In this document: positions 1 to 64,000 of the stretch, one piece after another
Position numbering within the stretch: the stretch's first letter is position 1
Layout: every line of letters begins with the position of its first letter
NCBI GenBank assembly: GCA_963969365.1
Contig: OZ017754.1
Span: forward strand, 248,001 to 312,000
Length of the DNA: 64,000 nt
Source of the DNA: Asterochloris sp. CNOR1
Taxonomy: Eukaryota > Chlorophyta > Trebouxiophyceae > Trebouxiales > Trebouxiaceae
Reading direction: 5' to 3'
The notes under the pieces: generated by a model
The model's input: only the letters and a program-made list of their open reading frames with translations
Databases searched by the model: none
What the model was told of the DNA's origin: nothing
Position numbers and translations under genes: made by a program

Positions 1-3000
1 GGAGGCTGGTGGCTTCCATTCCCCTGGACTTCCCGGCTGCAGCTAACCAGCAACAGCGCAGTGCTGCCTGGCTGGCGGCGCTGGATGCACTGGACCTGGT
101 CTGCCTCAGAACTGCAGCGCTGGACGTTGTGCTGGAAGGTGCACATGACAGCATGCGGCAGTGATGGGGCATGCTCAACAACCTGGGTCAAATGTCCACT
201 GAAACCAGCTTCAGGCACCGCTTGCTGTTGTGCAGCATCATTCGATTCACGTGCATAACTTGGGCTTGACCCTGCCTCACAAGTGCATCATGACTGCAGG
301 GCTGGTCATGCCTCTGCACGCACTGCCGCCTCGCTGCCTGACTCAGTGCCTCCAGACTTGTCATGCTGCCATACTCGCTGAACCCTCGCTCCAGCACCCG
401 CTGCCTGCTTCATCATACCAGATTGTGTCTGCACGGGGTGGTGTTTGTTCATGCAAATCATCGTGCAGTGCATACCAAGTGCATGTTCTGTGCTCTAAGC
501 AAGAATGCCAGGAGGCAGGATAAGTAAGACCCTTTACAGGAGCAATCACGGGAACGGCATATGGAGGAAACTTCAAAATTTTTTGAAACTCCCTTAATCG
601 TCACTCCCTTGCCTGCTGTCTGCAGGTGAGGCTCCCTTGCTGTCCCACGCAGACCTGCTGCACTTCATGAGCCGCATAGGCGTGCTGCCAGCCTTCCAGC
701 AGGTCTTTGGCCAGATGGCAAAGGCCTGCCACAGCCTGGGCCTCACCCTGACAGCCCAGGCAGACAGCAAGAGGGGTGGGCAGGGGAGTGCGGGGCCTGG
801 CAGGTGAGCCGCACAGCGTGCAGGCTCTGGGCCTGGCGCGGTATGTCGCCTGCCTGTAGGCAGATACACAGCAAATTACTCTTGGATGTGGGGCCTTTGG
901 AGGCCCCAGCAGGCAGGCCTGGTTGGGTTTTCTCGATTCGCTCACTTATGCAATGCCTATCACCTTTGCAGCAGGCTTACATTCAGACAAGCTTTGCCAT
1001 GGCCAGCTGACAATTGCACATGGCGCCACTCAAGGAGGCTCAATGAAACTGTGCTGCTTTTTTTGGCAGCAACAAGCATCACACAAGCGGCAGGCAACAC
1101 CACTTGTGTGTGATGCTTGTGGATGGAAGAAAATGCAAGTCTCAGGTACCTCCGCACACACAATTGTGTCCCTGCAACAGACCCACACTGGCACCTCTGA
1201 GCTGTGCTGATGCCTGCCAGGCCACTGTCTGGTGCATGAATGTCCCAAAGCAACCCGAATGGCGCTTGCCTTTCAGGTATGCCACCTCATGTGCAGCTCA
1301 ACCCACTCCATCTAGCGCATCCAGCTCAAAAACAGCTCCACCAGCTGGGTTCAGCTCCTCCAGCTGCATTGCAGCACACTGGCTCCCCTGATCTATGAGT
1401 GTTATGCAAGCAGATGCTGAGCATCTCACCCCTCGGTCTGCCTGCAGGCAGCATAATAGCAGCCCCCTGCGGCAGCTCCACACCAACTGGCCTGCCATGG
1501 AGCACCAGGTGGCCACAGTGGTGCAGTCTGCGGTGCAGAGCTACTGGCGCTGGTGGCGCAGTGATGACTTCCAGCACATGCATGGGCCGGAGTATCAGGT
1601 GGGCTCCACCGGCCCTGCAAGTGCGCCAAGCCATGCTGCAGGCAGAGACATGCTTGCTGGGCAGGAGGGGAGGGTGGACAAAGGGGGGTTGTCATGTTTA
1701 CTCAGCAGCAGGACCCAGCTGCAGGACCCCTCAGGCCTCAGGCTGCCATTCAAGAGCAGTGCTTGCTTGGCCTCAGGCATGCAGAGGAGGGGGACGCAGT
1801 CGTTCAGCAGCAGGGATGCCGCAGGCCTCAGGCTGCCATGCAAGACAGGCGCCTCTACTTGCAAGTCACAACTCAGCCGCCATGTATACGAGTACACGCA
1901 GCGGGGCAGCAGTCCACCTGTGCTGAGTCCAGGCACTGCAGGCCGGCAGGCACCTGCTGCCAGTGGTCACGTCATCTCCTGCAAAGCTGTAGGGTGCTCC
2001 CGCTCAGCACAATAGCAGTGGCTGACAGCCCTGGACTTCCTGCCCTGCAGACCAGGGCTCTGCTGTACATGACTGCACTGAGCAACTCGCTGCTTGAGGC
2101 GGTGGCCACAGCTGAGGACGCCATCACACAAGTCATTGCGCTCCACTACAGCGCCGGCCCTTCTGCGGAGCACGCAGGGCCTGCTGCAAAGCGAGCTGGA
2201 GCGGCTATGGGGTTTGCAAGCAGCCAAGCACCACCTGCTGACCAATCAGGTGGGGGAGGGCTGGTTCTTGTATGCAGCACTGTAAGCAAATCTTGTGGCA
2301 AGGCAAGGTGCTGAAATGTGTCTCCCGCTGGCCTGGTGAGATGCTGATGATGCCAGCAGCAGCGAAGAGTTATGATTGACATCAGGCTGTCTGACCCTTA
2401 AGGGTCCAGACTCTTGAACCAAATAGTGTTTCAATACTGGTAGAACATGTTTCAGTACTGCATTGGGAGTGCTGCCTCGTGTCCCTGTTGCAGGCACAGC
2501 CCTCCAGCCAGCTGGCAGCGCAGATGTGGAGCTCACAGCACGGCAACACGCTGCACCAGCTGCCAGCTCTGCCCCTGCAGTTCCCCTCACCGGCAAGGGC
2601 ACCCTGGGGTCGCTGTCAGAGGAGGATGCCAGCCCAGAAACAGGCATCAGGCAGCGGTCTCGCCGGCGCCTCCGGCCCTCTGAGGGGCAGGAGGCAGCTC
2701 AGTCTGGGGACGTCAGTGTTGGGGATGAGGAGCCACTCATTGCCTCAGCAGGGGGGCTGCTGCAGGTGCCTGTGGAGCAGCGCCCCTTCAAGCAGTGGCT
2801 GGAGAGGGAGACTGTTGAGAACAGGTGCCATGCAGGTTCATCTGCTGGGAGCTGCAAGAGCATTGGCAGCTGTGTGCAGCCAACCATGTCCCACCAGCCC
2901 CTCTCTGACTCCCGCAAAGGTCGATCTGCAGCAGCAGCTGCCTTTCTGTGTATCATCATCAGGTTCCCCCTAACTGCCGCACAGGTCCAGCCAGCGGGAG

Positions 3001-6000
3001 CTGCGCATCAGCATTGGCAATGCCCTGTGTGGTGGGGCAGCTCAGAAGCAGCGCCTGACTGCTCAACTGCGTGCCTGGGGCCCTTACCTGGGGGCGCAGC
3101 TGTGGTGGGTCTGGCGCCTGGCCAAGGGAATCGTCGCCTGGCACCTGTGGGTCATGTGGGCACAGGCCGGTGTGGAGGCTGCGAGACATGTGAGGCACCC
3201 CAAGGAGTGGCGAACTACCCTTAGGTGAGGCAACCCTCTCGAGCAGGCGCGCCTTCCAGTATGGCTTGGGGAGTACTATGGAGTAGACGCCGCCCTAATT
3301 GCCCTCATCTGCAATCTTGCCTTCAAGCCCCTGCTCTCCCCACCTGCAGATCACCTTTGAAGCACCTTTGGACAACTTGCTATACCATGCCACGAAAGCT
3401 GCTCCGCTCGTACTCATCTGCATCTCATGCTGCGGTCCTTCAAGACTTGCCCTCCTCTGCTGCAGGTCACGCACTTTCCAGTATGGCCTGAAGTACTATG
3501 CAATGAATGCTGCCCTGCTCACCCTCATCATTGCACTGCAAGCCAATGTCAACCTGACGTCCTGGCACCCAGTATTTGTGGTAGGTTCTGCACACCTTTC
3601 AAGCATACCTGACAGCTCAACTCCTGATGGTAGCGGCATGATCATTTATTGCATGTCAGCCTTGCACAATGTGCCAAGCAGCCTGAAGCTGGCTGACTTG
3701 ACCCTGGTGCTGCCAGCAATCAGCACCTTCTGTTCTGCGGGCAGTGCTGTTCATCGCTTACCGTCATGTTGGTTGACAGAACGCCCTGCAGACTCACAGC
3801 CAGCTGCTGGTGCTGTCCACAAAAGCCTGAAGATCAGGGATTTTGAGTCCTGCTGTGCAGGCAGCCACCTTCAATGTGATCATCTCAGAGAAGGTTGGTC
3901 CCCTGTCGTGCTCCGCATTGCTCATGCTCTACTTCTGTAATGGCCTCATGCTCAAGCTCTGCGCAGCTGACTGTCTGCATTGCGACTATTCGCTTCCCTT
4001 ACTATCAAGCTGACAGTTGGTGTCCCGAATTGCCCCTCCAGCCTTGCACATCAGCTGTACAGCTGTAGTTGCAACAGCCTCTGACAGCGATACCATCGCT
4101 GAGTGCACAGGGACTCAGCTCAGATTCCGGGTTCCAGCCCTTGATGCAAATTACTGTGACCACATATAAGGATCTCCTCGGATACCTGAGGTCCCTCGTC
4201 AAAGTGGTGGTGGGGCCTTCTGGCCATGCTGAGCACAGATGTTCTCACATCTTTTTGCAGATCAATGTCACCATCAGCAAAGGTGTCCTCAGATTCCTGG
4301 GCTCTGTTGTTGGAGCTGTGGTAGGGTTCCTGGCCATGCTCAACACCGCCACGGCGACCAACCCCTACGTCCTGTCGATTGTGCTCTTCGTGTTTGCCTG
4401 GCTGTGCGGGCTCCTGAACTACACCAAATGGAAGTATGCAGCGTTCCTGGTGGGTGGCTGCTGTACAGCAATTCCCTTGCATGTCCCTTCCACTGTCCTG
4501 TGCCCTGGCTTTCTGTGCTTTCAGCCGGCCCTGCAGGTGCTGAACATCAGTGCTGTCCCGATCACACCTGGACAGCCTGTGTTTCGTGGGCTGTGCCACC
4601 ATCTAAACTCCCCTTGGTCCCTGCAGGCGCTGTACACCGATGCTGTCCTCATCTTGGCCCAGTACAGCCCAGAAGCAGGAGCCCACGGCAGAGCGCAGTA
4701 CCTGGGAGCACGCATGGCAGACATATCCATGGCCATCGCGGCCTGCATGGTGCTCAGCCTCCTGCAGCCCTGGTGGGGTTCTACTGCATGCGCACATTGT
4801 GGTTTGGCTTATGACAGGCATGGCAGCAGAATTTGTAGGGGCCAGCGATGCGCTTGACGTCCTGCAGCTTTGGCGAGCCCGCATGACCCCCTGCTTGGCG
4901 TGGCGCTTGCTGTGGTGCATGAACCCGTGGCCACCAATGTTGTGGGCACTTGCAACTCAGATGTGGTGCTGCTGCATGCACGTTGCTCCGGCCTCCCATG
5001 GCCCTGATTATATTTTAAGGCTGCCTGCTTGGCATGGCGCTTAGCATGGTGCAGCCTGTTTGTGGATGTGTGGCTTCCTTCATTGTGGTGAGCGTGCTGC
5101 AGCCCTGGCGAGGAGCTGCTTCATACACTTGCTGCTGCTGCAGCCGCGGGGAAGCCTGCTCACCGTTGTGGTGCCATATCAAGCAGCCCAGAACCAATGT
5201 TGTGCCTGCACCTGCACTGGGCTTGGACCGAGCCCCGGTGTAGCAGTGGGTGAAGCCTTGGATCACCTGCCTGGTGCTGGCAGGATCACACTGCATATAC
5301 TGCCGCTCTGACCCTTTGCGATCCCCCTTCAGCCCTGGAAGGCCGTTCCACTTGCACCACGCAGCAAGCTGGGCTTCATCAATGCTGCTGCTGAATGAAG
5401 TTGGCACATTGCGGGGATCCAGACCATGCAGCGCTGGCAGGCATTGATGCACCTGCAGCTCCTGCTGACAAGACAGAGCCCACAGCAATGCTGCACCACA
5501 GTGCTGCACCACAGTGCTGCACCACAGTGCTGCACCACAGTGCTGCACCACAGTGCTGCACCTCCTGCCAATCACACCTGCAGGCTCACCTCCACACAGT
5601 CCCCTGCAGGGCGCAGGGCCTGGCTCTGGCAGGCATTAATGCCGCTGCTGCCGCTGCCAGTCACACCTGCATGCTCATCTTTGCGACTCTTGCTACAGGT
5701 TTGCAGATCATGAAGCTCTGGCTGGCATTGGCGCTGTTGCTGCCGCTGCTGGCCGCCTGAACCAGCAGCTTTACCATCAATTCTACCATGAGCTGCAGCG
5801 GCCACTGGGGGAGAGCGGGTGGGGAGCTGCAGAGCAGGCTGCTGACAGCCAAGCTTTGCAGGAGACGGAGGGCCGGCTCATGCAGGTGCGCTGTCTTACC
5901 CTGGTGACAGTGCGCAATAAGGGCTGCATGTGATGCTGAGAAACTCAAGGGTGGGTAAGGGACAGCATGAGCTGCCAAGCTGTACACATGCAACAGCTGG

Positions 6001-8730
6001 GCTCATGCAGGGGCCTGTTATCGCAGTAGTTGAGCAAGCCAAGGAGGCTGCATGGTTTTGTGTCAGTGGAGGGCAGGGCTGCAAAGTCAGGCTGGGGACC
6101 ATCAAGCTGTGCAGGAGCTGCCTGCTAGGCTCCAGCAGGCGAGCAAGCCTGCCAGCACGCAGCCAGCGGCTGCATGCAGAAGTCACCACTACAACAAACA
6201 GGGCAGAGGGTGTTGACGTGACGGCACCAGCATGCGGTACGCGGCAGGCAAGCATGCCTGAGTACTGGCTGGCCTTGTCAGTGGCAGCAGACTGCAAGAC
6301 AGCCTCCCAAAGAGATGCCTCAAGCAAGAGCACCTGAGCAGAGCCATGGTGTTGACTGCAGTGTGTGGGCGCTCCCCTGGGAGCAGTGCAGGCCTCTGTG
6401 TCCACCGCCATCGTGCCCTGGCGTCGCGGGCTGCTGGTGATGCCTGCCCTGGTACAGGAGGGGCTGGCTGCCATGCAGGTCAGATCTGATAAGCTGCCCT
6501 TGTGATGCTTGGTACCTGTGATGCTGTCTGGTGATCTAACAGCTCTGGGAGCATGCAGCCACTGCGCGCACCTCGTCTGCCAAGGCATGCATCCTCGGCC
6601 CACGCAACTGGCAGGACGCTGCCTGTATGTGCATACGCTGCACGCCTGCCATCGCTGCTGTCAGTGAATAAAAGTTCTGCCCACAGCTTTGCAGGCAGAC
6701 AGTCCCAGTTCCCTGTTACGGAGATCACTTGAGAATCGAACAGTGATAAAGCAACTGGCAGCCATGAATTACCCTGCTGTATTGCTTGCCCCTGTGTTGT
6801 CTCTCAGTCTATCCTCTCTCTCTCTCCACACGTGCAGGTGATGGTGGAGCGGCTTGCGGCTGTCGAGGCTGTCCTGCTGCAGCCGCCGATCGTGTCGGGG
6901 CGCTTCACCTCTGCCCCCTTCCTGCACCTGGGGCAGCCTGTGCACCCCCAGAACTCTGCCTGCATGTCCACGGTGGCCCAGCTCATGAGGTGAGTGTGGT
7001 GATGTTGAGTGTGGCATGCCCATTTGAGGCTTTTAACAGGGGCGCGGCAGCAGGGCATGCATGGCTGCTGGACTGCGTCTTGCTGCTGAGCTGAATATTG
7101 ACAGGATTCCCATGTCCTAGCCCACCTGCATGTCCAAAGTGGCTCTGTTTTTGAGGTGAGGAACGTTGCAGAAGCAATTTCTGTAAAGACGTCAGCAAAT
7201 GGATCCACCCAGTGCTGAGACCCAGCTTGCTGGTACAGCTGTCCTCAAGCACAGATCGCTGACAAGCTCTCTGGAGGCCAACTGCCCGAGGGCCTGAAGT
7301 CGGTGTGTGTCAAGGGCTCATTGACTGCAATTTGGGAACCTCAAAGCATCTTGCAGTGCATGAGCAGTCGACTGCAGTGCTCGCTGAAGTGTGCCTGCTG
7401 TCCCTGCAGGGATGTTGCAGCTGTTCTGTCAGCCCCTGAGACAGGGCAGAGCGTTGAGAGTGCGCTGCGCAGCCTGGAGGCCAGCATTGAAGCAAATGTG
7501 GAGGCCAGGTGAGCGCTCGTTGGTGATAGTGCTGGGACTTGCTGACCATGCAACCTGAATGATGACTGCACATTTGCACATTTCCCTTCCAATGAAAGCC
7601 AAGGGGGAATCGGTCCCTGAAGCCTGTTGGCTTGGAGCCCAGTCTCTTCACGGAGAACCGCAGGTGAAGGCTGAGGGAGAGATGTAGTGGGTTCTGCGCC
7701 CTGCTAGCTGTACCTGTGGCCAGTCTGGCAGATCCACATGGGCCTCATTTGGGCATGCCATGTTCGTGTTCTTGAAGGATAAGAACTGCTGCCTGCAAGG
7801 TTCTCTATCCCTGCAATGCTAGGCGACCACATGTTCCAAATGGCCCACATCACTGCCCATGCTGACAGCAGGCCTCGTTTTGCAGAAAGGGTGTTTTGCA
7901 CATTTGTGGTATACTTGTTCATCGTGCAACTTGAAGTATGCGAGCATGGCCTTATCTGGGCTTGTCTACCGGCTTTTGGCGTCCTTCCTCTAAAGACGCC
8001 CCTGCACTGTTGGGTGTCCACACGACAGTGGCCAGATCAATGCCACTCAAGCCATATTGCCCTTTCCTTGAGAATTTTTCAAGCGTGTTGAAGGTGGTCA
8101 GCCGGTTCAAGAACCTTGCTGCTAAGCAATTCTGGGACTGCAGGGTGGCCTTCAGATCACAGTACTACTCAGTGAGGACGATGGACCATGCTGCTGCCAG
8201 GACAGAGGACAACTCATCATGGCTCAAGGAGCGCACGCTGGACGATGCAGGTGCTCAGCTCTCCCAGTGCCATGCCGCACTGCTGGTACTGCTGGGCAGC
8301 AGTCATTCAGCACCTTGCTGCAGTGTGAGAGGTCTGTGCTGGAGCTGTACAGCCCTGAGCTGCAGTGGTGGCAGCACCTCTGCCTGCCTGTCAGGCATGC
8401 TTGCATCGTCAACGTCCACCTCATTCATACTTACTGCACTGTGTGCTGGCAGCCATTCCACACCTCAAGTTCTGCTGTATAGCTTGTTGGGCAGAGTCAG
8501 AAGTGCTGCTGTCATATGGTTGTGCCTGGCCATTGTCTACCGCCAGCTACCTGAGTGATGCGGTCACCTGACGTGAGTCCCTCGTCGCCTGCATTGCAGT
8601 GAGGTTCCTGGCTTTTGTGTTTGCCAGCTCCCGGTCCTGTGACACAGCCCTCCTTCTGGCTCGGATGGTGGCAGACGACCAGCACCTGAAGAAACACTCC
8701 GTCAAGCGCTGGGGAATGCTCATCTGTTAG
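1..8730 (+). CDS. FUSC/ArAE-like multi-spanning membrane protein (5' partial)
   Basis: Exons that join in phase: <1-138, 626-803, 1448-1598, 2051-2249, 2494-2824, 2985-3224, 3466-3580, 3861-3893, 4261-4449, 4627-4772, 5699-5885, 6362-6478, 6838-6989, 7410-7508. Less certain exons follow near 8090-8250 and 8295-8389, and a last exon from about 8600 ends at the stop, 8728-8730 (C-terminus KRWGMLIC). The exon at 2494-2824 is hydrophilic. Exons 2985-4449 encode hydrophobic helices, including AALLTLIIALQANV, GSVVGAVVGFLAML and SIVLFVFAWLCGLLN. The pattern 'HPVFV ... GVLRFLGSVVGAVVGF ... NPYVL ... KYAAF' resembles the FUSC/aromatic-acid-exporter fold, which also includes plant ALMT channels. By analogy it would move organic anions or small solutes across a membrane; substrate and membrane are unknown. 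The start lies left of the window. Its introns hold several decayed exon copies. Confidence 0.72.
3245..3312 (+). repeat. Decayed copy of the gene A exon at 3466
   Basis: It aligns with the exon at 3466-3580 from an AG acceptor through 'TTCCAGTATGGC' and on through 'TACTAT ... GCCGCCCT ... CTCATC'. Two extra bases put the copy out of frame, so it cannot replace the functional exon. Confidence 0.8.
4141..4236 (+). repeat. Decayed copy of the gene A exon at 4261
   Basis: Read in frame it gives ITVT..KDLL.YLRSLVKVVVG, against INVT..KGVLRFLGSVVGAVVG in the functional exon. The shared 'CTGGCCATGCTNANCAC' block closes the match. It lies directly upstream of the exon it copies. Confidence 0.8.
4537..4566 (+). 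repeat. Decayed copy of the 5' end of the gene A exon at 4627
   Basis: After a CTGCAG acceptor, 'GTGCTGAACATCAGTGCTGT' matches 'GCGCTGTACACCGATGCTGT' at the functional exon start at 4627, and the likeness runs on through 'CC.ATC'. Confidence 0.65.
5088..5690 (+). repeat. Intron with an exon-tail copy, two exon-head copies and a 13-bp minisatellite
   Basis: The 926-bp intron 4773-5698 holds four pieces. A copy of the preceding exon's tail with its junction lies at 5088-5115 (LQPW context). A copy of the head of the next exon lies at 5416-5475 (DHAALAGIDAPAA against DHEALAGIGAVAA). A second, weaker head copy lies at 5622-5680 (LALAGINAAAAAA). About six units of the 13-mer CAGTGCTGCACCA lie between, at 5486-5562. 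Confidence 0.75.
7115..7165 (+). repeat. Decayed copy of the 3' end and donor of the gene A exon 6838-6989
   Basis: 'CCTGCATGTCCAAAGTGGC' followed by 'GAGGTGAGG' matches 'CCTGCATGTCCACGGTGGC' followed by 'GAGGTGAGT' at the functional exon end. It lies downstream of that exon. Confidence 0.65.
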
Positions 8731-9170
8731 CATGCAATGTCAGAACTGGGAAGTGTACGACAGTCTGACTTTGTGAACTGAAACACTTGCAGCAATGCCA
8801 GCCGTACTGCCAACTGTGAACTGGGAAGGCCATTTGTGGGATTTTTAATAAACAATGCAACAAGCTGCATGAAAGCAATTGTGTCTCCTGCTCCCTCACA
8901 TCAAAGCATGAAAACAAGTCATCAAGGCGCTTTTGTGGGGCCAAATAGATGAGGTCGACTTGAGGAAGGAGACCCAGGGGTATTCTTGAGCGCTTCAGAC
9001 GCCTCAAGCGTAATGCACAATGCGGCATGCCTGGCAGTGCAGCACATGAGCAGGTGAACTGCATGGGCATATGCACCAAAGGACGCTGTGCAACACAGTC
9101 ACCCAGGCATCAGCATAGGATGTCGCTGTGCAGGTCAGGTTGGGCAGCGGAGCATGTGGCTCACTCCAGC
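8731..9170. other. Intergenic stretch downstream of gene A
   Basis: I see no convincing gene. An AATAAA at about 8849 is the only candidate 3'-end signal for gene A; no TGTAA was found. A - strand frame at about 8870-9010 gives a hydrophilic peptide but has no visible continuation. Confidence 0.4.
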
Positions 9171-9179
9171 AGCAGAGCA

Positions 9180-10450
9180 TTTGCAAGTACTGCTAGAACG
9201 GCTGCACGAAGCAGACCCTGGGCGTCCGCTAGCACGCCGAGATAGGCTTCTGTTCAGCTCTCTGAGGACGTTGTTCTGGGATGCTAGAGGGTGCAGGCTG
9301 CTGAGCGATGAGGTGGCTCCACCTCGCAGTGTCATTTTGGCTATACCTGGGGCCTAGTCATGTGGTGCGGCACCTCTGCTCCAAACAGGAAGGGCGCTCC
9401 TGCATCCGACTCCACAACTTCCCACCTGCAGCGCGCCTGTCATCTGTCCAGCCTATGGCCTGCCAGGTGCTTGAGGGGAGGCAGACCAATCACTGTGCAG
9501 GCGCAACGCTGCAATCCAGGGCATCTGCAGAGCATGCCAAACAGACAGAGCCACGGCATGGCTGTAGGCGGCAATGAAGGGCGTCTGCATACCAAGCAGG
9601 TAGAGCAGCCGCACTGCACTAGGCCCGCTTACTGGTTCCAGATGGCTGGTCTGACAGCCGAGCTGGAAGTTGCCAGTGCTTCTGTTCACAAACACAAATT
9701 GATCCTGCATGCCAGGGTCCCATCCAAGTCCTGTTGCAGGCATCAAGGTGGGCCACTCTGCATGTTTGCCACACCAGCCAAGCACAGCGAACAGCTGCAT
9801 TGTCACCCCTTGCAAGCTGCCGCGAGCACAGAGGGGGTGCGCTGCAGTGATCAGCAGTGCAACAGCCAGCATCAAGGCCCACTTGTTCCCACGACTGGGA
9901 CATCAGTCATTGAGGGTGGCTTTGCAGCACTGCAGAATGCACCTGCTGTAGGACTCTTTCATGCTCCGCCTGCAAGACGGGACCGCAGTGGTGTGCGAAG
10001 GTGTGGTTGTACAGCTCTGCAGACATGTCTGTCAGGCCTCGGGCCTCTCTAGCACAGGCGCTGCCTCTGCCAGCGGCAGGATGGGCATGATGAGCTCGCC
10101 AGCCCTGCAGGGCCAAACGTTCTCACATTGAGCAGCAGTGGTGCATGTCTTGCCAGCCTGGTGGGCTGCACAGTCATCTCAGAAACGCCTCCCGCCAAGC
10201 CACCTGGCATGACTTGCAGGTTTGTCAAGGTAGCTCAACGCAGGTACTCTAGCCTTAATAACATTGCAGACAGCTCGGGGCTATCACACTTACCAGGGGC
10301 GGATCTTGTGCACGAGCTGCAAGGCAGGCTGGCAGCAGCGCAAGGCCAAGCAGCACCCCAGTGGCGGCCTGCATGCCACAGGCCGGTGCCGTCAATGCTG
10401 CAGCTATGTGCCCCAGGGGATCATGCCCAGACTACCAGGCCAAAGTACAG
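9180..10450 (+). CDS. Possible + strand gene, uncharacterised, with a Cys-pair exon
   Basis: Three stretches look exonic. About 9180-9290 gives VLLERLHEADPGRPLARRDR then LFSSLRTLFWDARG. About 9958-10110 gives LQDGTAVVCEGVVVQLCRHV followed by a Ser/Ala/Met-rich tail. About 10269-10420, after a TTGCAG acceptor, gives GYHTYQGRILCTSCKAGW with a second Cys pair (CRQC) some 23 residues on, possibly a zinc-binding fold. I recognise no family. Phases between the stretches were not resolved and neither start nor stop is defined, so this may be a real gene with missed exons or a decayed one. Confidence 0.3.
9627..9702 (-). pseudogene. Fragment of the GH5 mannanase gene (gene D exons 2-3)
   Basis: On the - strand this reads FVFVNRSTGNFQLGCQTS. 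Gene D has FAFVNDQ | GNFQVGCST across two exons at 28379-28418 and 28237-28285. The match runs on to 'TCTGGAACCAGTAAGC', so the donor is kept. The 93-bp intron of gene D is absent here. No other GH5 exons were found nearby. Confidence 0.65.
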
Positions 10451-10689
10451 CATGACTGGCTGCGTCTTACAACAAGGACGCTATAATGGATGCAGCTTGA
10501 TGTCACGCGGATCATGTCACGTGTCACCTGCCCAGCGCTTCAGCGGAGGGCCTCACTGCCCAACAGCATCGGTCCTGACGGCGCCTCCAGCGCTCTCCAA
10601 GCCTGGCATGCACATGTTGCACTTCTGCCAATGAGCTCAGCTGGACAGAAAGGTGGTTTGCAGCCGCCCATGCAGTGCCTGAACAAATG

Positions 10690-10790
10690 ATTGTCTTCAG
10701 AAGCTGCAACTTCTGTTGAGCAAGATACTGATGCGGCTCTATGTTACTGATTGTGCAAGGCTCCAAGCCAATGTCGGGCATGTAAGGCTG
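10690..10790. repeat. Dispersed repeat, copy 1
   Basis: 'GAAGC..CA.CTTCTGTTGAG', then 'TGCGGCT', then 'GCAAGGCTCCAA', shared with 17385-17480. On the - strand both copies give a peptide of the form LEPC...QQKL.LL.T. It may be an old transposable element piece or a shared gene tail. Confidence 0.55.
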
Positions 10791-11014
10791 CATGGCTGCG
10801 AATGGCTCAAGCAGCTGACAGCAGGAAAAGTGTAAGCTTTGGCACTTTGGGCCAGGTTTGGCTCCATAGCTGTGCCCAAAAGGAAGATGTTGCCAGTCCC
10901 TTGACAGCAGCAATAGCAAGTCCCTGCATTGAAGTAATGTTCAGCATCTAGCAACTGCATCAAATGACTGAGTGGTGGGTGACCTCTATATGGTGCTGTC
11001 AAGATGACTTGGGT

Positions 11015-11019
11015 TTACA
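11015..11019 (-). terminator. Candidate TGTAA poly(A) signal of gene C
   Basis: TTACA on the + strand is TGTAA on the - strand, about 225 bases past the proposed stop of gene C. Confidence 0.35.
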
Positions 11020-11244
11020 TACTGGGCTGGGATAGATGCTTCTGTATGGGTCTGCTTCAAATCTTCATACAGTCAGGGCTGCAGATGTCCAGACTGCATG
11101 TGGAGGCTAGATGATCCTTGTTGAGTGTTTGCTCTTCCTCAATGTCACTCTCCATTTTCAGCCTCAGCTCGGCAGGGAAACCAAATGCCTTGCACACACA
11201 GTGCAAGGCACGACACTGACGTTGCGAAAGCGGGCCCTCAACAA

Positions 11245-13300
11245 TTTCTAATCTGTCACCGCTCCGCTTGTACTGTGCTGGACATTAGATGCTGTGAATA
11301 AGGTCCGACATTGTGTTGTACACACCCACCACATATCTCTCGCAAGGTCATCATCTGTGACTGGACACAGCAGCGTGCTGCTGTCAAAGACAGATGGCTG
11401 CGCCAAGCACTGCTGCAACCGGGGCGTGTCGCGAACAACCTTTCTCCAGAGACCAAGATGGGACAGGCCAGTGTAGCCTGTGCGTGTGGATCTCACCTCC
11501 TCCTCAATGTAGGCCAAAACCCCCAACATGGACACGCGTCCCTTTCCCAACAAGAGCTCAAGGGAGCGTTGCTCCAGGATGGCCTCTGCCTGCATTGCGC
11601 GGACTGCGGCTGCTCCAGCCTCCCCTGCTCTCTCGGCTGCTCTTGTTGCTGCAGCAGCAGCAGCCTCCCATCCAGCAGCCGCCTATTTGTTTGACTCAAT
11701 GATGCGCTGGGTGTCTGCATGTCTCAATTGCCAGTACACAGCCCGAAGCCTTTCACTGCTCAGCTCGGCTCTGGAGAGCTCCTCCTCAGAATCATCTGCT
11801 GCCGCAGTGTTGAAGACCCTGTGTCAGCAGAGGTTCTGATCAGCTGGTGTCAAAGTGGCTGTGCCGGGCATGCAATGCAAAAATGCCACTTGGCACCTAA
11901 CCGAGCTCGACGGCCGCTTCGCTGCCGTCCAGGGCCTCTTTGCTGTTACACGAAGCAGTGCACGCCCCGCAAAGTGGTGGCTTTGCTTTCTGCCGATCGT
12001 GTTCAGGGTTTGACCCAAGGCTTGATGGCTCTGAGCGGAGCCAGTCAGGCCAGGCGAGACCTCATCCATATCCATACCGAGAGTCAAACAACAAAGCACA
12101 GCCAAGAAATAACAGAACCATGCGCTTCCTATGTTGGCCTGCATTTAAGATGTAGACCACCGGAATCTTTGTCAGCACCAAGACATCAGCAGGAGGGGCA
12201 GGGATGACAGCAGGTGGTGCTGCAGGCTGGACATGAGCAGGAGGGGCATCAGTGTCAGCAGGTGGTCGTACAACAGCAGAGTCAGCTGCAGGCATTGACT
12301 TTGCAACAACATCTGTGTTTGCAGCATTGACGCTGTCAGCAACTGGAGCAGTATTTGCGCCGTCTGCTATGGGCTGCTCTCAGATACGTCTGACTTCATT
12401 CAGTCTTTATGTCGGAAGCCTGTTCAATGCCTCTTAAAAGCAGTGTATACAACCCAGCTGTCTGCTATGCAAGCTTGTCCTGCATGGCCTTGTTGCCTTG
12501 GTGCAGCGGTCGTATGGCTCATTCCACTCACAATTACCTTCCTTGAGCTCCTTTGCATACAACTGAGTTTCAGGACCCTTTCGTTTGCAGTAAAAATCTA
12601 CTCATGCGTTGCTTTTCCACAATGTGGTGTGATTCACCATCTTCAGATATGGCGATGCACAGCTACCTAGCAAACAGCAGAGGTCGCTCTGACCCATCAT
12701 GTTATGGCAAGTGTGCATGCTTTGCCTAATGCTGCCAGCCTGTGGTTTGCAACCTCTCAGATTCAACCAAGAAAAGTATCCCTCAACTGGTGGAGCTGTG
12801 GCCTGTCTCGCTTCCTGTGCCTGTGCCTGTGCTTGTGCTGGCCTGCACAGAGTTGGTCTCTGTGTCACTGCAACAGCGTCGAATCTCCCTCAAGGGCCCG
12901 GCGCAGTTCTCAACTCTTTATTCACGTCCCCCCCACCCACGGCGTTCCCCTGGGCCACTGAGGCAGACACCTGTGGGAGTGATTTCAGCTGCTGCTTCAT
13001 CGCAGCAATTGCCTGATGATGATCTGCTTTTGCCTTTAGGCATCTTCCTGCAGAAGTCACAGACGGTTTGCTACTGTCACAAAGTTGAGGGAGCACATGC
13101 TGAGCGTGCAGTAGCTCAGCTCTTGTGCATTAGGCTCATGTGCTGCCTGCAACGCTTGGGGTCGAGGTACCCAAGCACTAGTGTCAGCCTTGTGGTCCCA
13201 CCCTGCTGTTGTCCAGGGCCTCCCATATACCTGGTCAATTGCACCCTGTGGAGCAGCATGCAAGCTTTGACTTGAAGTGGGTGTACTTCTGTACTACAGT
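11245..13300 (-). CDS. Uncharacterised Ala/Pro-rich, coiled-coil protein gene
   Basis: Stretches that look coding on the - strand: about 13096-12890 (KAKADHHQAIAAMKQQLKSL), 12385-12130 (low complexity, ADTDAPPAHVQPAAPPAV), about 12058-11890, 11822-11690 (EEELSRAELSSERLRAVYWQ, likely helical), and 11680-11245 (Ala-rich helix, then IEEEVRSTRTGYTGLSHLGL, ending GAVTD and a stop). I recognise no domain. The reading frame is interrupted once between the last two stretches by an in-frame stop that no obvious splice removes. This is either a missed intron, an assembly error or a decaying gene. The start is not resolved; it is probably divergent from gene B at 13403. Confidence 0.4.
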
Positions 13301-13402
13301 AGGCGGTACTGGCAATAAAAGCCACTTATCTGTTGTGCCCGCACAACTCTCAATTGCCAGACTGTAGCTCTCAACTAGCCCAGCAGGCGCTGCTGAGTCA
13401 GC

Positions 13403-16400
13403 ATGGTGGACACGCCTCAGCTGCCCAAAGAGGCCCCACTTCTCACTACCTACAGCAAGTCTCCTTCCCATGACAAATGGGTTCTCATAACAGTAGGGCC
13501 CCTGGAGCTGCCATTGGCTGGAGTTGCTGATGAGCCATGTCTTGCAGGACCCCCTCAGACCACCACTCCTGGCTGCAGGGTGGTAACAGTGGGCTGGGCT
13601 TTGAGACGGCCAAGGCAAGCAAATCCCTTTCAAGCCCTAGCATCCATTGGTGCTGACTAAGCTGCTGCCATGCTTTTATGCTGCTTGGATTCATCCCTTG
13701 TCTACCACCCTGCCTCTTCTGCCAGCTGCTATGTGCCGTGGCTGAGTGCCCACACCTGCCAGGCGCACTCTGCTGCCTGCTCAGAACATGCAACTAAGAA
13801 GTCTCCAGGGCGCACTCGCCTCCTCCCGTTTCATGCATATCACCACAGCTTCTTCTAAGCATCCTTTCTCATTGGCACCTTGCCCAAATGCTTTTTGCAG
13901 AAGCTGTATCAAGAGGGCGGCAAGGTGCTGCTGGGGGTGCGCATCTTACAGAAGGGCCTCGCCGCTCAGCAGGACATTCTGCGCCTGGTGAGCCATGCCA
14001 GGCCTAGGCTTGCTACAGCTTGCTGCAGCTTGCTGCAGCTTGCTGATTCAGCAACCAAGTGCTCTGCTGGCATGTGCGGGTGTTGCTGTCTGCCCATGAG
14101 CATGCTGAGGAATCCGGCCTGCCTGCCACACTGGGGCTACAGCTCAGCGCGTGACGCTGCATACGGGCATGCCAGGCAGTTGGTTATGGCATGAGTTGCC
14201 CTGACCAGGAAGTCGGCTTCTGGTGTGCAGCCGTCAGCAAGCGGCAGGGTGGAGGTCGTGGAGTGCGACCTCTCCAGGTTCAGGTCGGCACTTGCACTCA
14301 CAGAGCACAAGGGTGCCTTGCAGGTTGCGTAAAGATGCACAGCTTCTGCTGAGCTGTCGTGTGTACGCGGTGGTTCAGAGTGTGTTGGGTTGCTGCGCAC
14401 CAGATGCCAAGCCGTGCCGTATTCAGCTTCCCTGGCTGCAGCTCAATCACCAAATGCGTGGAAGAGATCAAGGACACGGGCTACGAGCTATCTGGGCTCA
14501 TCTGCAATGCAGGTGCCCAACCTTTTTTGTTGCCTGCGACCGCTTTAAGTATGGCTGCATCAAGTGCGCATCTCTGCTATTGTGTTGCCATTGGGTGGCT
14601 TGAGCAAAGTTCCCTCCGGCAAAATTGTCAGCCTGCTTCCTGTGACATGACTGTACGCTACAGCTGTTGCCAGATGGTGATGCATGATCTGCTCCTGTGC
14701 AGGCGTGTACATTCCCCCTCACGACGTGTCTGAGCAGGGGTGGCCCATCACGCTTGCTGTCAACCACTTTGGCCACTTCCTGCTCACCCATCTGCTGGTC
14801 GACAATCTCGCCCGCAATGCACCTTCCCGCATCGTCACACTGGGGTGAGCTTGTGTTTCGCCACTGGCCTCATCTGGCTGCTCCAAGCCACCTTGCTGCA
14901 GCCAGGCAGCTGCTGGGTCTCCTGTCATGATCTGGAGCACCCTGCAAACAGCCTTCTCAGGTGATGGGCAGCTGTTGCGCCACTCAGTGCCTGTGATCGG
15001 GCCGTCTGGGCCACGCTGCGTCTCGCTGAGGCCAGTAGTGTTCATGTACTCCCAGAGGGCCATGTCCTGGTTGCGCTTCCTGCCTCATGTCAAGCGGTTG
15101 AGCCCGCCGGCAGGGTCACTGCAGCGCCGAGTCGATCATGTCCAGACCTGCCACTCTATGTCACACCTTGCCACCGCCAGGTGTGTCCTTGCAACATTCA
15201 GAGCCCTCACTTACGCCCTGCTGCTGGCCTTGCTATGCAGGTCCCCTTGCTTCTGGTATCATGCTTGAGCTGTGCTGTGCGGCATGTGTTGCATGCAGAT
15301 CTGGATGCAGAGCAGCATGGTGGCCACGTTAGGACGTTGCTGCCTGCTTCGCTATGCAGGTCCATTGCTGAGACCTTCTGCCCTGCTGACTTTGTGGAGA
15401 TGATCCACAACAAGAAGGGGGAGCGCGAAGGCTGGACCGTGTACGGCTTCACAAAGATGGCTAACATCTGGATGGCCAAGGTGGGTAGCTGCCTGCTCAA
15501 GTCGCAGTGCTTGCTGCAGTACCCTGTGTGTGCAATATGAGTGCCACGCGCCAGGCCTGAAGTGCATACAGCAGGGTGCATGGGCTTGGAACAGTGCTCA
15601 ACGCAGCTGCACACAGCCTCAGAGTTGCCGTGTGAGTCAGCACCAAAGCTTTGCTGCAGCCTGGAGCACAATTTGGCAGCTTGGGCCATGCAGGCATGTA
15701 TTGAAGACACTGCTTGATGCAAGGATTGGGCCCTGCGGGACTGCAGGGCCAGATGAACACATGTCGCTGCGCATTGGCCCTGTTCAGCTGCGCTTGACAC
15801 ACAGTGCCGTGCCTGGTTTCCGTGCTGAGCTGCAGCATGTCTTGTTGCATTCTGCACAAGCCTGGCGCTGGCTGGCGTGCAGGAGTACGCCATGCGCCTG
15901 CACAAGAAAGGCATTGACGCCTTTGCGGTGCACCCTGGCATTGCCAAGACTCCCCTGGCCTATGACAAGGTGGATCGTTGCAAGATTGAGGGCAAAATCC
16001 AGCGCAGCTACGTCAAGGTGAGCTTTCACGATATCCGGAGCAACGCTGCTTGACAGGTGCAGCTTCTGCGTATAAGTGTCTTGCAGGGCTGCTGCTAGCA
16101 TCAATGTGGCCAGTGAGCTGCCTCCTGTTGACTTTCTGTGTGAGTCTCCTTCGTTGGTGAACTGGGTGTCAGCTGCATACTCACTGCAGGTGCTGTCCCA
16201 AGCCTTGCCTGCCTGGCAGCTGGCCAGTTGACATCTGCTGGTGGTGCTGCCTGGACTTGTATGGTGGCATTGCCTGCAGGCTTGCGCTGTGTCTGCTGCC
16301 TGGGGCTCCAAGTCTGAGAAACGAGCCATCATGGACAGCAGGCTGCAGGCAAGCTCTCTTCTTCACGCAACCTGTTTGAATGAACAAGCAGGGCCTCCAC

Positions 16401-17224
16401 CAGCACCTGTGATTGGAGAGCCGCCAGCAAACCACATGTGCAGACATGCCGGCCAGCTGCGCTGCTCATGCCTTTGCAGCTGCAAATGACTTGCTACCTG
16501 CTAGTGACTTGGTGACTGTGATGCAGGGCAAGCGCTTTGGCTACTTCGGCCCGCCCTACTGGGGCCCTGCCTGGCTCTGGGCCCCCATGGACTGTGGGTG
16601 GTGCCCTGCGTAGCATGCACTGAACCTGGGCCTGAACAGGGGCCCCTGTGGATGCACGCCAGCCATTTCTGTCTGCCCTGCCTGCGATTTGGTGACCTGC
16701 CTGGTCTGATCTGAACTGCTCAGCCACCTCACTCAACTGTCGAGCAGCGGCTGGTGTGCCCTTGTGCTGCAGGGGAGTGCAGCACTACCAACCCGCTGGC
16801 CAACGATGAGGACGCTTGCAAGACCATGTGAGTGTACCTTGATTGCCAAGCACAGCCGCTGCAGCCTGCAGCCTGTGTATTGATTGTCAGCTGCTCTGCT
16901 GCAGCCTGCAGCCCGCCTGCCGAGCAATTTCAGTTGCACCATATCCTGCTGCCAGGCGTCCAGACAGTGACCAGTTGGCACCGCTGCAGGTACTTTGAAA
17001 CTTTTAAACAGGTTGAGAAGCATGCCCCTGAGATCAAGAAGCACAAGCTGCCGCCTCCCTCAGGTAAGCACACTGACTGGATTTGGAGCCTGGAGTGCCC
17101 TCAATGTAAGCAGCAGGCCTTTCAGAATTGCGCCAACCATCACAGAGTGATGCACATGATCACTGAGACTTGCTGACATACCTCTCCTCTACCACTGGCT
17201 GCAGGTGCCTTCCCTCTCACTTGA
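13403..17224 (+). CDS. Short-chain dehydrogenase/reductase (SDR), WWOX/retinol-dehydrogenase-like
   Basis: Exons: 13403-13492, 13579-13614, 13901-13987, 14231-~14310, 14442-14512, 14703-14844, 15036-~15180, ~15360-15480, 15883-16017, ~16280-16348, ~16530-16590, ~16774-16828, ~16991-17062, 17205-17224. The ATG at 13403 starts 30 codons ending KWVLIT. The next 36-base exon supplies GGNSGLGFETAK, completing the TGGxxGLG cofactor loop. Then come GGKVLLGVR, VEVVECDLSRF (D of the adenine pocket), ICNAG, and VNHFGHFLLTHLL. The probable catalytic Ser is in LGSVH, the catalytic YxxxK is YGFTK, and AVHPGIAKT follows. The C-terminus is PPSGAFPLT. All core SDR motifs are present, so it is probably an active NAD(P)H-dependent oxidoreductase of unknown substrate. 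The exon at 15036-15180 is longer than this part of the family usually is and its 3' border is doubtful. The intron at 13615 begins GC. Confidence 0.85.
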
Positions 17225-17384
17225 CCCTGACATGCTCAGCTAACAATTGCAAACTACCCCAGGACTCTTGAATGTCAGTGCAGATGTGTCAGCAAATGCA
17301 GCAGTGCTAGGGTTGCTGCTGGAAGTCTTCGTCTTCTTCAAGCGATGTCAGCTACTTCAGATTGCGCAGAGGTGCCTGAATGTT

Positions 17385-17480
17385 GCAGTCTCCTGAAGCA
17401 GCAGCTTCTGTTGAGAAGGAGGCTGTTGCGGCTTCTTCTTGTTGATGGTGTAATTGCAAGGCTCCAATCATGTATCAAGC
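17385..17480. repeat. Dispersed repeat, copy 2
   Basis: Second copy of the element at 10690-10790, here in the 3' flank of gene B. Confidence 0.55.
17449..17453 (+). terminator. Candidate TGTAA poly(A) signal of gene B
   Basis: TGTAA 225 bases past the stop of the SDR gene. A second TGTAA lies at about 17630. Confidence 0.3.
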
Positions 17481-17587
17481 TGGGCATTGCAGCTGCTCTT
17501 GCAAAAAGCACAGTTGTATCATTGTGAAAATCTTTACTTCCTGAAAAGTTTGCCTGAGAAAGAGGAGACTAGCACTACTGTTTTGTT

Positions 17588-17632
17588 GAAGTGGCAAGAT
17601 AGTCTAAATGAAGTGGCAGGATAGTCTAAATG
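17588..17632. repeat. 23-bp tandem duplication
   Basis: Two units of 'GAAGTGGCA.GATAGTCTAAAT' side by side in the gap between the convergent genes B and D. Nothing else is visible in 17225-17981 except the dispersed repeat and the poly(A) signals. Confidence 0.7.
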
Positions 17633-17822
17633 TAAAGAGCCTCCATTCCATGTACCTTCCCGCCCTCACATGTTGGAGTGGAAGCCAGACATCTGCTGCT
17701 GGCATGCCCATTGGCAGCAAATTGGCAAGCAGTTTGGCAGCATCCAGTTGAGAATGGCCAATGTGTCAAGGATCAACAGCAGCCACCAACACTTGCATCT
17801 GAGGAGACATCAATGCTTCTTT

Positions 17823-17827
17823 TTACA
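17823..17827 (-). terminator. Candidate TGTAA poly(A) signal of gene D
   Basis: TTACA on the + strand, about 155 bases beyond the gene D stop on the - strand. Confidence 0.45.
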
Positions 17828-17981
17828 TAGGGGCTTCATAAGGAATTCCCTATTGCTTCGAAGCAAAAGACATCACAGGGGGAATGCCTCTGGTATTGGT
17901 GATAATGACTACTTTTCATGTGTGCGCACTAGGCATGTACCTGCCCACTTATCACGTCACCATCCTGCAAGCACATAGTGC

Positions 17982-20900
17982 TCATCCAGCAGCAGCATTG
18001 GAGCCGATGGTAGTGGCAATGTCATTCAGGCCTGTCAGGTCGGCTGCAGAGGCTGGGGGCCCGGCGGTCGCATTGCCGGCTGCGGTCGTGTTGGACCCTG
18101 TGCTGTTGCCTGCAGCAGGCGCCTCTTCCTCGACTGGTGGAGCCGGGTGCCGTTCTGCATTGGCCTTGCGCTCTGCTGTGAGGCTGGTGGGCAGGGTTGT
18201 GTCGGTGCCCTCCTGTTTGATGTCAGTCTCCTGCGGCCCCAGAGAGGAAGGGGCCACCCCATACATTTAAGCGGCAGTTTCATTGGTACCTGCAGCAGCA
18301 TGACATTGATGACACCCAATGTTGGATGTGCTGTCTATATGGCATGAGGAGCAGTCAGGAAGGGCTTTGCAGGCAGCAGGTCTCTGCAAGAGAGATGCCA
18401 TCTGTGCACATGCAGCAGCATGGGGTTGTGAGCTTCTGCATAGAGCATACAGCTCCTGCAGCAATAAGTTTCCCTGCAATGATAGCAGTGAATAGACCTG
18501 CAGCAGCCAGACATTGGGTGTGCTGGTGTTGGTGTGGGGAACAGTAAAGAAAATGCGTCACCGGCAGAAGGTGCAGTTAGTCGCTGATCTCTGCAACAGC
18601 TCACGGCGCCATGCTGCTGCGTTCAAGCTGATAGACCTTTGACGCAGGATCAGCCTGTCAGGGGAAGCTGGCCAAGCTGCAGCCTTCAACGAAATTGCAG
18701 CTGCTGGCAACCTCCGGACTGTGTGGCTGGCACACAGCTGCAAGTCCTGCATGCCCACACCTGGAGGAAAGCTGGCCACAGCGTACGCGGGGTCAGACGC
18801 TGGAGCGAGACTGATGCCAGGGTCATTTCTTGGGAACGTGCAGCTGGGCTGATACCGATCCTGTAGTGGTCAGCACAAACACGTTGGGGGCCTTTGGTGC
18901 AGCTGTGGTGTCTGATGCAAATGATGTGAGCGAGCGTGGGCTGCATGGGCAGGACACAGTCAGTGCAGCCCAAGTGTTAGACAGGGCAGCATAGGGTTGA
19001 GTGTAAAAGGCTGCAGGAGGATCTGGCAGGCGACATGGCTGCTGCAGAGCAACCAGCATGGGGTTGGGTGCATAGAATTGGTGTAAGGGGCTGCAGGAGG
19101 ATCTGGCAGGCAACATTGCGTACTGAAGAGCAACCAGCCATTCCCCTGCTAGAGCAGTCAGGGAACCCCCTGCCTGGCAGGGCAGACAGCCTTGACATTC
19201 CAAAGCAGCAAAGGCTCAGCAGGTATGCTGCCGCTCAGCAGGTGCAGCGCAACGACCTGCACAGAAGTCTGCCGAGGGGGCCATGTCTCACACAGATTTG
19301 GACCTGACTACAATAGTGCTGCCACTCTTCATGCATCCAGGCCTCCTTGTCTGGTGCCTCTGCACCAGGGCCCCTGCCCCAGCAGCAGCCAAACTGGCTC
19401 TCTCATCCTGACCTGTGGCCTGTCCATGGTCTTGCGTGCTTTCACAGCACCCTCCCGCACCTTGGAGAAGAAGGAGTAGTAGGTCGCATTGGGGACTGGG
19501 CACAGCGACACTGGGTTGAGGGAGCAGGGCGGCGATGGCGGTGCTGGAGGAGCAGGTGGTGCCTGCATGGGCTGCCCTGGCGGCGGTGACGGCGCTGGGA
19601 ACTGCAGGGCAGGGCTCAGGATGTGGCACTGGTGATTGATTGATGTAGATTCGAAGTCCGTAGCCTCAATGCACGGGCACAGTACTATGATAATTTCATC
19701 TTACCAATGACCTTTGCTGAAGGTGACAGGTTTAGGGTTTAGGGTACCAGGCTGAGGTTATATCAGGCTGAGGTACACAACAGCGGATGCCGATTCGATG
19801 CTGTGCAGCAGGGGGGGCCACAGGTGCAGCCAGGCAGACTGCTGCAGACCGCCTGCCAGAGTGCTGCTGGAAGCACGCATGTGCCTGGAAAGCATGAGGC
19901 AGTGCCGACTGCTCTCCAGGGTGGCCAGGGACGAAAGACGTCGCAGCAGGTCAAGCTGAGGGTCAGGGGCACCACATGTCAGGCTTTGTGTGCAGTGGCA
20001 GCGCTCACCGGGCAACGGACAGCATAATTGCCTGGGCACCCCTTCAGGAAGCAGAGCTGGCTGTCAGGGCTGAATGCTATGTTGGTGCAGCCAGGGGCTG
20101 CACAACAAGGCAGCAACAGTTATGTTCAGGAGTCGACTGCACTCAGATGCCTCAGGAGCACGCTCCGAGGATGGACATTTGAGACACTCAGGAGCAAGGC
20201 CTGGTCACACACAAAGCAGGGCGCCTGAGGCGGTGTTGCACCCTAGCTGGGCCAGGCTCCTGTTGAGGGAACAAGGCTTGAGCTGGGTCCAGTTGGTTGG
20301 ATGCACCCTGCTTTAGCCGTGCATGAATGCGCCAGGGGCAAGCTGCATCTCATTGCCTCAAGAACCTGCTGCATGCAGGGCAGTCAGGATATGACATATG
20401 CAATATGATAAGGCAGCAGCATGATGGCGTCAGGCAGCATGTTGTGGGCAGGGAGCCTAAAGGCCTGCCTTGTGCAGCAGCAATGTGGTGTCAGATGGTG
20501 ACTTTAGGGTGATCTCACCTGTCTCACAGGCAATCATGCACTGCTGCACCGAGGTGACCGGGGAGACAGAGCCTATGCCCGCCTGCAGCAGGCAGCGGAC
20601 CCGCGTAGGTTTGTGTGCACGCTCAAGCACATGTGTAGCCCTTGTGCAAACACCCTGTCCAGACTGAATCAGCGGATGCACACGCTCTGGCCAGACCTGA
20701 CCAGCAGGCTCCGGCACATCTTTTAGGAGTGGCAGGTCTCCCACCACAGCAGTAGCAAGTCTCCCACCACAGCAGCGGGTCTCCCACCACAGTAGCAGGT
20801 CTCCCACCACAGCAGCCCACTCTGCTGCCCTTCATAGTCAGGGGAGCAAGGCAGATGCAGCCACTGCTGCTCAAGCAGTGAGGTCTAACCGAGCCACCAA

Positions 20901-23900
20901 GCCTTTAATGGGGACCTCATTCAGACCAAGTCCACACCACATCACATGCAGTGCTGAGTCAAAGGCAAGGCCAGAAGAAGCTGCCACACAGAGTCAGCAG
21001 TGGGGCCGCGCAGCCTCACTGGGTCCCTGATGCCGCAGCGCAGCAGCCAGACTCACATCGGCAGGGTTGGCGGTGGGGTCGTGTGCGTAGCCGGGGGCGT
21101 CCATTGGGTATGCAATGTCGCACAGCAGGGGCCCTTGGGTGGCCTCACTGGTGTAGGTTTCAGGCAGGGCCTGCACAGAAGGGGTTTGAAGGGAGCATGA
21201 GCCTGGTGACATCACTGGAGGGGTGATTGTCAGTTCAAGAAGGCAGGCATCAAAGAAATTTTTTCCCAATTCACACTGGCAGATAGCCTATTCTGCCTTT
21301 GTCGAGGCATCAGCCCTGCATTCTGTATGCCGCTGCATGATCTCTTTGACAGAGAGCAGGCAGCTGAACCAGATGCCTGCTGCTTACCAGAGAGCACTGC
21401 AGCGGCAGAAAGAATGCAGGGCAGGCTTGGTCTGCTGCCTGGACATCAGGCGGAACAGGCTTTTTGCCAATGTGCGCCTGGAATGTGCTCCAGTGCAGGC
21501 CACAGATGCGGGGGAGTAGAGAGTACACAAGATGCAGACAGGTATCCTCACGAGAAGCATCAGATAGATTGCCGCAGGCTGGCCACATACCTGCACAGTC
21601 ACTGGCATGACAGCCATGGCCACAGAGTTGCAAAGTAAAGCACCAGCTGACAAGGTGCAAGGTGCTGAAACACACTGCTACCTCCATGCACTACTACAAG
21701 TGGGGTGGCTGTAGCCACCCACCAACATCAGGTTGAGCCCTGACATTCAAAGGGAGGGCCATGACCCACCCAGGGTCAGACCTGCACAATAAAGAGGTGG
21801 TACTCTGGGTGCAACCAGGCCTGATGATGTGCCACAGCAGGTCCTGGCTCACCTGAAGGGCAGCAGTGGGTGTGCAGCTTCTGATGCCGTCGCCGGTGTA
21901 CCCGAGCCAGCACTCGCAGGCAAAGCTGCCGTTTGTGTCGATGCAGGCCGCATTTGGGGCGCAGTTGTCTGTGCCGCGCAGGCACTCGTTGATGTTGATG
22001 GTGCAGTCAGGCCCTTCCATCCTGCAGGCAGCGTGGGCAAGGTTGCTGAGAGATGCAGATAAGCAGGCAGTGCACTGTGTGAGCTGTGGGTGTGGCTAGG
22101 CCCTTGCTTGCTGCAGGCAGCGTAAGTGAAGTACGATGGAGCATGCCATGCAGAGAGACGCGCTACGAGGCACGCTCCTTGCTGGCAGTGCGATTGGGCC
22201 TTTCCAGGCTGAAGGCAGCACTGGGAAGGGTTTGTGAAGTGTGCAGCATGAGAAGCGCATGTCCATATACTGAGGTGCGCTCCAACCCTTTCACCATCAG
22301 GTGCAGGTGGATGTAATCACCCACCAGATCCACGTCAAACCCTTATATTGCAATGGGGCCAAGGGCCACTCAGGTTCGAAGACTGAAACAGGGACCCTAA
22401 AGCTGGTTGCCACCAGGCCCTGCTGTCTGGTGCCTCCGCACAGGGCCCCCCTGCCACAGCAGCAGCCAAACTGGTCCTGACCTGTGGCCTGTCCCTGGTC
22501 TTGCATGTTATCACAGCCACTCCCTGCAAGAGTCAGCAGCACATGCAGCACCGGGCTGCAGCCAGTGAGCGCCGGGGAGGACATCCAGCTCACCCTGTAC
22601 CAGGTAAGCCATTGATCTCCGTGCTGCTGCAGTTCTTTGTGGCAGGCAGGGTGGCCTGGTGACTGCTGGGGTCGCAGCCTGGCACTGTTTGGCTGAGACT
22701 GGCCTCAAAGTCTGCATTCTGCCTGATGTAGTTGAAAGTCTCGTCACTCAGTGACACACCTGCACAGACACCCACAGACGTGATCAATGAATGGCGACAC
22801 AGGACCTGGGCAGATGTGCAGCCAAGCTGCTGGATGCCGTGCAGTGTGGTGGACCCACTGCCCTGAAATTTTCTAAGCAGTGACAGTCGTTACTTGCACC
22901 TTCATACCTCCAACGCCTTTCACAGCAGCTCCACGAGAAACTGAGCCATGCCTGCTGGTGCTTGATCAAGCAGGCTGTGCATTGCAGCCCATCATTTGAA
23001 GCAAACTCGCTGCAAGGCACTGCCTTAAGCCTCCAAGTTATCTCCCAGACCAGGCCACTCTACAGCCAGCAGCTCTGCCTCCCAGTTGCCCATGCAATGT
23101 TGCAAGCTGGTGCACACTGCAGTCGTCATGTGCTGCTGGAAATCTCCAGGGCATTGCCTGCATGAGGCCTTGCAGCAGCCAGCTGCCCAGACCCTCACTA
23201 CCCCATGACGCAAGGCATGTTCTGAGAATGCTGAGGCAGACGAGACCCTCCCTGTTGCAACCCATTCTGGCTGTTTGTTGGATCGGCTCACCATACAGCC
23301 CACGGCCTCCCCCTTCGTCGACAGGGCCCACCTGAACCTCAAGGTACCACTCCCAGAAGCCTGCAACACACTGGCAATGCTGTGAAAGTGGGTGTAAGGG
23401 AGCAGGGGGACAGGAGTGTGGTCTACTCAAGCAGGAAACATGTGCACTGCGCAATAGCTGAGTGCCTGGCCACTTGCTTCAGCAGCTGCTGTAGACAACA
23501 TGCTGCACCAAAGCAGCTTCCAGGACTCATAGCAAGAGTCTGCAGGCAGCCCCATACCGCGATGAACTTGATGGGGCTGCAGTCTGCAGGTCTTGATGTC
23601 TTGATGCTGGGCAGCAGGCAACACTCTCCTCAGCTGACAACATCAAGCCTCTGATACCAGCTGACCTCATGATCAGACTGACCTGTGCAAAAGCCAGCCA
23701 TCTGCAGGACACTGCCTGAGGGGCATGCCCAGCTGACCTGTGCAGCATTGTTACAATAACTGAACAAAGTAGAGGCGAGCTGACCTGTGCCCTTGAGGTT
23801 GCTGTTGTTAGCAGCGCGCATGAGGGATTCCGCCTGATTCACGATGGCAGCATAGTACTCGTTCCTCTGGGCCATGGTGCTGTTGGTGGTTTCATTAATC

Positions 23901-26900
23901 CACTTGCCATACTCCTCCAGGATAACCTGCACCATTTTAAGGAGTTTCGAAGGGTAGGGGAGCATAGGAAATGAGCTGCATCAGGTGGGGAGTCTTAAGG
24001 TAGCCTGGAGAACACACATAGTCAGCTGGTCGACTGCTCTGCAAGTGTCACTGCTGTGCCACATAGCATGGCCAGCTGCAGGAAGCTTGAAGCAGCCTGG
24101 AACGCACAGTAAGGTCTGCCCCCTGTTTGATGCTGCAGCAGTTCAGTATGGTGCAGGTTGGCCTGCAAGAAGGGGTCAGCTGCAGATTGTAGGCCTGCAG
24201 TGGTCGCCGTTTTTGCTGTCAGCAGGATGGCGCCAAAACTTAGTTGTTTTGCAGCTTCAATGGGTCATGCTATGTATAGGTAGCAGGGTGATTGCCCCCA
24301 CTGCGTCTGAGCGCCATGAGCCACAGCCTCCTGACAACTCTGCAGGCGGGTTCTTAGTGCAGCTGCAGGCTGCTCAGCATGGCTGAGGGCATGGGGCGCC
24401 TAAGCTTGCTGCGCTGAAAGCACAGGTCCTTGCTTGCAATTCAGGATGAGTCAAGCTGCTCAGCAAACAACACTAAGTTGTACAGGTGCTCAGCTGACAT
24501 CGCAAGGCTCACCGGCTTGCCAAGTGTGGTGCCATCTTGAGCGTGGCAAGATATCCAGCTCGTTTGGAAGGTCAAGTTGCGAGCGTTCCAGTTGTCAACC
24601 TGGCATAGTGAACATGGGCTGAGCTTTGACAGCCTCTGGGAGCAGCACTGGCAGCAAGGCACACCCGGGAGCTGGCAGCCTGCAAATTTGGCCCGAACTG
24701 CAGATTTGCCAGAAAGACCGGTGGCACAGGAGCAGCAGGGGCACAGGGACAAAGGAAGGATCATAAAATGAGCACAGAAGCAGGGGGGCATGGGCTCACC
24801 CAGCTGTGGAAGGCAGCAAAGTCGATAGCTGAGCTGGCATGGTCTGCGATGAAGTCCTGGCCAGTCTGCTGAGGCCACGTGATGTTGTAACCATCTGCAA
24901 TAGACAGGGTGAGCCAGCAGTCAGCTGTGTGCAGCCAGTGCGGGACAGTTGTGCTGGGGAACCAGGTAGCAAAGGTCTGCAGCAGGCCGTTTCAAGGCGG
25001 ATCAGCCCAGCAGGTAGCCATGTGCACGGTGTGCACAGCAAGTTGGGCAGGTTGCAGCTGCAGTTTGGTTCAAAATAATTCTTCTTTGAACTTCAGTCAC
25101 CCTGCATGTGACAGATCTCAGCTCAGCTGAGTCACAAGACTCATTGGTTGGACACCAGAACCTTGCCGCACCTCCTGAAACACAGGGCAGTGTTCTGGCA
25201 TGTGTGCACTGCCTCAATGTGAGCCACACGGAGCAGAGTTGGAGACTCCTGGCGACAGCAGTTACCTGCTGATTGCCAGGATCTTCGGCACCTCTGCGGC
25301 ACTCACTGGAGTCAAAGAGGGGGTTGCAGTCCAGCCTGTTGGCAGTGGTGGAGTAGAAGCCCTCCTCTCCAAGGGTGAGCAGGTGGTTCTTGTCCAGGCT
25401 CTTCACGTAGGGCGCCATCATATTCACCCAAGTCTGCAAAGGAAGATCAAAGCTTGTTGAAGATTATCAGATGCTCTGGTGGTGCTGCAATGAGCATCAC
25501 AGAGGCAAGGTCTCCAACAGCGCGTCGCACATGGGGCGCTCACAGGCAAGGTATGCCCAGGCTCACTCATATCACGGGTTGCTGGCATGCTACCAAGCTG
25601 TCTGCAGGACATTTGCACAGCAGCATGCTCTATATCATGAATGTATGTGCGCCCAGACGGCAGGGAGGGTTGGAGGCATGCTGACAACTACTCTGCAAGT
25701 GCCATGGACAAAGTCCGGTCCAGCATCATCCTCAGCATGGGTTCCTGAGGGGCATGAATTACTGTATATGGTATATAATACTGCACTTGCTGGGGCCTTG
25801 CTCACCGCAATGGTCCCGTTGGGGCAGCCGATGCAGTGGGGCTCGTTGATGAGGTCCCAGGCAAAGATGGTGGGGTCATCCACATCTGCAAAGGAGAAAG
25901 AGAGGGAGATCAGTGCAGCACTTAGGCTGGTGGCTTTCAGCAAATGGCACCCTTCAGGAACTATTGACTGCACAAAACTTTTGCACAGCAGCTATGTTTG
26001 GCAGGCCAGCCATGCCCAGCATGAGGTCATGCCAGTGCACAGGTAGTCAGGCCAAGGACAGCCCAAGGTCGTGGCTCATGTGCACCTTGTAGCTTCACCC
26101 CAAGTGATCAAGTCAGCAATCCAGCAATACGTCTCAGAAAAGGCAAATTGGTCATGGACTTCAAGGCCAGCCTCAGCAAGCACTGCCGACAGTACCAAAC
26201 TTGGCACTTGATGGTGGCAGAGGAAGGTGCAGAGAGGGTATCGACACGGCACACAGGTACTATTCTGTAGATGGACAGCTGCAGCTCCCCTTACGGGAAG
26301 ATGGTGCTGGGACAGTGCCACAGCTTTGCAGTTGTGTGCACTCCCAGAGCAGGCCAGCAAGGAGCCTCACATGGGCGGCCATTGATGGTGTTGACCCTGT
26401 TGATCACTGTTTTGACGTGATCGCGATAGTATCCCTGGGCTGTAGGGTTGGTGTAAAAGTCGAGGGGTGTGGCAGCAGGGCCCACAGCCCAGTTGGCATA
26501 CTGTTGGAGGCCATTGTTGTACTGCAGGCCAGGGCTGAAAGGTTGTGGCAGGCATCACAGTGCAGCAAGCAAGGTGCAAGACATGCATGGGCCTGGCAGC
26601 ACTTGGCTCTCTGCTGCCATGATGTGCAACCACGCCAGCACAGAGCAAGAAGTAGTCTGGCTGAACCTCAGCATAGTGTGGGTGGGCGCTCTTGTGGAGT
26701 GCTCACCTGCCAGTTGTCAATGAACGATGCTATGACCTACAGGCACACACAGGCCATTACACAGGCCATTGAATTCCAATAATGCTCAGTAACAGCAAGA
26801 GGGAAAGTGCTGATGCAGCAGGTAGCGGCCCAACCCACCAGCCTCGTTATACCAAGCACAGAATGAAGCCGTGTCCAAGTTCAGCAAAGGCAAGCGCTGA

Positions 26901-28579
26901 TCAGATGTCAGCTACAAATGGGCCTGGTTCAGGCCAGAGCCCCAGCAGATTTCACACCTTGATGTTGCGTTGACTGGCTTGGTCCAGAGCATAGTCCAGG
27001 CCTCTAAACATCTCTTCATTGTAAACTCCAGGGGAGATCTGGAGCGCGGCCAGGCTGTCCACCTAAAAACAGCAGAAGAGGAGCATGTCAGTCAAACGTC
27101 AGACTTCCCAGCTTCATCACAACTTAGTCAGAAGCCCTTGGAAACCTCCTCATTGAAACCTCCTGGAGCGCAGCCAGCCTGTCTGTCTGGTTACAGGTGA
27201 AGAGAAAGACGTCAGTACGAGGACACACTTTGCAGAGCGTGGCCAAGGCGACACCATGGCGACAGTCAGCACAGGACCTGTGCATGCTGATCAGGGGAAC
27301 ACCAGCTGAGCGCAGGGTGCGGAGCTGGCCACCTGCAGGCTTGATGCGCACAAGAGCCGCACGCGCCAGTCCAAGAGCATACTGCCTGTCCCATGTAGTC
27401 ACCGCTGAGCGCATGGTGTCTATATGGGACAGGCAGCGCAGCAGCATCATAGGTCAGCCAGGGACGACAGTAGAGGGTGGCAATGCTGAGGAGACAGGCG
27501 CACATGGCAGGCAGAGAAGAACATGCAGCAGCCTTCAGATCTGGCACACCTAGATAGAGACTTACCAACAGAAAGGCTTACCGATTGGGCCCATATCCGC
27601 ATGACAGTGAGATTGTTGCTGACTGCCAAGTCCATGACTTCCCGGAGCAGCTGCAGGCAGTGGCAGAAAGCAGTTCAGTTCTGCAAGCTGCAGAATGAAG
27701 CAGCTGCTCTGCAGGCAGTACCAGCAGCAGCAGGTTTCTCGAGGCAGTGGCTGCCCTCAGCTGCCATGTTCATGAGAAGAGTGTGGGCGGCTCCACCTCA
27801 GCAGGAAACATGAGCAGCTGTGGCTGCATGCTGCAGCACAGGCAGGCGCCTAGAGTGGGCAGACTGCCGCTGCTGGCCTTCTGGGGCACAGCAGCAGCAT
27901 GTGCATGTGACAAGACAGTGCTCACCTGAGGCCCAGTCATATTCACAGGAAGGGATGCTCCGTAGAGCCGGGGCGTACCTGCAGGGTCAGAGATCATGTG
28001 ATGAGACACACCTGGCTCAGGCATAGATGCACAGAGCAGCAGCAAAACCCATCAGTCACCTGCTCCAGACTCAACCACCTCCCACCTGCGAGGCAGCAGA
28101 GCACGGTGCTGGCTTTGTGTGGGTGCAGGCGCAGGACACTATGTAGGGCACAGGTACAAGCTGGCAGGCATGGAAACAGAATGCAATGTAGGGCGCCACA
28201 AAGCAAGGTTCTGGTGCACGTCATCCATGGGCTTACTGGTTCCAGATTGCTGGGTAGAAGGTGGAGCAGCCCACTTGAAAGTTCCCTGCATAGGGCAGCC
28301 AGGCTTTGTGATACCTTGCCACTCTACCCTGCCGCCTCAGGATTGAGGCCACTTGCCTGCCAGCTCTGCAGCACTCACCCTGGTCATTAACAAAGGCAAA
28401 GTTGTTCCCACCAGGAGACTGCAAAGGCCCCAAAGACAGACGTCAATGAATTTAGTCGTGCCTTGAGCAACTGGCAGCCTGGCTGAGGCAGCACTCACTG
28501 ACGAGACTGCCTGGGAGGCTGCTGGGATGGCCAGCAGCCCTGAGACTAGCAGGGATGCCCACAGTATCCTCTGCATCAT
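17982..28579 (-). CDS. Secreted GH5 endo-beta-mannanase with EGF-like and PAN/apple-like modules
   Basis: Exons in order: 28579-28499, 28418-28379, 28285-28237, ~27979-27930, 27650-27582, 27062-26958, 26736-26707, 26521-26371, 25885-25806, 25433-25292, 24894-24800, 24599-24513, 23926-23785, 23360-23292, 22759-~22601, 22021-21853, 21170-21057, 20582-20519, 20097-20009, 19601-19413, 18860-~18745, ~18260-17982. Exon 1 is a signal peptide ([20 protein letters not shown]). GH5 marks: [47 protein letters not shown] (acid/base Glu), [28 protein letters not shown] (nucleophile Glu), GFWEW. It should cut beta-1,4-mannans outside the cell or in the wall. After it come a calcium-binding-type EGF module ([20 protein letters not shown]), then a Cys-containing region with PAN/apple character ([27 protein letters not shown]), a Pro-rich linker and an N-glycosylation-rich tail. 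The exon near 27979 joins out of phase in my model, and the 18.8 kb to 18.26 kb join is unresolved. Confidence 0.85.
19329..19450 (-). repeat. Segment of gene D duplicated at 22409-22525
   Basis: Covers the 3' end of the exon 19601-19413 and its donor region. The + strand blocks 'CAGCAGCAGCCAAACTGG' and 'CTGACCTGTGGCCTGTCC' are shared with 22409-22525, which sits about 3 kb away in an upstream intron of the same gene. Confidence 0.8.
20730..20815. repeat. Short minisatellite, about 20-bp unit
   Basis: About four imperfect units of 'GGTCTCCCACCACAGCAGTA' in a gene D intron. Confidence 0.8.
22409..22525 (-). repeat. Decayed copy of the gene D exon 19601-19413 (3' part)
   Basis: The copy reads CKTRDRPQ then a donor, against ARKTMDRPQ then a donor in the functional exon. 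It lies inside the intron between the exons ending at 22601 and starting at 22021. Its frame is not preserved further upstream. Confidence 0.75.
27118..27190 (-). repeat. Decayed copy of the gene D exon 27062-26958
   Basis: The - strand gives [11 protein letters not shown], against [11 protein letters not shown] in the functional exon. The copy sits just upstream of that exon in transcription order. Confidence 0.7.
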
Positions 28580-29223
28580 GGCTGATCTCAAGGCTGAGGA
28601 CTGGCTGACGCGTCCTGCCTAGAGGCACCCTGCAGGCTGCTGGACTGACACTTGGCCGGTACACAGTGTGGCACAGAGCTGCTGGAATCACAAGGGGACT
28701 AGATCTCTCACTGTACTCAGAATGGCAGCCTCTTGGACGGGCTCCGTGGTTCCAGAGCTAGCACAGCTGTCCTGCCTGGCAGCAAGCATGAATAGCCTGC
28801 AACATGTCATGGTGCTTCTAGCCCATTGTACCATAAGACGCCCTGAACCTTTCAGAGATGCACTTCGAGGAAAGTGCAGGCGCACTGCACACCTCTGTAG
28901 CTGCATGCACACTCACCAAATGCTCCTTGTGGGTCTCGTCATGCTGCCTGGAGCCCATGGCACCTCCCGCCGCAGCTTTAGCTTTTGCGTCTCAGCTGAA
29001 CTGTCTCTCATGTCAAGCATGCTCCCTGCTCCTTCCAGGGGCTGCTGAGGATGCCCCTGCGCGCTCTTTGTCCTCCCCAGAAACAAGGTTAGAGTTACAC
29101 AAGGGTGTTGGGTCCAAACTCATCTATGCGTCCTTTCAAAACTGTGGGCTTCTCCAGCCTTGGGATCATTCATGCTCTCTCAAACTCGTAAGTCTTCACA
29201 CCAATGGCCAGCACAATGACTTT
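28580..29223. other. Intergenic: promoter side of D, 3' side of E
   Basis: About 640 bases with no convincing coding exon. It must contain the gene D promoter near its left end and the gene E 3' UTR at its right end. Confidence 0.5.
29095..29099 (-). terminator. Candidate TGTAA poly(A) signal of gene E
   Basis: TTACA on the + strand, 125 bases beyond the gene E stop. Confidence 0.45.
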
Positions 29224-32040
29224 TTACTTCTGCTTCTCAGCCTGCTTTTGGGTCTCAGCAGGCACCTTCAGGCCCTGCGGCCAGTTACACAAGATCAGCA
29301 GTGCACCCTTGGGGACTTTGTAGAAAGCCAGACACCTGTGCGGCACAGTGCCACTGGCATGGAGGCTCAGGCAGGGCACAGAGAGGCTGTCAGGCAGAGG
29401 TCATAAGCAGACATGAGGCATACAGCCTCAGCTAAAAAGGAGGGCGCACCTGGGTTTTGGCATTCTTGGAGGGCAAGATCTTGGCCTCTCCTTGCTGCAG
29501 GGGGCACAGACCACACAGCCTGAGGTGATGGCTAGAAAGAACACACTGCTCATGCTGCTCAAGTGGGATTCACACCCAGCTGACGGAGAACAGTGGTGAC
29601 AGACCTGCACACTTTGTTGCATGGGTTTGTCTGCACACCCAGCATGGCTGGTAAAGCTGCATGGAGGCAACCTAGTGCACAGCTCTGCTACACATGCTCC
29701 AGCTCCAGCTCCAGCAGGCTCTGCCAAGCACAGCAGCACGTATCTGCAGAGCCTGCCGGCCCCTGCTGGGGCAGATCCTGGATCTGGCCCAGAAGGCCAG
29801 AGGAACCTAATCCAGGCATAACACTGAGGCGGGCTTTTTACAGCCCAGTGAATTAAGTTTGTTCAGCAGCCTCCCTCCGCTCCTACACTGCATGAGGCTG
29901 CCACAGGACCCTCGTATACACCAGGCCAGTGAAACCTATTTTTAAATCTCTTGCCTGCCAAAGGCCTGCCAAGCTTGCACTGCAGCCTTGCTTGTCCACT
30001 TCCGGAACCTACACCAGACCTTGCATCCACAGCCCTACCTGGCCAGTCAGTCCGCCAAAGGGGTCGTCTTGCCCTGGTTTCCTGCCCTCCTGGACTGCCA
30101 GGTCGCCCAGCACGTTGATGTAGCTCAGTGGGTTGTTCTTGGCGACGGTCCTCTTGGCCTGCACAGCACAGCCTGTCTTGGCTGCAGGCCGCTGCTGTCG
30201 ATTTGGTGCACCCCCAGGTGCACAGCCATGCAAGAGCGCTGACCGCCATGTGCCAGCAAGTCATCTTTCCAGCAGCACGGCTTCACAACCTGATCCTGCT
30301 CAACGCCAGACAAGTGACTTCAAAGCTGCTGGAGCTCACCGCATCCTTGGCCTCGTCAGCCTTAGCGAAGGGGTTGGGGATGGAGGGCACGTCAACCGAG
30401 TTGCTTCCTGAGAAGGCCTCGGATTTGGGCCTGGGTCCCTTGATCTGCACTCAGCACATGATCGTCATAAAAGTCTCTATTGCATTTCCTGCACAGCTGC
30501 AACGCTGAAGCTTGCACAATCTGCTGTTGCTGGAGCGACTGAAGCAAACTTGGCACGAGGCCCACACTCTGCAGGGCAGGCAGCAGCGTGCAGGACAGGA
30601 GCATGAGGCATTGCTCCCAGGCCCTCAAAGCTCAGTCAGTAAGGCAGGCAGCCACATCTCGCCGCCTGCCTGGCCGGCGGGTACGCCACATCAGCACAGT
30701 GGCAGCCTGACAACACAGTCTCCACTTCCTGCCTGCAGGAGTGCTCATGCACCGCCCACCAGAAGCAGCAAAATACAACCCACTGCAACTGCAGACCAGC
30801 GGACGCATCACAGCAGCACAGAGGGGCCTCTACAGTGCACCCACGATGTCCTGCCTCCAAGAATGCCGACACAGCCCACCCAACAGCAACCCAGTGGGCG
30901 TATGACCAGCAGGCGCCCTCGGTACATCCTTCACTTCATGCCGCATGCCCATGCACGTCCCACCACAGCAGCAGACTAGCGGGTGCACGACAGCAGCACA
31001 GCAGAGACCACCGCACCCTGCCTCCAGACCTGCCCAGCTTCCAGCCCATCACACAGCACACCTCCTATGGCAGCTGCCACGCCAGTGTCCCCCTGCCCTG
31101 CCCGGCTCAGGGCAAAAAAGAGCCAGCTGGGAGAGCCCCCAACAGTGCAAAACCGCTCTCAAAACTCCCCTTCTGAAGCAGTCTGGCTTATTGAGCCAGC
31201 ATGTCTCAGACATTCGTTTCACATATGCGTAGCCCCCCCTTGAGGCACTTTAGCTGGCAGGTCCCGGCAAACATGTCTGCTCACGTCGCCCAGGCCTGGG
31301 ATGTTGTCGCGGGTGGCGCCCTCCTTGTTCCCGGTGGCCTCGTTCACCAGTGGCACTGGGTTCTCACCTGCACAGCTCGGAGGCATGGTGCAGGTGGGCA
31401 GTGGGCTGGCTGGCAACATGTGCGGGCACACTGCAGCATTGACACGTCCCAGACACAGGCTTTCCTGTGGCAACTTGGCACATGCGCACCCTCATGCACA
31501 AGGCACTGAGGCCCCTCTTCCCATGCAAGCCACTCACCTCCTGTCTTGCCGATGTCTGCCAGCTCAAAGACCGGTCCTGCCTGCAGATGTCAGCAGCTGC
31601 AGGTCTCAGGCAGCTGCTGGATAGCTTGTGCCAGGCAACTCTTGCAGTGGCTTGGTGTTGGCGCTGAAGAGCCTTGCTTGTTTACCTTCTGGGGCAGTAC
31701 ATCTGCAACTGCTGGGCCTGCAGATCTCAGACACTGTTGATGTCCAGCCAGCCTTCAGCAGATCCAGAGTCACTGCAGCATTCCGCATGCATTCATTACC
31801 TGCCACAGGAGACAGCAGCAGGCTGCCAGCTGCAATCCCAGCCAGCAGGTGCTGTGCTGGGCTCCTTCGCTGCTCCTGCAATACACAAACAGCTTCTGCA
31901 ACACTAATTGGGCTCAAGCAGCCATGACCAGACCGCTGCATCACCTGATATGCCCGCACCACAAGTCTGGCTCCTGCAGCCTTCCGGGAGACCGTCTGAG
32001 GCCTGAATGCGGCTGTCTGGTTGGCTGTGAGCTGCATCAT
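29224..32040 (-). CDS. Plastid-targeted, probably thylakoid-lumen protein of unknown function (204 aa)
   Basis: Eight exons join in phase without adjustment: 32040-31945, 31875-31800, 31576-31538, 31367-31285, 30444-30340, 30158-30039, 29494-29450, 29274-29224. They total 615 bases. The N-terminus MMQLTANQTAAFRPQTVSRK is rich in Ser/Thr/Arg/Ala with no acidic residue, like a chloroplast transit peptide ending near VVRAYQ. A short hydrophobic stretch follows, AGIAAGSLLLSPVAG, which could be a lumen-targeting signal. The rest is hydrophilic, rich in Pro, Gly, Asn and Lys (SNSVDVPSIPNPFAKADEAK, KPGQDDPFGGLTGQ), and ends in a charged tail, ETQKQAEKQK. I do not recognise the family. Size and layout resemble small photosystem-associated lumen proteins, but that is inference. 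Confidence 0.85.
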
Positions 32041-32880
32041 GATGTCCGTGCGTACCTAGAGCTGCAGGGAACCTGCGTTTGTGGGTACCTTGACAGAAGA
32101 TCTTTTCCCTTATCTTGGGCAGCTGCTTTTGACTAAGGGTGTTGGCTTCAAAAGGTTTCATCCTAATTGATGCTGCTGTCAGGGGAAAGCTCAGGTTCTT
32201 TCACAAAGCGTCGCACACGGCAGCCATGATGCACGGGCGGGCCCCCGGTGTCATGCATCTCTGCGGGCGCGCGCCTTGCTCCTGGCCGCGGCTGTCACTT
32301 TTTGCTCCTTTGCCTACACAGATGAGGTTCGGGATCAAGTCAAGGGTGTGTTGCAGGACGCAGACGCTGGCAGGCTCGAATGGCATGCTCAGTCACCTTT
32401 TCTGCCTTGCCCTCGGCCTCCTTCCCTGTTGTCCAGAACAGGTGCACTGCCCGTGCTACGAGCACAGTCCTGCAGCCCAGACAGAGCCAGGCTGAGCACA
32501 GCAGCCACTCTGCTGACAGCTTGACGGCCGTGAAGAGCAGCCAGCGCAGGTTTTTTTGTGTGGTGTACAGGCCCAGCCCTTTCTCACAGGTGTTTCCTGG
32601 CAGCCCATGGCAATGCAGCCTGCTGCAGCCAATCCTGCAGGTGTCTGTCACACAGGTCGGCAGACTCGTGGACCCACACGCAGTCAGCACACAGAGCAGC
32701 ATATGCCCAGGCCAGCATGCAACGAGAGCGCACTGATGCTTGAGCATGCTGACCTTGGTGGTGTGCTCATCTGCTTCCACTATGGCCAAGAAGACACTTG
32801 TGAGGCTCTGTTTCAAACAGAGGTCACCAAAACAGACCAAGGTGCCGTCCTTTCACAACAAGCCCATTGACCTCAACAGC
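32041..32880. other. Upstream of gene E; possible further - strand exons
   Basis: A - strand frame at about 32545-32370 gives a hydrophobic then charged peptide (LRWLLFTAVKLSAEWLLCSA ... GKEAEGKAEK) that could be an exon of gene H or an independent gene. No start, stop or phase-matched neighbour was found. Confidence 0.25.
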
Positions 32881-32884
32881 CACC

Positions 32885-33511
32885 TAGATAGCAACAAGTG
32901 CGCAGGTAGAGTTTGATGGTGGCCCCCATCGATTCCAATGAGGCCGCGAAGACCACAAGATGGCTGTCGCCAGGTACAGAGCGCGCGGCACCCGCAGCGG
33001 ACAGGGCAGCAACCTGACCAAAGCCTAGATGTCTGCTGTCCGGAAAGCCCACCAGTTGAGGCAGCAATGGACACAGGGCCTTGGGGTTGGAGGCCTCCAC
33101 CCTCTGTACGGTGCCCAGATGCAGAGTCTGGGATGAGACCAGGTGCAGTCTCACACTTGTGTGACAGCATGGCAGCATCTTGCTCTGTTGGGCCCCACAT
33201 CTCACCAGCCAGGCACATGCCCAGGTGCAGGTTTGAGTCCCCGTCACCCCTGGCCGGCAGCTGTTGGCATCGGGCCTGCTGCACAGGCAGAGTACCCACC
33301 CAAGCGTTCCTGCGGCACATGACAGCGCCTTCGTCTCAGGTGGCAGTCGGTCACCAATGGCCCAAAAACATGCAGCTCCCGCAGCGCCGATTGCAAAGGG
33401 CATCACGGCCAGTTGATACCAGGGTGCGGGCAGCTGATACCTGCAGCAAAGGAAGAATGTGGAGCATGTGGGAGCAGCAACACAGGGAGAGAGAGGCAGG
33501 TGCCTCACCAT
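32885..33511 (-). CDS. Possible small membrane-protein gene
   Basis: The clearest exon is about 33439-33307 after a CTGCAG acceptor. It reads YQLPAPWYQLAVMPFAIGAA then GAACFWAIGDRLPPETK, one probable membrane helix. A downstream stretch near 33000-32885 is open in two frames, so the C-terminus is unresolved. No certain ATG was placed; one in frame lies at 33511 if the preceding intron is retained, and the true 5' end may lie near 33890, close to gene F. Short, with one helix and a polar tail, it resembles accessory subunits of respiratory complexes, but I cannot assign it. Confidence 0.35.
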
Positions 33512-33789
33512 TGTGTCTGTGCTTGCTGTGTGGCAATGACTGGTGTTTGGGAGGGCATAAGGCTTTGTCAAAGTTGACCTTCCTTTTGTGTTTGGAGGAA
33601 ATGTATTATTCTCAACTCACACCAGCATGGCTAATGGTGATAGCATATCAGGAATTTTCGTTGCAGGCACTTAGACAATCTGGGACGACCTTGGGCTGGC
33701 GTAAAAAAAAGCTGGCCTGCTCTGCTTTCAGAAGCCTGGTGTTCAGGATAGCGTATGCAGAAGCCAAACAGCCAACGAATAGGTTACCA

Positions 33790-33922
33790 TAGCCTACCTG
33801 ATATTTGCAGTCTCAAACGTTGGTTGAGATCTCCCGCTGTCTTGGGCCGCTGCTCGGAGCCCAACGGGACAACCACGGCTATAACTGACCGTGCTAGGCT
33901 ATAGGCCTGTGTCTAGGCCGCA
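33790..33922. promoter_or_regulatory. Probable divergent promoter between H and F
   Basis: The ATG of gene F at 33923 and the apparent 5' end of the - strand gene H leave little more than 100 bases between them. No TATA-like element was recognised. Confidence 0.3.
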
Positions 33923-36900
33923 ATGGCTTCCGTAACAAAGAAGGCCCGACAGGATCAGCCAAGGGGCGAGATCTCCATGCATGCCGTCACAGCTGCCGTG
34001 GAGACCGAGGCCAACCTGGAGGTGAGTCGGTCTGCCCCAGGCCTCTTGCAGTTGAGGTCCACTGTCACCTTGGCGTGTGTCTTCCGCCTCACCTCTGCTC
34101 AGCCTGGAAGATCTGGACATTCTGCTTCCCCTGGCCCTGTGGTGTGTCTCTCCTCACACTTGGGCGAACCTGGTCCTGGGGGCTGCTACATGCATTGTGC
34201 TCACAGATGCACCCTCGGGCACTGTGGAGGTTCGTTCTCATATGTGAACCGTTCAGGCGCAGTCCCTTAGGCGCCCCTGCGGTCCCGCATGTACAGCGAA
34301 GTGACCTTTGCTGAACACTCACATCTGACAGCCGCGCACTGCACAGCTGAGGCCGGCACTTCAGACAGACACAGTCCCTGTGCAGGATGTCAATGTCTGC
34401 TGGATCTGTCTAGATGGGGGCGGCCAGAACCTGGTCAAGCCATGCAACTGCCCCCGCTACGCCCACAGCGAATGCTTGGGTCGCTGGAACCTTCAGATGG
34501 CTGGGACGAGGTGAGCAACACACTTGATGCCATCAGTGTCACCCTCCAAAATAGGACACAACCTGCTGACCACTGCTCAGCGCAAGCTGCAGTGGTGCGC
34601 AGAATGCCGGCAAAGCAGCGCGTGCACCAGGCCAGATGCAGCTGCATCGGCGCCTTTTGGCATGGGAAGGTGCGTGCAGCAAAACCGTCCTGCACGCTGG
34701 GGGCCCAGGTTCTGCATTCAGCATGCGGCAGCATGGCAACAGCAGCAGGTGGGTTTCATTAGTTGTGTAATAGCTGTGTCATGGTGACCTCACAACTGCA
34801 GGTCTCGCCGCCAACCTCGCATGTCTGCTGGCCTTGATGTGTCATGCTGTGCACTTTGCCTCAGGAAGCACAAGCAGGGCTGGCACTCAGTGCAACCGCT
34901 CTGTGCTGTGCTCTCTTGGCGCTGACAGGCCTTCAGCTGCTCAAGCGCTGTGCGCCTCAGAGTCCAGCAGGCACGTTTGACCCTTCTGCCTGGCATACTG
35001 TCGAATGTCACATGCATGCTCACAGGAAGGCAGCACACTGCTCACCCTACAAGTAAAGTCCTGCCACCCCCAAGACGTGCTTCCCTGATTGCTCGAGTGT
35101 ATGCTTGCAGGGACCAGACTCACTGCCAGTCCACTATCCTCTGGACTCATCTCTAATTGCCCGCCACTTGCAGGCCTGCTCACTGCTCACTGCCATGAGC
35201 CTGTAGGGGACAGCATTAGCGGCTGCATCTCTCACTGCAGCTTGCTGGCCCCCCTTTCCCTGCAATGTCTCTGCATGCAGCAGCTGGGCACTCACTGACC
35301 GCCTGCAGGTCCTGCAGGTTCTGTGACCTTCGGGCTCATTTGTAAGTGCTTGCCATGCTGCTCAGTGCCAGGAGCCTGCAGGAAGGAGCTGCACTACAAG
35401 CCCTATGACCACAAGCTACACTCACCTTGCTGCCCCTGAAGCTTCCTACCTGCTTGGAAGGTCTACCCATCTGCAGCAACATGCAGGCCCGAAGCAAAAC
35501 ATTGCTGCCGACGCTGCGCACCGGCTGCTATCGACTCTCTGCCTGCAGGAAAGAGCCCCACTGCGGGCGTGCGGCACACTGCTGCCCAACCTGCCCATTA
35601 ACTGCCACTGCATCTCTGCCTGCAGGAAGGAGACCCACTGCGAGTTCTGCGACTCTGTGCTGCCCGACTGGAAGATCACTCTGACGCCGCCCTGCGGAGC
35701 AGACGCGCCTGCAGTCATGAATGTCAACTTTGACGGTGAGGGCAAGCCTGCATGGCTGCCAAGTTTGATCGTGCCTGACAGTGAGGGGCAGCCTGCAGTC
35801 AGGATCCTTAACTCGATGGTGAGGAGCAATCTGCCCGCACAGTTTAATGCTGATGGTGAGGGGCAGGCAGCAGTCATGAACGTCAAGCTTGACAGTGAGG
35901 GGAGCCTGCCCTGTCTTCCCTGAGCCTGAAATGGATGCTGCTTCTGCGGAGCTGGTGCAGGGCTTGCAGACGTGCACTGTGTGTGACCTGGTGGGGGGCA
36001 GCTCGGTGATGAGAAGCTTGGCAGCTCTATGTGGGAAGTTGACACCGGATCCTCATGGGTGGGCATGGCCTATTGGCTGCAGCAGCAAGAATGTGTGGCC
36101 TGCAACGGCAGCATCATGCATCTCCTGGTCTGCACTGTGCAGCCATGTAAATTTCAGCTTGTTGTTCCCAACTCCATAGCGCTGGCTTGAACGGATGCAA
36201 AGTTAGCCGCCTGCATGCCCTTTCGTTGAACCACCAACTGTACTAACATCTAGTCATGTAACTATTTAGTTGGCATAGTCTGGTTGAATTCTCCTGTGCA
36301 CTGGTGTGGGCTCTAATCAGCCTGCAGATACTTGCCTGGCATGCAGGCTTCCATAATTGCAGGCTGCTGAGGTAGCATCGCGCATCTCCTGGCCTGCACT
36401 GTGCAGCGACGCCCTTTCCAGCCTGCAGGTCCCGCCTATATGGTACTGCCTCAGACGGCTGCAAGAAGAACACGGCCTGCGTGTGCTTACGTTTATCTTC
36501 TTTTGGCTGGCCTGCGCAATGCTGCGCCGCTCCATTGAATTCCTAGCCTGCAGATAGTTGCCTGGCCTGCCGGCATCAAAGACTGCAGCCTGCACAGGCA
36601 GTGTCATGTGACATCTCCTGGCCTGCACCGTGTGGGCACGCTTTTCCCAAACCAGGCTCTCTTTCACCCTCCAGACCTCACCTGTTACCAGTGGCATGCA
36701 GGCAAGACGTACAGCTTTGAGGTGAAGCCCGGGTCGGCAGGTTACAGGCAGTTCACAGAGGCCATCAGGCAGGCTTTCCACCTGCCAGAGGACAGCGAAC
36801 TCAACATCACCTTCACCTGCGACGAGCCCAGCACAGGTAAGTCATGAGACTGCACATATGGGGTGCTGGGGTGGTTCCTGTGCAGCGCCTGAACACTTGG

Positions 36901-38763
36901 TCAACCTGAGACAAGCCCGCAGAGTCTGACAGTTGCCGCCATGCTGACGCAGAACCGCTGCATTGCAGCTCCTGTGCCCCAGCTGGGCCTCAGACCCTGA
37001 GCTCCAAATTCAGTCTCTTTTTGATTGTCACCTCCAGCGCTCAATGATGGCACAGTGCCCCAACACGACAGCGTGATGGGCCCCCACAATCCAGCACAAC
37101 GCTTGCTGGACGCTGGGCGCCCATGCTGCCGCAGACCTGGTGCATGCGGGCACAGCTGCTGTACAGCCCATGCGCCTGCAACAGCAGCCCAGCATCTGAC
37201 CCAGTGTCAATCATGCTGCTGTAGGTCTGGTGCATGTGGGAGCGCCTGCAATAGCAACCCAGCATCTGACAGTTGCCGATCATGCTGCTGTAGGTCTGGT
37301 GCATGTGGGAGCCCTGCTGACCCTCCAGGGCCCCGGCGCCTATGACGCCGCAGTGCACTGCGCCTCGGTGTCGGCCGCGCGGCGCATCCAGCAGCAGCGT
37401 GACCAGCCGCCGGGTGTCCCCCTGCCCAGCACCATGCACAGCGTGCAAAGCTACAGGTGACACACACACCTGGCGCTGCCTGTTGGCTGCTTCCTGGCTT
37501 GCTTGGTGGGGCTGGTGGGGGCTCACTGTGCAAAGCTACAGGTGACACAGACACCTGGCGCTCCCTGTTGGCTGCCTCCGCGCTTGCTTGGTGGGGCTGG
37601 TGGGGGCTCGCTGTGCAAAGCTACAGGTGACACAGACACCTGGCGCTGCCTGTTGGCTGCCTCCCGGCTTGCTTGGTGGGGCGGGTGGGGGCTCGCTGTG
37701 CACAGCTACAGGTGACACAGACACCTGGCGGTGCCTGTTGGCTGCTTCCTGGCCGGCTTGGTGGGGCTGAGGCGACTCACGTCAGGGCTGCATCCAGCCT
37801 GTGGCCCGGCCTTGCTGTCCAGTCAGTGCTGCAGCTCAATCGCCAGCGTGCAAAATTACATGGGGTCCTTTCACCTGCAGCTCACAGTGCAGATGCATGT
37901 CCTCACAGCACTGAGGCAACAGATTCCACCAGTCCACCCCAACCCCAGCTGTGCATGGGCCTCACCCACACAGCCTGACACCCGGCCTGCCTGCAGGCAC
38001 TTTGATGCCACGCAGCCGATACCCCAGCTGGTGACGCCCCCCTCCCCTTCAGCGGGCAGCGCGACAGAAGCCTCCACCAGTGCGGGGGACGGGCTGTCAA
38101 CCCGCAGCAGCGGCAGCGGGAGCAGCGCGCGGGGGAGCCCAGGTGCGGACTTACTCCTCCGAGCTGGGCCCATGTGACTGTCCGGCCGGTGGACAGGGTT
38201 TGCCATGATGGACCTGCACCTGTCTTCGCCTGTGGTCAAGCTGTTATGATCAGCGGCGCTGGGGTTGGCATGGCGTCGTACCGCCTGCACTTGGGTATGC
38301 AACAGTCTTGCCCTGTAGGCAGGCCCCAGAGCTGGCGCCCACATGGGGTGGCATGTCTGTGGTCAGGCTGCCATCCTGCAGTGGCGCCCCAGCTGCACAT
38401 AGCACAGATTTCCAGTGGTGCGTCGTTGGACTTGCGTTTGGGTGCAGTCTTGCCTTGTGCCATGACGTCTAGTAGGGCTGCATGTAAGGCCAGAACTGCA
38501 ACAGGCTGCAGCAACAGCAAAGTTAGCAGCTTAGGCTCAGGCATCAATGGCTGCAAGCCCCAGACTGGCATGCTGACGCAGTGCATGTGACGGCCTGACT
38601 GTATGCAGGCATGAGCGGGTCTGGCAGCCCCAGTAGCTCAGGCACAGGCGGCAGCGGCCGCAAGCGCTGGACCGGCATCCTGACGCGGCGCATGCGCAGT
38701 GCCCTGTGCGAGATGTGGCGCCCCAATGGCAGCAGACCTGAGGGAGAGGACATGCAGGAGTGA
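33923..38763 (+). CDS. RING-CH (RINGv) zinc-finger protein, probable E3 ubiquitin ligase
   Basis: Exons: 33923-34021, 34386-34510, 35626-35735, 36702-36836, ~37311-37456, ~37997-38141, ~38609-38763, about 300 residues. The ATG at 33923 opens a basic N-terminus. Exon 2 carries CWICLDGG, CNCPRYAHSEC and a conserved W; exon 3 completes the finger with CEFC. The order C-x2-C, C-x-C, H-x2-C, C-x2-C is the C4HC3 RING-CH signature of MARCH-type ligases. The next part (NFDGKTYSFEVKPG, FTEAIRQAFHLPEDSELNIT) could form a small beta-grasp domain. Then come LQGPGAYDAAVHCASVSAAR, a Ser/Gly-rich low-complexity stretch, and a basic end (KRWTGILTRRMRSALCEM). No membrane helices were seen, unlike animal MARCH proteins, so it is probably soluble or peripheral. 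Confidence 0.8.
35549..35612 (+). repeat. Decayed copy of the gene F exon at 35626
   Basis: After CTGCAG it reads KEPHCGRAAHCCP, against KETHCEFCDSVLP in the functional exon directly downstream. The zinc-binding Cys spacing is lost. A shorter piece of the same exon start lies at about 35378-35400. Confidence 0.8.
35706..35910 (+). repeat. About 40-bp array built from an exon end and its donor site
   Basis: Roughly five diverged units starting with the true exon end. Each is of the form 'GCCTGCAGTCATGAA', then 'TTGAC', then 'GGTGAGGGGCA'. Each unit offers a donor-like GTGAG. Confidence 0.7.
36110..36650 (+). repeat. Threefold dispersed intron repeat
   Basis: 'CATCTCCTGGCCTGCACTGT' and flanks occur at about 36116, 36377 and 36614, with similar sequence for about 50-100 bases round each. 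Confidence 0.65.
37444..37772 (+). repeat. 85-bp minisatellite, four units, each with an exon end and donor site
   Basis: CTACAGGTGACA recurs at 37451, 37536, 37621 and 37706, an exact 85-base spacing. Unit 1 begins in the coding exon (…CAAAGCTACAG|gtgaca), so every unit carries the exon tail and a consensus donor. The units are highly similar, so the array is young. Confidence 0.95.
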
Positions 38764-39419
38764 CTATACACTGGTCCCCGCAGCTTGTCAGCAGGCAGCC
38801 CAACCCCTGTCTGCCTGCCCTTCCCAGGACTCGGCAAGGCAGGGCTGGGTGTTGCAGCTGCTCAGTTCACTTCTTTTAACAAAGGCACGCCCATTGCAAC
38901 GCCCTAGACAGGAGCACAGCCTCTCCCAACTGTCAGCATGCCCCATCATGGTCAACACCTTCCATGTATCTGTTGACAGGCACGGCCTGGCGGCATTGCC
39001 ACAGTCACCAGCAATGCCCTTTTGCTCACCCCAACAGCCACAGCTGTGTACACAACCCCCAAAGTGTGGCGCAGGCACCCTACACAGGGGCTTCCTGACA
39101 GCCATTCAATCACGATGCCCCAGAACTTGAAACGGGCAGGCCAAAAGTTTGACAGCCCACCGTTGCTTTCGCAAATGCAAACAGAGAGCACCACCTTCCC
39201 TCCCCTCTGAAGTAGATAGCGCCTCACCCCTTGACAGGGCGTATCAATTCAGTAATATGTTAAAAGGACAACAGTGACGCAAAGCTTCCATGTGAGGCAG
39301 GGCCTTGGGTTGACAGACTAGGGCATGCTCAGACCTCCAGCAATGTTCCTGCGGGGCTGGGTCTGCTGTTGCCTGCCGCAGCGGCCACCTCCACAGGCGG
39401 GGCCTTCACTTGCTGAGCT
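38764..39419. other. Gap between convergent genes F and RER1
   Basis: No coding exon recognised. No TGTAA was found for gene F within about 300 bases. Confidence 0.5.
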
Positions 39420-41816
39420 TCACTGAGTTTTTTCCTCGATACGCCTGCATGGTGCTGAACAAGCGGAATGTCGGGGGGTAGCCTGCAGCGGCGATGGGGC
39501 ACACACAGACCATGCTGCAGCCACAATCAGCAAGTTGCCGTGCACCATTGCCTGCAACTGGGTCAAGCACAGGCAGAACAAATCAGCATGCTGCACAGCA
39601 CCATTGCTGGTCACCTGCACTCTCTGCACTGCACAGATTCTGCACAACACAGCAGCCAACCCACGGTGCCTAGAGTTTCCGCTCACCTTCTTGCCCCAGC
39701 TGAACGGCACATATCTGTACTTGATCATGTGCTTGATCTGGCGCCGCATGGTGACAAACAGCAGCACCAGCCAGTAGAGAAGGAGGATCGGCCAGAAGAC
39801 TGGCACGTCAAATATAGGGAAGAAGGTGGCAACAAAGCCCAGAAGGAACGCCTTAACAGAGGAGTGCCTGCGGGCAGGCAGAGCGGGGCTGTCAGTCACA
39901 TTCCAGCAAACAAGCCTGGCAGAAATGCCCTTGATAGAGCAGTGCCCGCAGCAGGCAGGACAGCCTCAAAGGCAGAGCGGAGAGCTGCAGCACTGCAGCA
40001 GCTTGGATGTCGGCCCAGCTAATGTTGTAGCTGGCGTGAACAGACGTCATGTGTGAATAGCCGTGGATTTCATCAGATCACATGCAGTGGCCTGTCAGCC
40101 AGCGCGCAGCACCAGTCTGCCAGTGGCCAAATGCCAAAACATCGCAACAGGCACAAGGCTGCCAGCTCCAGACACAGCTTGCTCCAGCAGCAATGCAGGG
40201 AGTCTGTGTTGTGCTGGTATGTCCAGCTGCCATTTGAACATACCAGCACAACACAAATAGAACAATGGCCAGGGCTCCAGAGATATGAACACTGGCAGGC
40301 ACCCCACAAAGTTGGGGGCAGAAGCTGTATCTGCCTGTTTGCAGCACCAGAGCCTGCAAACAAAGTGCAAGTCACCAGACGACCGCAAGGGTGACCCCCG
40401 ACTAGTGTACAGTGATGGGCACCCTCACCAGAACTTGAACTCTGGCAGGCGCCGCACGAAAGGGCGGAACTCGTCGCTGCCCTTGTCGGGCAGCGTGGGG
40501 CCCTCCATCTCAGGGTCGATCTGGGGCGTCAGGAAGCCCAGCAGTAGATTGAGGTTATAGATGCCCAGGGCATAGGATACAATGTAGAAGCCCTGCAGGC
40601 AGCACAGGGGAGACCAGTTGAGGAGGTGGACCTCAGACAGACTCTGTGCTGAATTTGGGGGTCCTGCAAGGGGGTGAGATGCCACATCTCGATTCCCCCA
40701 GCAGAAGCGTGGCAGCAAGTTGGGTTTGTGGCTGCCCACAGCCTAGTAGGACACATTGCAGATGCCCTGCGTGTGGGACTGCAGCGGAGGGTGTTCAGAA
40801 TGGCATGTCTGGGAGGGTATGCAGTCCTACAGGGCATGATCTGCAGGCAGCAGCAGGAGGTCTACGGGTGGCAGATCAGGACCCCTGCAGCAGGCAGCAG
40901 CAGAAGGTCTACGGGTGGCACATCGGAAACCCTGCAGCAGGTTGACTTTGCGGGGCTAAGCTATGAGACACCCTGTGGAAGCCCTCCGTGTCGAGCGCTG
41001 AGCAAGAGCTTGACTCCAAAGAGCTGTCAGGTGACCCCAGAGAGTTGTCAGGTGCTGAGCATGATGTACAGGTGCACACACAGCAGACCCTGCCTGGGCA
41101 GCGCAGAAGGCCAGCAGCAGCCTCCAGGCAAGAGAGTTGCAGAGCAAGGAGGCAGAGATGGTGTGAGGTGAGAACACAGCAGAGACGGTGGCTTGGCTGC
41201 TGGTCAGCCACTGATGCTACGCCTGACCGCCACAGGGGCAAGAGAGCTCAGCAGGCGGAGGGGGAAGGGTACTGCCAGCAGCAGAGGTGCCACTGCATGC
41301 TCTGCACGTGCTGCAAACCCTAACAGGTTGCCACAGTGATGGCAAGACTTGCTGCTGTGATGTGCGCTGCAATGTGTGCTATCAAGTAACCCGTGCCCTA
41401 CACTCGATATACCAAGCAGCTTGTCGAAGCTGTACCTGGAGCAGGTACACACGTACGCCATAGATGGCCACCACTGCCACCAGCAGCACCCATCTTGGGA
41501 TGGGATGAGGTGTGCTCCTGTCTAGCCAATACTGATATGCCCTGCAGGACAGCCCAGACACCAGTGGGGGACTTCAGGACTGTTGCGCGTTATGTGCAGG
41601 ACATGCAAGGTGCCTGAATCACAGGCAGACCAGCAGATGGCATTATGCAGATGGCATCAGCACGGTGCCATTGTGGCGCAACATTTACTCCTGCCATATG
41701 GTGCTGCCTTGCAGACTCAGGCCATGCCCTTACCTGGAGACCTTTTGAGCTGCTGCTGATCGTGCTACTGGATTCTCTTGCTGCCCAGAGTCAGCGCCAA
41801 ACGGGCCCGAGTTCAT
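39420..41816 (-). CDS. RER1: RER1, Golgi-to-ER retrieval receptor
   Basis: Five exons join exactly: 41816-41734, 41541-41436, 40592-40429, 39867-39687, 39482-39420, giving 198 residues, the usual RER1 length. Conserved family blocks: [74 protein letters not shown], and [19 protein letters not shown]1 is a four-helix Golgi protein that recognises polar residues in membrane segments and returns escaped ER proteins and unassembled subunits by COPI vesicles. The N-terminus [16 protein letters not shown] is polar and cytosolic. The last exon is read in the frame the splice phases give. The intron before it has no in-frame stop, so its retention would add about 68 residues; another frame of the last exon (ending KNSVKLSK) is also open. 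Confidence 0.95.
40205..40255. repeat. Perfect 18-bp inverted repeat with a 15-base loop
   Basis: The left arm TGTGTTGTGCTGGTATGT at 40205-40222 pairs exactly with the right arm at 40238-40255. It lies in an RER1 intron and would fold as a hairpin in either strand's transcript. Confidence 0.95.
40846..40940. repeat. Tandem duplication of about 50 bp in an RER1 intron
   Basis: Two units of 'GGTCTACGGGTGGCA' with flanking CAG-rich sequence, about 52 bases apart, in the long intron 40593-41435. A few shorter partial repeats lie beside it. Confidence 0.7.
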
Positions 41817-42056
41817 GAAGACACTGACAAGGCACCTGTGGTGTGATGCCGGCCTGATCTGTGCAGCAGCCTAGGCATTGCACATGAGCGGTTTGCCTTG
41901 GTATAAGGCAAGTGGTAAAGAAGACAAGTGCTGAAGACCCTGTTTCAAAGGACACATGGGAGGAACCGCTGTTCCTCTCCTCACAAATCTCTTTATAACG
42001 GGACAGTCCATCTGTTTGACACGGAATGAGCACAGAGACAGGAGGATCATGGTTGA

Positions 42057-42061
42057 TTACA
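42057..42061 (-). terminator. Candidate TGTAA poly(A) signal of gene J
   Basis: TTACA on the + strand, about 60 bases beyond the gene J stop and well before the RER1 start at 41816. Confidence 0.5.
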
Positions 42062-42121
42062 ATGCCAGTCAAGTCACCAGCTTTAAGGGGATAAGTGTAA
42101 GCCAACGGCGGCAAATTCGTG

Positions 42122-45100
42122 TCAGGTGTCTGCTGGAGGCCGCGCAAACTGCGCAGCCTGCACCGCATTTGCCCTGGCGGTCAGCTCAGCAGCCTTGCCA
42201 GCGTTGCCCTGCTCCCTCTCCAGTGCGGCCCATGCTTCCAGCAGGGGGTGGTGAGGGGGATAGCATGCAGCCCCGGCCGCAAACTTCTTACGCGCTGCCC
42301 AGACATCGCCCCGTTGCAGCTCCATCATGGCACCTTCCATCCACAAGGTGGGGCACCTGCACATGATGGCTCTCTTCACATAGGCATTGCCAAAGCCCCC
42401 TGACCCATTGCTTGAGTGATGCACATGATTCAAAGCTCTGCTTGCTGCACTTTTAAGTAGCTGCAGCTGACGCCACAAATCTTGACATTGGCAAGGCGCA
42501 TGGATGACGGCAAAACCTGGAGACGCTTCTGGAATCAGTCACAGACGAAGGGACGTCTGGAGCTGTCTCACACAATAACAAACAGGCCGGGTCAAACAAG
42601 CCAATCATACACCTGGGGCAGTCTCTTAATGCCAGTGTTTGAAGCTGGCTGGGGCAAGAGTTTGTGGCAAATGGGGTGCTCATCTGGGCTTGATTTGAGG
42701 TATCGACAGTAGCCATCAGGGCAACTAGGGCGTACAAACCTGGGACAGTGTTCGATGCCGATGTCAAACAGCTCGCTGGCTCTGTCAAAGTCGCCCAGCT
42801 GCGCCTCCATGGCAGCCCACACCTGAGGCACACACAGTCAAATCAGTCATACTTGCCACCAGTGCATGAGCCAGGCTGATTGTCTCCCAGGACCCCACAT
42901 AAGAAACCTGGTCATCAAGGAAATTGGCATAATGACGATGGGGCAGCAAGCTGACAGAAGGCAGCCCAGAGCTGCACACTCAGATGCAGCGGCTCAAGCG
43001 CGTGATGGCTTCCACACAAAGGGCCAATAGACCTGCTGCACTGCTCACAAAGCAGGCTCACCTGGTGCACGTATGGATTCTTGGCGTTGATCTTGAGAGC
43101 GCGCTGCAAGGATCTGCAAGCACAGCAGCTTCAGTTTTCAGCCAGCTATGCCTGCTGCCTTCTTTGCGGAGTGCGTGTCAGCAGCAGCTGGCTGAGAGGA
43201 GGCAGCATGTTCGTCAATCATGACAAAGCCGCCCCTGAGATGGCAGCACACACTGGCACTCATGCAACCGCAGCGTTCGTTCGCCTGTCATCATGACCAA
43301 TCCAGATGTTGCAGTGCTCAAGTGCTGCGTATGCACATACAGGCCTGATAGCATCCTCCCAAGCTTGCCCTGATGCTGCCAGGTGCACTCAGCAAAAGTG
43401 GCAACTCCCACCTGCGGGCAGCTTCATAGTCACCCATTCGCCGCTCCAGAAGACCCTTTTGCAGCAAGGTCCGGGCATCGTTTGGGTTCACAGCAGCAGC
43501 TTCGTTAAACAGGTCAGCTGCCGCCTGCAGGCAACCAGTGCTGCTGTTCAGCACCGGTTGTTGAGTCCAGCAATGCTGGGCGTGGAGCTTTTCAGCAAAG
43601 CAAATCAGATTATGCAGGAGAGTGTCAGCACCATGTCCGGCTCTGGGCCGCTCCTGCATCCTGCATGAGGGATGGCATTATGTCAATAGGTAAGCTGCAG
43701 CCTTCATAATTGCATCCTTTTGAATAATAATTGAGCCTGTGTCAGTAGATGTACACAGCCCAGACTGCCTTGACTGCGTGGGGACTCGACAATGAGGGCA
43801 CCGACAGCCGGGAGGCCATCTGCAGACGCCCCTGTCGCTGCGTAGACCCCCAGACAGGACCAGGCATCTGCTGTGAGGACGGACCTGAGTCAATGCCGAC
43901 CACAGATGTCGAGGGCCATCACACATCTACTACAGCCTTGCTGGCACCTCTCCTGCTTCACAAACAAGTCAGAACCAATGCTATGCTGATGGAGTAGGAC
44001 GTGGCAGCTGGGAACCCGCCTGCAGGCGCCCTTGTCGCTTTTCAAAGAGGGCAAAGGCTCTCAGGAAGCGAGAGGTTTGAGGGTAGATCTGTCGGCCCTG
44101 CTCATAGATGGCGCGAGCGTGGTCGTGCTGCCCCAGGAAAGCGTGCATGTTGGCAAGGCCCTGGAAGTTCTGGAGGACAGCCTTGGAGCCTGCAGAAGGG
44201 AGGCAGAAAAATGGCTGGTCAGCTTGCTTGCTGCAGGAAAATTGGTGTTGGCATGGGCAGGGCATCTGCAGCGCACAAGAGATGCGTGCAGGGCGGCCAG
44301 GCCCTGCAAATTCTACTGCAAAGAGGTGGGAATGTGAAGAGGGGGGTGAAGACAGACATGTAAACCCCTTAGACACTGGGTGGAGCAGATGCTGGCACCA
44401 CACCATGCGTGATTGCGCTGCCCTGCGCTTGGCTGCCCCAGGGATAGCAGAAGCTGCAGAGGCTCTTCAAAGAGCGCAGCATGTGTGGTGTACAAGCATG
44501 CTTGATAAGCATGGTCGATGGACCATGTGCACAGTAACAGTGATGACCAGTATGGGGCACCAACGAGCAGTCACCTGTGCACCGGCAGCCGCTGCCATAG
44601 CTGGCCAGGGCCTCTGCATGGCGCCCCTGCTCCTCATGCATCTGCCCCAACGTGTGCCAGGCAAAGGCGTTGGTGGAATCCAGTTCCAGAACCCGGGTCA
44701 GCATGTCAGCTGCAGCCTGCAGCAATGCAGGGATGCCAGTAGGTTTGCAGACGGTACAAGTGGGGATGCACAGGGAACACAGCAGGTCGCAGTCTGCACT
44801 GCAGTGGAGATGCACAGGAAAGGAAGCACTGGCGGTGCTATGACATCAGATGTGCCGCCTCCCAATCCAGGAAGGGTTCAGAATGCAGACAAGACCAAAC
44901 CCTAATTCATGCTTGGCCCCTGACGTGAAGGTTCTGCAAACTGTCTCATCAGACACTCCATGAAGTCCTCCTGCCACAGCAGCAGCTCAGCTTGTGCACA
45001 TGGCAGGAACGCAGTGTGTGAGCACCCAGCCAGAAATCAACACTCACCGGTTTACAGTATACTGGCGTGTTTCTTGAACCTCCTTTCTGCGTCCTTTTCA

Positions 45101-48100
45101 GTTTATCAGAGAAACACAGGGATCAAGTCCCATGACAGCATGTACAGCACTAGCTTCCCTGGAAGCCTCAAAGCCTGCCACAGCCCCCTCACCTCCTGAT
45201 CACCCTGCCGCGGCAGAACCTGAGCTTGTGCATGAGGGAGGGGGACACACAATGTCAAAGCCTGCCACAGCCACCTCACCTCCTGATTCCCCTGCCGCCG
45301 CAGCTCCTGAGCTCGTGCGTGGAGGAGGGGCACGTTGTCCCCCTGCCACTCCTGAGCCCCCTCGTAAAGCGCCCCTGCACGTGAGCTGCGCCCTGCCCGG
45401 CTCTCCAGCGCGGTAAGGCCTGCAGGCACGAGCAGCATCGTGCTGACTCCCTGGCAGCAGGCTGCTAGATGCCCCTGCTGGTCTGACCATCAAGTGCAGC
45501 CAGACAGCAGCCTCGAGCTGACTTCCTGGCAGCCTGGCTGATGAAGCACTTCTCAGCTTGTGAACAGCCTTCCAGCAGCGGCCAAACCAGCATGCAGGAG
45601 CAGCAGCGTGTTGCTAGTCCTGTCAGCCCAGGCTGTTGATAACCGTTGACATGGTTTGTGCATGCTACTCAGTGCAGCAGAGCCTGCAGATGGCAGCAGC
45701 AACATGCCAAGTTCCTGGGCAGGCCCCACTGCCCTGCACAGCCTTCCTGGGCGCCCAGACCTGTGGGCAGAGGTGGTCTGCGCGCTCAAAGAGATGCAAG
45801 GCCCCCTGGTAGCCTCCCGCTCCCAGCCACCTGTGAAGGCTGACGATGACAGATGCCATACATGGGCTGGCGAGTCTGCACACGATGTTGCATATCAACA
45901 TCAGGAGGATGCCTATGCACAAACCAATACAACGCCAAGGTACAGCATGCTTGCAGAGAGTGGGCGCCCTGCACTTTAGAGGGCCCACGCCCCAGTGCAG
46001 GTATCAGGGCACTATCATTGTGTGCATTGCAGCTCAATGGGCACCTGAGAGCGACATGACATCTGGCATCAACCATGGCTGGAATCCTGCCTCAAGATGT
46101 AGGAGTCAGTCCCAGGGCACCAGCAAGAGCAGTGACACAATGCTGTTGTGCTGCCTAGAGATATTCAGCCATCTGCTTGGTGGAGGGCAGCTACTGTAGT
46201 TGCCAAGAGCACAGGAGCGCTTGCGCCTTTCATCGACCTTCCTGATGGTGGCAAAGCAGCAATGGTCACCTACAAGCAGAATCGCACCTAGCCGGGCGCG
46301 CATGTTACCAGGGTCTGCCTGAAGGCTCCTTTCAAAGAGGGACCTTGCCCTGCCGATGTTGCTGCAGCTGGCCTGCAGCACAGCAGCTCACGCCATTCCA
46401 ATGCCGGCGAGCACAAGATCAGCCACAGCGCCACCACACGCAAAGGCAGCTTGCCTGTATTCAAAAGGAAGCTGTGCCTGGCACAAGAGAGCTCGGTTGC
46501 AGCTTCAGGCTAAGGGTTGAAGGTCACTTCTAGATGCATGCATGCTGCCTCGACCACCCCCTTCTGCACTGCACTGACCTGCAGCTTTGTAAGCATGCAG
46601 CAGCTCAGCCGTCACTTCTTGGGATGGCCTCACATGCCGGCACAAAGGCTTGCATGACAGAGGCACTATGGCCTGCAGCTTTTTGTGAGCACGCAGCCCG
46701 GCTATCACTTTTGTCATTTGGTTCTGACCTCACATGCCAGTGCTTGCATGACAGGGCTGCTGTGCCCAGTGTTGTGTAAATCAGCGGCTAAGCGCTCAGC
46801 AGCTCTCTGAGGCACGCCCCACGGCAAGGCTTCAGCTAGCAGTGCTGCCCAAGGGCCTGCTGAGTAGGTAGCCACTGGGGCACCTCACAGGCGAGAGACG
46901 GGTGAAGATGGCAGGCACAGCGCAAGGCAGTGGATGCAGTCTTCAGCTGTGCTGAGGGCCACTGCAGCAGGCAGTATAGGGGGATTTGGCATACTTCCTC
47001 TGACTCAGGCTCCAGCCCGGTCGGACCAGATGTTGCAGAACTCACCTCCACCTTGCCCCAAGCGCTCCACAGGGAGCTGTATCCAGGGAATCGCTTGGTG
47101 CCCTGCCAGAAGGCGCGCCTGGCATCAGGCAGCCTGCCAGCCTGCCACTCCACCAGGCCTAGGGTCTGCACAGCAAGCCGCACGGGATGTCAGCTGTACC
47201 CTTGACTGCAGCCACTTGCTTGACGGCGCTTGTCTGGGTGACTGTTAAACTGCAGCCTTGACTGCAGCCATGTGCAGTGCAGAGGGCACTTGACTTGTTG
47301 ACTGCAGCCACATGCTGGGCAGCGCTCCTTGTGGCACTGATAAGCGAGACTAGCAGCGACCCCATCCTTGGCGGCAACTCATGGCAGGGGTCAACAACAC
47401 AACTGCTCTTGCTGCAGCAGCAGACTTAATCAAGTATATGGTCACTGGACGTCCTGGCAGTGCAGGCAAGGGGTCACCTGGAACACAGCAGGCTCCTGGA
47501 AACCCAGGTCTAGCGCCAGCAGCAGGCTGTCCCTCGCCAGGTCTGTGGCACCCAGCTGCCGCTGCAACTTGGCGGCCCTCTGCAGCCAGGCAGCAGACAG
47601 CCATAAGGTGCAGGCTGCACGATTCTCAATGTCTCTTGATCCGCCTCGTAGCATCACTCTGTTTGGTGTTTGCTTGGGACTAGTCTGGCAGCCCTCTCAG
47701 CCAGGCAGCAGGCACACATGCACTGCAGAATGCACAGTGTGCAACTGTCACCCGGAAGTGTTGTGGTGTTACCATGCCAGAGTCAGCTGGGCGGCCCTTT
47801 GCAAGCAGGCAGCAGGCGTGCATGAGCCGCGGGGTGCACACCGTGAAGTTGTTCCAAGATTGATTGACTGCAGTCGGCTAGCAGATGCTGTGCCCGGAGA
47901 TGTTTGCGTCACCCTCACAAAGATGCCCCTCTGACGTGCCTTGCAGAGGCTGCTCCGAGGCGCAAGGAACGCAGCAAGACATGTGACACGGCATGGCGCC
48001 ATCCAGCACACTTCTTCTCACGTTTGCCATGGCGCCACTGCGGGATGCCAGTGCCATAGCAGCAGATGCCTGTTCAAGTGCCTGGTCAACGTCCCCCCGG

Positions 48101-48774
48101 CGAGCTGAGAACTCAGCCCAGGCCATCTGCACAGAGGCCTGGTGGGTTGGGCCTGGAGCTGCTGCCAGTCCACGTGAGAGCAGCTGCTCTGCATCGGCGA
48201 GGTGGCCCTGGCCCTCCTCAAAGGTCGCCCAATTCTGCGGCAGCAGGTAGCAGCAGGTTGGTCAGGGCTGGCATGCACAGGATTGGCCTAGTCATGCGTG
48301 CCCAATTGAAAGCAATGCATGGCCAGTGAGCATGCCTGAAGCAGCGCGCCTGAGACAATCATGTCCCACCATGAAGACGTTGCAGGCACCATGTGCCTGC
48401 TGATCTGTTGCCAGCTGAGCAGCATGCCGAAACAGCTTCCTGGCTGTTGCCACAGAGCCGTCCTGCTGCGCAGTGATGCCTGCTGCAGCCAGGACCAAGT
48501 GGAAATTATGTGGCCACTCCTGGATACCCTGCTGCAGCACTCTCAGAGCCTCCGCTGTGTCTCCCGTCTCAGCATGCTGTCTGGCTTCCTTTCTGATGGC
48601 TATCTGGGCTTGCCAGTCTCCACTTGGGTGAGCCTGTGTGGCTGCCACTGCTTTGAGGGCAGAGGTCTCGCGATGGGGCAAACTGCTCAAATAACAGTGC
48701 ACTCTTCGAATGCAGTGCAAGTCTGGTCTTGGCTTCACATGGCGCAGCCCCACGCGGGTAAGCTTCAAGTTCAT
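42122..48774 (-). CDS. HAT/TPR-repeat protein, MBB1/HCF107-like organelle RNA factor
   Basis: Exons placed: 48774-48390, 48234-48022, 47579-47478, 47165-47046, 46372-46274, ~45838-45766, ~45390-45280, ~44718-44574, 44189-44020, 43524-43412, 43113-43062, 42822-42740, 42356-42122. The ATG at 48774 follows an in-frame GTG and opens a basic, Ser-rich transit-like N-terminus. The rest is a run of about a dozen HAT-type helical repeats, for example GDTAEALRVLQQGIQEWP, GDVDQALEQASAAMALA, YSSLWSAWGKVE, NIGRARSLFERSLQADPGN, RHAEALASYGS, GDYEAARR, MEAQLGDFDRASELFDIGI and LWMEGAMMELQRGDVWAAR. In algae and plants such proteins bind single-stranded RNA and protect plastid transcripts (MBB1/HCF107). A nuclear PRP6-like splicing factor is the alternative. 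The joins around 45.3-46.3 kb are not phase-proven and an exon is probably missing there. Confidence 0.75.
45171..45350 (-). repeat. Tandem duplication of about 88 bp covering an exon end and donor of gene J
   Basis: The functional exon end (VPLLHARAQELRRQGNQE, then gtgagg) is copied next to it as VPLPHAQAQVLPRQGDQE, then gtgagg. Both units keep the donor. In this case the copy also stays open in frame. Confidence 0.8.
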
Positions 48775-49062
48775 GCACTTGCTCACCTCTCATCTAGTAA
48801 ATGAAATCGACCTAGATCTCAAGCCCAGAAGTTCAGCAGGACTCGATCATCGCTGTGCATGCAGGCTCTCGTCCGGCTGTCTCCTCTCTCTTACGCTCCT
48901 GCATTGTGTGTGCCATCGATCCGCATCAGCAGGGCCCTGCATCTAAGTGTTGTGCCAGCCTGCAAGCCTGGCTGCAAAATTCGGTGGCAATTGGGACAAT
49001 CAGTGCCATTCAAAGCACCAGCTTGCTGCCTGGCTACCATTGCAGCCTCATCAGGAGATGCC
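48775..49062. promoter_or_regulatory. Divergent J/K promoter region
   Basis: Bounded by the J start (48774, -) and the K internal ATG (49063, +). An upstream in-frame ATG for K at 48859 would shrink the gap to 84 bases. No core promoter element was recognised. Confidence 0.4.
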
Positions 49063-52000
49063 ATGGCAGACAGCAAGACAATTGATGTCATCAAGCAGAT
49101 CCATGCAACGCCCTACAAGGCCGTGTTTTATGTGACGGGCGGAGCGATGCAGGTACCTTCGCACTACTTCTGCTTCATGTCACCCTGCTGCACATGCCAT
49201 CATCTGGCGTGGCCTGGCCTGCAGGGGGTCTCCTGGATGCTCACCACCCCTGGAGCCTCCAGGACGGTGCTGGAGAGCAGGGTGCCCTATGCTGGCACCA
49301 GCATGGCAGAGGCTATGGGACACCCCGTAGAGACCTATGCTTGTGTGGAGGTGGCAGATGACCTTGCCAAGGCTGCCTACCGGCAGGCGGCTAATCTAGC
49401 CACCATAGAGAGCCCCATCATTGGGGTGGGCTGCACCTGCGCGCTGGCCACGGATAGGGAGAAGAAGGGAGTGCACAAGGTGTGGGGATGTCACAACATG
49501 ACTCAGCCTTGCCATCCCCAGCAGCCACCAGAGATGCACAGCATGAGCCCCGCACTGCCAGCTCCTCGTTGTTGTGCACATCTTTGCTGCAGGTCGCACA
49601 GCCTGGCGCTTGCGACTCCCATGCGTGTGCATGCGCCTGGCATTGCTGCTGCTGCCTCATGGTGTCTGCGCGCTTCAGCACTGGAGCTGCTGCGTGGCAT
49701 GCAGGCCTTTGTGGCAACACACAATGGGCTGGTGACGTGCACCTTCAGTATCACCCTCGCCAAGGGAGTCAGGGGCAGGTAAGCCAATCTGCTTTGCCGC
49801 AATCTTCACCCTGACAGCTGGGGTTGCCCTACTGAGCAAGCAACGAGTCTGATATAGAGGAGTTCCATGCTGTACCTACCTGCCAAGGGGCAACCCTGCA
49901 GACCCAAATGCTAAAGCTGGGGCTGCCCTACTGAGCAGGCATGAGTCTATACAGAGAGTTCCATGTTGTGCCTATCAGACCCCAAGTGCCAGCACGGCTC
50001 CTCATGCTGCCATGCCAAAGATGACATGACTTGACACTCTTGGGGCAAACTGGCAGCTAATGTGTTGAAAGCCTCATCAGCCCTGTGCAGACCACATCAA
50101 GATGGTGTGGCCACAGTCTCGCCAGCTCTTGACCTGTGCTGGGTGCAGGCTTGAAGAGGACACCGTGGCTAGCAAGCTGCTGGTGAATGCCACAGCTCAG
50201 GCCTGCGGGCTTGGTCGGACAGCAAATGCTGACCTGGGGCTGCGCCAGTCGGAGCACGTGCAGGTGGGCTTGCCACCCCATGCAAGCCGCAGCATATTGC
50301 TGTGCAGGCGCGACTCCAGCACAACATGTCCGTCCTTCTGTTTCACCAGAACAATCTGCCTGCATGTCCCAGCATGGGGCAGCCTCAGCAGTCCCCAGGC
50401 TCCTTGACGGACCTTCAACAGATGCATGAGAGCGTGGATGCTGGCGCTCGCGCCTGCACAGAGTGTCCTGCCTCTCTGTCCAGGCGACACCATTCAGGTG
50501 GGGTTCACGGGAGCGCGCAGCGGCCTGAGCGCCCAGCACAGTGTGCCAGCAGATGCAGGGACGCTGGCGCATGTAGCACTGTGCCTTCACAGCGTGCTGC
50601 CAGACTCTCCCAGGGCAAGCAGCAAAGCCATGTGCACTGCTGTGGCACATAAAACACCCCTACCCCAGACTGCAGTCCCAGCCTAATATCACAGATATGC
50701 TGCAGGCGAACATGCCTGAACTCTCAGCCTGCCAGTTTGTAACAGCTCATTGCTAAACCAGACAAGGTACCTTGTGGAGGAGCTCCTGACAGGCGGTGCC
50801 ATTGCACAAACACACCACAGGACTAGCAGGTCCTCAGTGAGGCCCCCTGGTGCTAGTCATTGCAGCTTAGGTCAGCATCACACAGACACACCACAGAGCC
50901 AGCAGATCCTCAGTGAGGCCCCCTGGAGGTGGTCATCGCAGCTGAGGTCAGCAGCATAGCTGGTCTGCCTGGCCTGCAGGAGGACACCACTGAGCTGGCA
51001 GACCCCCTGGAGGAGCTGCTGGCCGGCAACATCAGCACCGTGGAGTTCTCGCATGGCTTCGTGGTGGTCAATGCGCCGCGCAGGGGACGGGTGTACATGA
51101 GCGGCAGCTTCAACCCCCTGCACGAGGGCCACCGCGGCATGCTGGCTGCGGGGCTGGCGGCGCGCTCCAAAAAGGCACACTCAGGTGACAGGACGGTGCT
51201 CAACTGCTCAAGCATTCTGCTTCAGAGGTCCTGTGGATGTGCTGTGGGTGCGTGTTTGGCAGCATTGACCCCCTGCACAAGGGCTTGGAGGGATTGCAGG
51301 GCTGGCAGCGCACTCCAAACCAACACTCTCAGACAGGGCAGGTCTTGAATGGCATGCCCAAGTGTACGATATGAAGCTGCCAAGCATGAGGGGCAGTTTC
51401 CACAGCGTTTGTGGAAAACCACAGGTGCATGCTGGCTGCACCCCTTGATAAACAAGCACAGGCAGTCGATACTGGCCCTGCTGCTAGGGCTGCAAGATGC
51501 ATTGCATGCTTTAAGCATCAGGGATAGCTTCAACTCCTACATGAGGACTTTTGCCAGCGCCCTGCTACTCTCTACATGTAGGCACTCCAAAGCAATCTAG
51601 GCTTGCCTGTCATGCCTGTGTCTCATTGCTGCTGTGCCTGGCTGCTTCAACTTGTCACGTGGTGCACAGCACGTACAAGACTGGGCTGGCATGCATCCCC
51701 TGAACCTTTTCCCATCCTGCGATGCTTGTCTTTGAGCAGATGCTGGACAGGCTGCAGGTGTTCAGGAAGGGTTGTATGAGCTCACAGTCCGCAACGCGGA
51801 CAAGGGCAGTCTGGCGTTAGCTGACGTCCAGAAGCGCCTGCGGCAGTTCAAGGAGCAGGGCCTGGCTGTAGTCCTGACACAGGTGCGCCCCTCGTTGCAG
51901 TCTGGCACTTTGAGGAGCAGGGTGTGGCAGATGGTCTTGTACATGTGTTTTCCCCCTCACTGCCAGGCAGTTGAGGAGCAGGGGCTGCCAGGTACTCACA

Positions 52001-53008
52001 CATGTGTATTCCTTGGACTGTTGCCTGGCAGTTCCGGGGGCAGGGGATGGCAACGGTCCCCGAATGCAACTGCATGTTGTGGCCAGCTCGTGTGTCAAAG
52101 GGCAAGTTCTGGCACTGAGCCTTGCTCTGCCCGTGAAGAGCTCTGCCAAGAGCCCAGCTACAGAGGTCTCCAAGACTGACTGCCAGCTGTGTCATTGCCA
52201 TCTGAATGATGGCCATCCATAGCATGTGTCAAAAGCTTCCATGGCTCGGCTTTCACCTGTTCTGCTGCAGAAAGCTGAGTGATGATGTCAGCTGGTCTGA
52301 CGGGGTGCACTCCCACTGCAGGCCCCACTGTACCCAACAAAGGCCAGGCTCTTCCCTGGTAGCACCTTTGTCATAGGCTACGACACAGCTATCCGCCTAG
52401 TGGATGGGAAGTACTATGGGGGCGATGACGCAGCTCTGCTGCAGATAGCTGCAATGAAGCAGTCGGTAACAGCTTCTGCTTGACCTACAATGTCTGCCTG
52501 GTGCACAATGCGCTTGGTACATGCTCTCCGAGAGCTGTCATTGAGCAGTCAGCAGATAGGTGGCCATGTGCTTGGTGCGCAGCACCGGCCCCATGCCAGT
52601 GCATTCTGCCTCGCTTTGCAGTAGCAATTGCAGGAGGCAGGGGGCCCTGCATCTTGCCTGGGACTTTACGCTTATGACAGCCTGGCCGCTCAGCATTGTG
52701 ACTTGCGTGATGTCATGCCAGGCGCCACCTTTGCAGGGGTGCTCTATTCTGGTGGCTGGGAGGGTGGCTGACGATGGGACGTTCATGACGCTGGCAGACA
52801 TCGAGCTGCCCAAGCTCATGCAAGAGCAGGTGAAGGACAATCCTCTGTGTATGCAGCCACTTTGAGAGCGCAGCTCATGTGCCTCTCTGATCGTTGCTGT
52901 CTGTGACGACAGGCTCTGTTCGAGTCCATTCCTGAGGAGACCTTCAGGGCAGACATCTCCTCGACGCTCTTGCGGTCACGAGAAAACACTGTCGATGAAG
53001 GCTCCTGA
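48859..53008 (+). CDS. CinA-like domain fused to a cytidylyltransferase/NMNAT-like domain
   Basis: Exons: 48859 or 49063 to 49152, 49225-49479, ~49703-49779, 50149-50263, then ~50920-51184, ~51740-51881, ~52321-52466, ~52738-52830, and a last exon 52917-53008. The first half has CinA-family marks: FYVTGGAMQ, WMLTTPGASRTVLESRVPY, and IGVGCTCALATDREKKGVHK. The second half has GSFNPLHEGHRGML, the HxGH nucleotidyl-transfer motif, then FVIGYDTAIRLVDGKYYGGD and a final FRADISSTLLRSREN of the 'ISST.lR' type. Proteins with this pairing exist in plants, and an NAD- or nucleotide-related role is likely, though the reaction is not established. From 48859 the frame adds 68 residues, rich in Arg, Ser and Ala and with no acidic residue until the last few, like a plastid transit peptide. 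Borders between 50263 and 50920 are unresolved. Confidence 0.82.
49819..49985. repeat. Tandem intron duplication, about 97-bp spacing
   Basis: 'GCTGGGG.TGCCCTACTGAGC' and 'GAGTTCCATG.TGT.CCTA' occur twice in a gene K intron. Confidence 0.85.
50804..50955 (+). repeat. Tandem duplication of about 76 bp at the head of a gene K exon
   Basis: 'CACACCACAG', 'CCTCAGTGAGGCCCCCTGG' and 'GTCAT.GCAGCT.AGGTCAGCA' occur twice. The second copy runs into the exon carrying the HxGH motif. Confidence 0.85.
51243..51325 (+). repeat. Decayed copy of the HxGH exon segment
   Basis: 'GGCAGCATTGACCCCCTGCA' then 'AAGGG', against 'GGCAGCTTCAACCCCCTGCA' then 'CGAGGGCCAC' at 51103. Both end in 'GCGC(A/G)CTCCAAA'. The copy has lost the second His of the motif. 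Confidence 0.8.
51842..52010 (+). repeat. Threefold repeat of a gene K exon end, about 62-bp unit
   Basis: 'GGCAGTTCAAGGAGCAGGG' of the exon end is copied at 51903 (GGCACTTTGAGGAGCAGGG) and 51966 (GGCAGTTGAGGAGCAGGG), each followed by donor-like GT. Confidence 0.75.
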
Positions 53009-53188
53009 CTCTTGAGGCCTGCAACTGCCAGCCTGTTGCAGCTGTACCTGTGCCTCTCTCCTGTACACTTGCCAGTACTTCCCTGGCTGTCCCTCAAAGT
53101 GCTCTGTCAATTCGTGCACACCATTGCCACACAACATCTGCTTGGCCCCACATCAAAACACTGATCTGAGCAAAGTGATCTGCAGCTG

Positions 53189-53193
53189 TGTAA
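53189..53193 (+). terminator. Candidate TGTAA poly(A) signal of gene K
   Basis: TGTAA 180 bases past the stop. The rest of 53009-53389 shows no exon and must include the gene L promoter. Confidence 0.45.
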
Positions 53194-53389
53194 GGTTATC
53201 ATTGGATGCGCATTTGAAGCGGCCCAAGTGTCAGATTGAAGCTGACCTATGCTTCGTGCTCCATGCAAATAAACTCCCTCAGGGAGGGGCGGTGATCCGT
53301 CCATTGGTCGCCTGACATCCCTCACAGGACCTGCTATCAGCACTGGGTATTGCTTTCGTGTCTCCCCTCCAGATCTCTGTCTGGACACA

Positions 53390-56300
53390 ATGAAGGGCAT
53401 GTTCAGCCAATTTAAGACTTTTGGAGGGCGTGGGCAGCAGACCAGCCCTCCAACCAGAACTCCCTCTCAAGGGGATTCAGGCATACAGGACATGCTGGCC
53501 AAAGCCGAAGAGCTTCTTAAGCAGCTGCACGACACACACACACAGGACTTCCCACACTTGAATGAGGCCACCCGGCTAGGTAAGCACAGGAACTGATCAA
53601 GTATGAGCTGCAGGCGCGATGATGCTTGTGGCCACACTGGCGTTCCTTCAATGCAGTCCAACTCATAGAAGGCTCGGTCAGCAAGATGCCAGACACCGAC
53701 ATGAAGGGCGTGTGGCGCGAGTGAGATCATGCACCACCACTTTCCTCAGCCTGCAATTGAGACGCAAAGATGCTGCCTGGGAGATGCCCCGGAGCCTTAG
53801 GCATTGCTTGAGAGCATTGCCCATTCCAGATGCCAGCATGCAGGGAGCAAAGAGGCTGCCTGCATCCCAGGGGATGCCCCTATACTCTCCATTTCTGCCT
53901 TGGAGGCCTCACAACCCGTTGGCATACACTCAGCAGCCTACAGCACTGTTATCTGGTCAGGTCACACCCTGTCAAGCTGAGCTGAGCTTGACAGTTGTCT
54001 GTCCTGTCAAGCTCAAGCAGTCTGCTGCTGGTGTTGCAGGCAGGTCAACGAGCTGCAGAAGGAGTTGCAGAGCGCGACAGAGAAGATGCTGTGCTGCGAC
54101 CCTGCAGAGCCTCCTCAGATGGACAGCCAGCCAGCGGCGCAGATGTCTGGCTACGCACCTCCAGGCACGTGTTTGTGCTGGTACTGACATGGGTCCTGAT
54201 GGATGTGTCCTATTCCGCAAGGGCTGCACCAAAGGGACCTTGCAGAGCCGGCACACAGCGGTAGCTAGGTGATCGCCCAGTCTGACTCCTGCATCTCCAG
54301 CGCTGCCCTGGTGCTGCTCTTGAGTCTTGTCAGTGTTGCCTTGAACAGGGCTTGGGCTGCATCAACGTCAAGCTGTAAAAGCCCTGCCTTGCCCTCACAC
54401 AGATGGCAAGATGTCCAGTCTGGCATTGCCCTGAAGCACACTGCAATCTGCAGGTGGTAACATGTTCAGCGGGCTGGACGTGGGCACCCAGCCAGCACTG
54501 TCTGCTGCAAGCTGGCGCAGCCCCTCAGCGCCTGCCAGACAGGTAGCAAATGCCCCAGCAGTCAGCATGGCATCTGGACCAGGGGCCATGGGAGGCGGTG
54601 GCGGTGGTGACTTGTTCAGTGGGCTCCACCTGGGAGACCTTGCAGCCGCCCCAGCAGCAACCGGTGCCCGGCCGCTGCCGCTGGACCTGGCAGGGGGTGG
54701 AGGCGGCTTCGCTGCTACACAGGGAAGCCTGCCTGTGCAGGCAGGCCAGCTGGAGGAGCGGGATGGAGTGCTGGCAGGAGACAATTCAAAGGAGGGACTC
54801 AGGTGTGCTACGGGGATGTGAAGTTGCCAGGATGTGGTTTCGTTCTCTGTTCATTTTCCCAAGGCAGGAAGAAGGAGGCATAGGCACAACAGGGAGAAGG
54901 GCTGCAGGGTGTGAAACGGCGGCCTGACATTGGCTGGTGGCGGTTGTGAGCTCGAAGCGGGTGCTCAGGTGCGCCATTGACAGGGCTGCAACTCACCTGT
55001 CAGCAATGATGAGCTTTGCATGGTCTGCCTTGCACATGTCTGCTGGCAAATTTGCTCTGTACTGCTGTGCAGTGCCTCATCCAGCACTCCCTTGCCAGCA
55101 GACCTCTTCACAGGCTTGGACAGCGTGACTGTGGACTCTCCTGCGCAACCGCTTCAGCTGCCGCAAGCCACGGTTCTCATGACGGTGCCTGTGCAGCACC
55201 CAGCAGGGCAGGCCGTTCAGGTGGGCATGCAGATGATATCCCTTCACCTTTTGCCGGCGTGCTGTCTGGCAGGCAGGCAGTCAGCCAGTTGAGGTGCTGC
55301 CCAGCAGCTGCTGTCAGCTGCGTATACGATGAGCACCCTGCAGACTTCACCTTCCTGCTGCGCAGCAAACTTGAATACAAAAGTCCCTGCGGCGACACTT
55401 GAAGTACATGTGCAATGTTGCAGAGCTCATGCTGACTCAGGTGCTGTCTGCGCAGGTGCCTGAGGCCCCTGCGGTATTGCTTGGCACAGATGGGCGGCGG
55501 CGGAAGAAGATCACACGGCGAGTGGGCTATGCCCGGGATGCAGACGATGATGGCCTGCCAGGTAAGCAGTAAATGACACTCTTGGAGGCTTTGCTGTGGG
55601 CAATGCTGGTCTGGAGCCTGGTGGTACTCTCAGGCGGGTGTGTGTTCCTGATGCTGCAAGGCCTTTCTGTCAGACACAAGTGCTGCCCGACTGGGGTTAA
55701 GAATCTTTGACCAGGTGCATGCGCTGGGCCAGGTGAGCTGACCTTGCTGCTTTATGGCAGATGGACGTGCTCCAGGGCCACCTTTATTCGTTGCCAAAAC
55801 ACACACAATCAATACTCCACAGCAGGTACATCATTTTCTAGTGATGTCCCTGATGCCTGCCTGGTGCTCCCAGCATGCTTCGGCGTCACGATCTGTTTAC
55901 ACCACAGGCACAGTCACGCTGGCTTGCGCACGGCAGGCCCTTGGCAGGCTCGCCCGCAGCTCACTTGCCAAAAGCACAGTCATGCCGCCTGGCCCACAGC
56001 AGGTCCCGCACAGGCTGCCGCACAGCTCAGCACAGTCATGTTGCCTCGCCACTGCGGGTGACTCGCTGGCTGCCCCATAGCCCACACACCACAAGCATAG
56101 TGATGCGTTTTGCCCACTGCAGGTCCCCCGCAGGCTGCCCCTGCGCGGCCCGCACCTGCAGTGGCAGCTGAGGCCCCCAGCGCGCGGCAGCAGGCAGCAC
56201 GGGATGACTTGGGGGCAGCGGGGCTCCTGGCTTCCCTCAACGGGCCAGTGGCATCCGCGCCAGCAGCGAAGCCCCCAGCAGGCTCCCAGCTGCCAGCTGC

Positions 56301-59300
56301 GGGGTCCCAGCAGGCAGCTGCAGCCCGGTCTGGGCAGAGCAGCAGCGCTTACCTGGGCTCTCTGCCCGGCACCAGCCAAAACCATGATCCGTCCAGCCTC
56401 ATGGGCATTGCTGCCCAAGGGACCCTGCTGGGCAGGGCCCCCACAGCTGCGATGGGCAGCGCCCGGCCGGCGCAGCCGGCCTCCCAAGGCACGCCTAGCA
56501 GGCAGCTGCGTGTTGGTGACATGGCTGTGCCGCAGCAGGCCCCAGCGCCCCGCCCCTCAGCAGCCCCGCGGTCTGGGAACTCTTCCCCTGTTGCTAGGCC
56601 GGCAGCCCCCCTGGCAGCCATGCTCGAAGCAGCTGAAGCGCTGGCAGGGACTGCTGGGACAGGCACCAGGCTGTCCCAGCCTACTCTGCCATACGCAGCA
56701 GGGGGCAAGGGCGGGCAGGCAGGTGTTGCCCAGGCCCCACACGTTGCAGGCTCCCAGAAGGGACAGGGAGGGGCCCAGGCCTCCCATGTCTCAGGGCAGG
56801 GCGGGCAGCGAGACAGGCAGGCCTCAGCTGGGGTTGCTTCTGCGGAACCTCAGAGCGTGGCGAAGAGTCTGCAGGTGCACACATATGCTCTGCGCTGCTG
56901 CCTGCTGGTGTAATGGTGGATGGTGGAAGCTGGGGCTGCTAGTTACTCAGAAAAAGTACGCACAGCTTTCGAAGCCAAACTGCGGTCTGTATGTGCACTT
57001 GTGCAGGCCGCACAACACAGGAGCATTGAGGACCGCCTGCAGCTGGTGCAAGACCATGCAGCCTCTGAGCTTGCGCGCCTGAGCAGCAGCCTGGCTGCTG
57101 CCGTGGAGGCTGAGCAAGCAGCCAGGCAGCAGCGACGCAAGCTCCTCACAAATGTGGCTGAGAAGCTGGGTACGCCCGCAGTGCATGCGTGTGCGCACGC
57201 TCAGCACATTTTGAGGGCCACGACTGTTCCATGAACAGCCTCTGTGGCAGCCAAGCTGCTGTCTCAACCCTGCTTTTTTCACTGCTCCAGCTTTTGTATG
57301 ACTTGTTTGCAATGTTGAGCTCCATCATCCCGTCCTCCTGCAGAAGAGGTGCTGCTGGATGCTGAGGGTACCATTGCTTTATGGGCACGATAGTCCTGCT
57401 CTGCTGCAGGGGAGGTGCGGCGGCTGGAGGCCGAGGAGGCTGAGGCTGTTGCCCAGGAGGACTTTGAGGCGGCCGCCAACCTCAGCAGCGAGCTGGATGC
57501 CCTCAGGTGAAGATTGCACTGTGACGGGCCTTTGTCTCAGAAGGGTCAGGTGCGGGGTGGTGCCAGAGGTCATGCAAAAGGTAAGGATTTGTGCTCCTCA
57601 TCAGCATTCTGTTTGCCCTTCGGCAAGCTGTTGCTATTCTGTAAGGTAGCTTCGCGCCCATTGGTGTTGCAAGAGGCAAGGGGGTTCACTTCTCATCAGG
57701 GAGCTGGATTCTGGCAGGTGAACTGCCCAGGTGGGCAGTCCTGTGCCAAACAACATGCAGCAGGCAAGTTGGCACACTCCCAGTAAATGCTCGATATGCC
57801 CAGACGCCACTCTTGCAACGAGGCTGGCCAGGAGGAGGTACATGCCTCAAGCAGGGAGCTAATCCTTCTTCAGTGAGCACCGACAGAGTAGTGCTGGTGC
57901 TTTTTGATGCCTCAGGCATGCAGTAGGCCTCTTTACATTGCTGAGCAGGGAGCTTCTGGGCTGGTGTGACCGGAGAAGCATGCCTTCAGTTAATTTGTGC
58001 CACCTTGTTGCTTTGCTTTGTCAATCAGGCTGAGTCACTCTATGCAAGAGGCCCTGTGCTCTGGTGCAATGCATTCTTCTGAGCTGCTGTCAGCAAGCCC
58101 AAGACTTAGGTGCTCTTGCTGTTTCGCACCCTGCAGGGCACACTTGACACTTCTGCACTGCTCCCTCAGACATGCTGAGGCTCACACTCCTCAAGAAGGC
58201 GCTCAAGCAATTCTCACCCTGCAGGGCACACATCCAAGCTCTGGACCGCTCTGTCAGCAAGGCTGAGGCAGACTGGGAGGCCTCAGTGCAGCGGCGAGTG
58301 TCAGGTGCTGCCAAGCAGGCGGCGGTGTGGCAGGATGCGGCGGCCGCTGTGGCCTCCCTGCAGCAGGGGCTGCAGCAGCAGGCGGCAGCCGTGGCGGAGC
58401 GCGCTGCAAAGGTCAGGCAGCTTCGCCAGCACATGCGCTGTCAGGCTGTTGCACAAGCTGGAGAGGGCCGGACAGCCCACCACCACCCTGAGGACAGGCA
58501 ATGGTCCCCAGTCCTTGTTCTGAGCGTCTGCAGGCTGCAGCATGAGCTGCTGAGGAGGTTGCTACCACCCAGCAGCTGGAGAGACACATGCAGACAGGCA
58601 ATGCCCCCCAGTCTTTGTTTCAAACGTCTGCAGGCTGCAGCTCAGGCTGCTGAGGAGGATGCTGCCACCCAGGAGCATGCTGAGGAGCTCAAGGCACGCA
58701 TTGCAGCCCGGCAGGACTGGATCGACAAGGAGCAGGTATAGGGTAGAGCCTTGATGAGGGTGTTGGGATCTGAGCCAACCGGAAACATTTATGCGCCTGC
58801 TGCCCTGAGGAGCCTGGCAAAGCTGGTTCTGCAAGGTGCAAGGTGGGCCTGCTGGTGTGGGGCAGGGATCTGACAGTGCCTGGGACTGTGTTGGGCTTGA
58901 CCAGCCGGGAAAATGGTGATGAGGAGCAGGCATGGTCCACTGCGTTGTGAAGCAGACTTGCCACACACTCTGGTCCCGGTCACAAGTCCGGCTTGACTGG
59001 CTGCCCTGGACTGCCTGCCTCCTGGAGGGTGTCTGAGACAAGGGAGTCTGGCTTGGGCTCGCCCCTCAGGCAACCGACAGCAGCATGCGTGCATTTAGTG
59101 CTTACTGGATGGCAAAGGGTGTGCTGGCAGCAGAGGTAACAAGACAGGCTGCATCATACACTTTAGCTACCTGAAACGGCAGGCATGGCCACTTTGCCGC
59201 TGCTTTGGGAGTATTTTCACACATGTACCAGTGAAACAAAACCTCCCTGTTGCAGGCCAGCGTAGACAAGAAGGTGGCCGAGGCCACAAAGCCTGCTGCA

Positions 59301-62300
59301 GAGGAGCGCAGCGTGCGGGCTGAGACGCATGCTGCTCTGGCAGAGGAGGTTGCTAAGCTCAGGTAGGCGAGCTCACAGCCTGCAGCACGCATTGTCTGCA
59401 ATATGTCATTGCACCAGCAGACAGTTGGATGCTGAGGTGCATTCTGATTGGCAGAGCAGGTTGCTGAGCTCAGCTAGGCCAAGTGACTGCCAGCAGCATG
59501 CATCTGTTGCAGAAACATCTCTGCTATGGCAGACCGGTAGATGCTCAGAGGTGCGCTGCTCTGCTGCCTGTCACTGCAGCATGCATCATGTGCAGTGTGT
59601 CCATGCGAAGGCAGACAGATAGATACTGAGGCCCCGCTGCCCTGAAAGAAGATGTTGCTGAGCTCAGATGAACAGAGTGATTGCCAGCACCATGCATACA
59701 ATGCAGAAACAGCACTGCTAGGGCCTACAGGTAGATGCTGCGACACACGCTGCTCTGGCAGAGGAGGTAGCACAGCTCAGGTAGGCAGGCTGTGTGCCTG
59801 CAGCGTGGAAAGTTAACAAATGTCCTTTCAAGGACATACGTGGTGCTGCAAAGGTGCATGCTGCCCTGGCAGAGGATGTCATTGAGCTTGGGAGGCAGGT
59901 AATCTGTTTGAGCTTGTGATGTGGTGACTCCACACTGATCATGCATGGGCAACTTATATGGGCCGGGCAGAAAGGGTGATGATTGGGCAGGTGGGCTCTG
60001 CAGCTGCCAGAATCTTGTGACAGAGGGTGGCAGAGCCCCTCATGCTGCCAGATGCCAGAAGGACATGGGTCTGCTGTGACTTCAGCGCCTCAGCCCCAGA
60101 CGGCTGTGCAGCGGGCTGACATTGAGGCTTGCTTGGATCTTGATGCAGGGCTCAGCTTGCTGAGAAGGAGGCTGCGCTGAATGCTGCAGCGCTGCAGCTG
60201 GCCGAGAGTGAGGAGCAGATGCAGGCCTTGGCGTCCAAGTACGACAAGACGCTGGCCCGGCTGGCAGAGGACCGCAAGTGAGCAAGCTCCTAAGACTGTG
60301 CCTGGAATCACACATGTTGCAGCCACGCCAAGCATGCCACCTGCTTCCATGCCTGCCTGGCACAGGAACAGCAGGTGAGCGTCGATGGAGCTTTCGTGCG
60401 TATGGCAGTTATGGTCAGGCTTGCTTTGGCCGAGGACCTGGCATGAGCATTTTCCGGGCCTTGCTGGTGGCCTTTCCTGTTGGCAGTTGTGGCCACGCCA
60501 AGCATGCTACGCTTCATGCTTGTGTTGGCAGAGGGCTAAAAGTGCGCAGTGTCTGTGCCTCATCCTGGCCATGCACATCTTGGCTATGCCTCTTCCAGGC
60601 TGACCTAAGATGATGCCACCCAGATGGCAGCAGACTGCAAGCGAGCACTGATTTGGTGTTTTAGAAACGAGTCCTGTGTGGCATCTCAATGCACCTGCAG
60701 CCATGCCATCTGTCTGGTGGTGGTCTGCCTGAGACTGCCATGCATTCGCCACATGCAATAGTGTGACACGCTGCTTGTCTATTATCTCGAGACACAGCAG
60801 CATCTCAGGAGCACTCTTGAGATGCTGAAACACCTGGGCATGTGTCTGCACAGCTGATTTCTGTGGTGCTTCAAGCAATACTGGTGTCCTGTTCAGGTCT
60901 GTGGCAGCTGAAGAGGCCGAGCAGCAGACCACCTTGCGGTCCCTTGAGCAAATCAGGCGCCAGGCAGCAGAGGCAGAGGCTGCGGCTGCAACAGAGCAGC
61001 AGCAGCTGCAGGAGCAGGTGGGCAGTCTTTTCACCCTCTGCATCTGGTCAACTGCACAGAACTATACCGAGAATGCACCGCTGCTCAGTCAAGAGGACCA
61101 GCCACCTGCTTGCTTTCCTGGCCGCGGACTGTCAGAATGCCTCCCTGCTGTCAGCCAGTGCAGTGTGATCCATGCTGACACCTTCGTGCTCACGCCGCTT
61201 TCAAATGGGTCCCTGCACAGCACAGTGGCTGCCTGCTGCAGGCAGAGGCGGCGGCTGCGCTGGCAGGTGTACTGCTGGGCAGAGCGGCAGCCATCACTGG
61301 TTCCATGGAGGTGCAGAACCGTGTACGCCAGACGCAGGCAAGACTACGCCAGGAGGAGCAGCAGACGCAGGCGCGCCTCAAGGTAATATGCCGCGGGAGC
61401 GGGCAGGCTGCAAGGTTACGGGGAATTGGCAGAGAGGCAGCAGGAGGGCGCATCAATTTGTCTTTCACGGTTCACAGGGTGGGGATTGATTTCACTCCTG
61501 CACTCAGAGGCCTAAAGCTTTTTTGTAGGCAGTTCTGAGACGGTTTGGCAGACTGTCAAGAATCAGGCGGAGCTGTGAACGAAGCAGCAGCAGACTAACA
61601 GCTGTCTGAATGTGCGTGGATGGCAAATGGATCAATCAGTTCGGGCTTTTGTGGCTGGTCCATGCTGAGCGCCCTTGATGAGGGGTAGGACGGCACGACA
61701 TTTGCAGCAGCCCTTATACACGGATCTCCATGTTTGCACAGAAGCTGACTGTGTGAGGGCCTGCAATCAGCAGACTGTGACCTGCCTGAAGCTGGGTCTG
61801 AACATACGGGCAGCCACAGTGGCAGGCCTGCAGCTGCCCTGTGACATTGCATGGCAGCTGCAACCGCCACAGGTCTACAGTGTCAGTTGCTATGTCTCCG
61901 CAGACAATATGGTAGATGTCAGCCAGTAGGACTGTGCAAGCCCCTCTGCAGGAGAGGGACAACCGCCACTGCACAGGATGGGGATGCAGGCAATTGAGCT
62001 GCAATGTCCAGAATTCAGCGACCCTTTGTATGACACCTGCTCCAGCAGGACATCGCATCACAGCTCAACATGCAGGCTCCAGACAGACTGGATCTGGCTG
62101 CCAGATTCAGTTCCTCCCTGACTGTGCAGGACCTGCTTCATGAGGTGGACGCAGCCCGTGTGACAGCCTGGGATGCCGGCACCAGGCGGGCCGCCCTGGC
62201 TCATGAGGCTGGCCTGGCCGAGGAGCAAGCTGCCGTGGCCAAGCGCCGCATCCCAGAGTTGGAGGCAGAGAAGAAGGCGGCTGCAGCTGCAAGGGTGAGC

Positions 62301-64000
62301 TGTCCTGGACTGCCTGTGCACAAGCACATGCTGCAGAAGGCACAGTTGTAGGCTGCAGCAGCCGTCAGGGTGAGCTCTTCTTGCGGCCAGGACAAAAGGG
62401 AAGAGGCGTACCAGTTGGTTATGATGCTTACGGGCCTGGAGGCAGGTGACAAGACTGCTGCAGCCGCTGTCAGAAGCCTGCACAAGCATATGTGGTCGTG
62501 GCAAGAAGTTGACAGTGCATCAACTGACTGATGCGAGTGCCCTGACAACATCTCTCATCCCTGTAGGACTTCAAGGGGGCTGCCAGGCTGTCAGCTGAAG
62601 CCAAGGCCTTGGCTGCTGATGCTGAGGCGGCGCTGCAAAAGGCGCACAAGCTCCGTCAGCAGGTAGGCACTGCACCATGCAGGCAGGGGAAGCAAGTCTT
62701 GGTGAAAACCTAGTCTGGCCACAGAGTTGCAGCCTCACCCTATTATGACGTTTCTAAGAAGCATTGGGGAGTAGCATGCTGGGCTTCTCCTGCAAGCTTT
62801 ACACCTGCAGGCATCTGTGGCTGTCTTGAAGTCTGGGGCCTCTTCATGAGAGATTCCTGCGGGGGCCAGGGAGTGGTTGTTGGCTATCAAATCATGTGTG
62901 TAAAGGCAATGTCGCTTGTTTTGTCATTGACAGGTAATACTTAGCCCTGATGGTGTGGAAGAGGCTAGGGCCTGCATGGCAGACCTGATGAGGCCAGTGT
63001 GCACCTTGCTGGCTGTGAAATTCTGTCATCTCAATGGTGCCTGTCGTGCAGAATGCAAAGCTTGAGGCTGCAAGCTTGCAAAGCTGTCAGATGTATTGAA
63101 AATTTGTCCAAGTGGCATCAGGTCAACAACTTGACCCAACTGATGCTGCAACTTTGGGTGGCACAGGCTAAGGCTGCATGCCAATCCTGCCACTGATCTG
63201 CTTGTTTGAAAAGCCAAGCCGAGTGACTGCGCACTGCAGGCCACTTAGCCTGAGGTTGCAGGTTTTGCTTGCTTATTGAGGCCATGTCCGCCTTGCAGGC
63301 TCCAATGGCCTTGTTATAATCCAGCAGCTTGCCCTGCAGGTGGCAGAGGCTGAGGCTGAGGAGCAGGAGAGGGCAGCTCAATTGGCAGAGCAGGCCAACA
63401 CTGTGGCTGCTGTCACACGGGATGCAGCCTTGGCACGATGGCGCCGCCTTAAGGTGGGGCAAGGTTGGAAGTATACAGGACACGGGGGCATTGATGCTGT
63501 GCACGCTGCTGCCAGGGAAGCAGCCATAGCACAGTGGCGGCCCCGTTTCAAATTTGAAGCTAAAGTGCCAACCCTTTTTGCTGCGCAGACCCTACTTGCA
63601 CAAGAGGCCTGAGCTATTGCATAGAAGGAGACAAGCATGCACAGCTGCACTTCACTGTACCTTCTCAACGTTCACCCAACAGTCCACTCCTCGATCACCT
63701 GCAGGTGGGCGCCGAGGATGTGCGGCAGCAGCTGGAGGCTGCTGTGTCGGCTGAGAAGTTTGATGAGGCAGATGCCCTGCAAGAGGAACTGACAGCGACA
63801 GCAGCAGAGGCGGACACTCTGGCTGCAGAGCATGGCTTCACATCATCCGACATGCATGATCTGCAATCCCTGCTGACCCCAACTACGCCCAAATCAGCCA
63901 GGTATGTGACCCATGTCTCAGCTTGGTGCATCTCCTGACATTGATGTTCTCCAGATGCCTTGTGCGCTGAGTGACTCCTGTTACGCCCGAGTCCACGGCA
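53390..64000 (+). CDS. Large UVR-motif coiled-coil protein (3' partial)
   Basis: Exons: 53390-53579, 53656-53718, 54041-54162, 54453-~54801, ~55456-55562, ~56124-56874, ~57009-57170, 57411-57507, ~58227-58413, 58634-58735, 59256-59362, ~60148-60278, ~60899-61017, ~61243-61382, ~62051-62294, ~62567-62661, ~63341-63453, ~63705-63900, then off the edge. The ATG at 53390 gives MKGMFSQFKTFGGRGQ. An N-terminal helix follows, then a disordered Ala/Pro/Gln region (56.1-56.9 kb) with three short look-alike motifs, NMFSGLDVG, DLFSGLHLG and DLFTGLDSV. The C-terminal half is almost unbroken Glu/Ala-rich coiled coil. EDFEAAANLSSELDAL and EKFDEADALQEELTA resemble the UVR (UvrB/UvrC) helix-pair motif. It is probably a scaffold or adaptor; I do not recognise a named family. 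Confidence 0.75.
57343..57380 (+). repeat. Decayed copy of the head of the UVR exon at 57411
   Basis: After CTGCAG, 'GAGGTGCTGCTGGATGCTGA' aligns with 'GAGGTGCGGCGGCTGGAGGC' of the functional exon about 68 bases downstream. Confidence 0.55.
58133..58195 (+). repeat. Decayed copy of the exon head at 58227
   Basis: 'CACCCTGCAGGGCACAC' is shared. The copy reads AHLTLLHCSLRHAEAH, against AHIQALDRSVSKAEAD in the functional exon. Confidence 0.75.
58494..58690 (+). repeat. Tandem duplication of about 107 bp including intron end and exon head
   Basis: 'ACAGGCAATG', 'CCCCAGTC.TTGTT' and 'CGTCTGCAGGCTGCAGC' are repeated. Both copies have the CTGCAG acceptor; only the second continues as an in-frame exon (LQAAAQAAEEDAATQEHAEE). 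Confidence 0.85.
59319..59899 (+). repeat. Array of decayed copies of one coiled-coil exon, about 110-bp spacing
   Basis: The functional exon end (AETHAALAEEVAKLR, then gtaggc) recurs at about 59431, 59634, 59733 and 59842, with a partial copy near 59542. The copy ending at 59780 keeps CTCTGGCAGAGGAGGT and a gtaggc donor. Others carry one-base losses or substitutions. Confidence 0.85.

Follow-up and report, generated by a model that had tools for sequence, protein, structure and literature searches.

Copies of exon ends in the introns of the window

The window, a 64-kb stretch of the Asterochloris sp. CNOR1 genome, contains eight predicted genes, including FUSC-like, RINGv, Rer1 and TPR genes; exons and introns follow ab initio gene models without RNA support. 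Local direct repeats form 54 pairs here, of which 29 join an exon to an intron, 17 lie within introns, six have exon sequence in both copies and two are intergenic. The 29 exon-intron pairs touch 20 exons in six of the eight genes. The original prediction, under gene letters of its own, had placed such copies at more than a dozen sites in six genes, and these numbers bear it out. The features are listed by coordinates and strand, with source, identity and offset in bp.

3235..3309, +: acceptor and exon-start copy in intron; source 3454-3529, exon 3466-3580, FUSC-like gene; 77%, offset 219
4140..4236, +: acceptor and exon-start copy in intron, acceptor CAG changed to CAA in the copy; source 4251-4346, exon 4261-4449; 68%, offset 111
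4529..4563, +: acceptor and exon-start copy in intron; source 4619-4653; 80%, offset 90
5077..5124, +: exon-end and donor copy in intron, donor GT changed to GC in the copy; source 4742-4789; 75%, offset 335
5420..5467, +: exon-start copy in intron; source 5704-5751; 75%, offset 284; part 5431-5465 also resembles 5623-5657; 80%, offset 192
6078..6144, +: exon-end and donor copy in intron; source 5826-5891; 71%, offset 252
7125..7160, +: exon-end and intact donor (GAG/GTGAG) copy in intron; source 6959-6994; 81%, offset 166
22072..22123, -: exon-start and acceptor copy in intron; source 21982-22034; 75%, offset 90
22188..22246, -: second intron copy of the acceptor region copied at 22072..22123; source 22001-22058; 71%, offset 187
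27163..27235, -: exon-start and acceptor copy in intron; source 27039-27111; 68%, offset 124
35499..35590, +: acceptor and exon-start copy in intron; source 35576-35668, exon 35626-35735, RINGv gene; 74%, offset 77
35870..35909, +: exon-end and donor copy in intron; source 35711-35751; 88%, offset 159
36920..36998, +: acceptor and exon-start copy in intron; source 37260-37341; 70%, offset 340
37109..37150, +: acceptor and exon-start copy in intron; source 37268-37309; 74%, offset 159
37172..37249, +: abutting tandem copy of acceptor and exon start, 8-bp overlap at the joint; source 37242-37317; 95%, offset 70
37436..37769, +: 85-bp array with its start in exon 37294-37456; exon end and intact donor (CTACAG/GTGACAC) repeated four times in tandem, donors at 37457, 37542, 37627 and 37712; 92%
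39906..39958, -: exon-start and acceptor copy in intron; source 39829-39881, Rer1 gene; 77%, offset 77
40704..40770, -: exon-start and acceptor copy in intron; source 40533-40596, Rer1 gene; 72%, offset 171
43805..43839, -: exon-end and donor copy in intron; source 44005-44039, TPR gene; 80%, offset 200
44273..44314, -: exon-part copy in intron; source 44130-44171; 74%, offset 143
45571..45613, -: exon-start and acceptor copy in intron; source 45404-45445; 79%, offset 167
47686..47839, -: two copies in intron, 47686-47735 and 47784-47839, both from the acceptor region of exon 47478-47579; 80% and 75%, offsets 116 and 219
51258..51332, +: exon-end copy in intron; source 51103-51184; 77%, offset 155
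51904..52052, +: exon-end, donor and intron copy in intron; source 51842-51990; 69%, offset 62
58123..58181, +: acceptor and exon-start copy in intron; source 58211-58269; 76%, offset 88
58493..58576, +: acceptor and exon-start copy in intron; source 58593-58676; 83%, offset 100
59856..59888, +: exon-part copy in intron; source 59327-59359; 82%, offset 529

The 85-bp array, predicted to be nearly identical between units, is real: it holds 3.8 copies with 92% matches (37443-37769). Copies had been placed some 100-300 bases from their originals, which holds for 18 of the 29 exon-intron pairs; eight lie closer and three further away. Offsets of the direct duplications are mostly 60-280 bp.

Abundance and orientation of local direct repeats

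A gapped self-scan (score at least 100, direct repeats 20-600 bp apart) was applied to 264 kb, comprising the window and 20 other stretches of the same genome. It returned 161 local direct repeats versus 2, 1 and 0 in controls at 3-kb spacing, at 5-kb spacing and in Markov-shuffled sequence (54 versus 1, 0 and 0 in the window; 107 versus 1, 1 and 0 in the 20 other loci), and repeats were present in 20 of the 21 stretches, the window included. Duplicated exon pieces in neighbouring introns are thereby confirmed, also beyond the window. An identical scan of 50 kb of E. coli K-12, serving as a method check only, gave two repeats.

The repeats are almost exclusively direct. Only one spaced inverted repeat within 600 bp was found, and an inverted control at 4 kb, about three times larger, gave nine; direct orientation and closeness are what short tandem duplication is expected to produce. 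At a score of at least 100 the scan also listed 55 "hairpins", each arm being counted twice, most of which are short palindromes.

Exons were also compared with their adjacent introns (local score at least 110), with length-matched introns from elsewhere and the inverted orientation as controls. In the window the adjacent intron matched at 10 of 184 junctions versus 5 of 1029 for introns elsewhere, and in the other loci at 37 of 643 versus 9 of 3858, with 0 of 184 and 3 of 643 in inverted orientation. Own-intron matches are thus commoner than random-intron matches; had they not been, the original prediction would by its own account have been refuted.

Polarity and decay of the copies

Copies usually span a splice junction, as originally predicted: the acceptor is included in 41 of the 48 copies lying 5' of their exon and the donor in 34 of the 49 lying 3', and 46 pairs extend at least 15 bases beyond the junction. 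The crossing shows polarity. Duplication ran over the splice site of the facing exon end in 70 pairs, compared with 22.8 expected when the same pairs were placed at random (26 versus 7.4 in the window alone, 44 versus 15.5 in the 20 loci alone), and over that of the far exon end in one pair, compared with 9.9. No junction was crossed in 21 of the 97 exon-intron pairs, and both splice sites were spanned in only four, so that the "duplicated exons" of the original prediction are duplicated exon sequence but usually comprise one end of the exon plus its splice site rather than the whole exon. Because crossing is polar, whole exons are rare and a donor aligns with an acceptor in only one of the 161 pairs, as intron birth would have it, the relics are mostly junction-spanning half-exon copies.

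They appear to decay nearly neutrally. Across 90 exon-intron pairs, differences at the three codon positions were 0.222, 0.211 and 0.280, and the ratio of third to first and second positions was 1.15-1.44; decay of the intron copy thus seems close to neutral. The near-even codon positions and the direct-only orientation support local duplication followed by decay. Among the 87 copies from all loci with at least 15 exon bases, 37 contain a frameshift or an in-frame stop within the short aligned part; the predicted majority out of frame thus holds only in part. In-frame stops numbered 9 versus 18.7 expected (0.48 of expected), and stops in the other two frames 44 versus 49.3 (0.85 and 0.95 of expected). 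Among the copied splice sites, 42 of 59 acceptors and 26 of 56 donors retain their dinucleotide.

Young pairs are scarce. Identity reached 90% or more in four of the 90 exon-intron pairs and six of the 44 intron-intron pairs, the former clearly below constant-rate simulations and the latter only slightly below the nearest run. The shortage counts against a steady process, and the view of a continuing one is not supported, although some fresh pairs exist (98%, 96% and 95%). RIP-like hypermutation found no clear support as a cause of the shortage, the substitution spectrum being without a strong C-to-T or G-to-A excess overall; CpG transitions were somewhat raised (43 of 207).

Origin of the relics and comparison with known systems

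Our best account, given moderate confidence, is that short direct duplications made in place and filtered by survival of splicing leave decaying half-exon relics. Short direct duplications would arise in place, and one straddling a junction would be tolerated if splicing retained the outer copy of the site; the inner copy, comprising exon end and splice site, would therefore drop into the intron and decay. Duplications within exons would mostly be purged, and those inside introns would fade sooner because both copies decay. The visible remainder would be half-exon relics beside exons, each facing its source exon end. A likely source may be error-prone joining of staggered-end breaks, in which fill-in creates tandem duplications, or replication slippage on one strand. 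Small tandem duplication by error-prone break joining has been demonstrated elsewhere (PMC8355091, PMC5730883). We infer such a repair mechanism and selective filter from the patterns above, and the process was perhaps more active formerly than now.

Tandem duplication blind to position, with exons held partly frozen, was modelled in 13 simulation runs, then in two plus two further runs. Polarity was reproduced (65 and 52 facing crossings, none on the far side). Tandem arrays found by TRF mostly have about two copies, and among two-copy abutting cases of at least 75% identity, which offer few readable joints, 7 of 23 overlap by 5-8 bp. For 101 pairs with a spacer, the likeness of that spacer to the outer flanks had a mean percentile of 0.631 versus 0.5 by chance; intron-intron pairs (0.774) fit the tandem simulations (0.791 and 0.889). 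A block test detected no residual flank identity in the 97 pairs whose length falls far short of the offset. Simple tandem duplication with even decay fits the polarity but two other features poorly. The copies abut or overlap in just 43 of the 157 pairs, including several of the best-preserved ones, versus 42-89% abutting in the 13 runs, whether counted per run or per class, and exon-intron exceed intron-intron pairs 90:44, versus ratios of 0.48-1.17; heavier indels and deletions narrowed the gap to the data without closing it. In an ungapped scan with base-wise classes (163 clusters) the exon-intron excess was milder, 75.8 versus 54.6 expected, with intron-intron at 69.4 versus 77.6. Predicted intergenic pairs numbered 4 versus 16.5 expected, on only 22 kb, which is odd for a place-blind process. 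Overall, the earlier interpretation is partly supported.

A possible alternative, to which we give limited weight, is spaced direct copying, in which the nascent strand slips to a neighbouring part of its template and copies 30-60 bases before returning, which sets the copy at a distance. It would explain why 114 of 157 pairs are separated by more than 20 bp; lengths, offsets and the abutting share fit spaced simulations (21% abutting) better than tandem ones, and the likeness of exon-intron spacers to their flanks is about as weak as the spaced simulation gives (0.623 versus 0.566). Polarity does not fit, however: the simulation gave 43 facing and 10 far-side crossings where a single far-side one is observed, and left 38 of 94 copies non-crossing versus 21 of 97. 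The exon-intron excess is unexplained here as well (ratios of 0.58-0.82 in four runs versus 90:44).

That excess over simulation bears on exon borders as possible mutational hot spots. Duplication aimed at splice junctions, where a factor linked to transcription or splicing (R-loops, stalled forks or nicks at exon ends) would make borders break and duplicate more than intron interiors, seems unlikely to us; if true, exon ends would go on releasing copies into introns and so provide a continual source of spare splice sites.

It is improbable that the copies are working alternative exons or competing splice sites. The deficit of in-frame stops, the retained dinucleotides and the four identical donors of the 85-bp array would agree with function, but whole-exon copies are nearly absent, differences are nearly even across codon positions and 37 of 87 copies are broken; the suggested alternative exons thus found little support.

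Intron birth by tandem duplication of an AGGT-holding exon segment, reportedly the Rogers model, would make intron ends resemble the opposite exon. Exon ends and introns do share sequence at junctions, and the mechanism is documented (PMC3443670, PMC4974935). Donor-acceptor homology at an offset equal to intron length nevertheless occurs in that one pair only, and in an exact-register test 5 of 412 introns reached at least 36 of 90 matches, where the control rate predicts about 1.2. As a general cause this is largely refuted and very improbable, although a handful of introns may be such cases.

Chance, compositional similarity (CTGCAG-rich sequence, splice consensus) or a family of dispersed repeats is a very improbable source: controls are low yet nonzero and an exon-only search at 80% identity or more barely exceeds its other-locus control, so single weak pairs may be chance, but the 3-kb, 5-kb, shuffled and other-intron controls all lie far lower, matches run well past junctions, and the set as a whole is refuted as chance. 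In a genome-wide search that skips very common words, three pair-rich stretches of 2.3-2.9 kb match only themselves, except one 120-bp stretch on another contig; a fourth (20000-21000) had one 200-bp match at 70%. In these stretches the copies show no genome-wide dispersal of the kind that introner-like or transposon insertion would leave.

A density beyond that of other eukaryotes, as originally proposed, is not supported. Exonic bases with a copy in their own gene at 80% identity or more amount to 0.57%, versus 0.41% (other-locus) and 0.12% in two chance controls; the excess over chance is small at this level and lies at 70-80%, Asterochloris being the only eukaryote scanned. Published values, obtained with different annotation and search settings, are about 2% in human, 0.08% in fly and 0.06% in worm (PMC9013439).

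If general, the relics would let small duplications be read as fossils in a genome that is compact and rich in introns. Since exons change slowly, they serve as the reference against which each relic can be dated and oriented. The relics also show how an intron could lengthen and acquire latent splice sites with no transposon involved, and exon-end relics are apparently one way in which introns can change and collect spare splice sites. No description of them appears in the titles and abstract openings of the literature matches listed, a coverage largely outside subscription journals.

Several known systems are comparable. Partial duplication of an exon with adjacent intron under a competing-RNA-structure model (PMC6071210) likewise includes part of the flanking intron, but no functional exon cluster is seen in Asterochloris. 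Intron gain by tandem genomic duplication (PMC3443670) also acts inside genes at AG/GT-like sites, whereas the Asterochloris copies land in existing introns, with donor-acceptor register in a single pair. Tandem exon duplication, which yields mutually exclusive exons, similarly places exon sequence in a neighbouring intron of its gene and is searched for on the same idea (PMC9013439); the Asterochloris copies differ in being half exons across one junction, with apparently near-neutral decay. End-joining of staggered breaks by CST/Pol alpha-primase and cNHEJ in mammalian cells, and in plant work cited there (PMC8355091, PMC5730883), produces duplications that are likewise short, direct and close, a likeness that extends to the arrays of about two copies and the few-base overlaps at joints. 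Most Asterochloris copies, in contrast, are old, no longer abut and appear as fossils beside exons.

Exon sequence repeated in adjacent introns

The genome spans 56.4 Mb in 21 contigs, and the window (positions 248001–312000 of contig 9) was analyzed together with 20 further 10-kb stretches from 15 contigs, 264 kb in all. GC content is 58% and introns are dense, and together with genome size these features are similar to those of the lichen alga Asterochloris, for which a genome of 56 Mb, 56–62% GC over 98% of the genome and nine introns per gene are given in PMC6652019. Genes were modeled without eukaryotic annotation by a hidden-Markov gene finder self-trained on the same 264 kb; the splice signals reached at convergence were strong (CAG|GTGAG at the donor, CTGCAG|G at the acceptor). 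The models, in which some neighboring genes are merged and tiny doubtful exons included, comprise 625 exons (median 110 bp) and 588 introns (median 231 bp). Pfam domains were found in six of seven scanned predicted proteins or pieces (FUSC_2, short-chain dehydrogenase, EGF/PAN, RINGv, TPR, and Rer1 with E = 4e-71); the seventh had none. Three window regions concern the models themselves:

17982–32040, predicted gene of 33 exons, probably a fusion of several neighbors
49063–63901, predicted gene of 35 exons, probably likewise a fusion
9850–13400, called intergenic except for a 38-aa three-exon model; may hide a missed gene

The original prediction that introns carry copies of the adjacent exon or of its end holds against both length-matched introns and self-scan controls. 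Matches of exons to their own adjacent introns were more frequent than those to length-matched introns elsewhere by a factor of ∼11 in the window and ∼25 in the other loci; at a score of at least 110, the counts were 10/184 versus 5/1029 and 37/643 versus 9/3858, respectively. Inverted matches of exons to their own introns at that score numbered 0/184 in the window and 3/643 in the other loci. In both sets, ungapped matches 10–300 bp apart were tens to hundreds of times as frequent as those 3–9 kb apart, ratios that rest on small control counts (3 and 1), and separations peaked at 75–125 bp.

A stricter gapped scan of the 264 kb (copies 20–600 bp apart, score at least 100) yielded 161 local direct repeats, whereas the three controls yielded 2, 1, and 0. 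Inverted repeats with a spacer were not enriched (1 within 600 bp versus 9 in a roughly threefold larger control at 4 kb distance). Direct pairs occurred in 20 of the 21 stretches at 0.1–1.0 per kb each, stretch L003 being the only one with none; 50 kb of E. coli contained two. Of the 564 introns at least 60 bp long, 126 are overlapped by copies, which cover 8.5% of intron bases.

Dispersed matches were few. Long imperfect palindromes (200–370 bp), several of them in comparison stretch L009, are possibly decayed mobile elements or hairpins:

Window 36980–37106, intron: ∼120 bp copy, 86% identical, on another contig at C12:899078–899197 (stretch L027)
Window 20800–21000, predicted intron: ∼200 bp at 70% to another contig, C4:1567827–1568025 (stretch L002); possible repeat or paralogue
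L009 3409–3778, L009 4588–4884, and window 21272–21474: palindromes

Copying across the facing splice site

Exon-intron pairs accounted for 90 of the 161 (58.4 expected under random placement) and intron-intron pairs for 44 (56.4 expected); exon sequence was present in both copies of 23, and predicted intergenic DNA, of which only 22 kb was sampled, was poor in pairs (4 versus 16.5 expected). Where exactly one copy was exon-bearing, the acceptor was crossed by 41 of the 48 copies lying 5′ of the exon and the donor by 34 of the 49 lying 3′. Both splice sites were spanned in only 4 of these 97 pairs: the predicted copying stands, but it is mostly exon ends that are copied, together with the splice site, and seldom whole exons. 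The exon end toward the copy was duplicated across its splice site 70 times (22.8 expected under random placement) and the far end once (9.9 expected), a polarity that recurs in the window alone and in the other loci alone. Similarity extends at least 15 bases into the intron in 46 pairs and is therefore more than splice consensus.

We propose that a segment straddling a splice site would duplicate in tandem, and that the gene would survive only if splicing retained the outer site. Given such retention, duplication of this kind predicts both the direct orientation and the facing-junction rule. Joining of staggered breaks is well documented to produce small tandem duplications (PMC8355091, PMC5730883), and 7 of 23 two-copy abutting cases of at least 75% identity have a 5–8 bp overlap at the joint.

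A simple tandem model is resisted by the 2:1 ratio of exon-intron to intron-intron pairs, compared with 0.48–1.17 in simulations; duplication may be genuinely in excess at exon borders. It is also resisted by spacing: abutting or overlapping copies make up only 43 of 157 pairs, compared with 42–89% abutting in simulations. Spacers resemble the outer flanks (mean percentile 0.631 over 101 spaced pairs), as if some spaced pairs were ancient tandem duplicates that have lost the rest of their intron part. Against this reading, the flanks of short pairs gave no signal in a block test, and the exon-intron spacer signal (0.623) is closer to a spaced simulation (0.566) than to tandem ones (0.791 and 0.889); some copies may truly have been set down at a distance.

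Decay, age and density of the copies

At first, second, and third codon positions, exons and copies differ by 22%, 21%, and 28%, near the expectation for a freely decaying copy and an exon changing mostly at third positions. GT is kept by 26 of 56 copied donors and AG by 42 of 59 copied acceptors. The count of in-frame stops (9 versus 18.7 expected; 23 versus 27.1 and 21 versus 22.2 in the other frames) hints, without proving it, that some of the copies formerly coded for protein or are misannotated.

Exon-intron identity peaks at 70–85%. Pairs at least 90% identical make up 4/90 exon-intron and 6/44 intron-intron pairs, compared with 10/63 and 16/79 in the nearest tandem run of a constant-rate simulation and still more in the two remaining runs, a shortfall that is clear for the former class and slight for the latter. 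Either a slowing of the process or divergence of the copies from the outset is suggested by this shortfall; constant-rate loss of copies alone would not yield fewer young than old pairs.

Exonic bases with a copy in their own gene amount to 0.57% at 80% identity or more (0.41% for other loci, 0.12% for the opposite strand) and to 4.1% at 70% (1.2% and 1.2%); the excess, measured within this genome only, is one of older copies. A density unlike that of other eukaryotes, as had been claimed, is not established by the 80% figure: published values at that identity, obtained with different annotation and search settings, are ∼2% in human, 0.08% in fly, and 0.06% in worm (PMC9013439).
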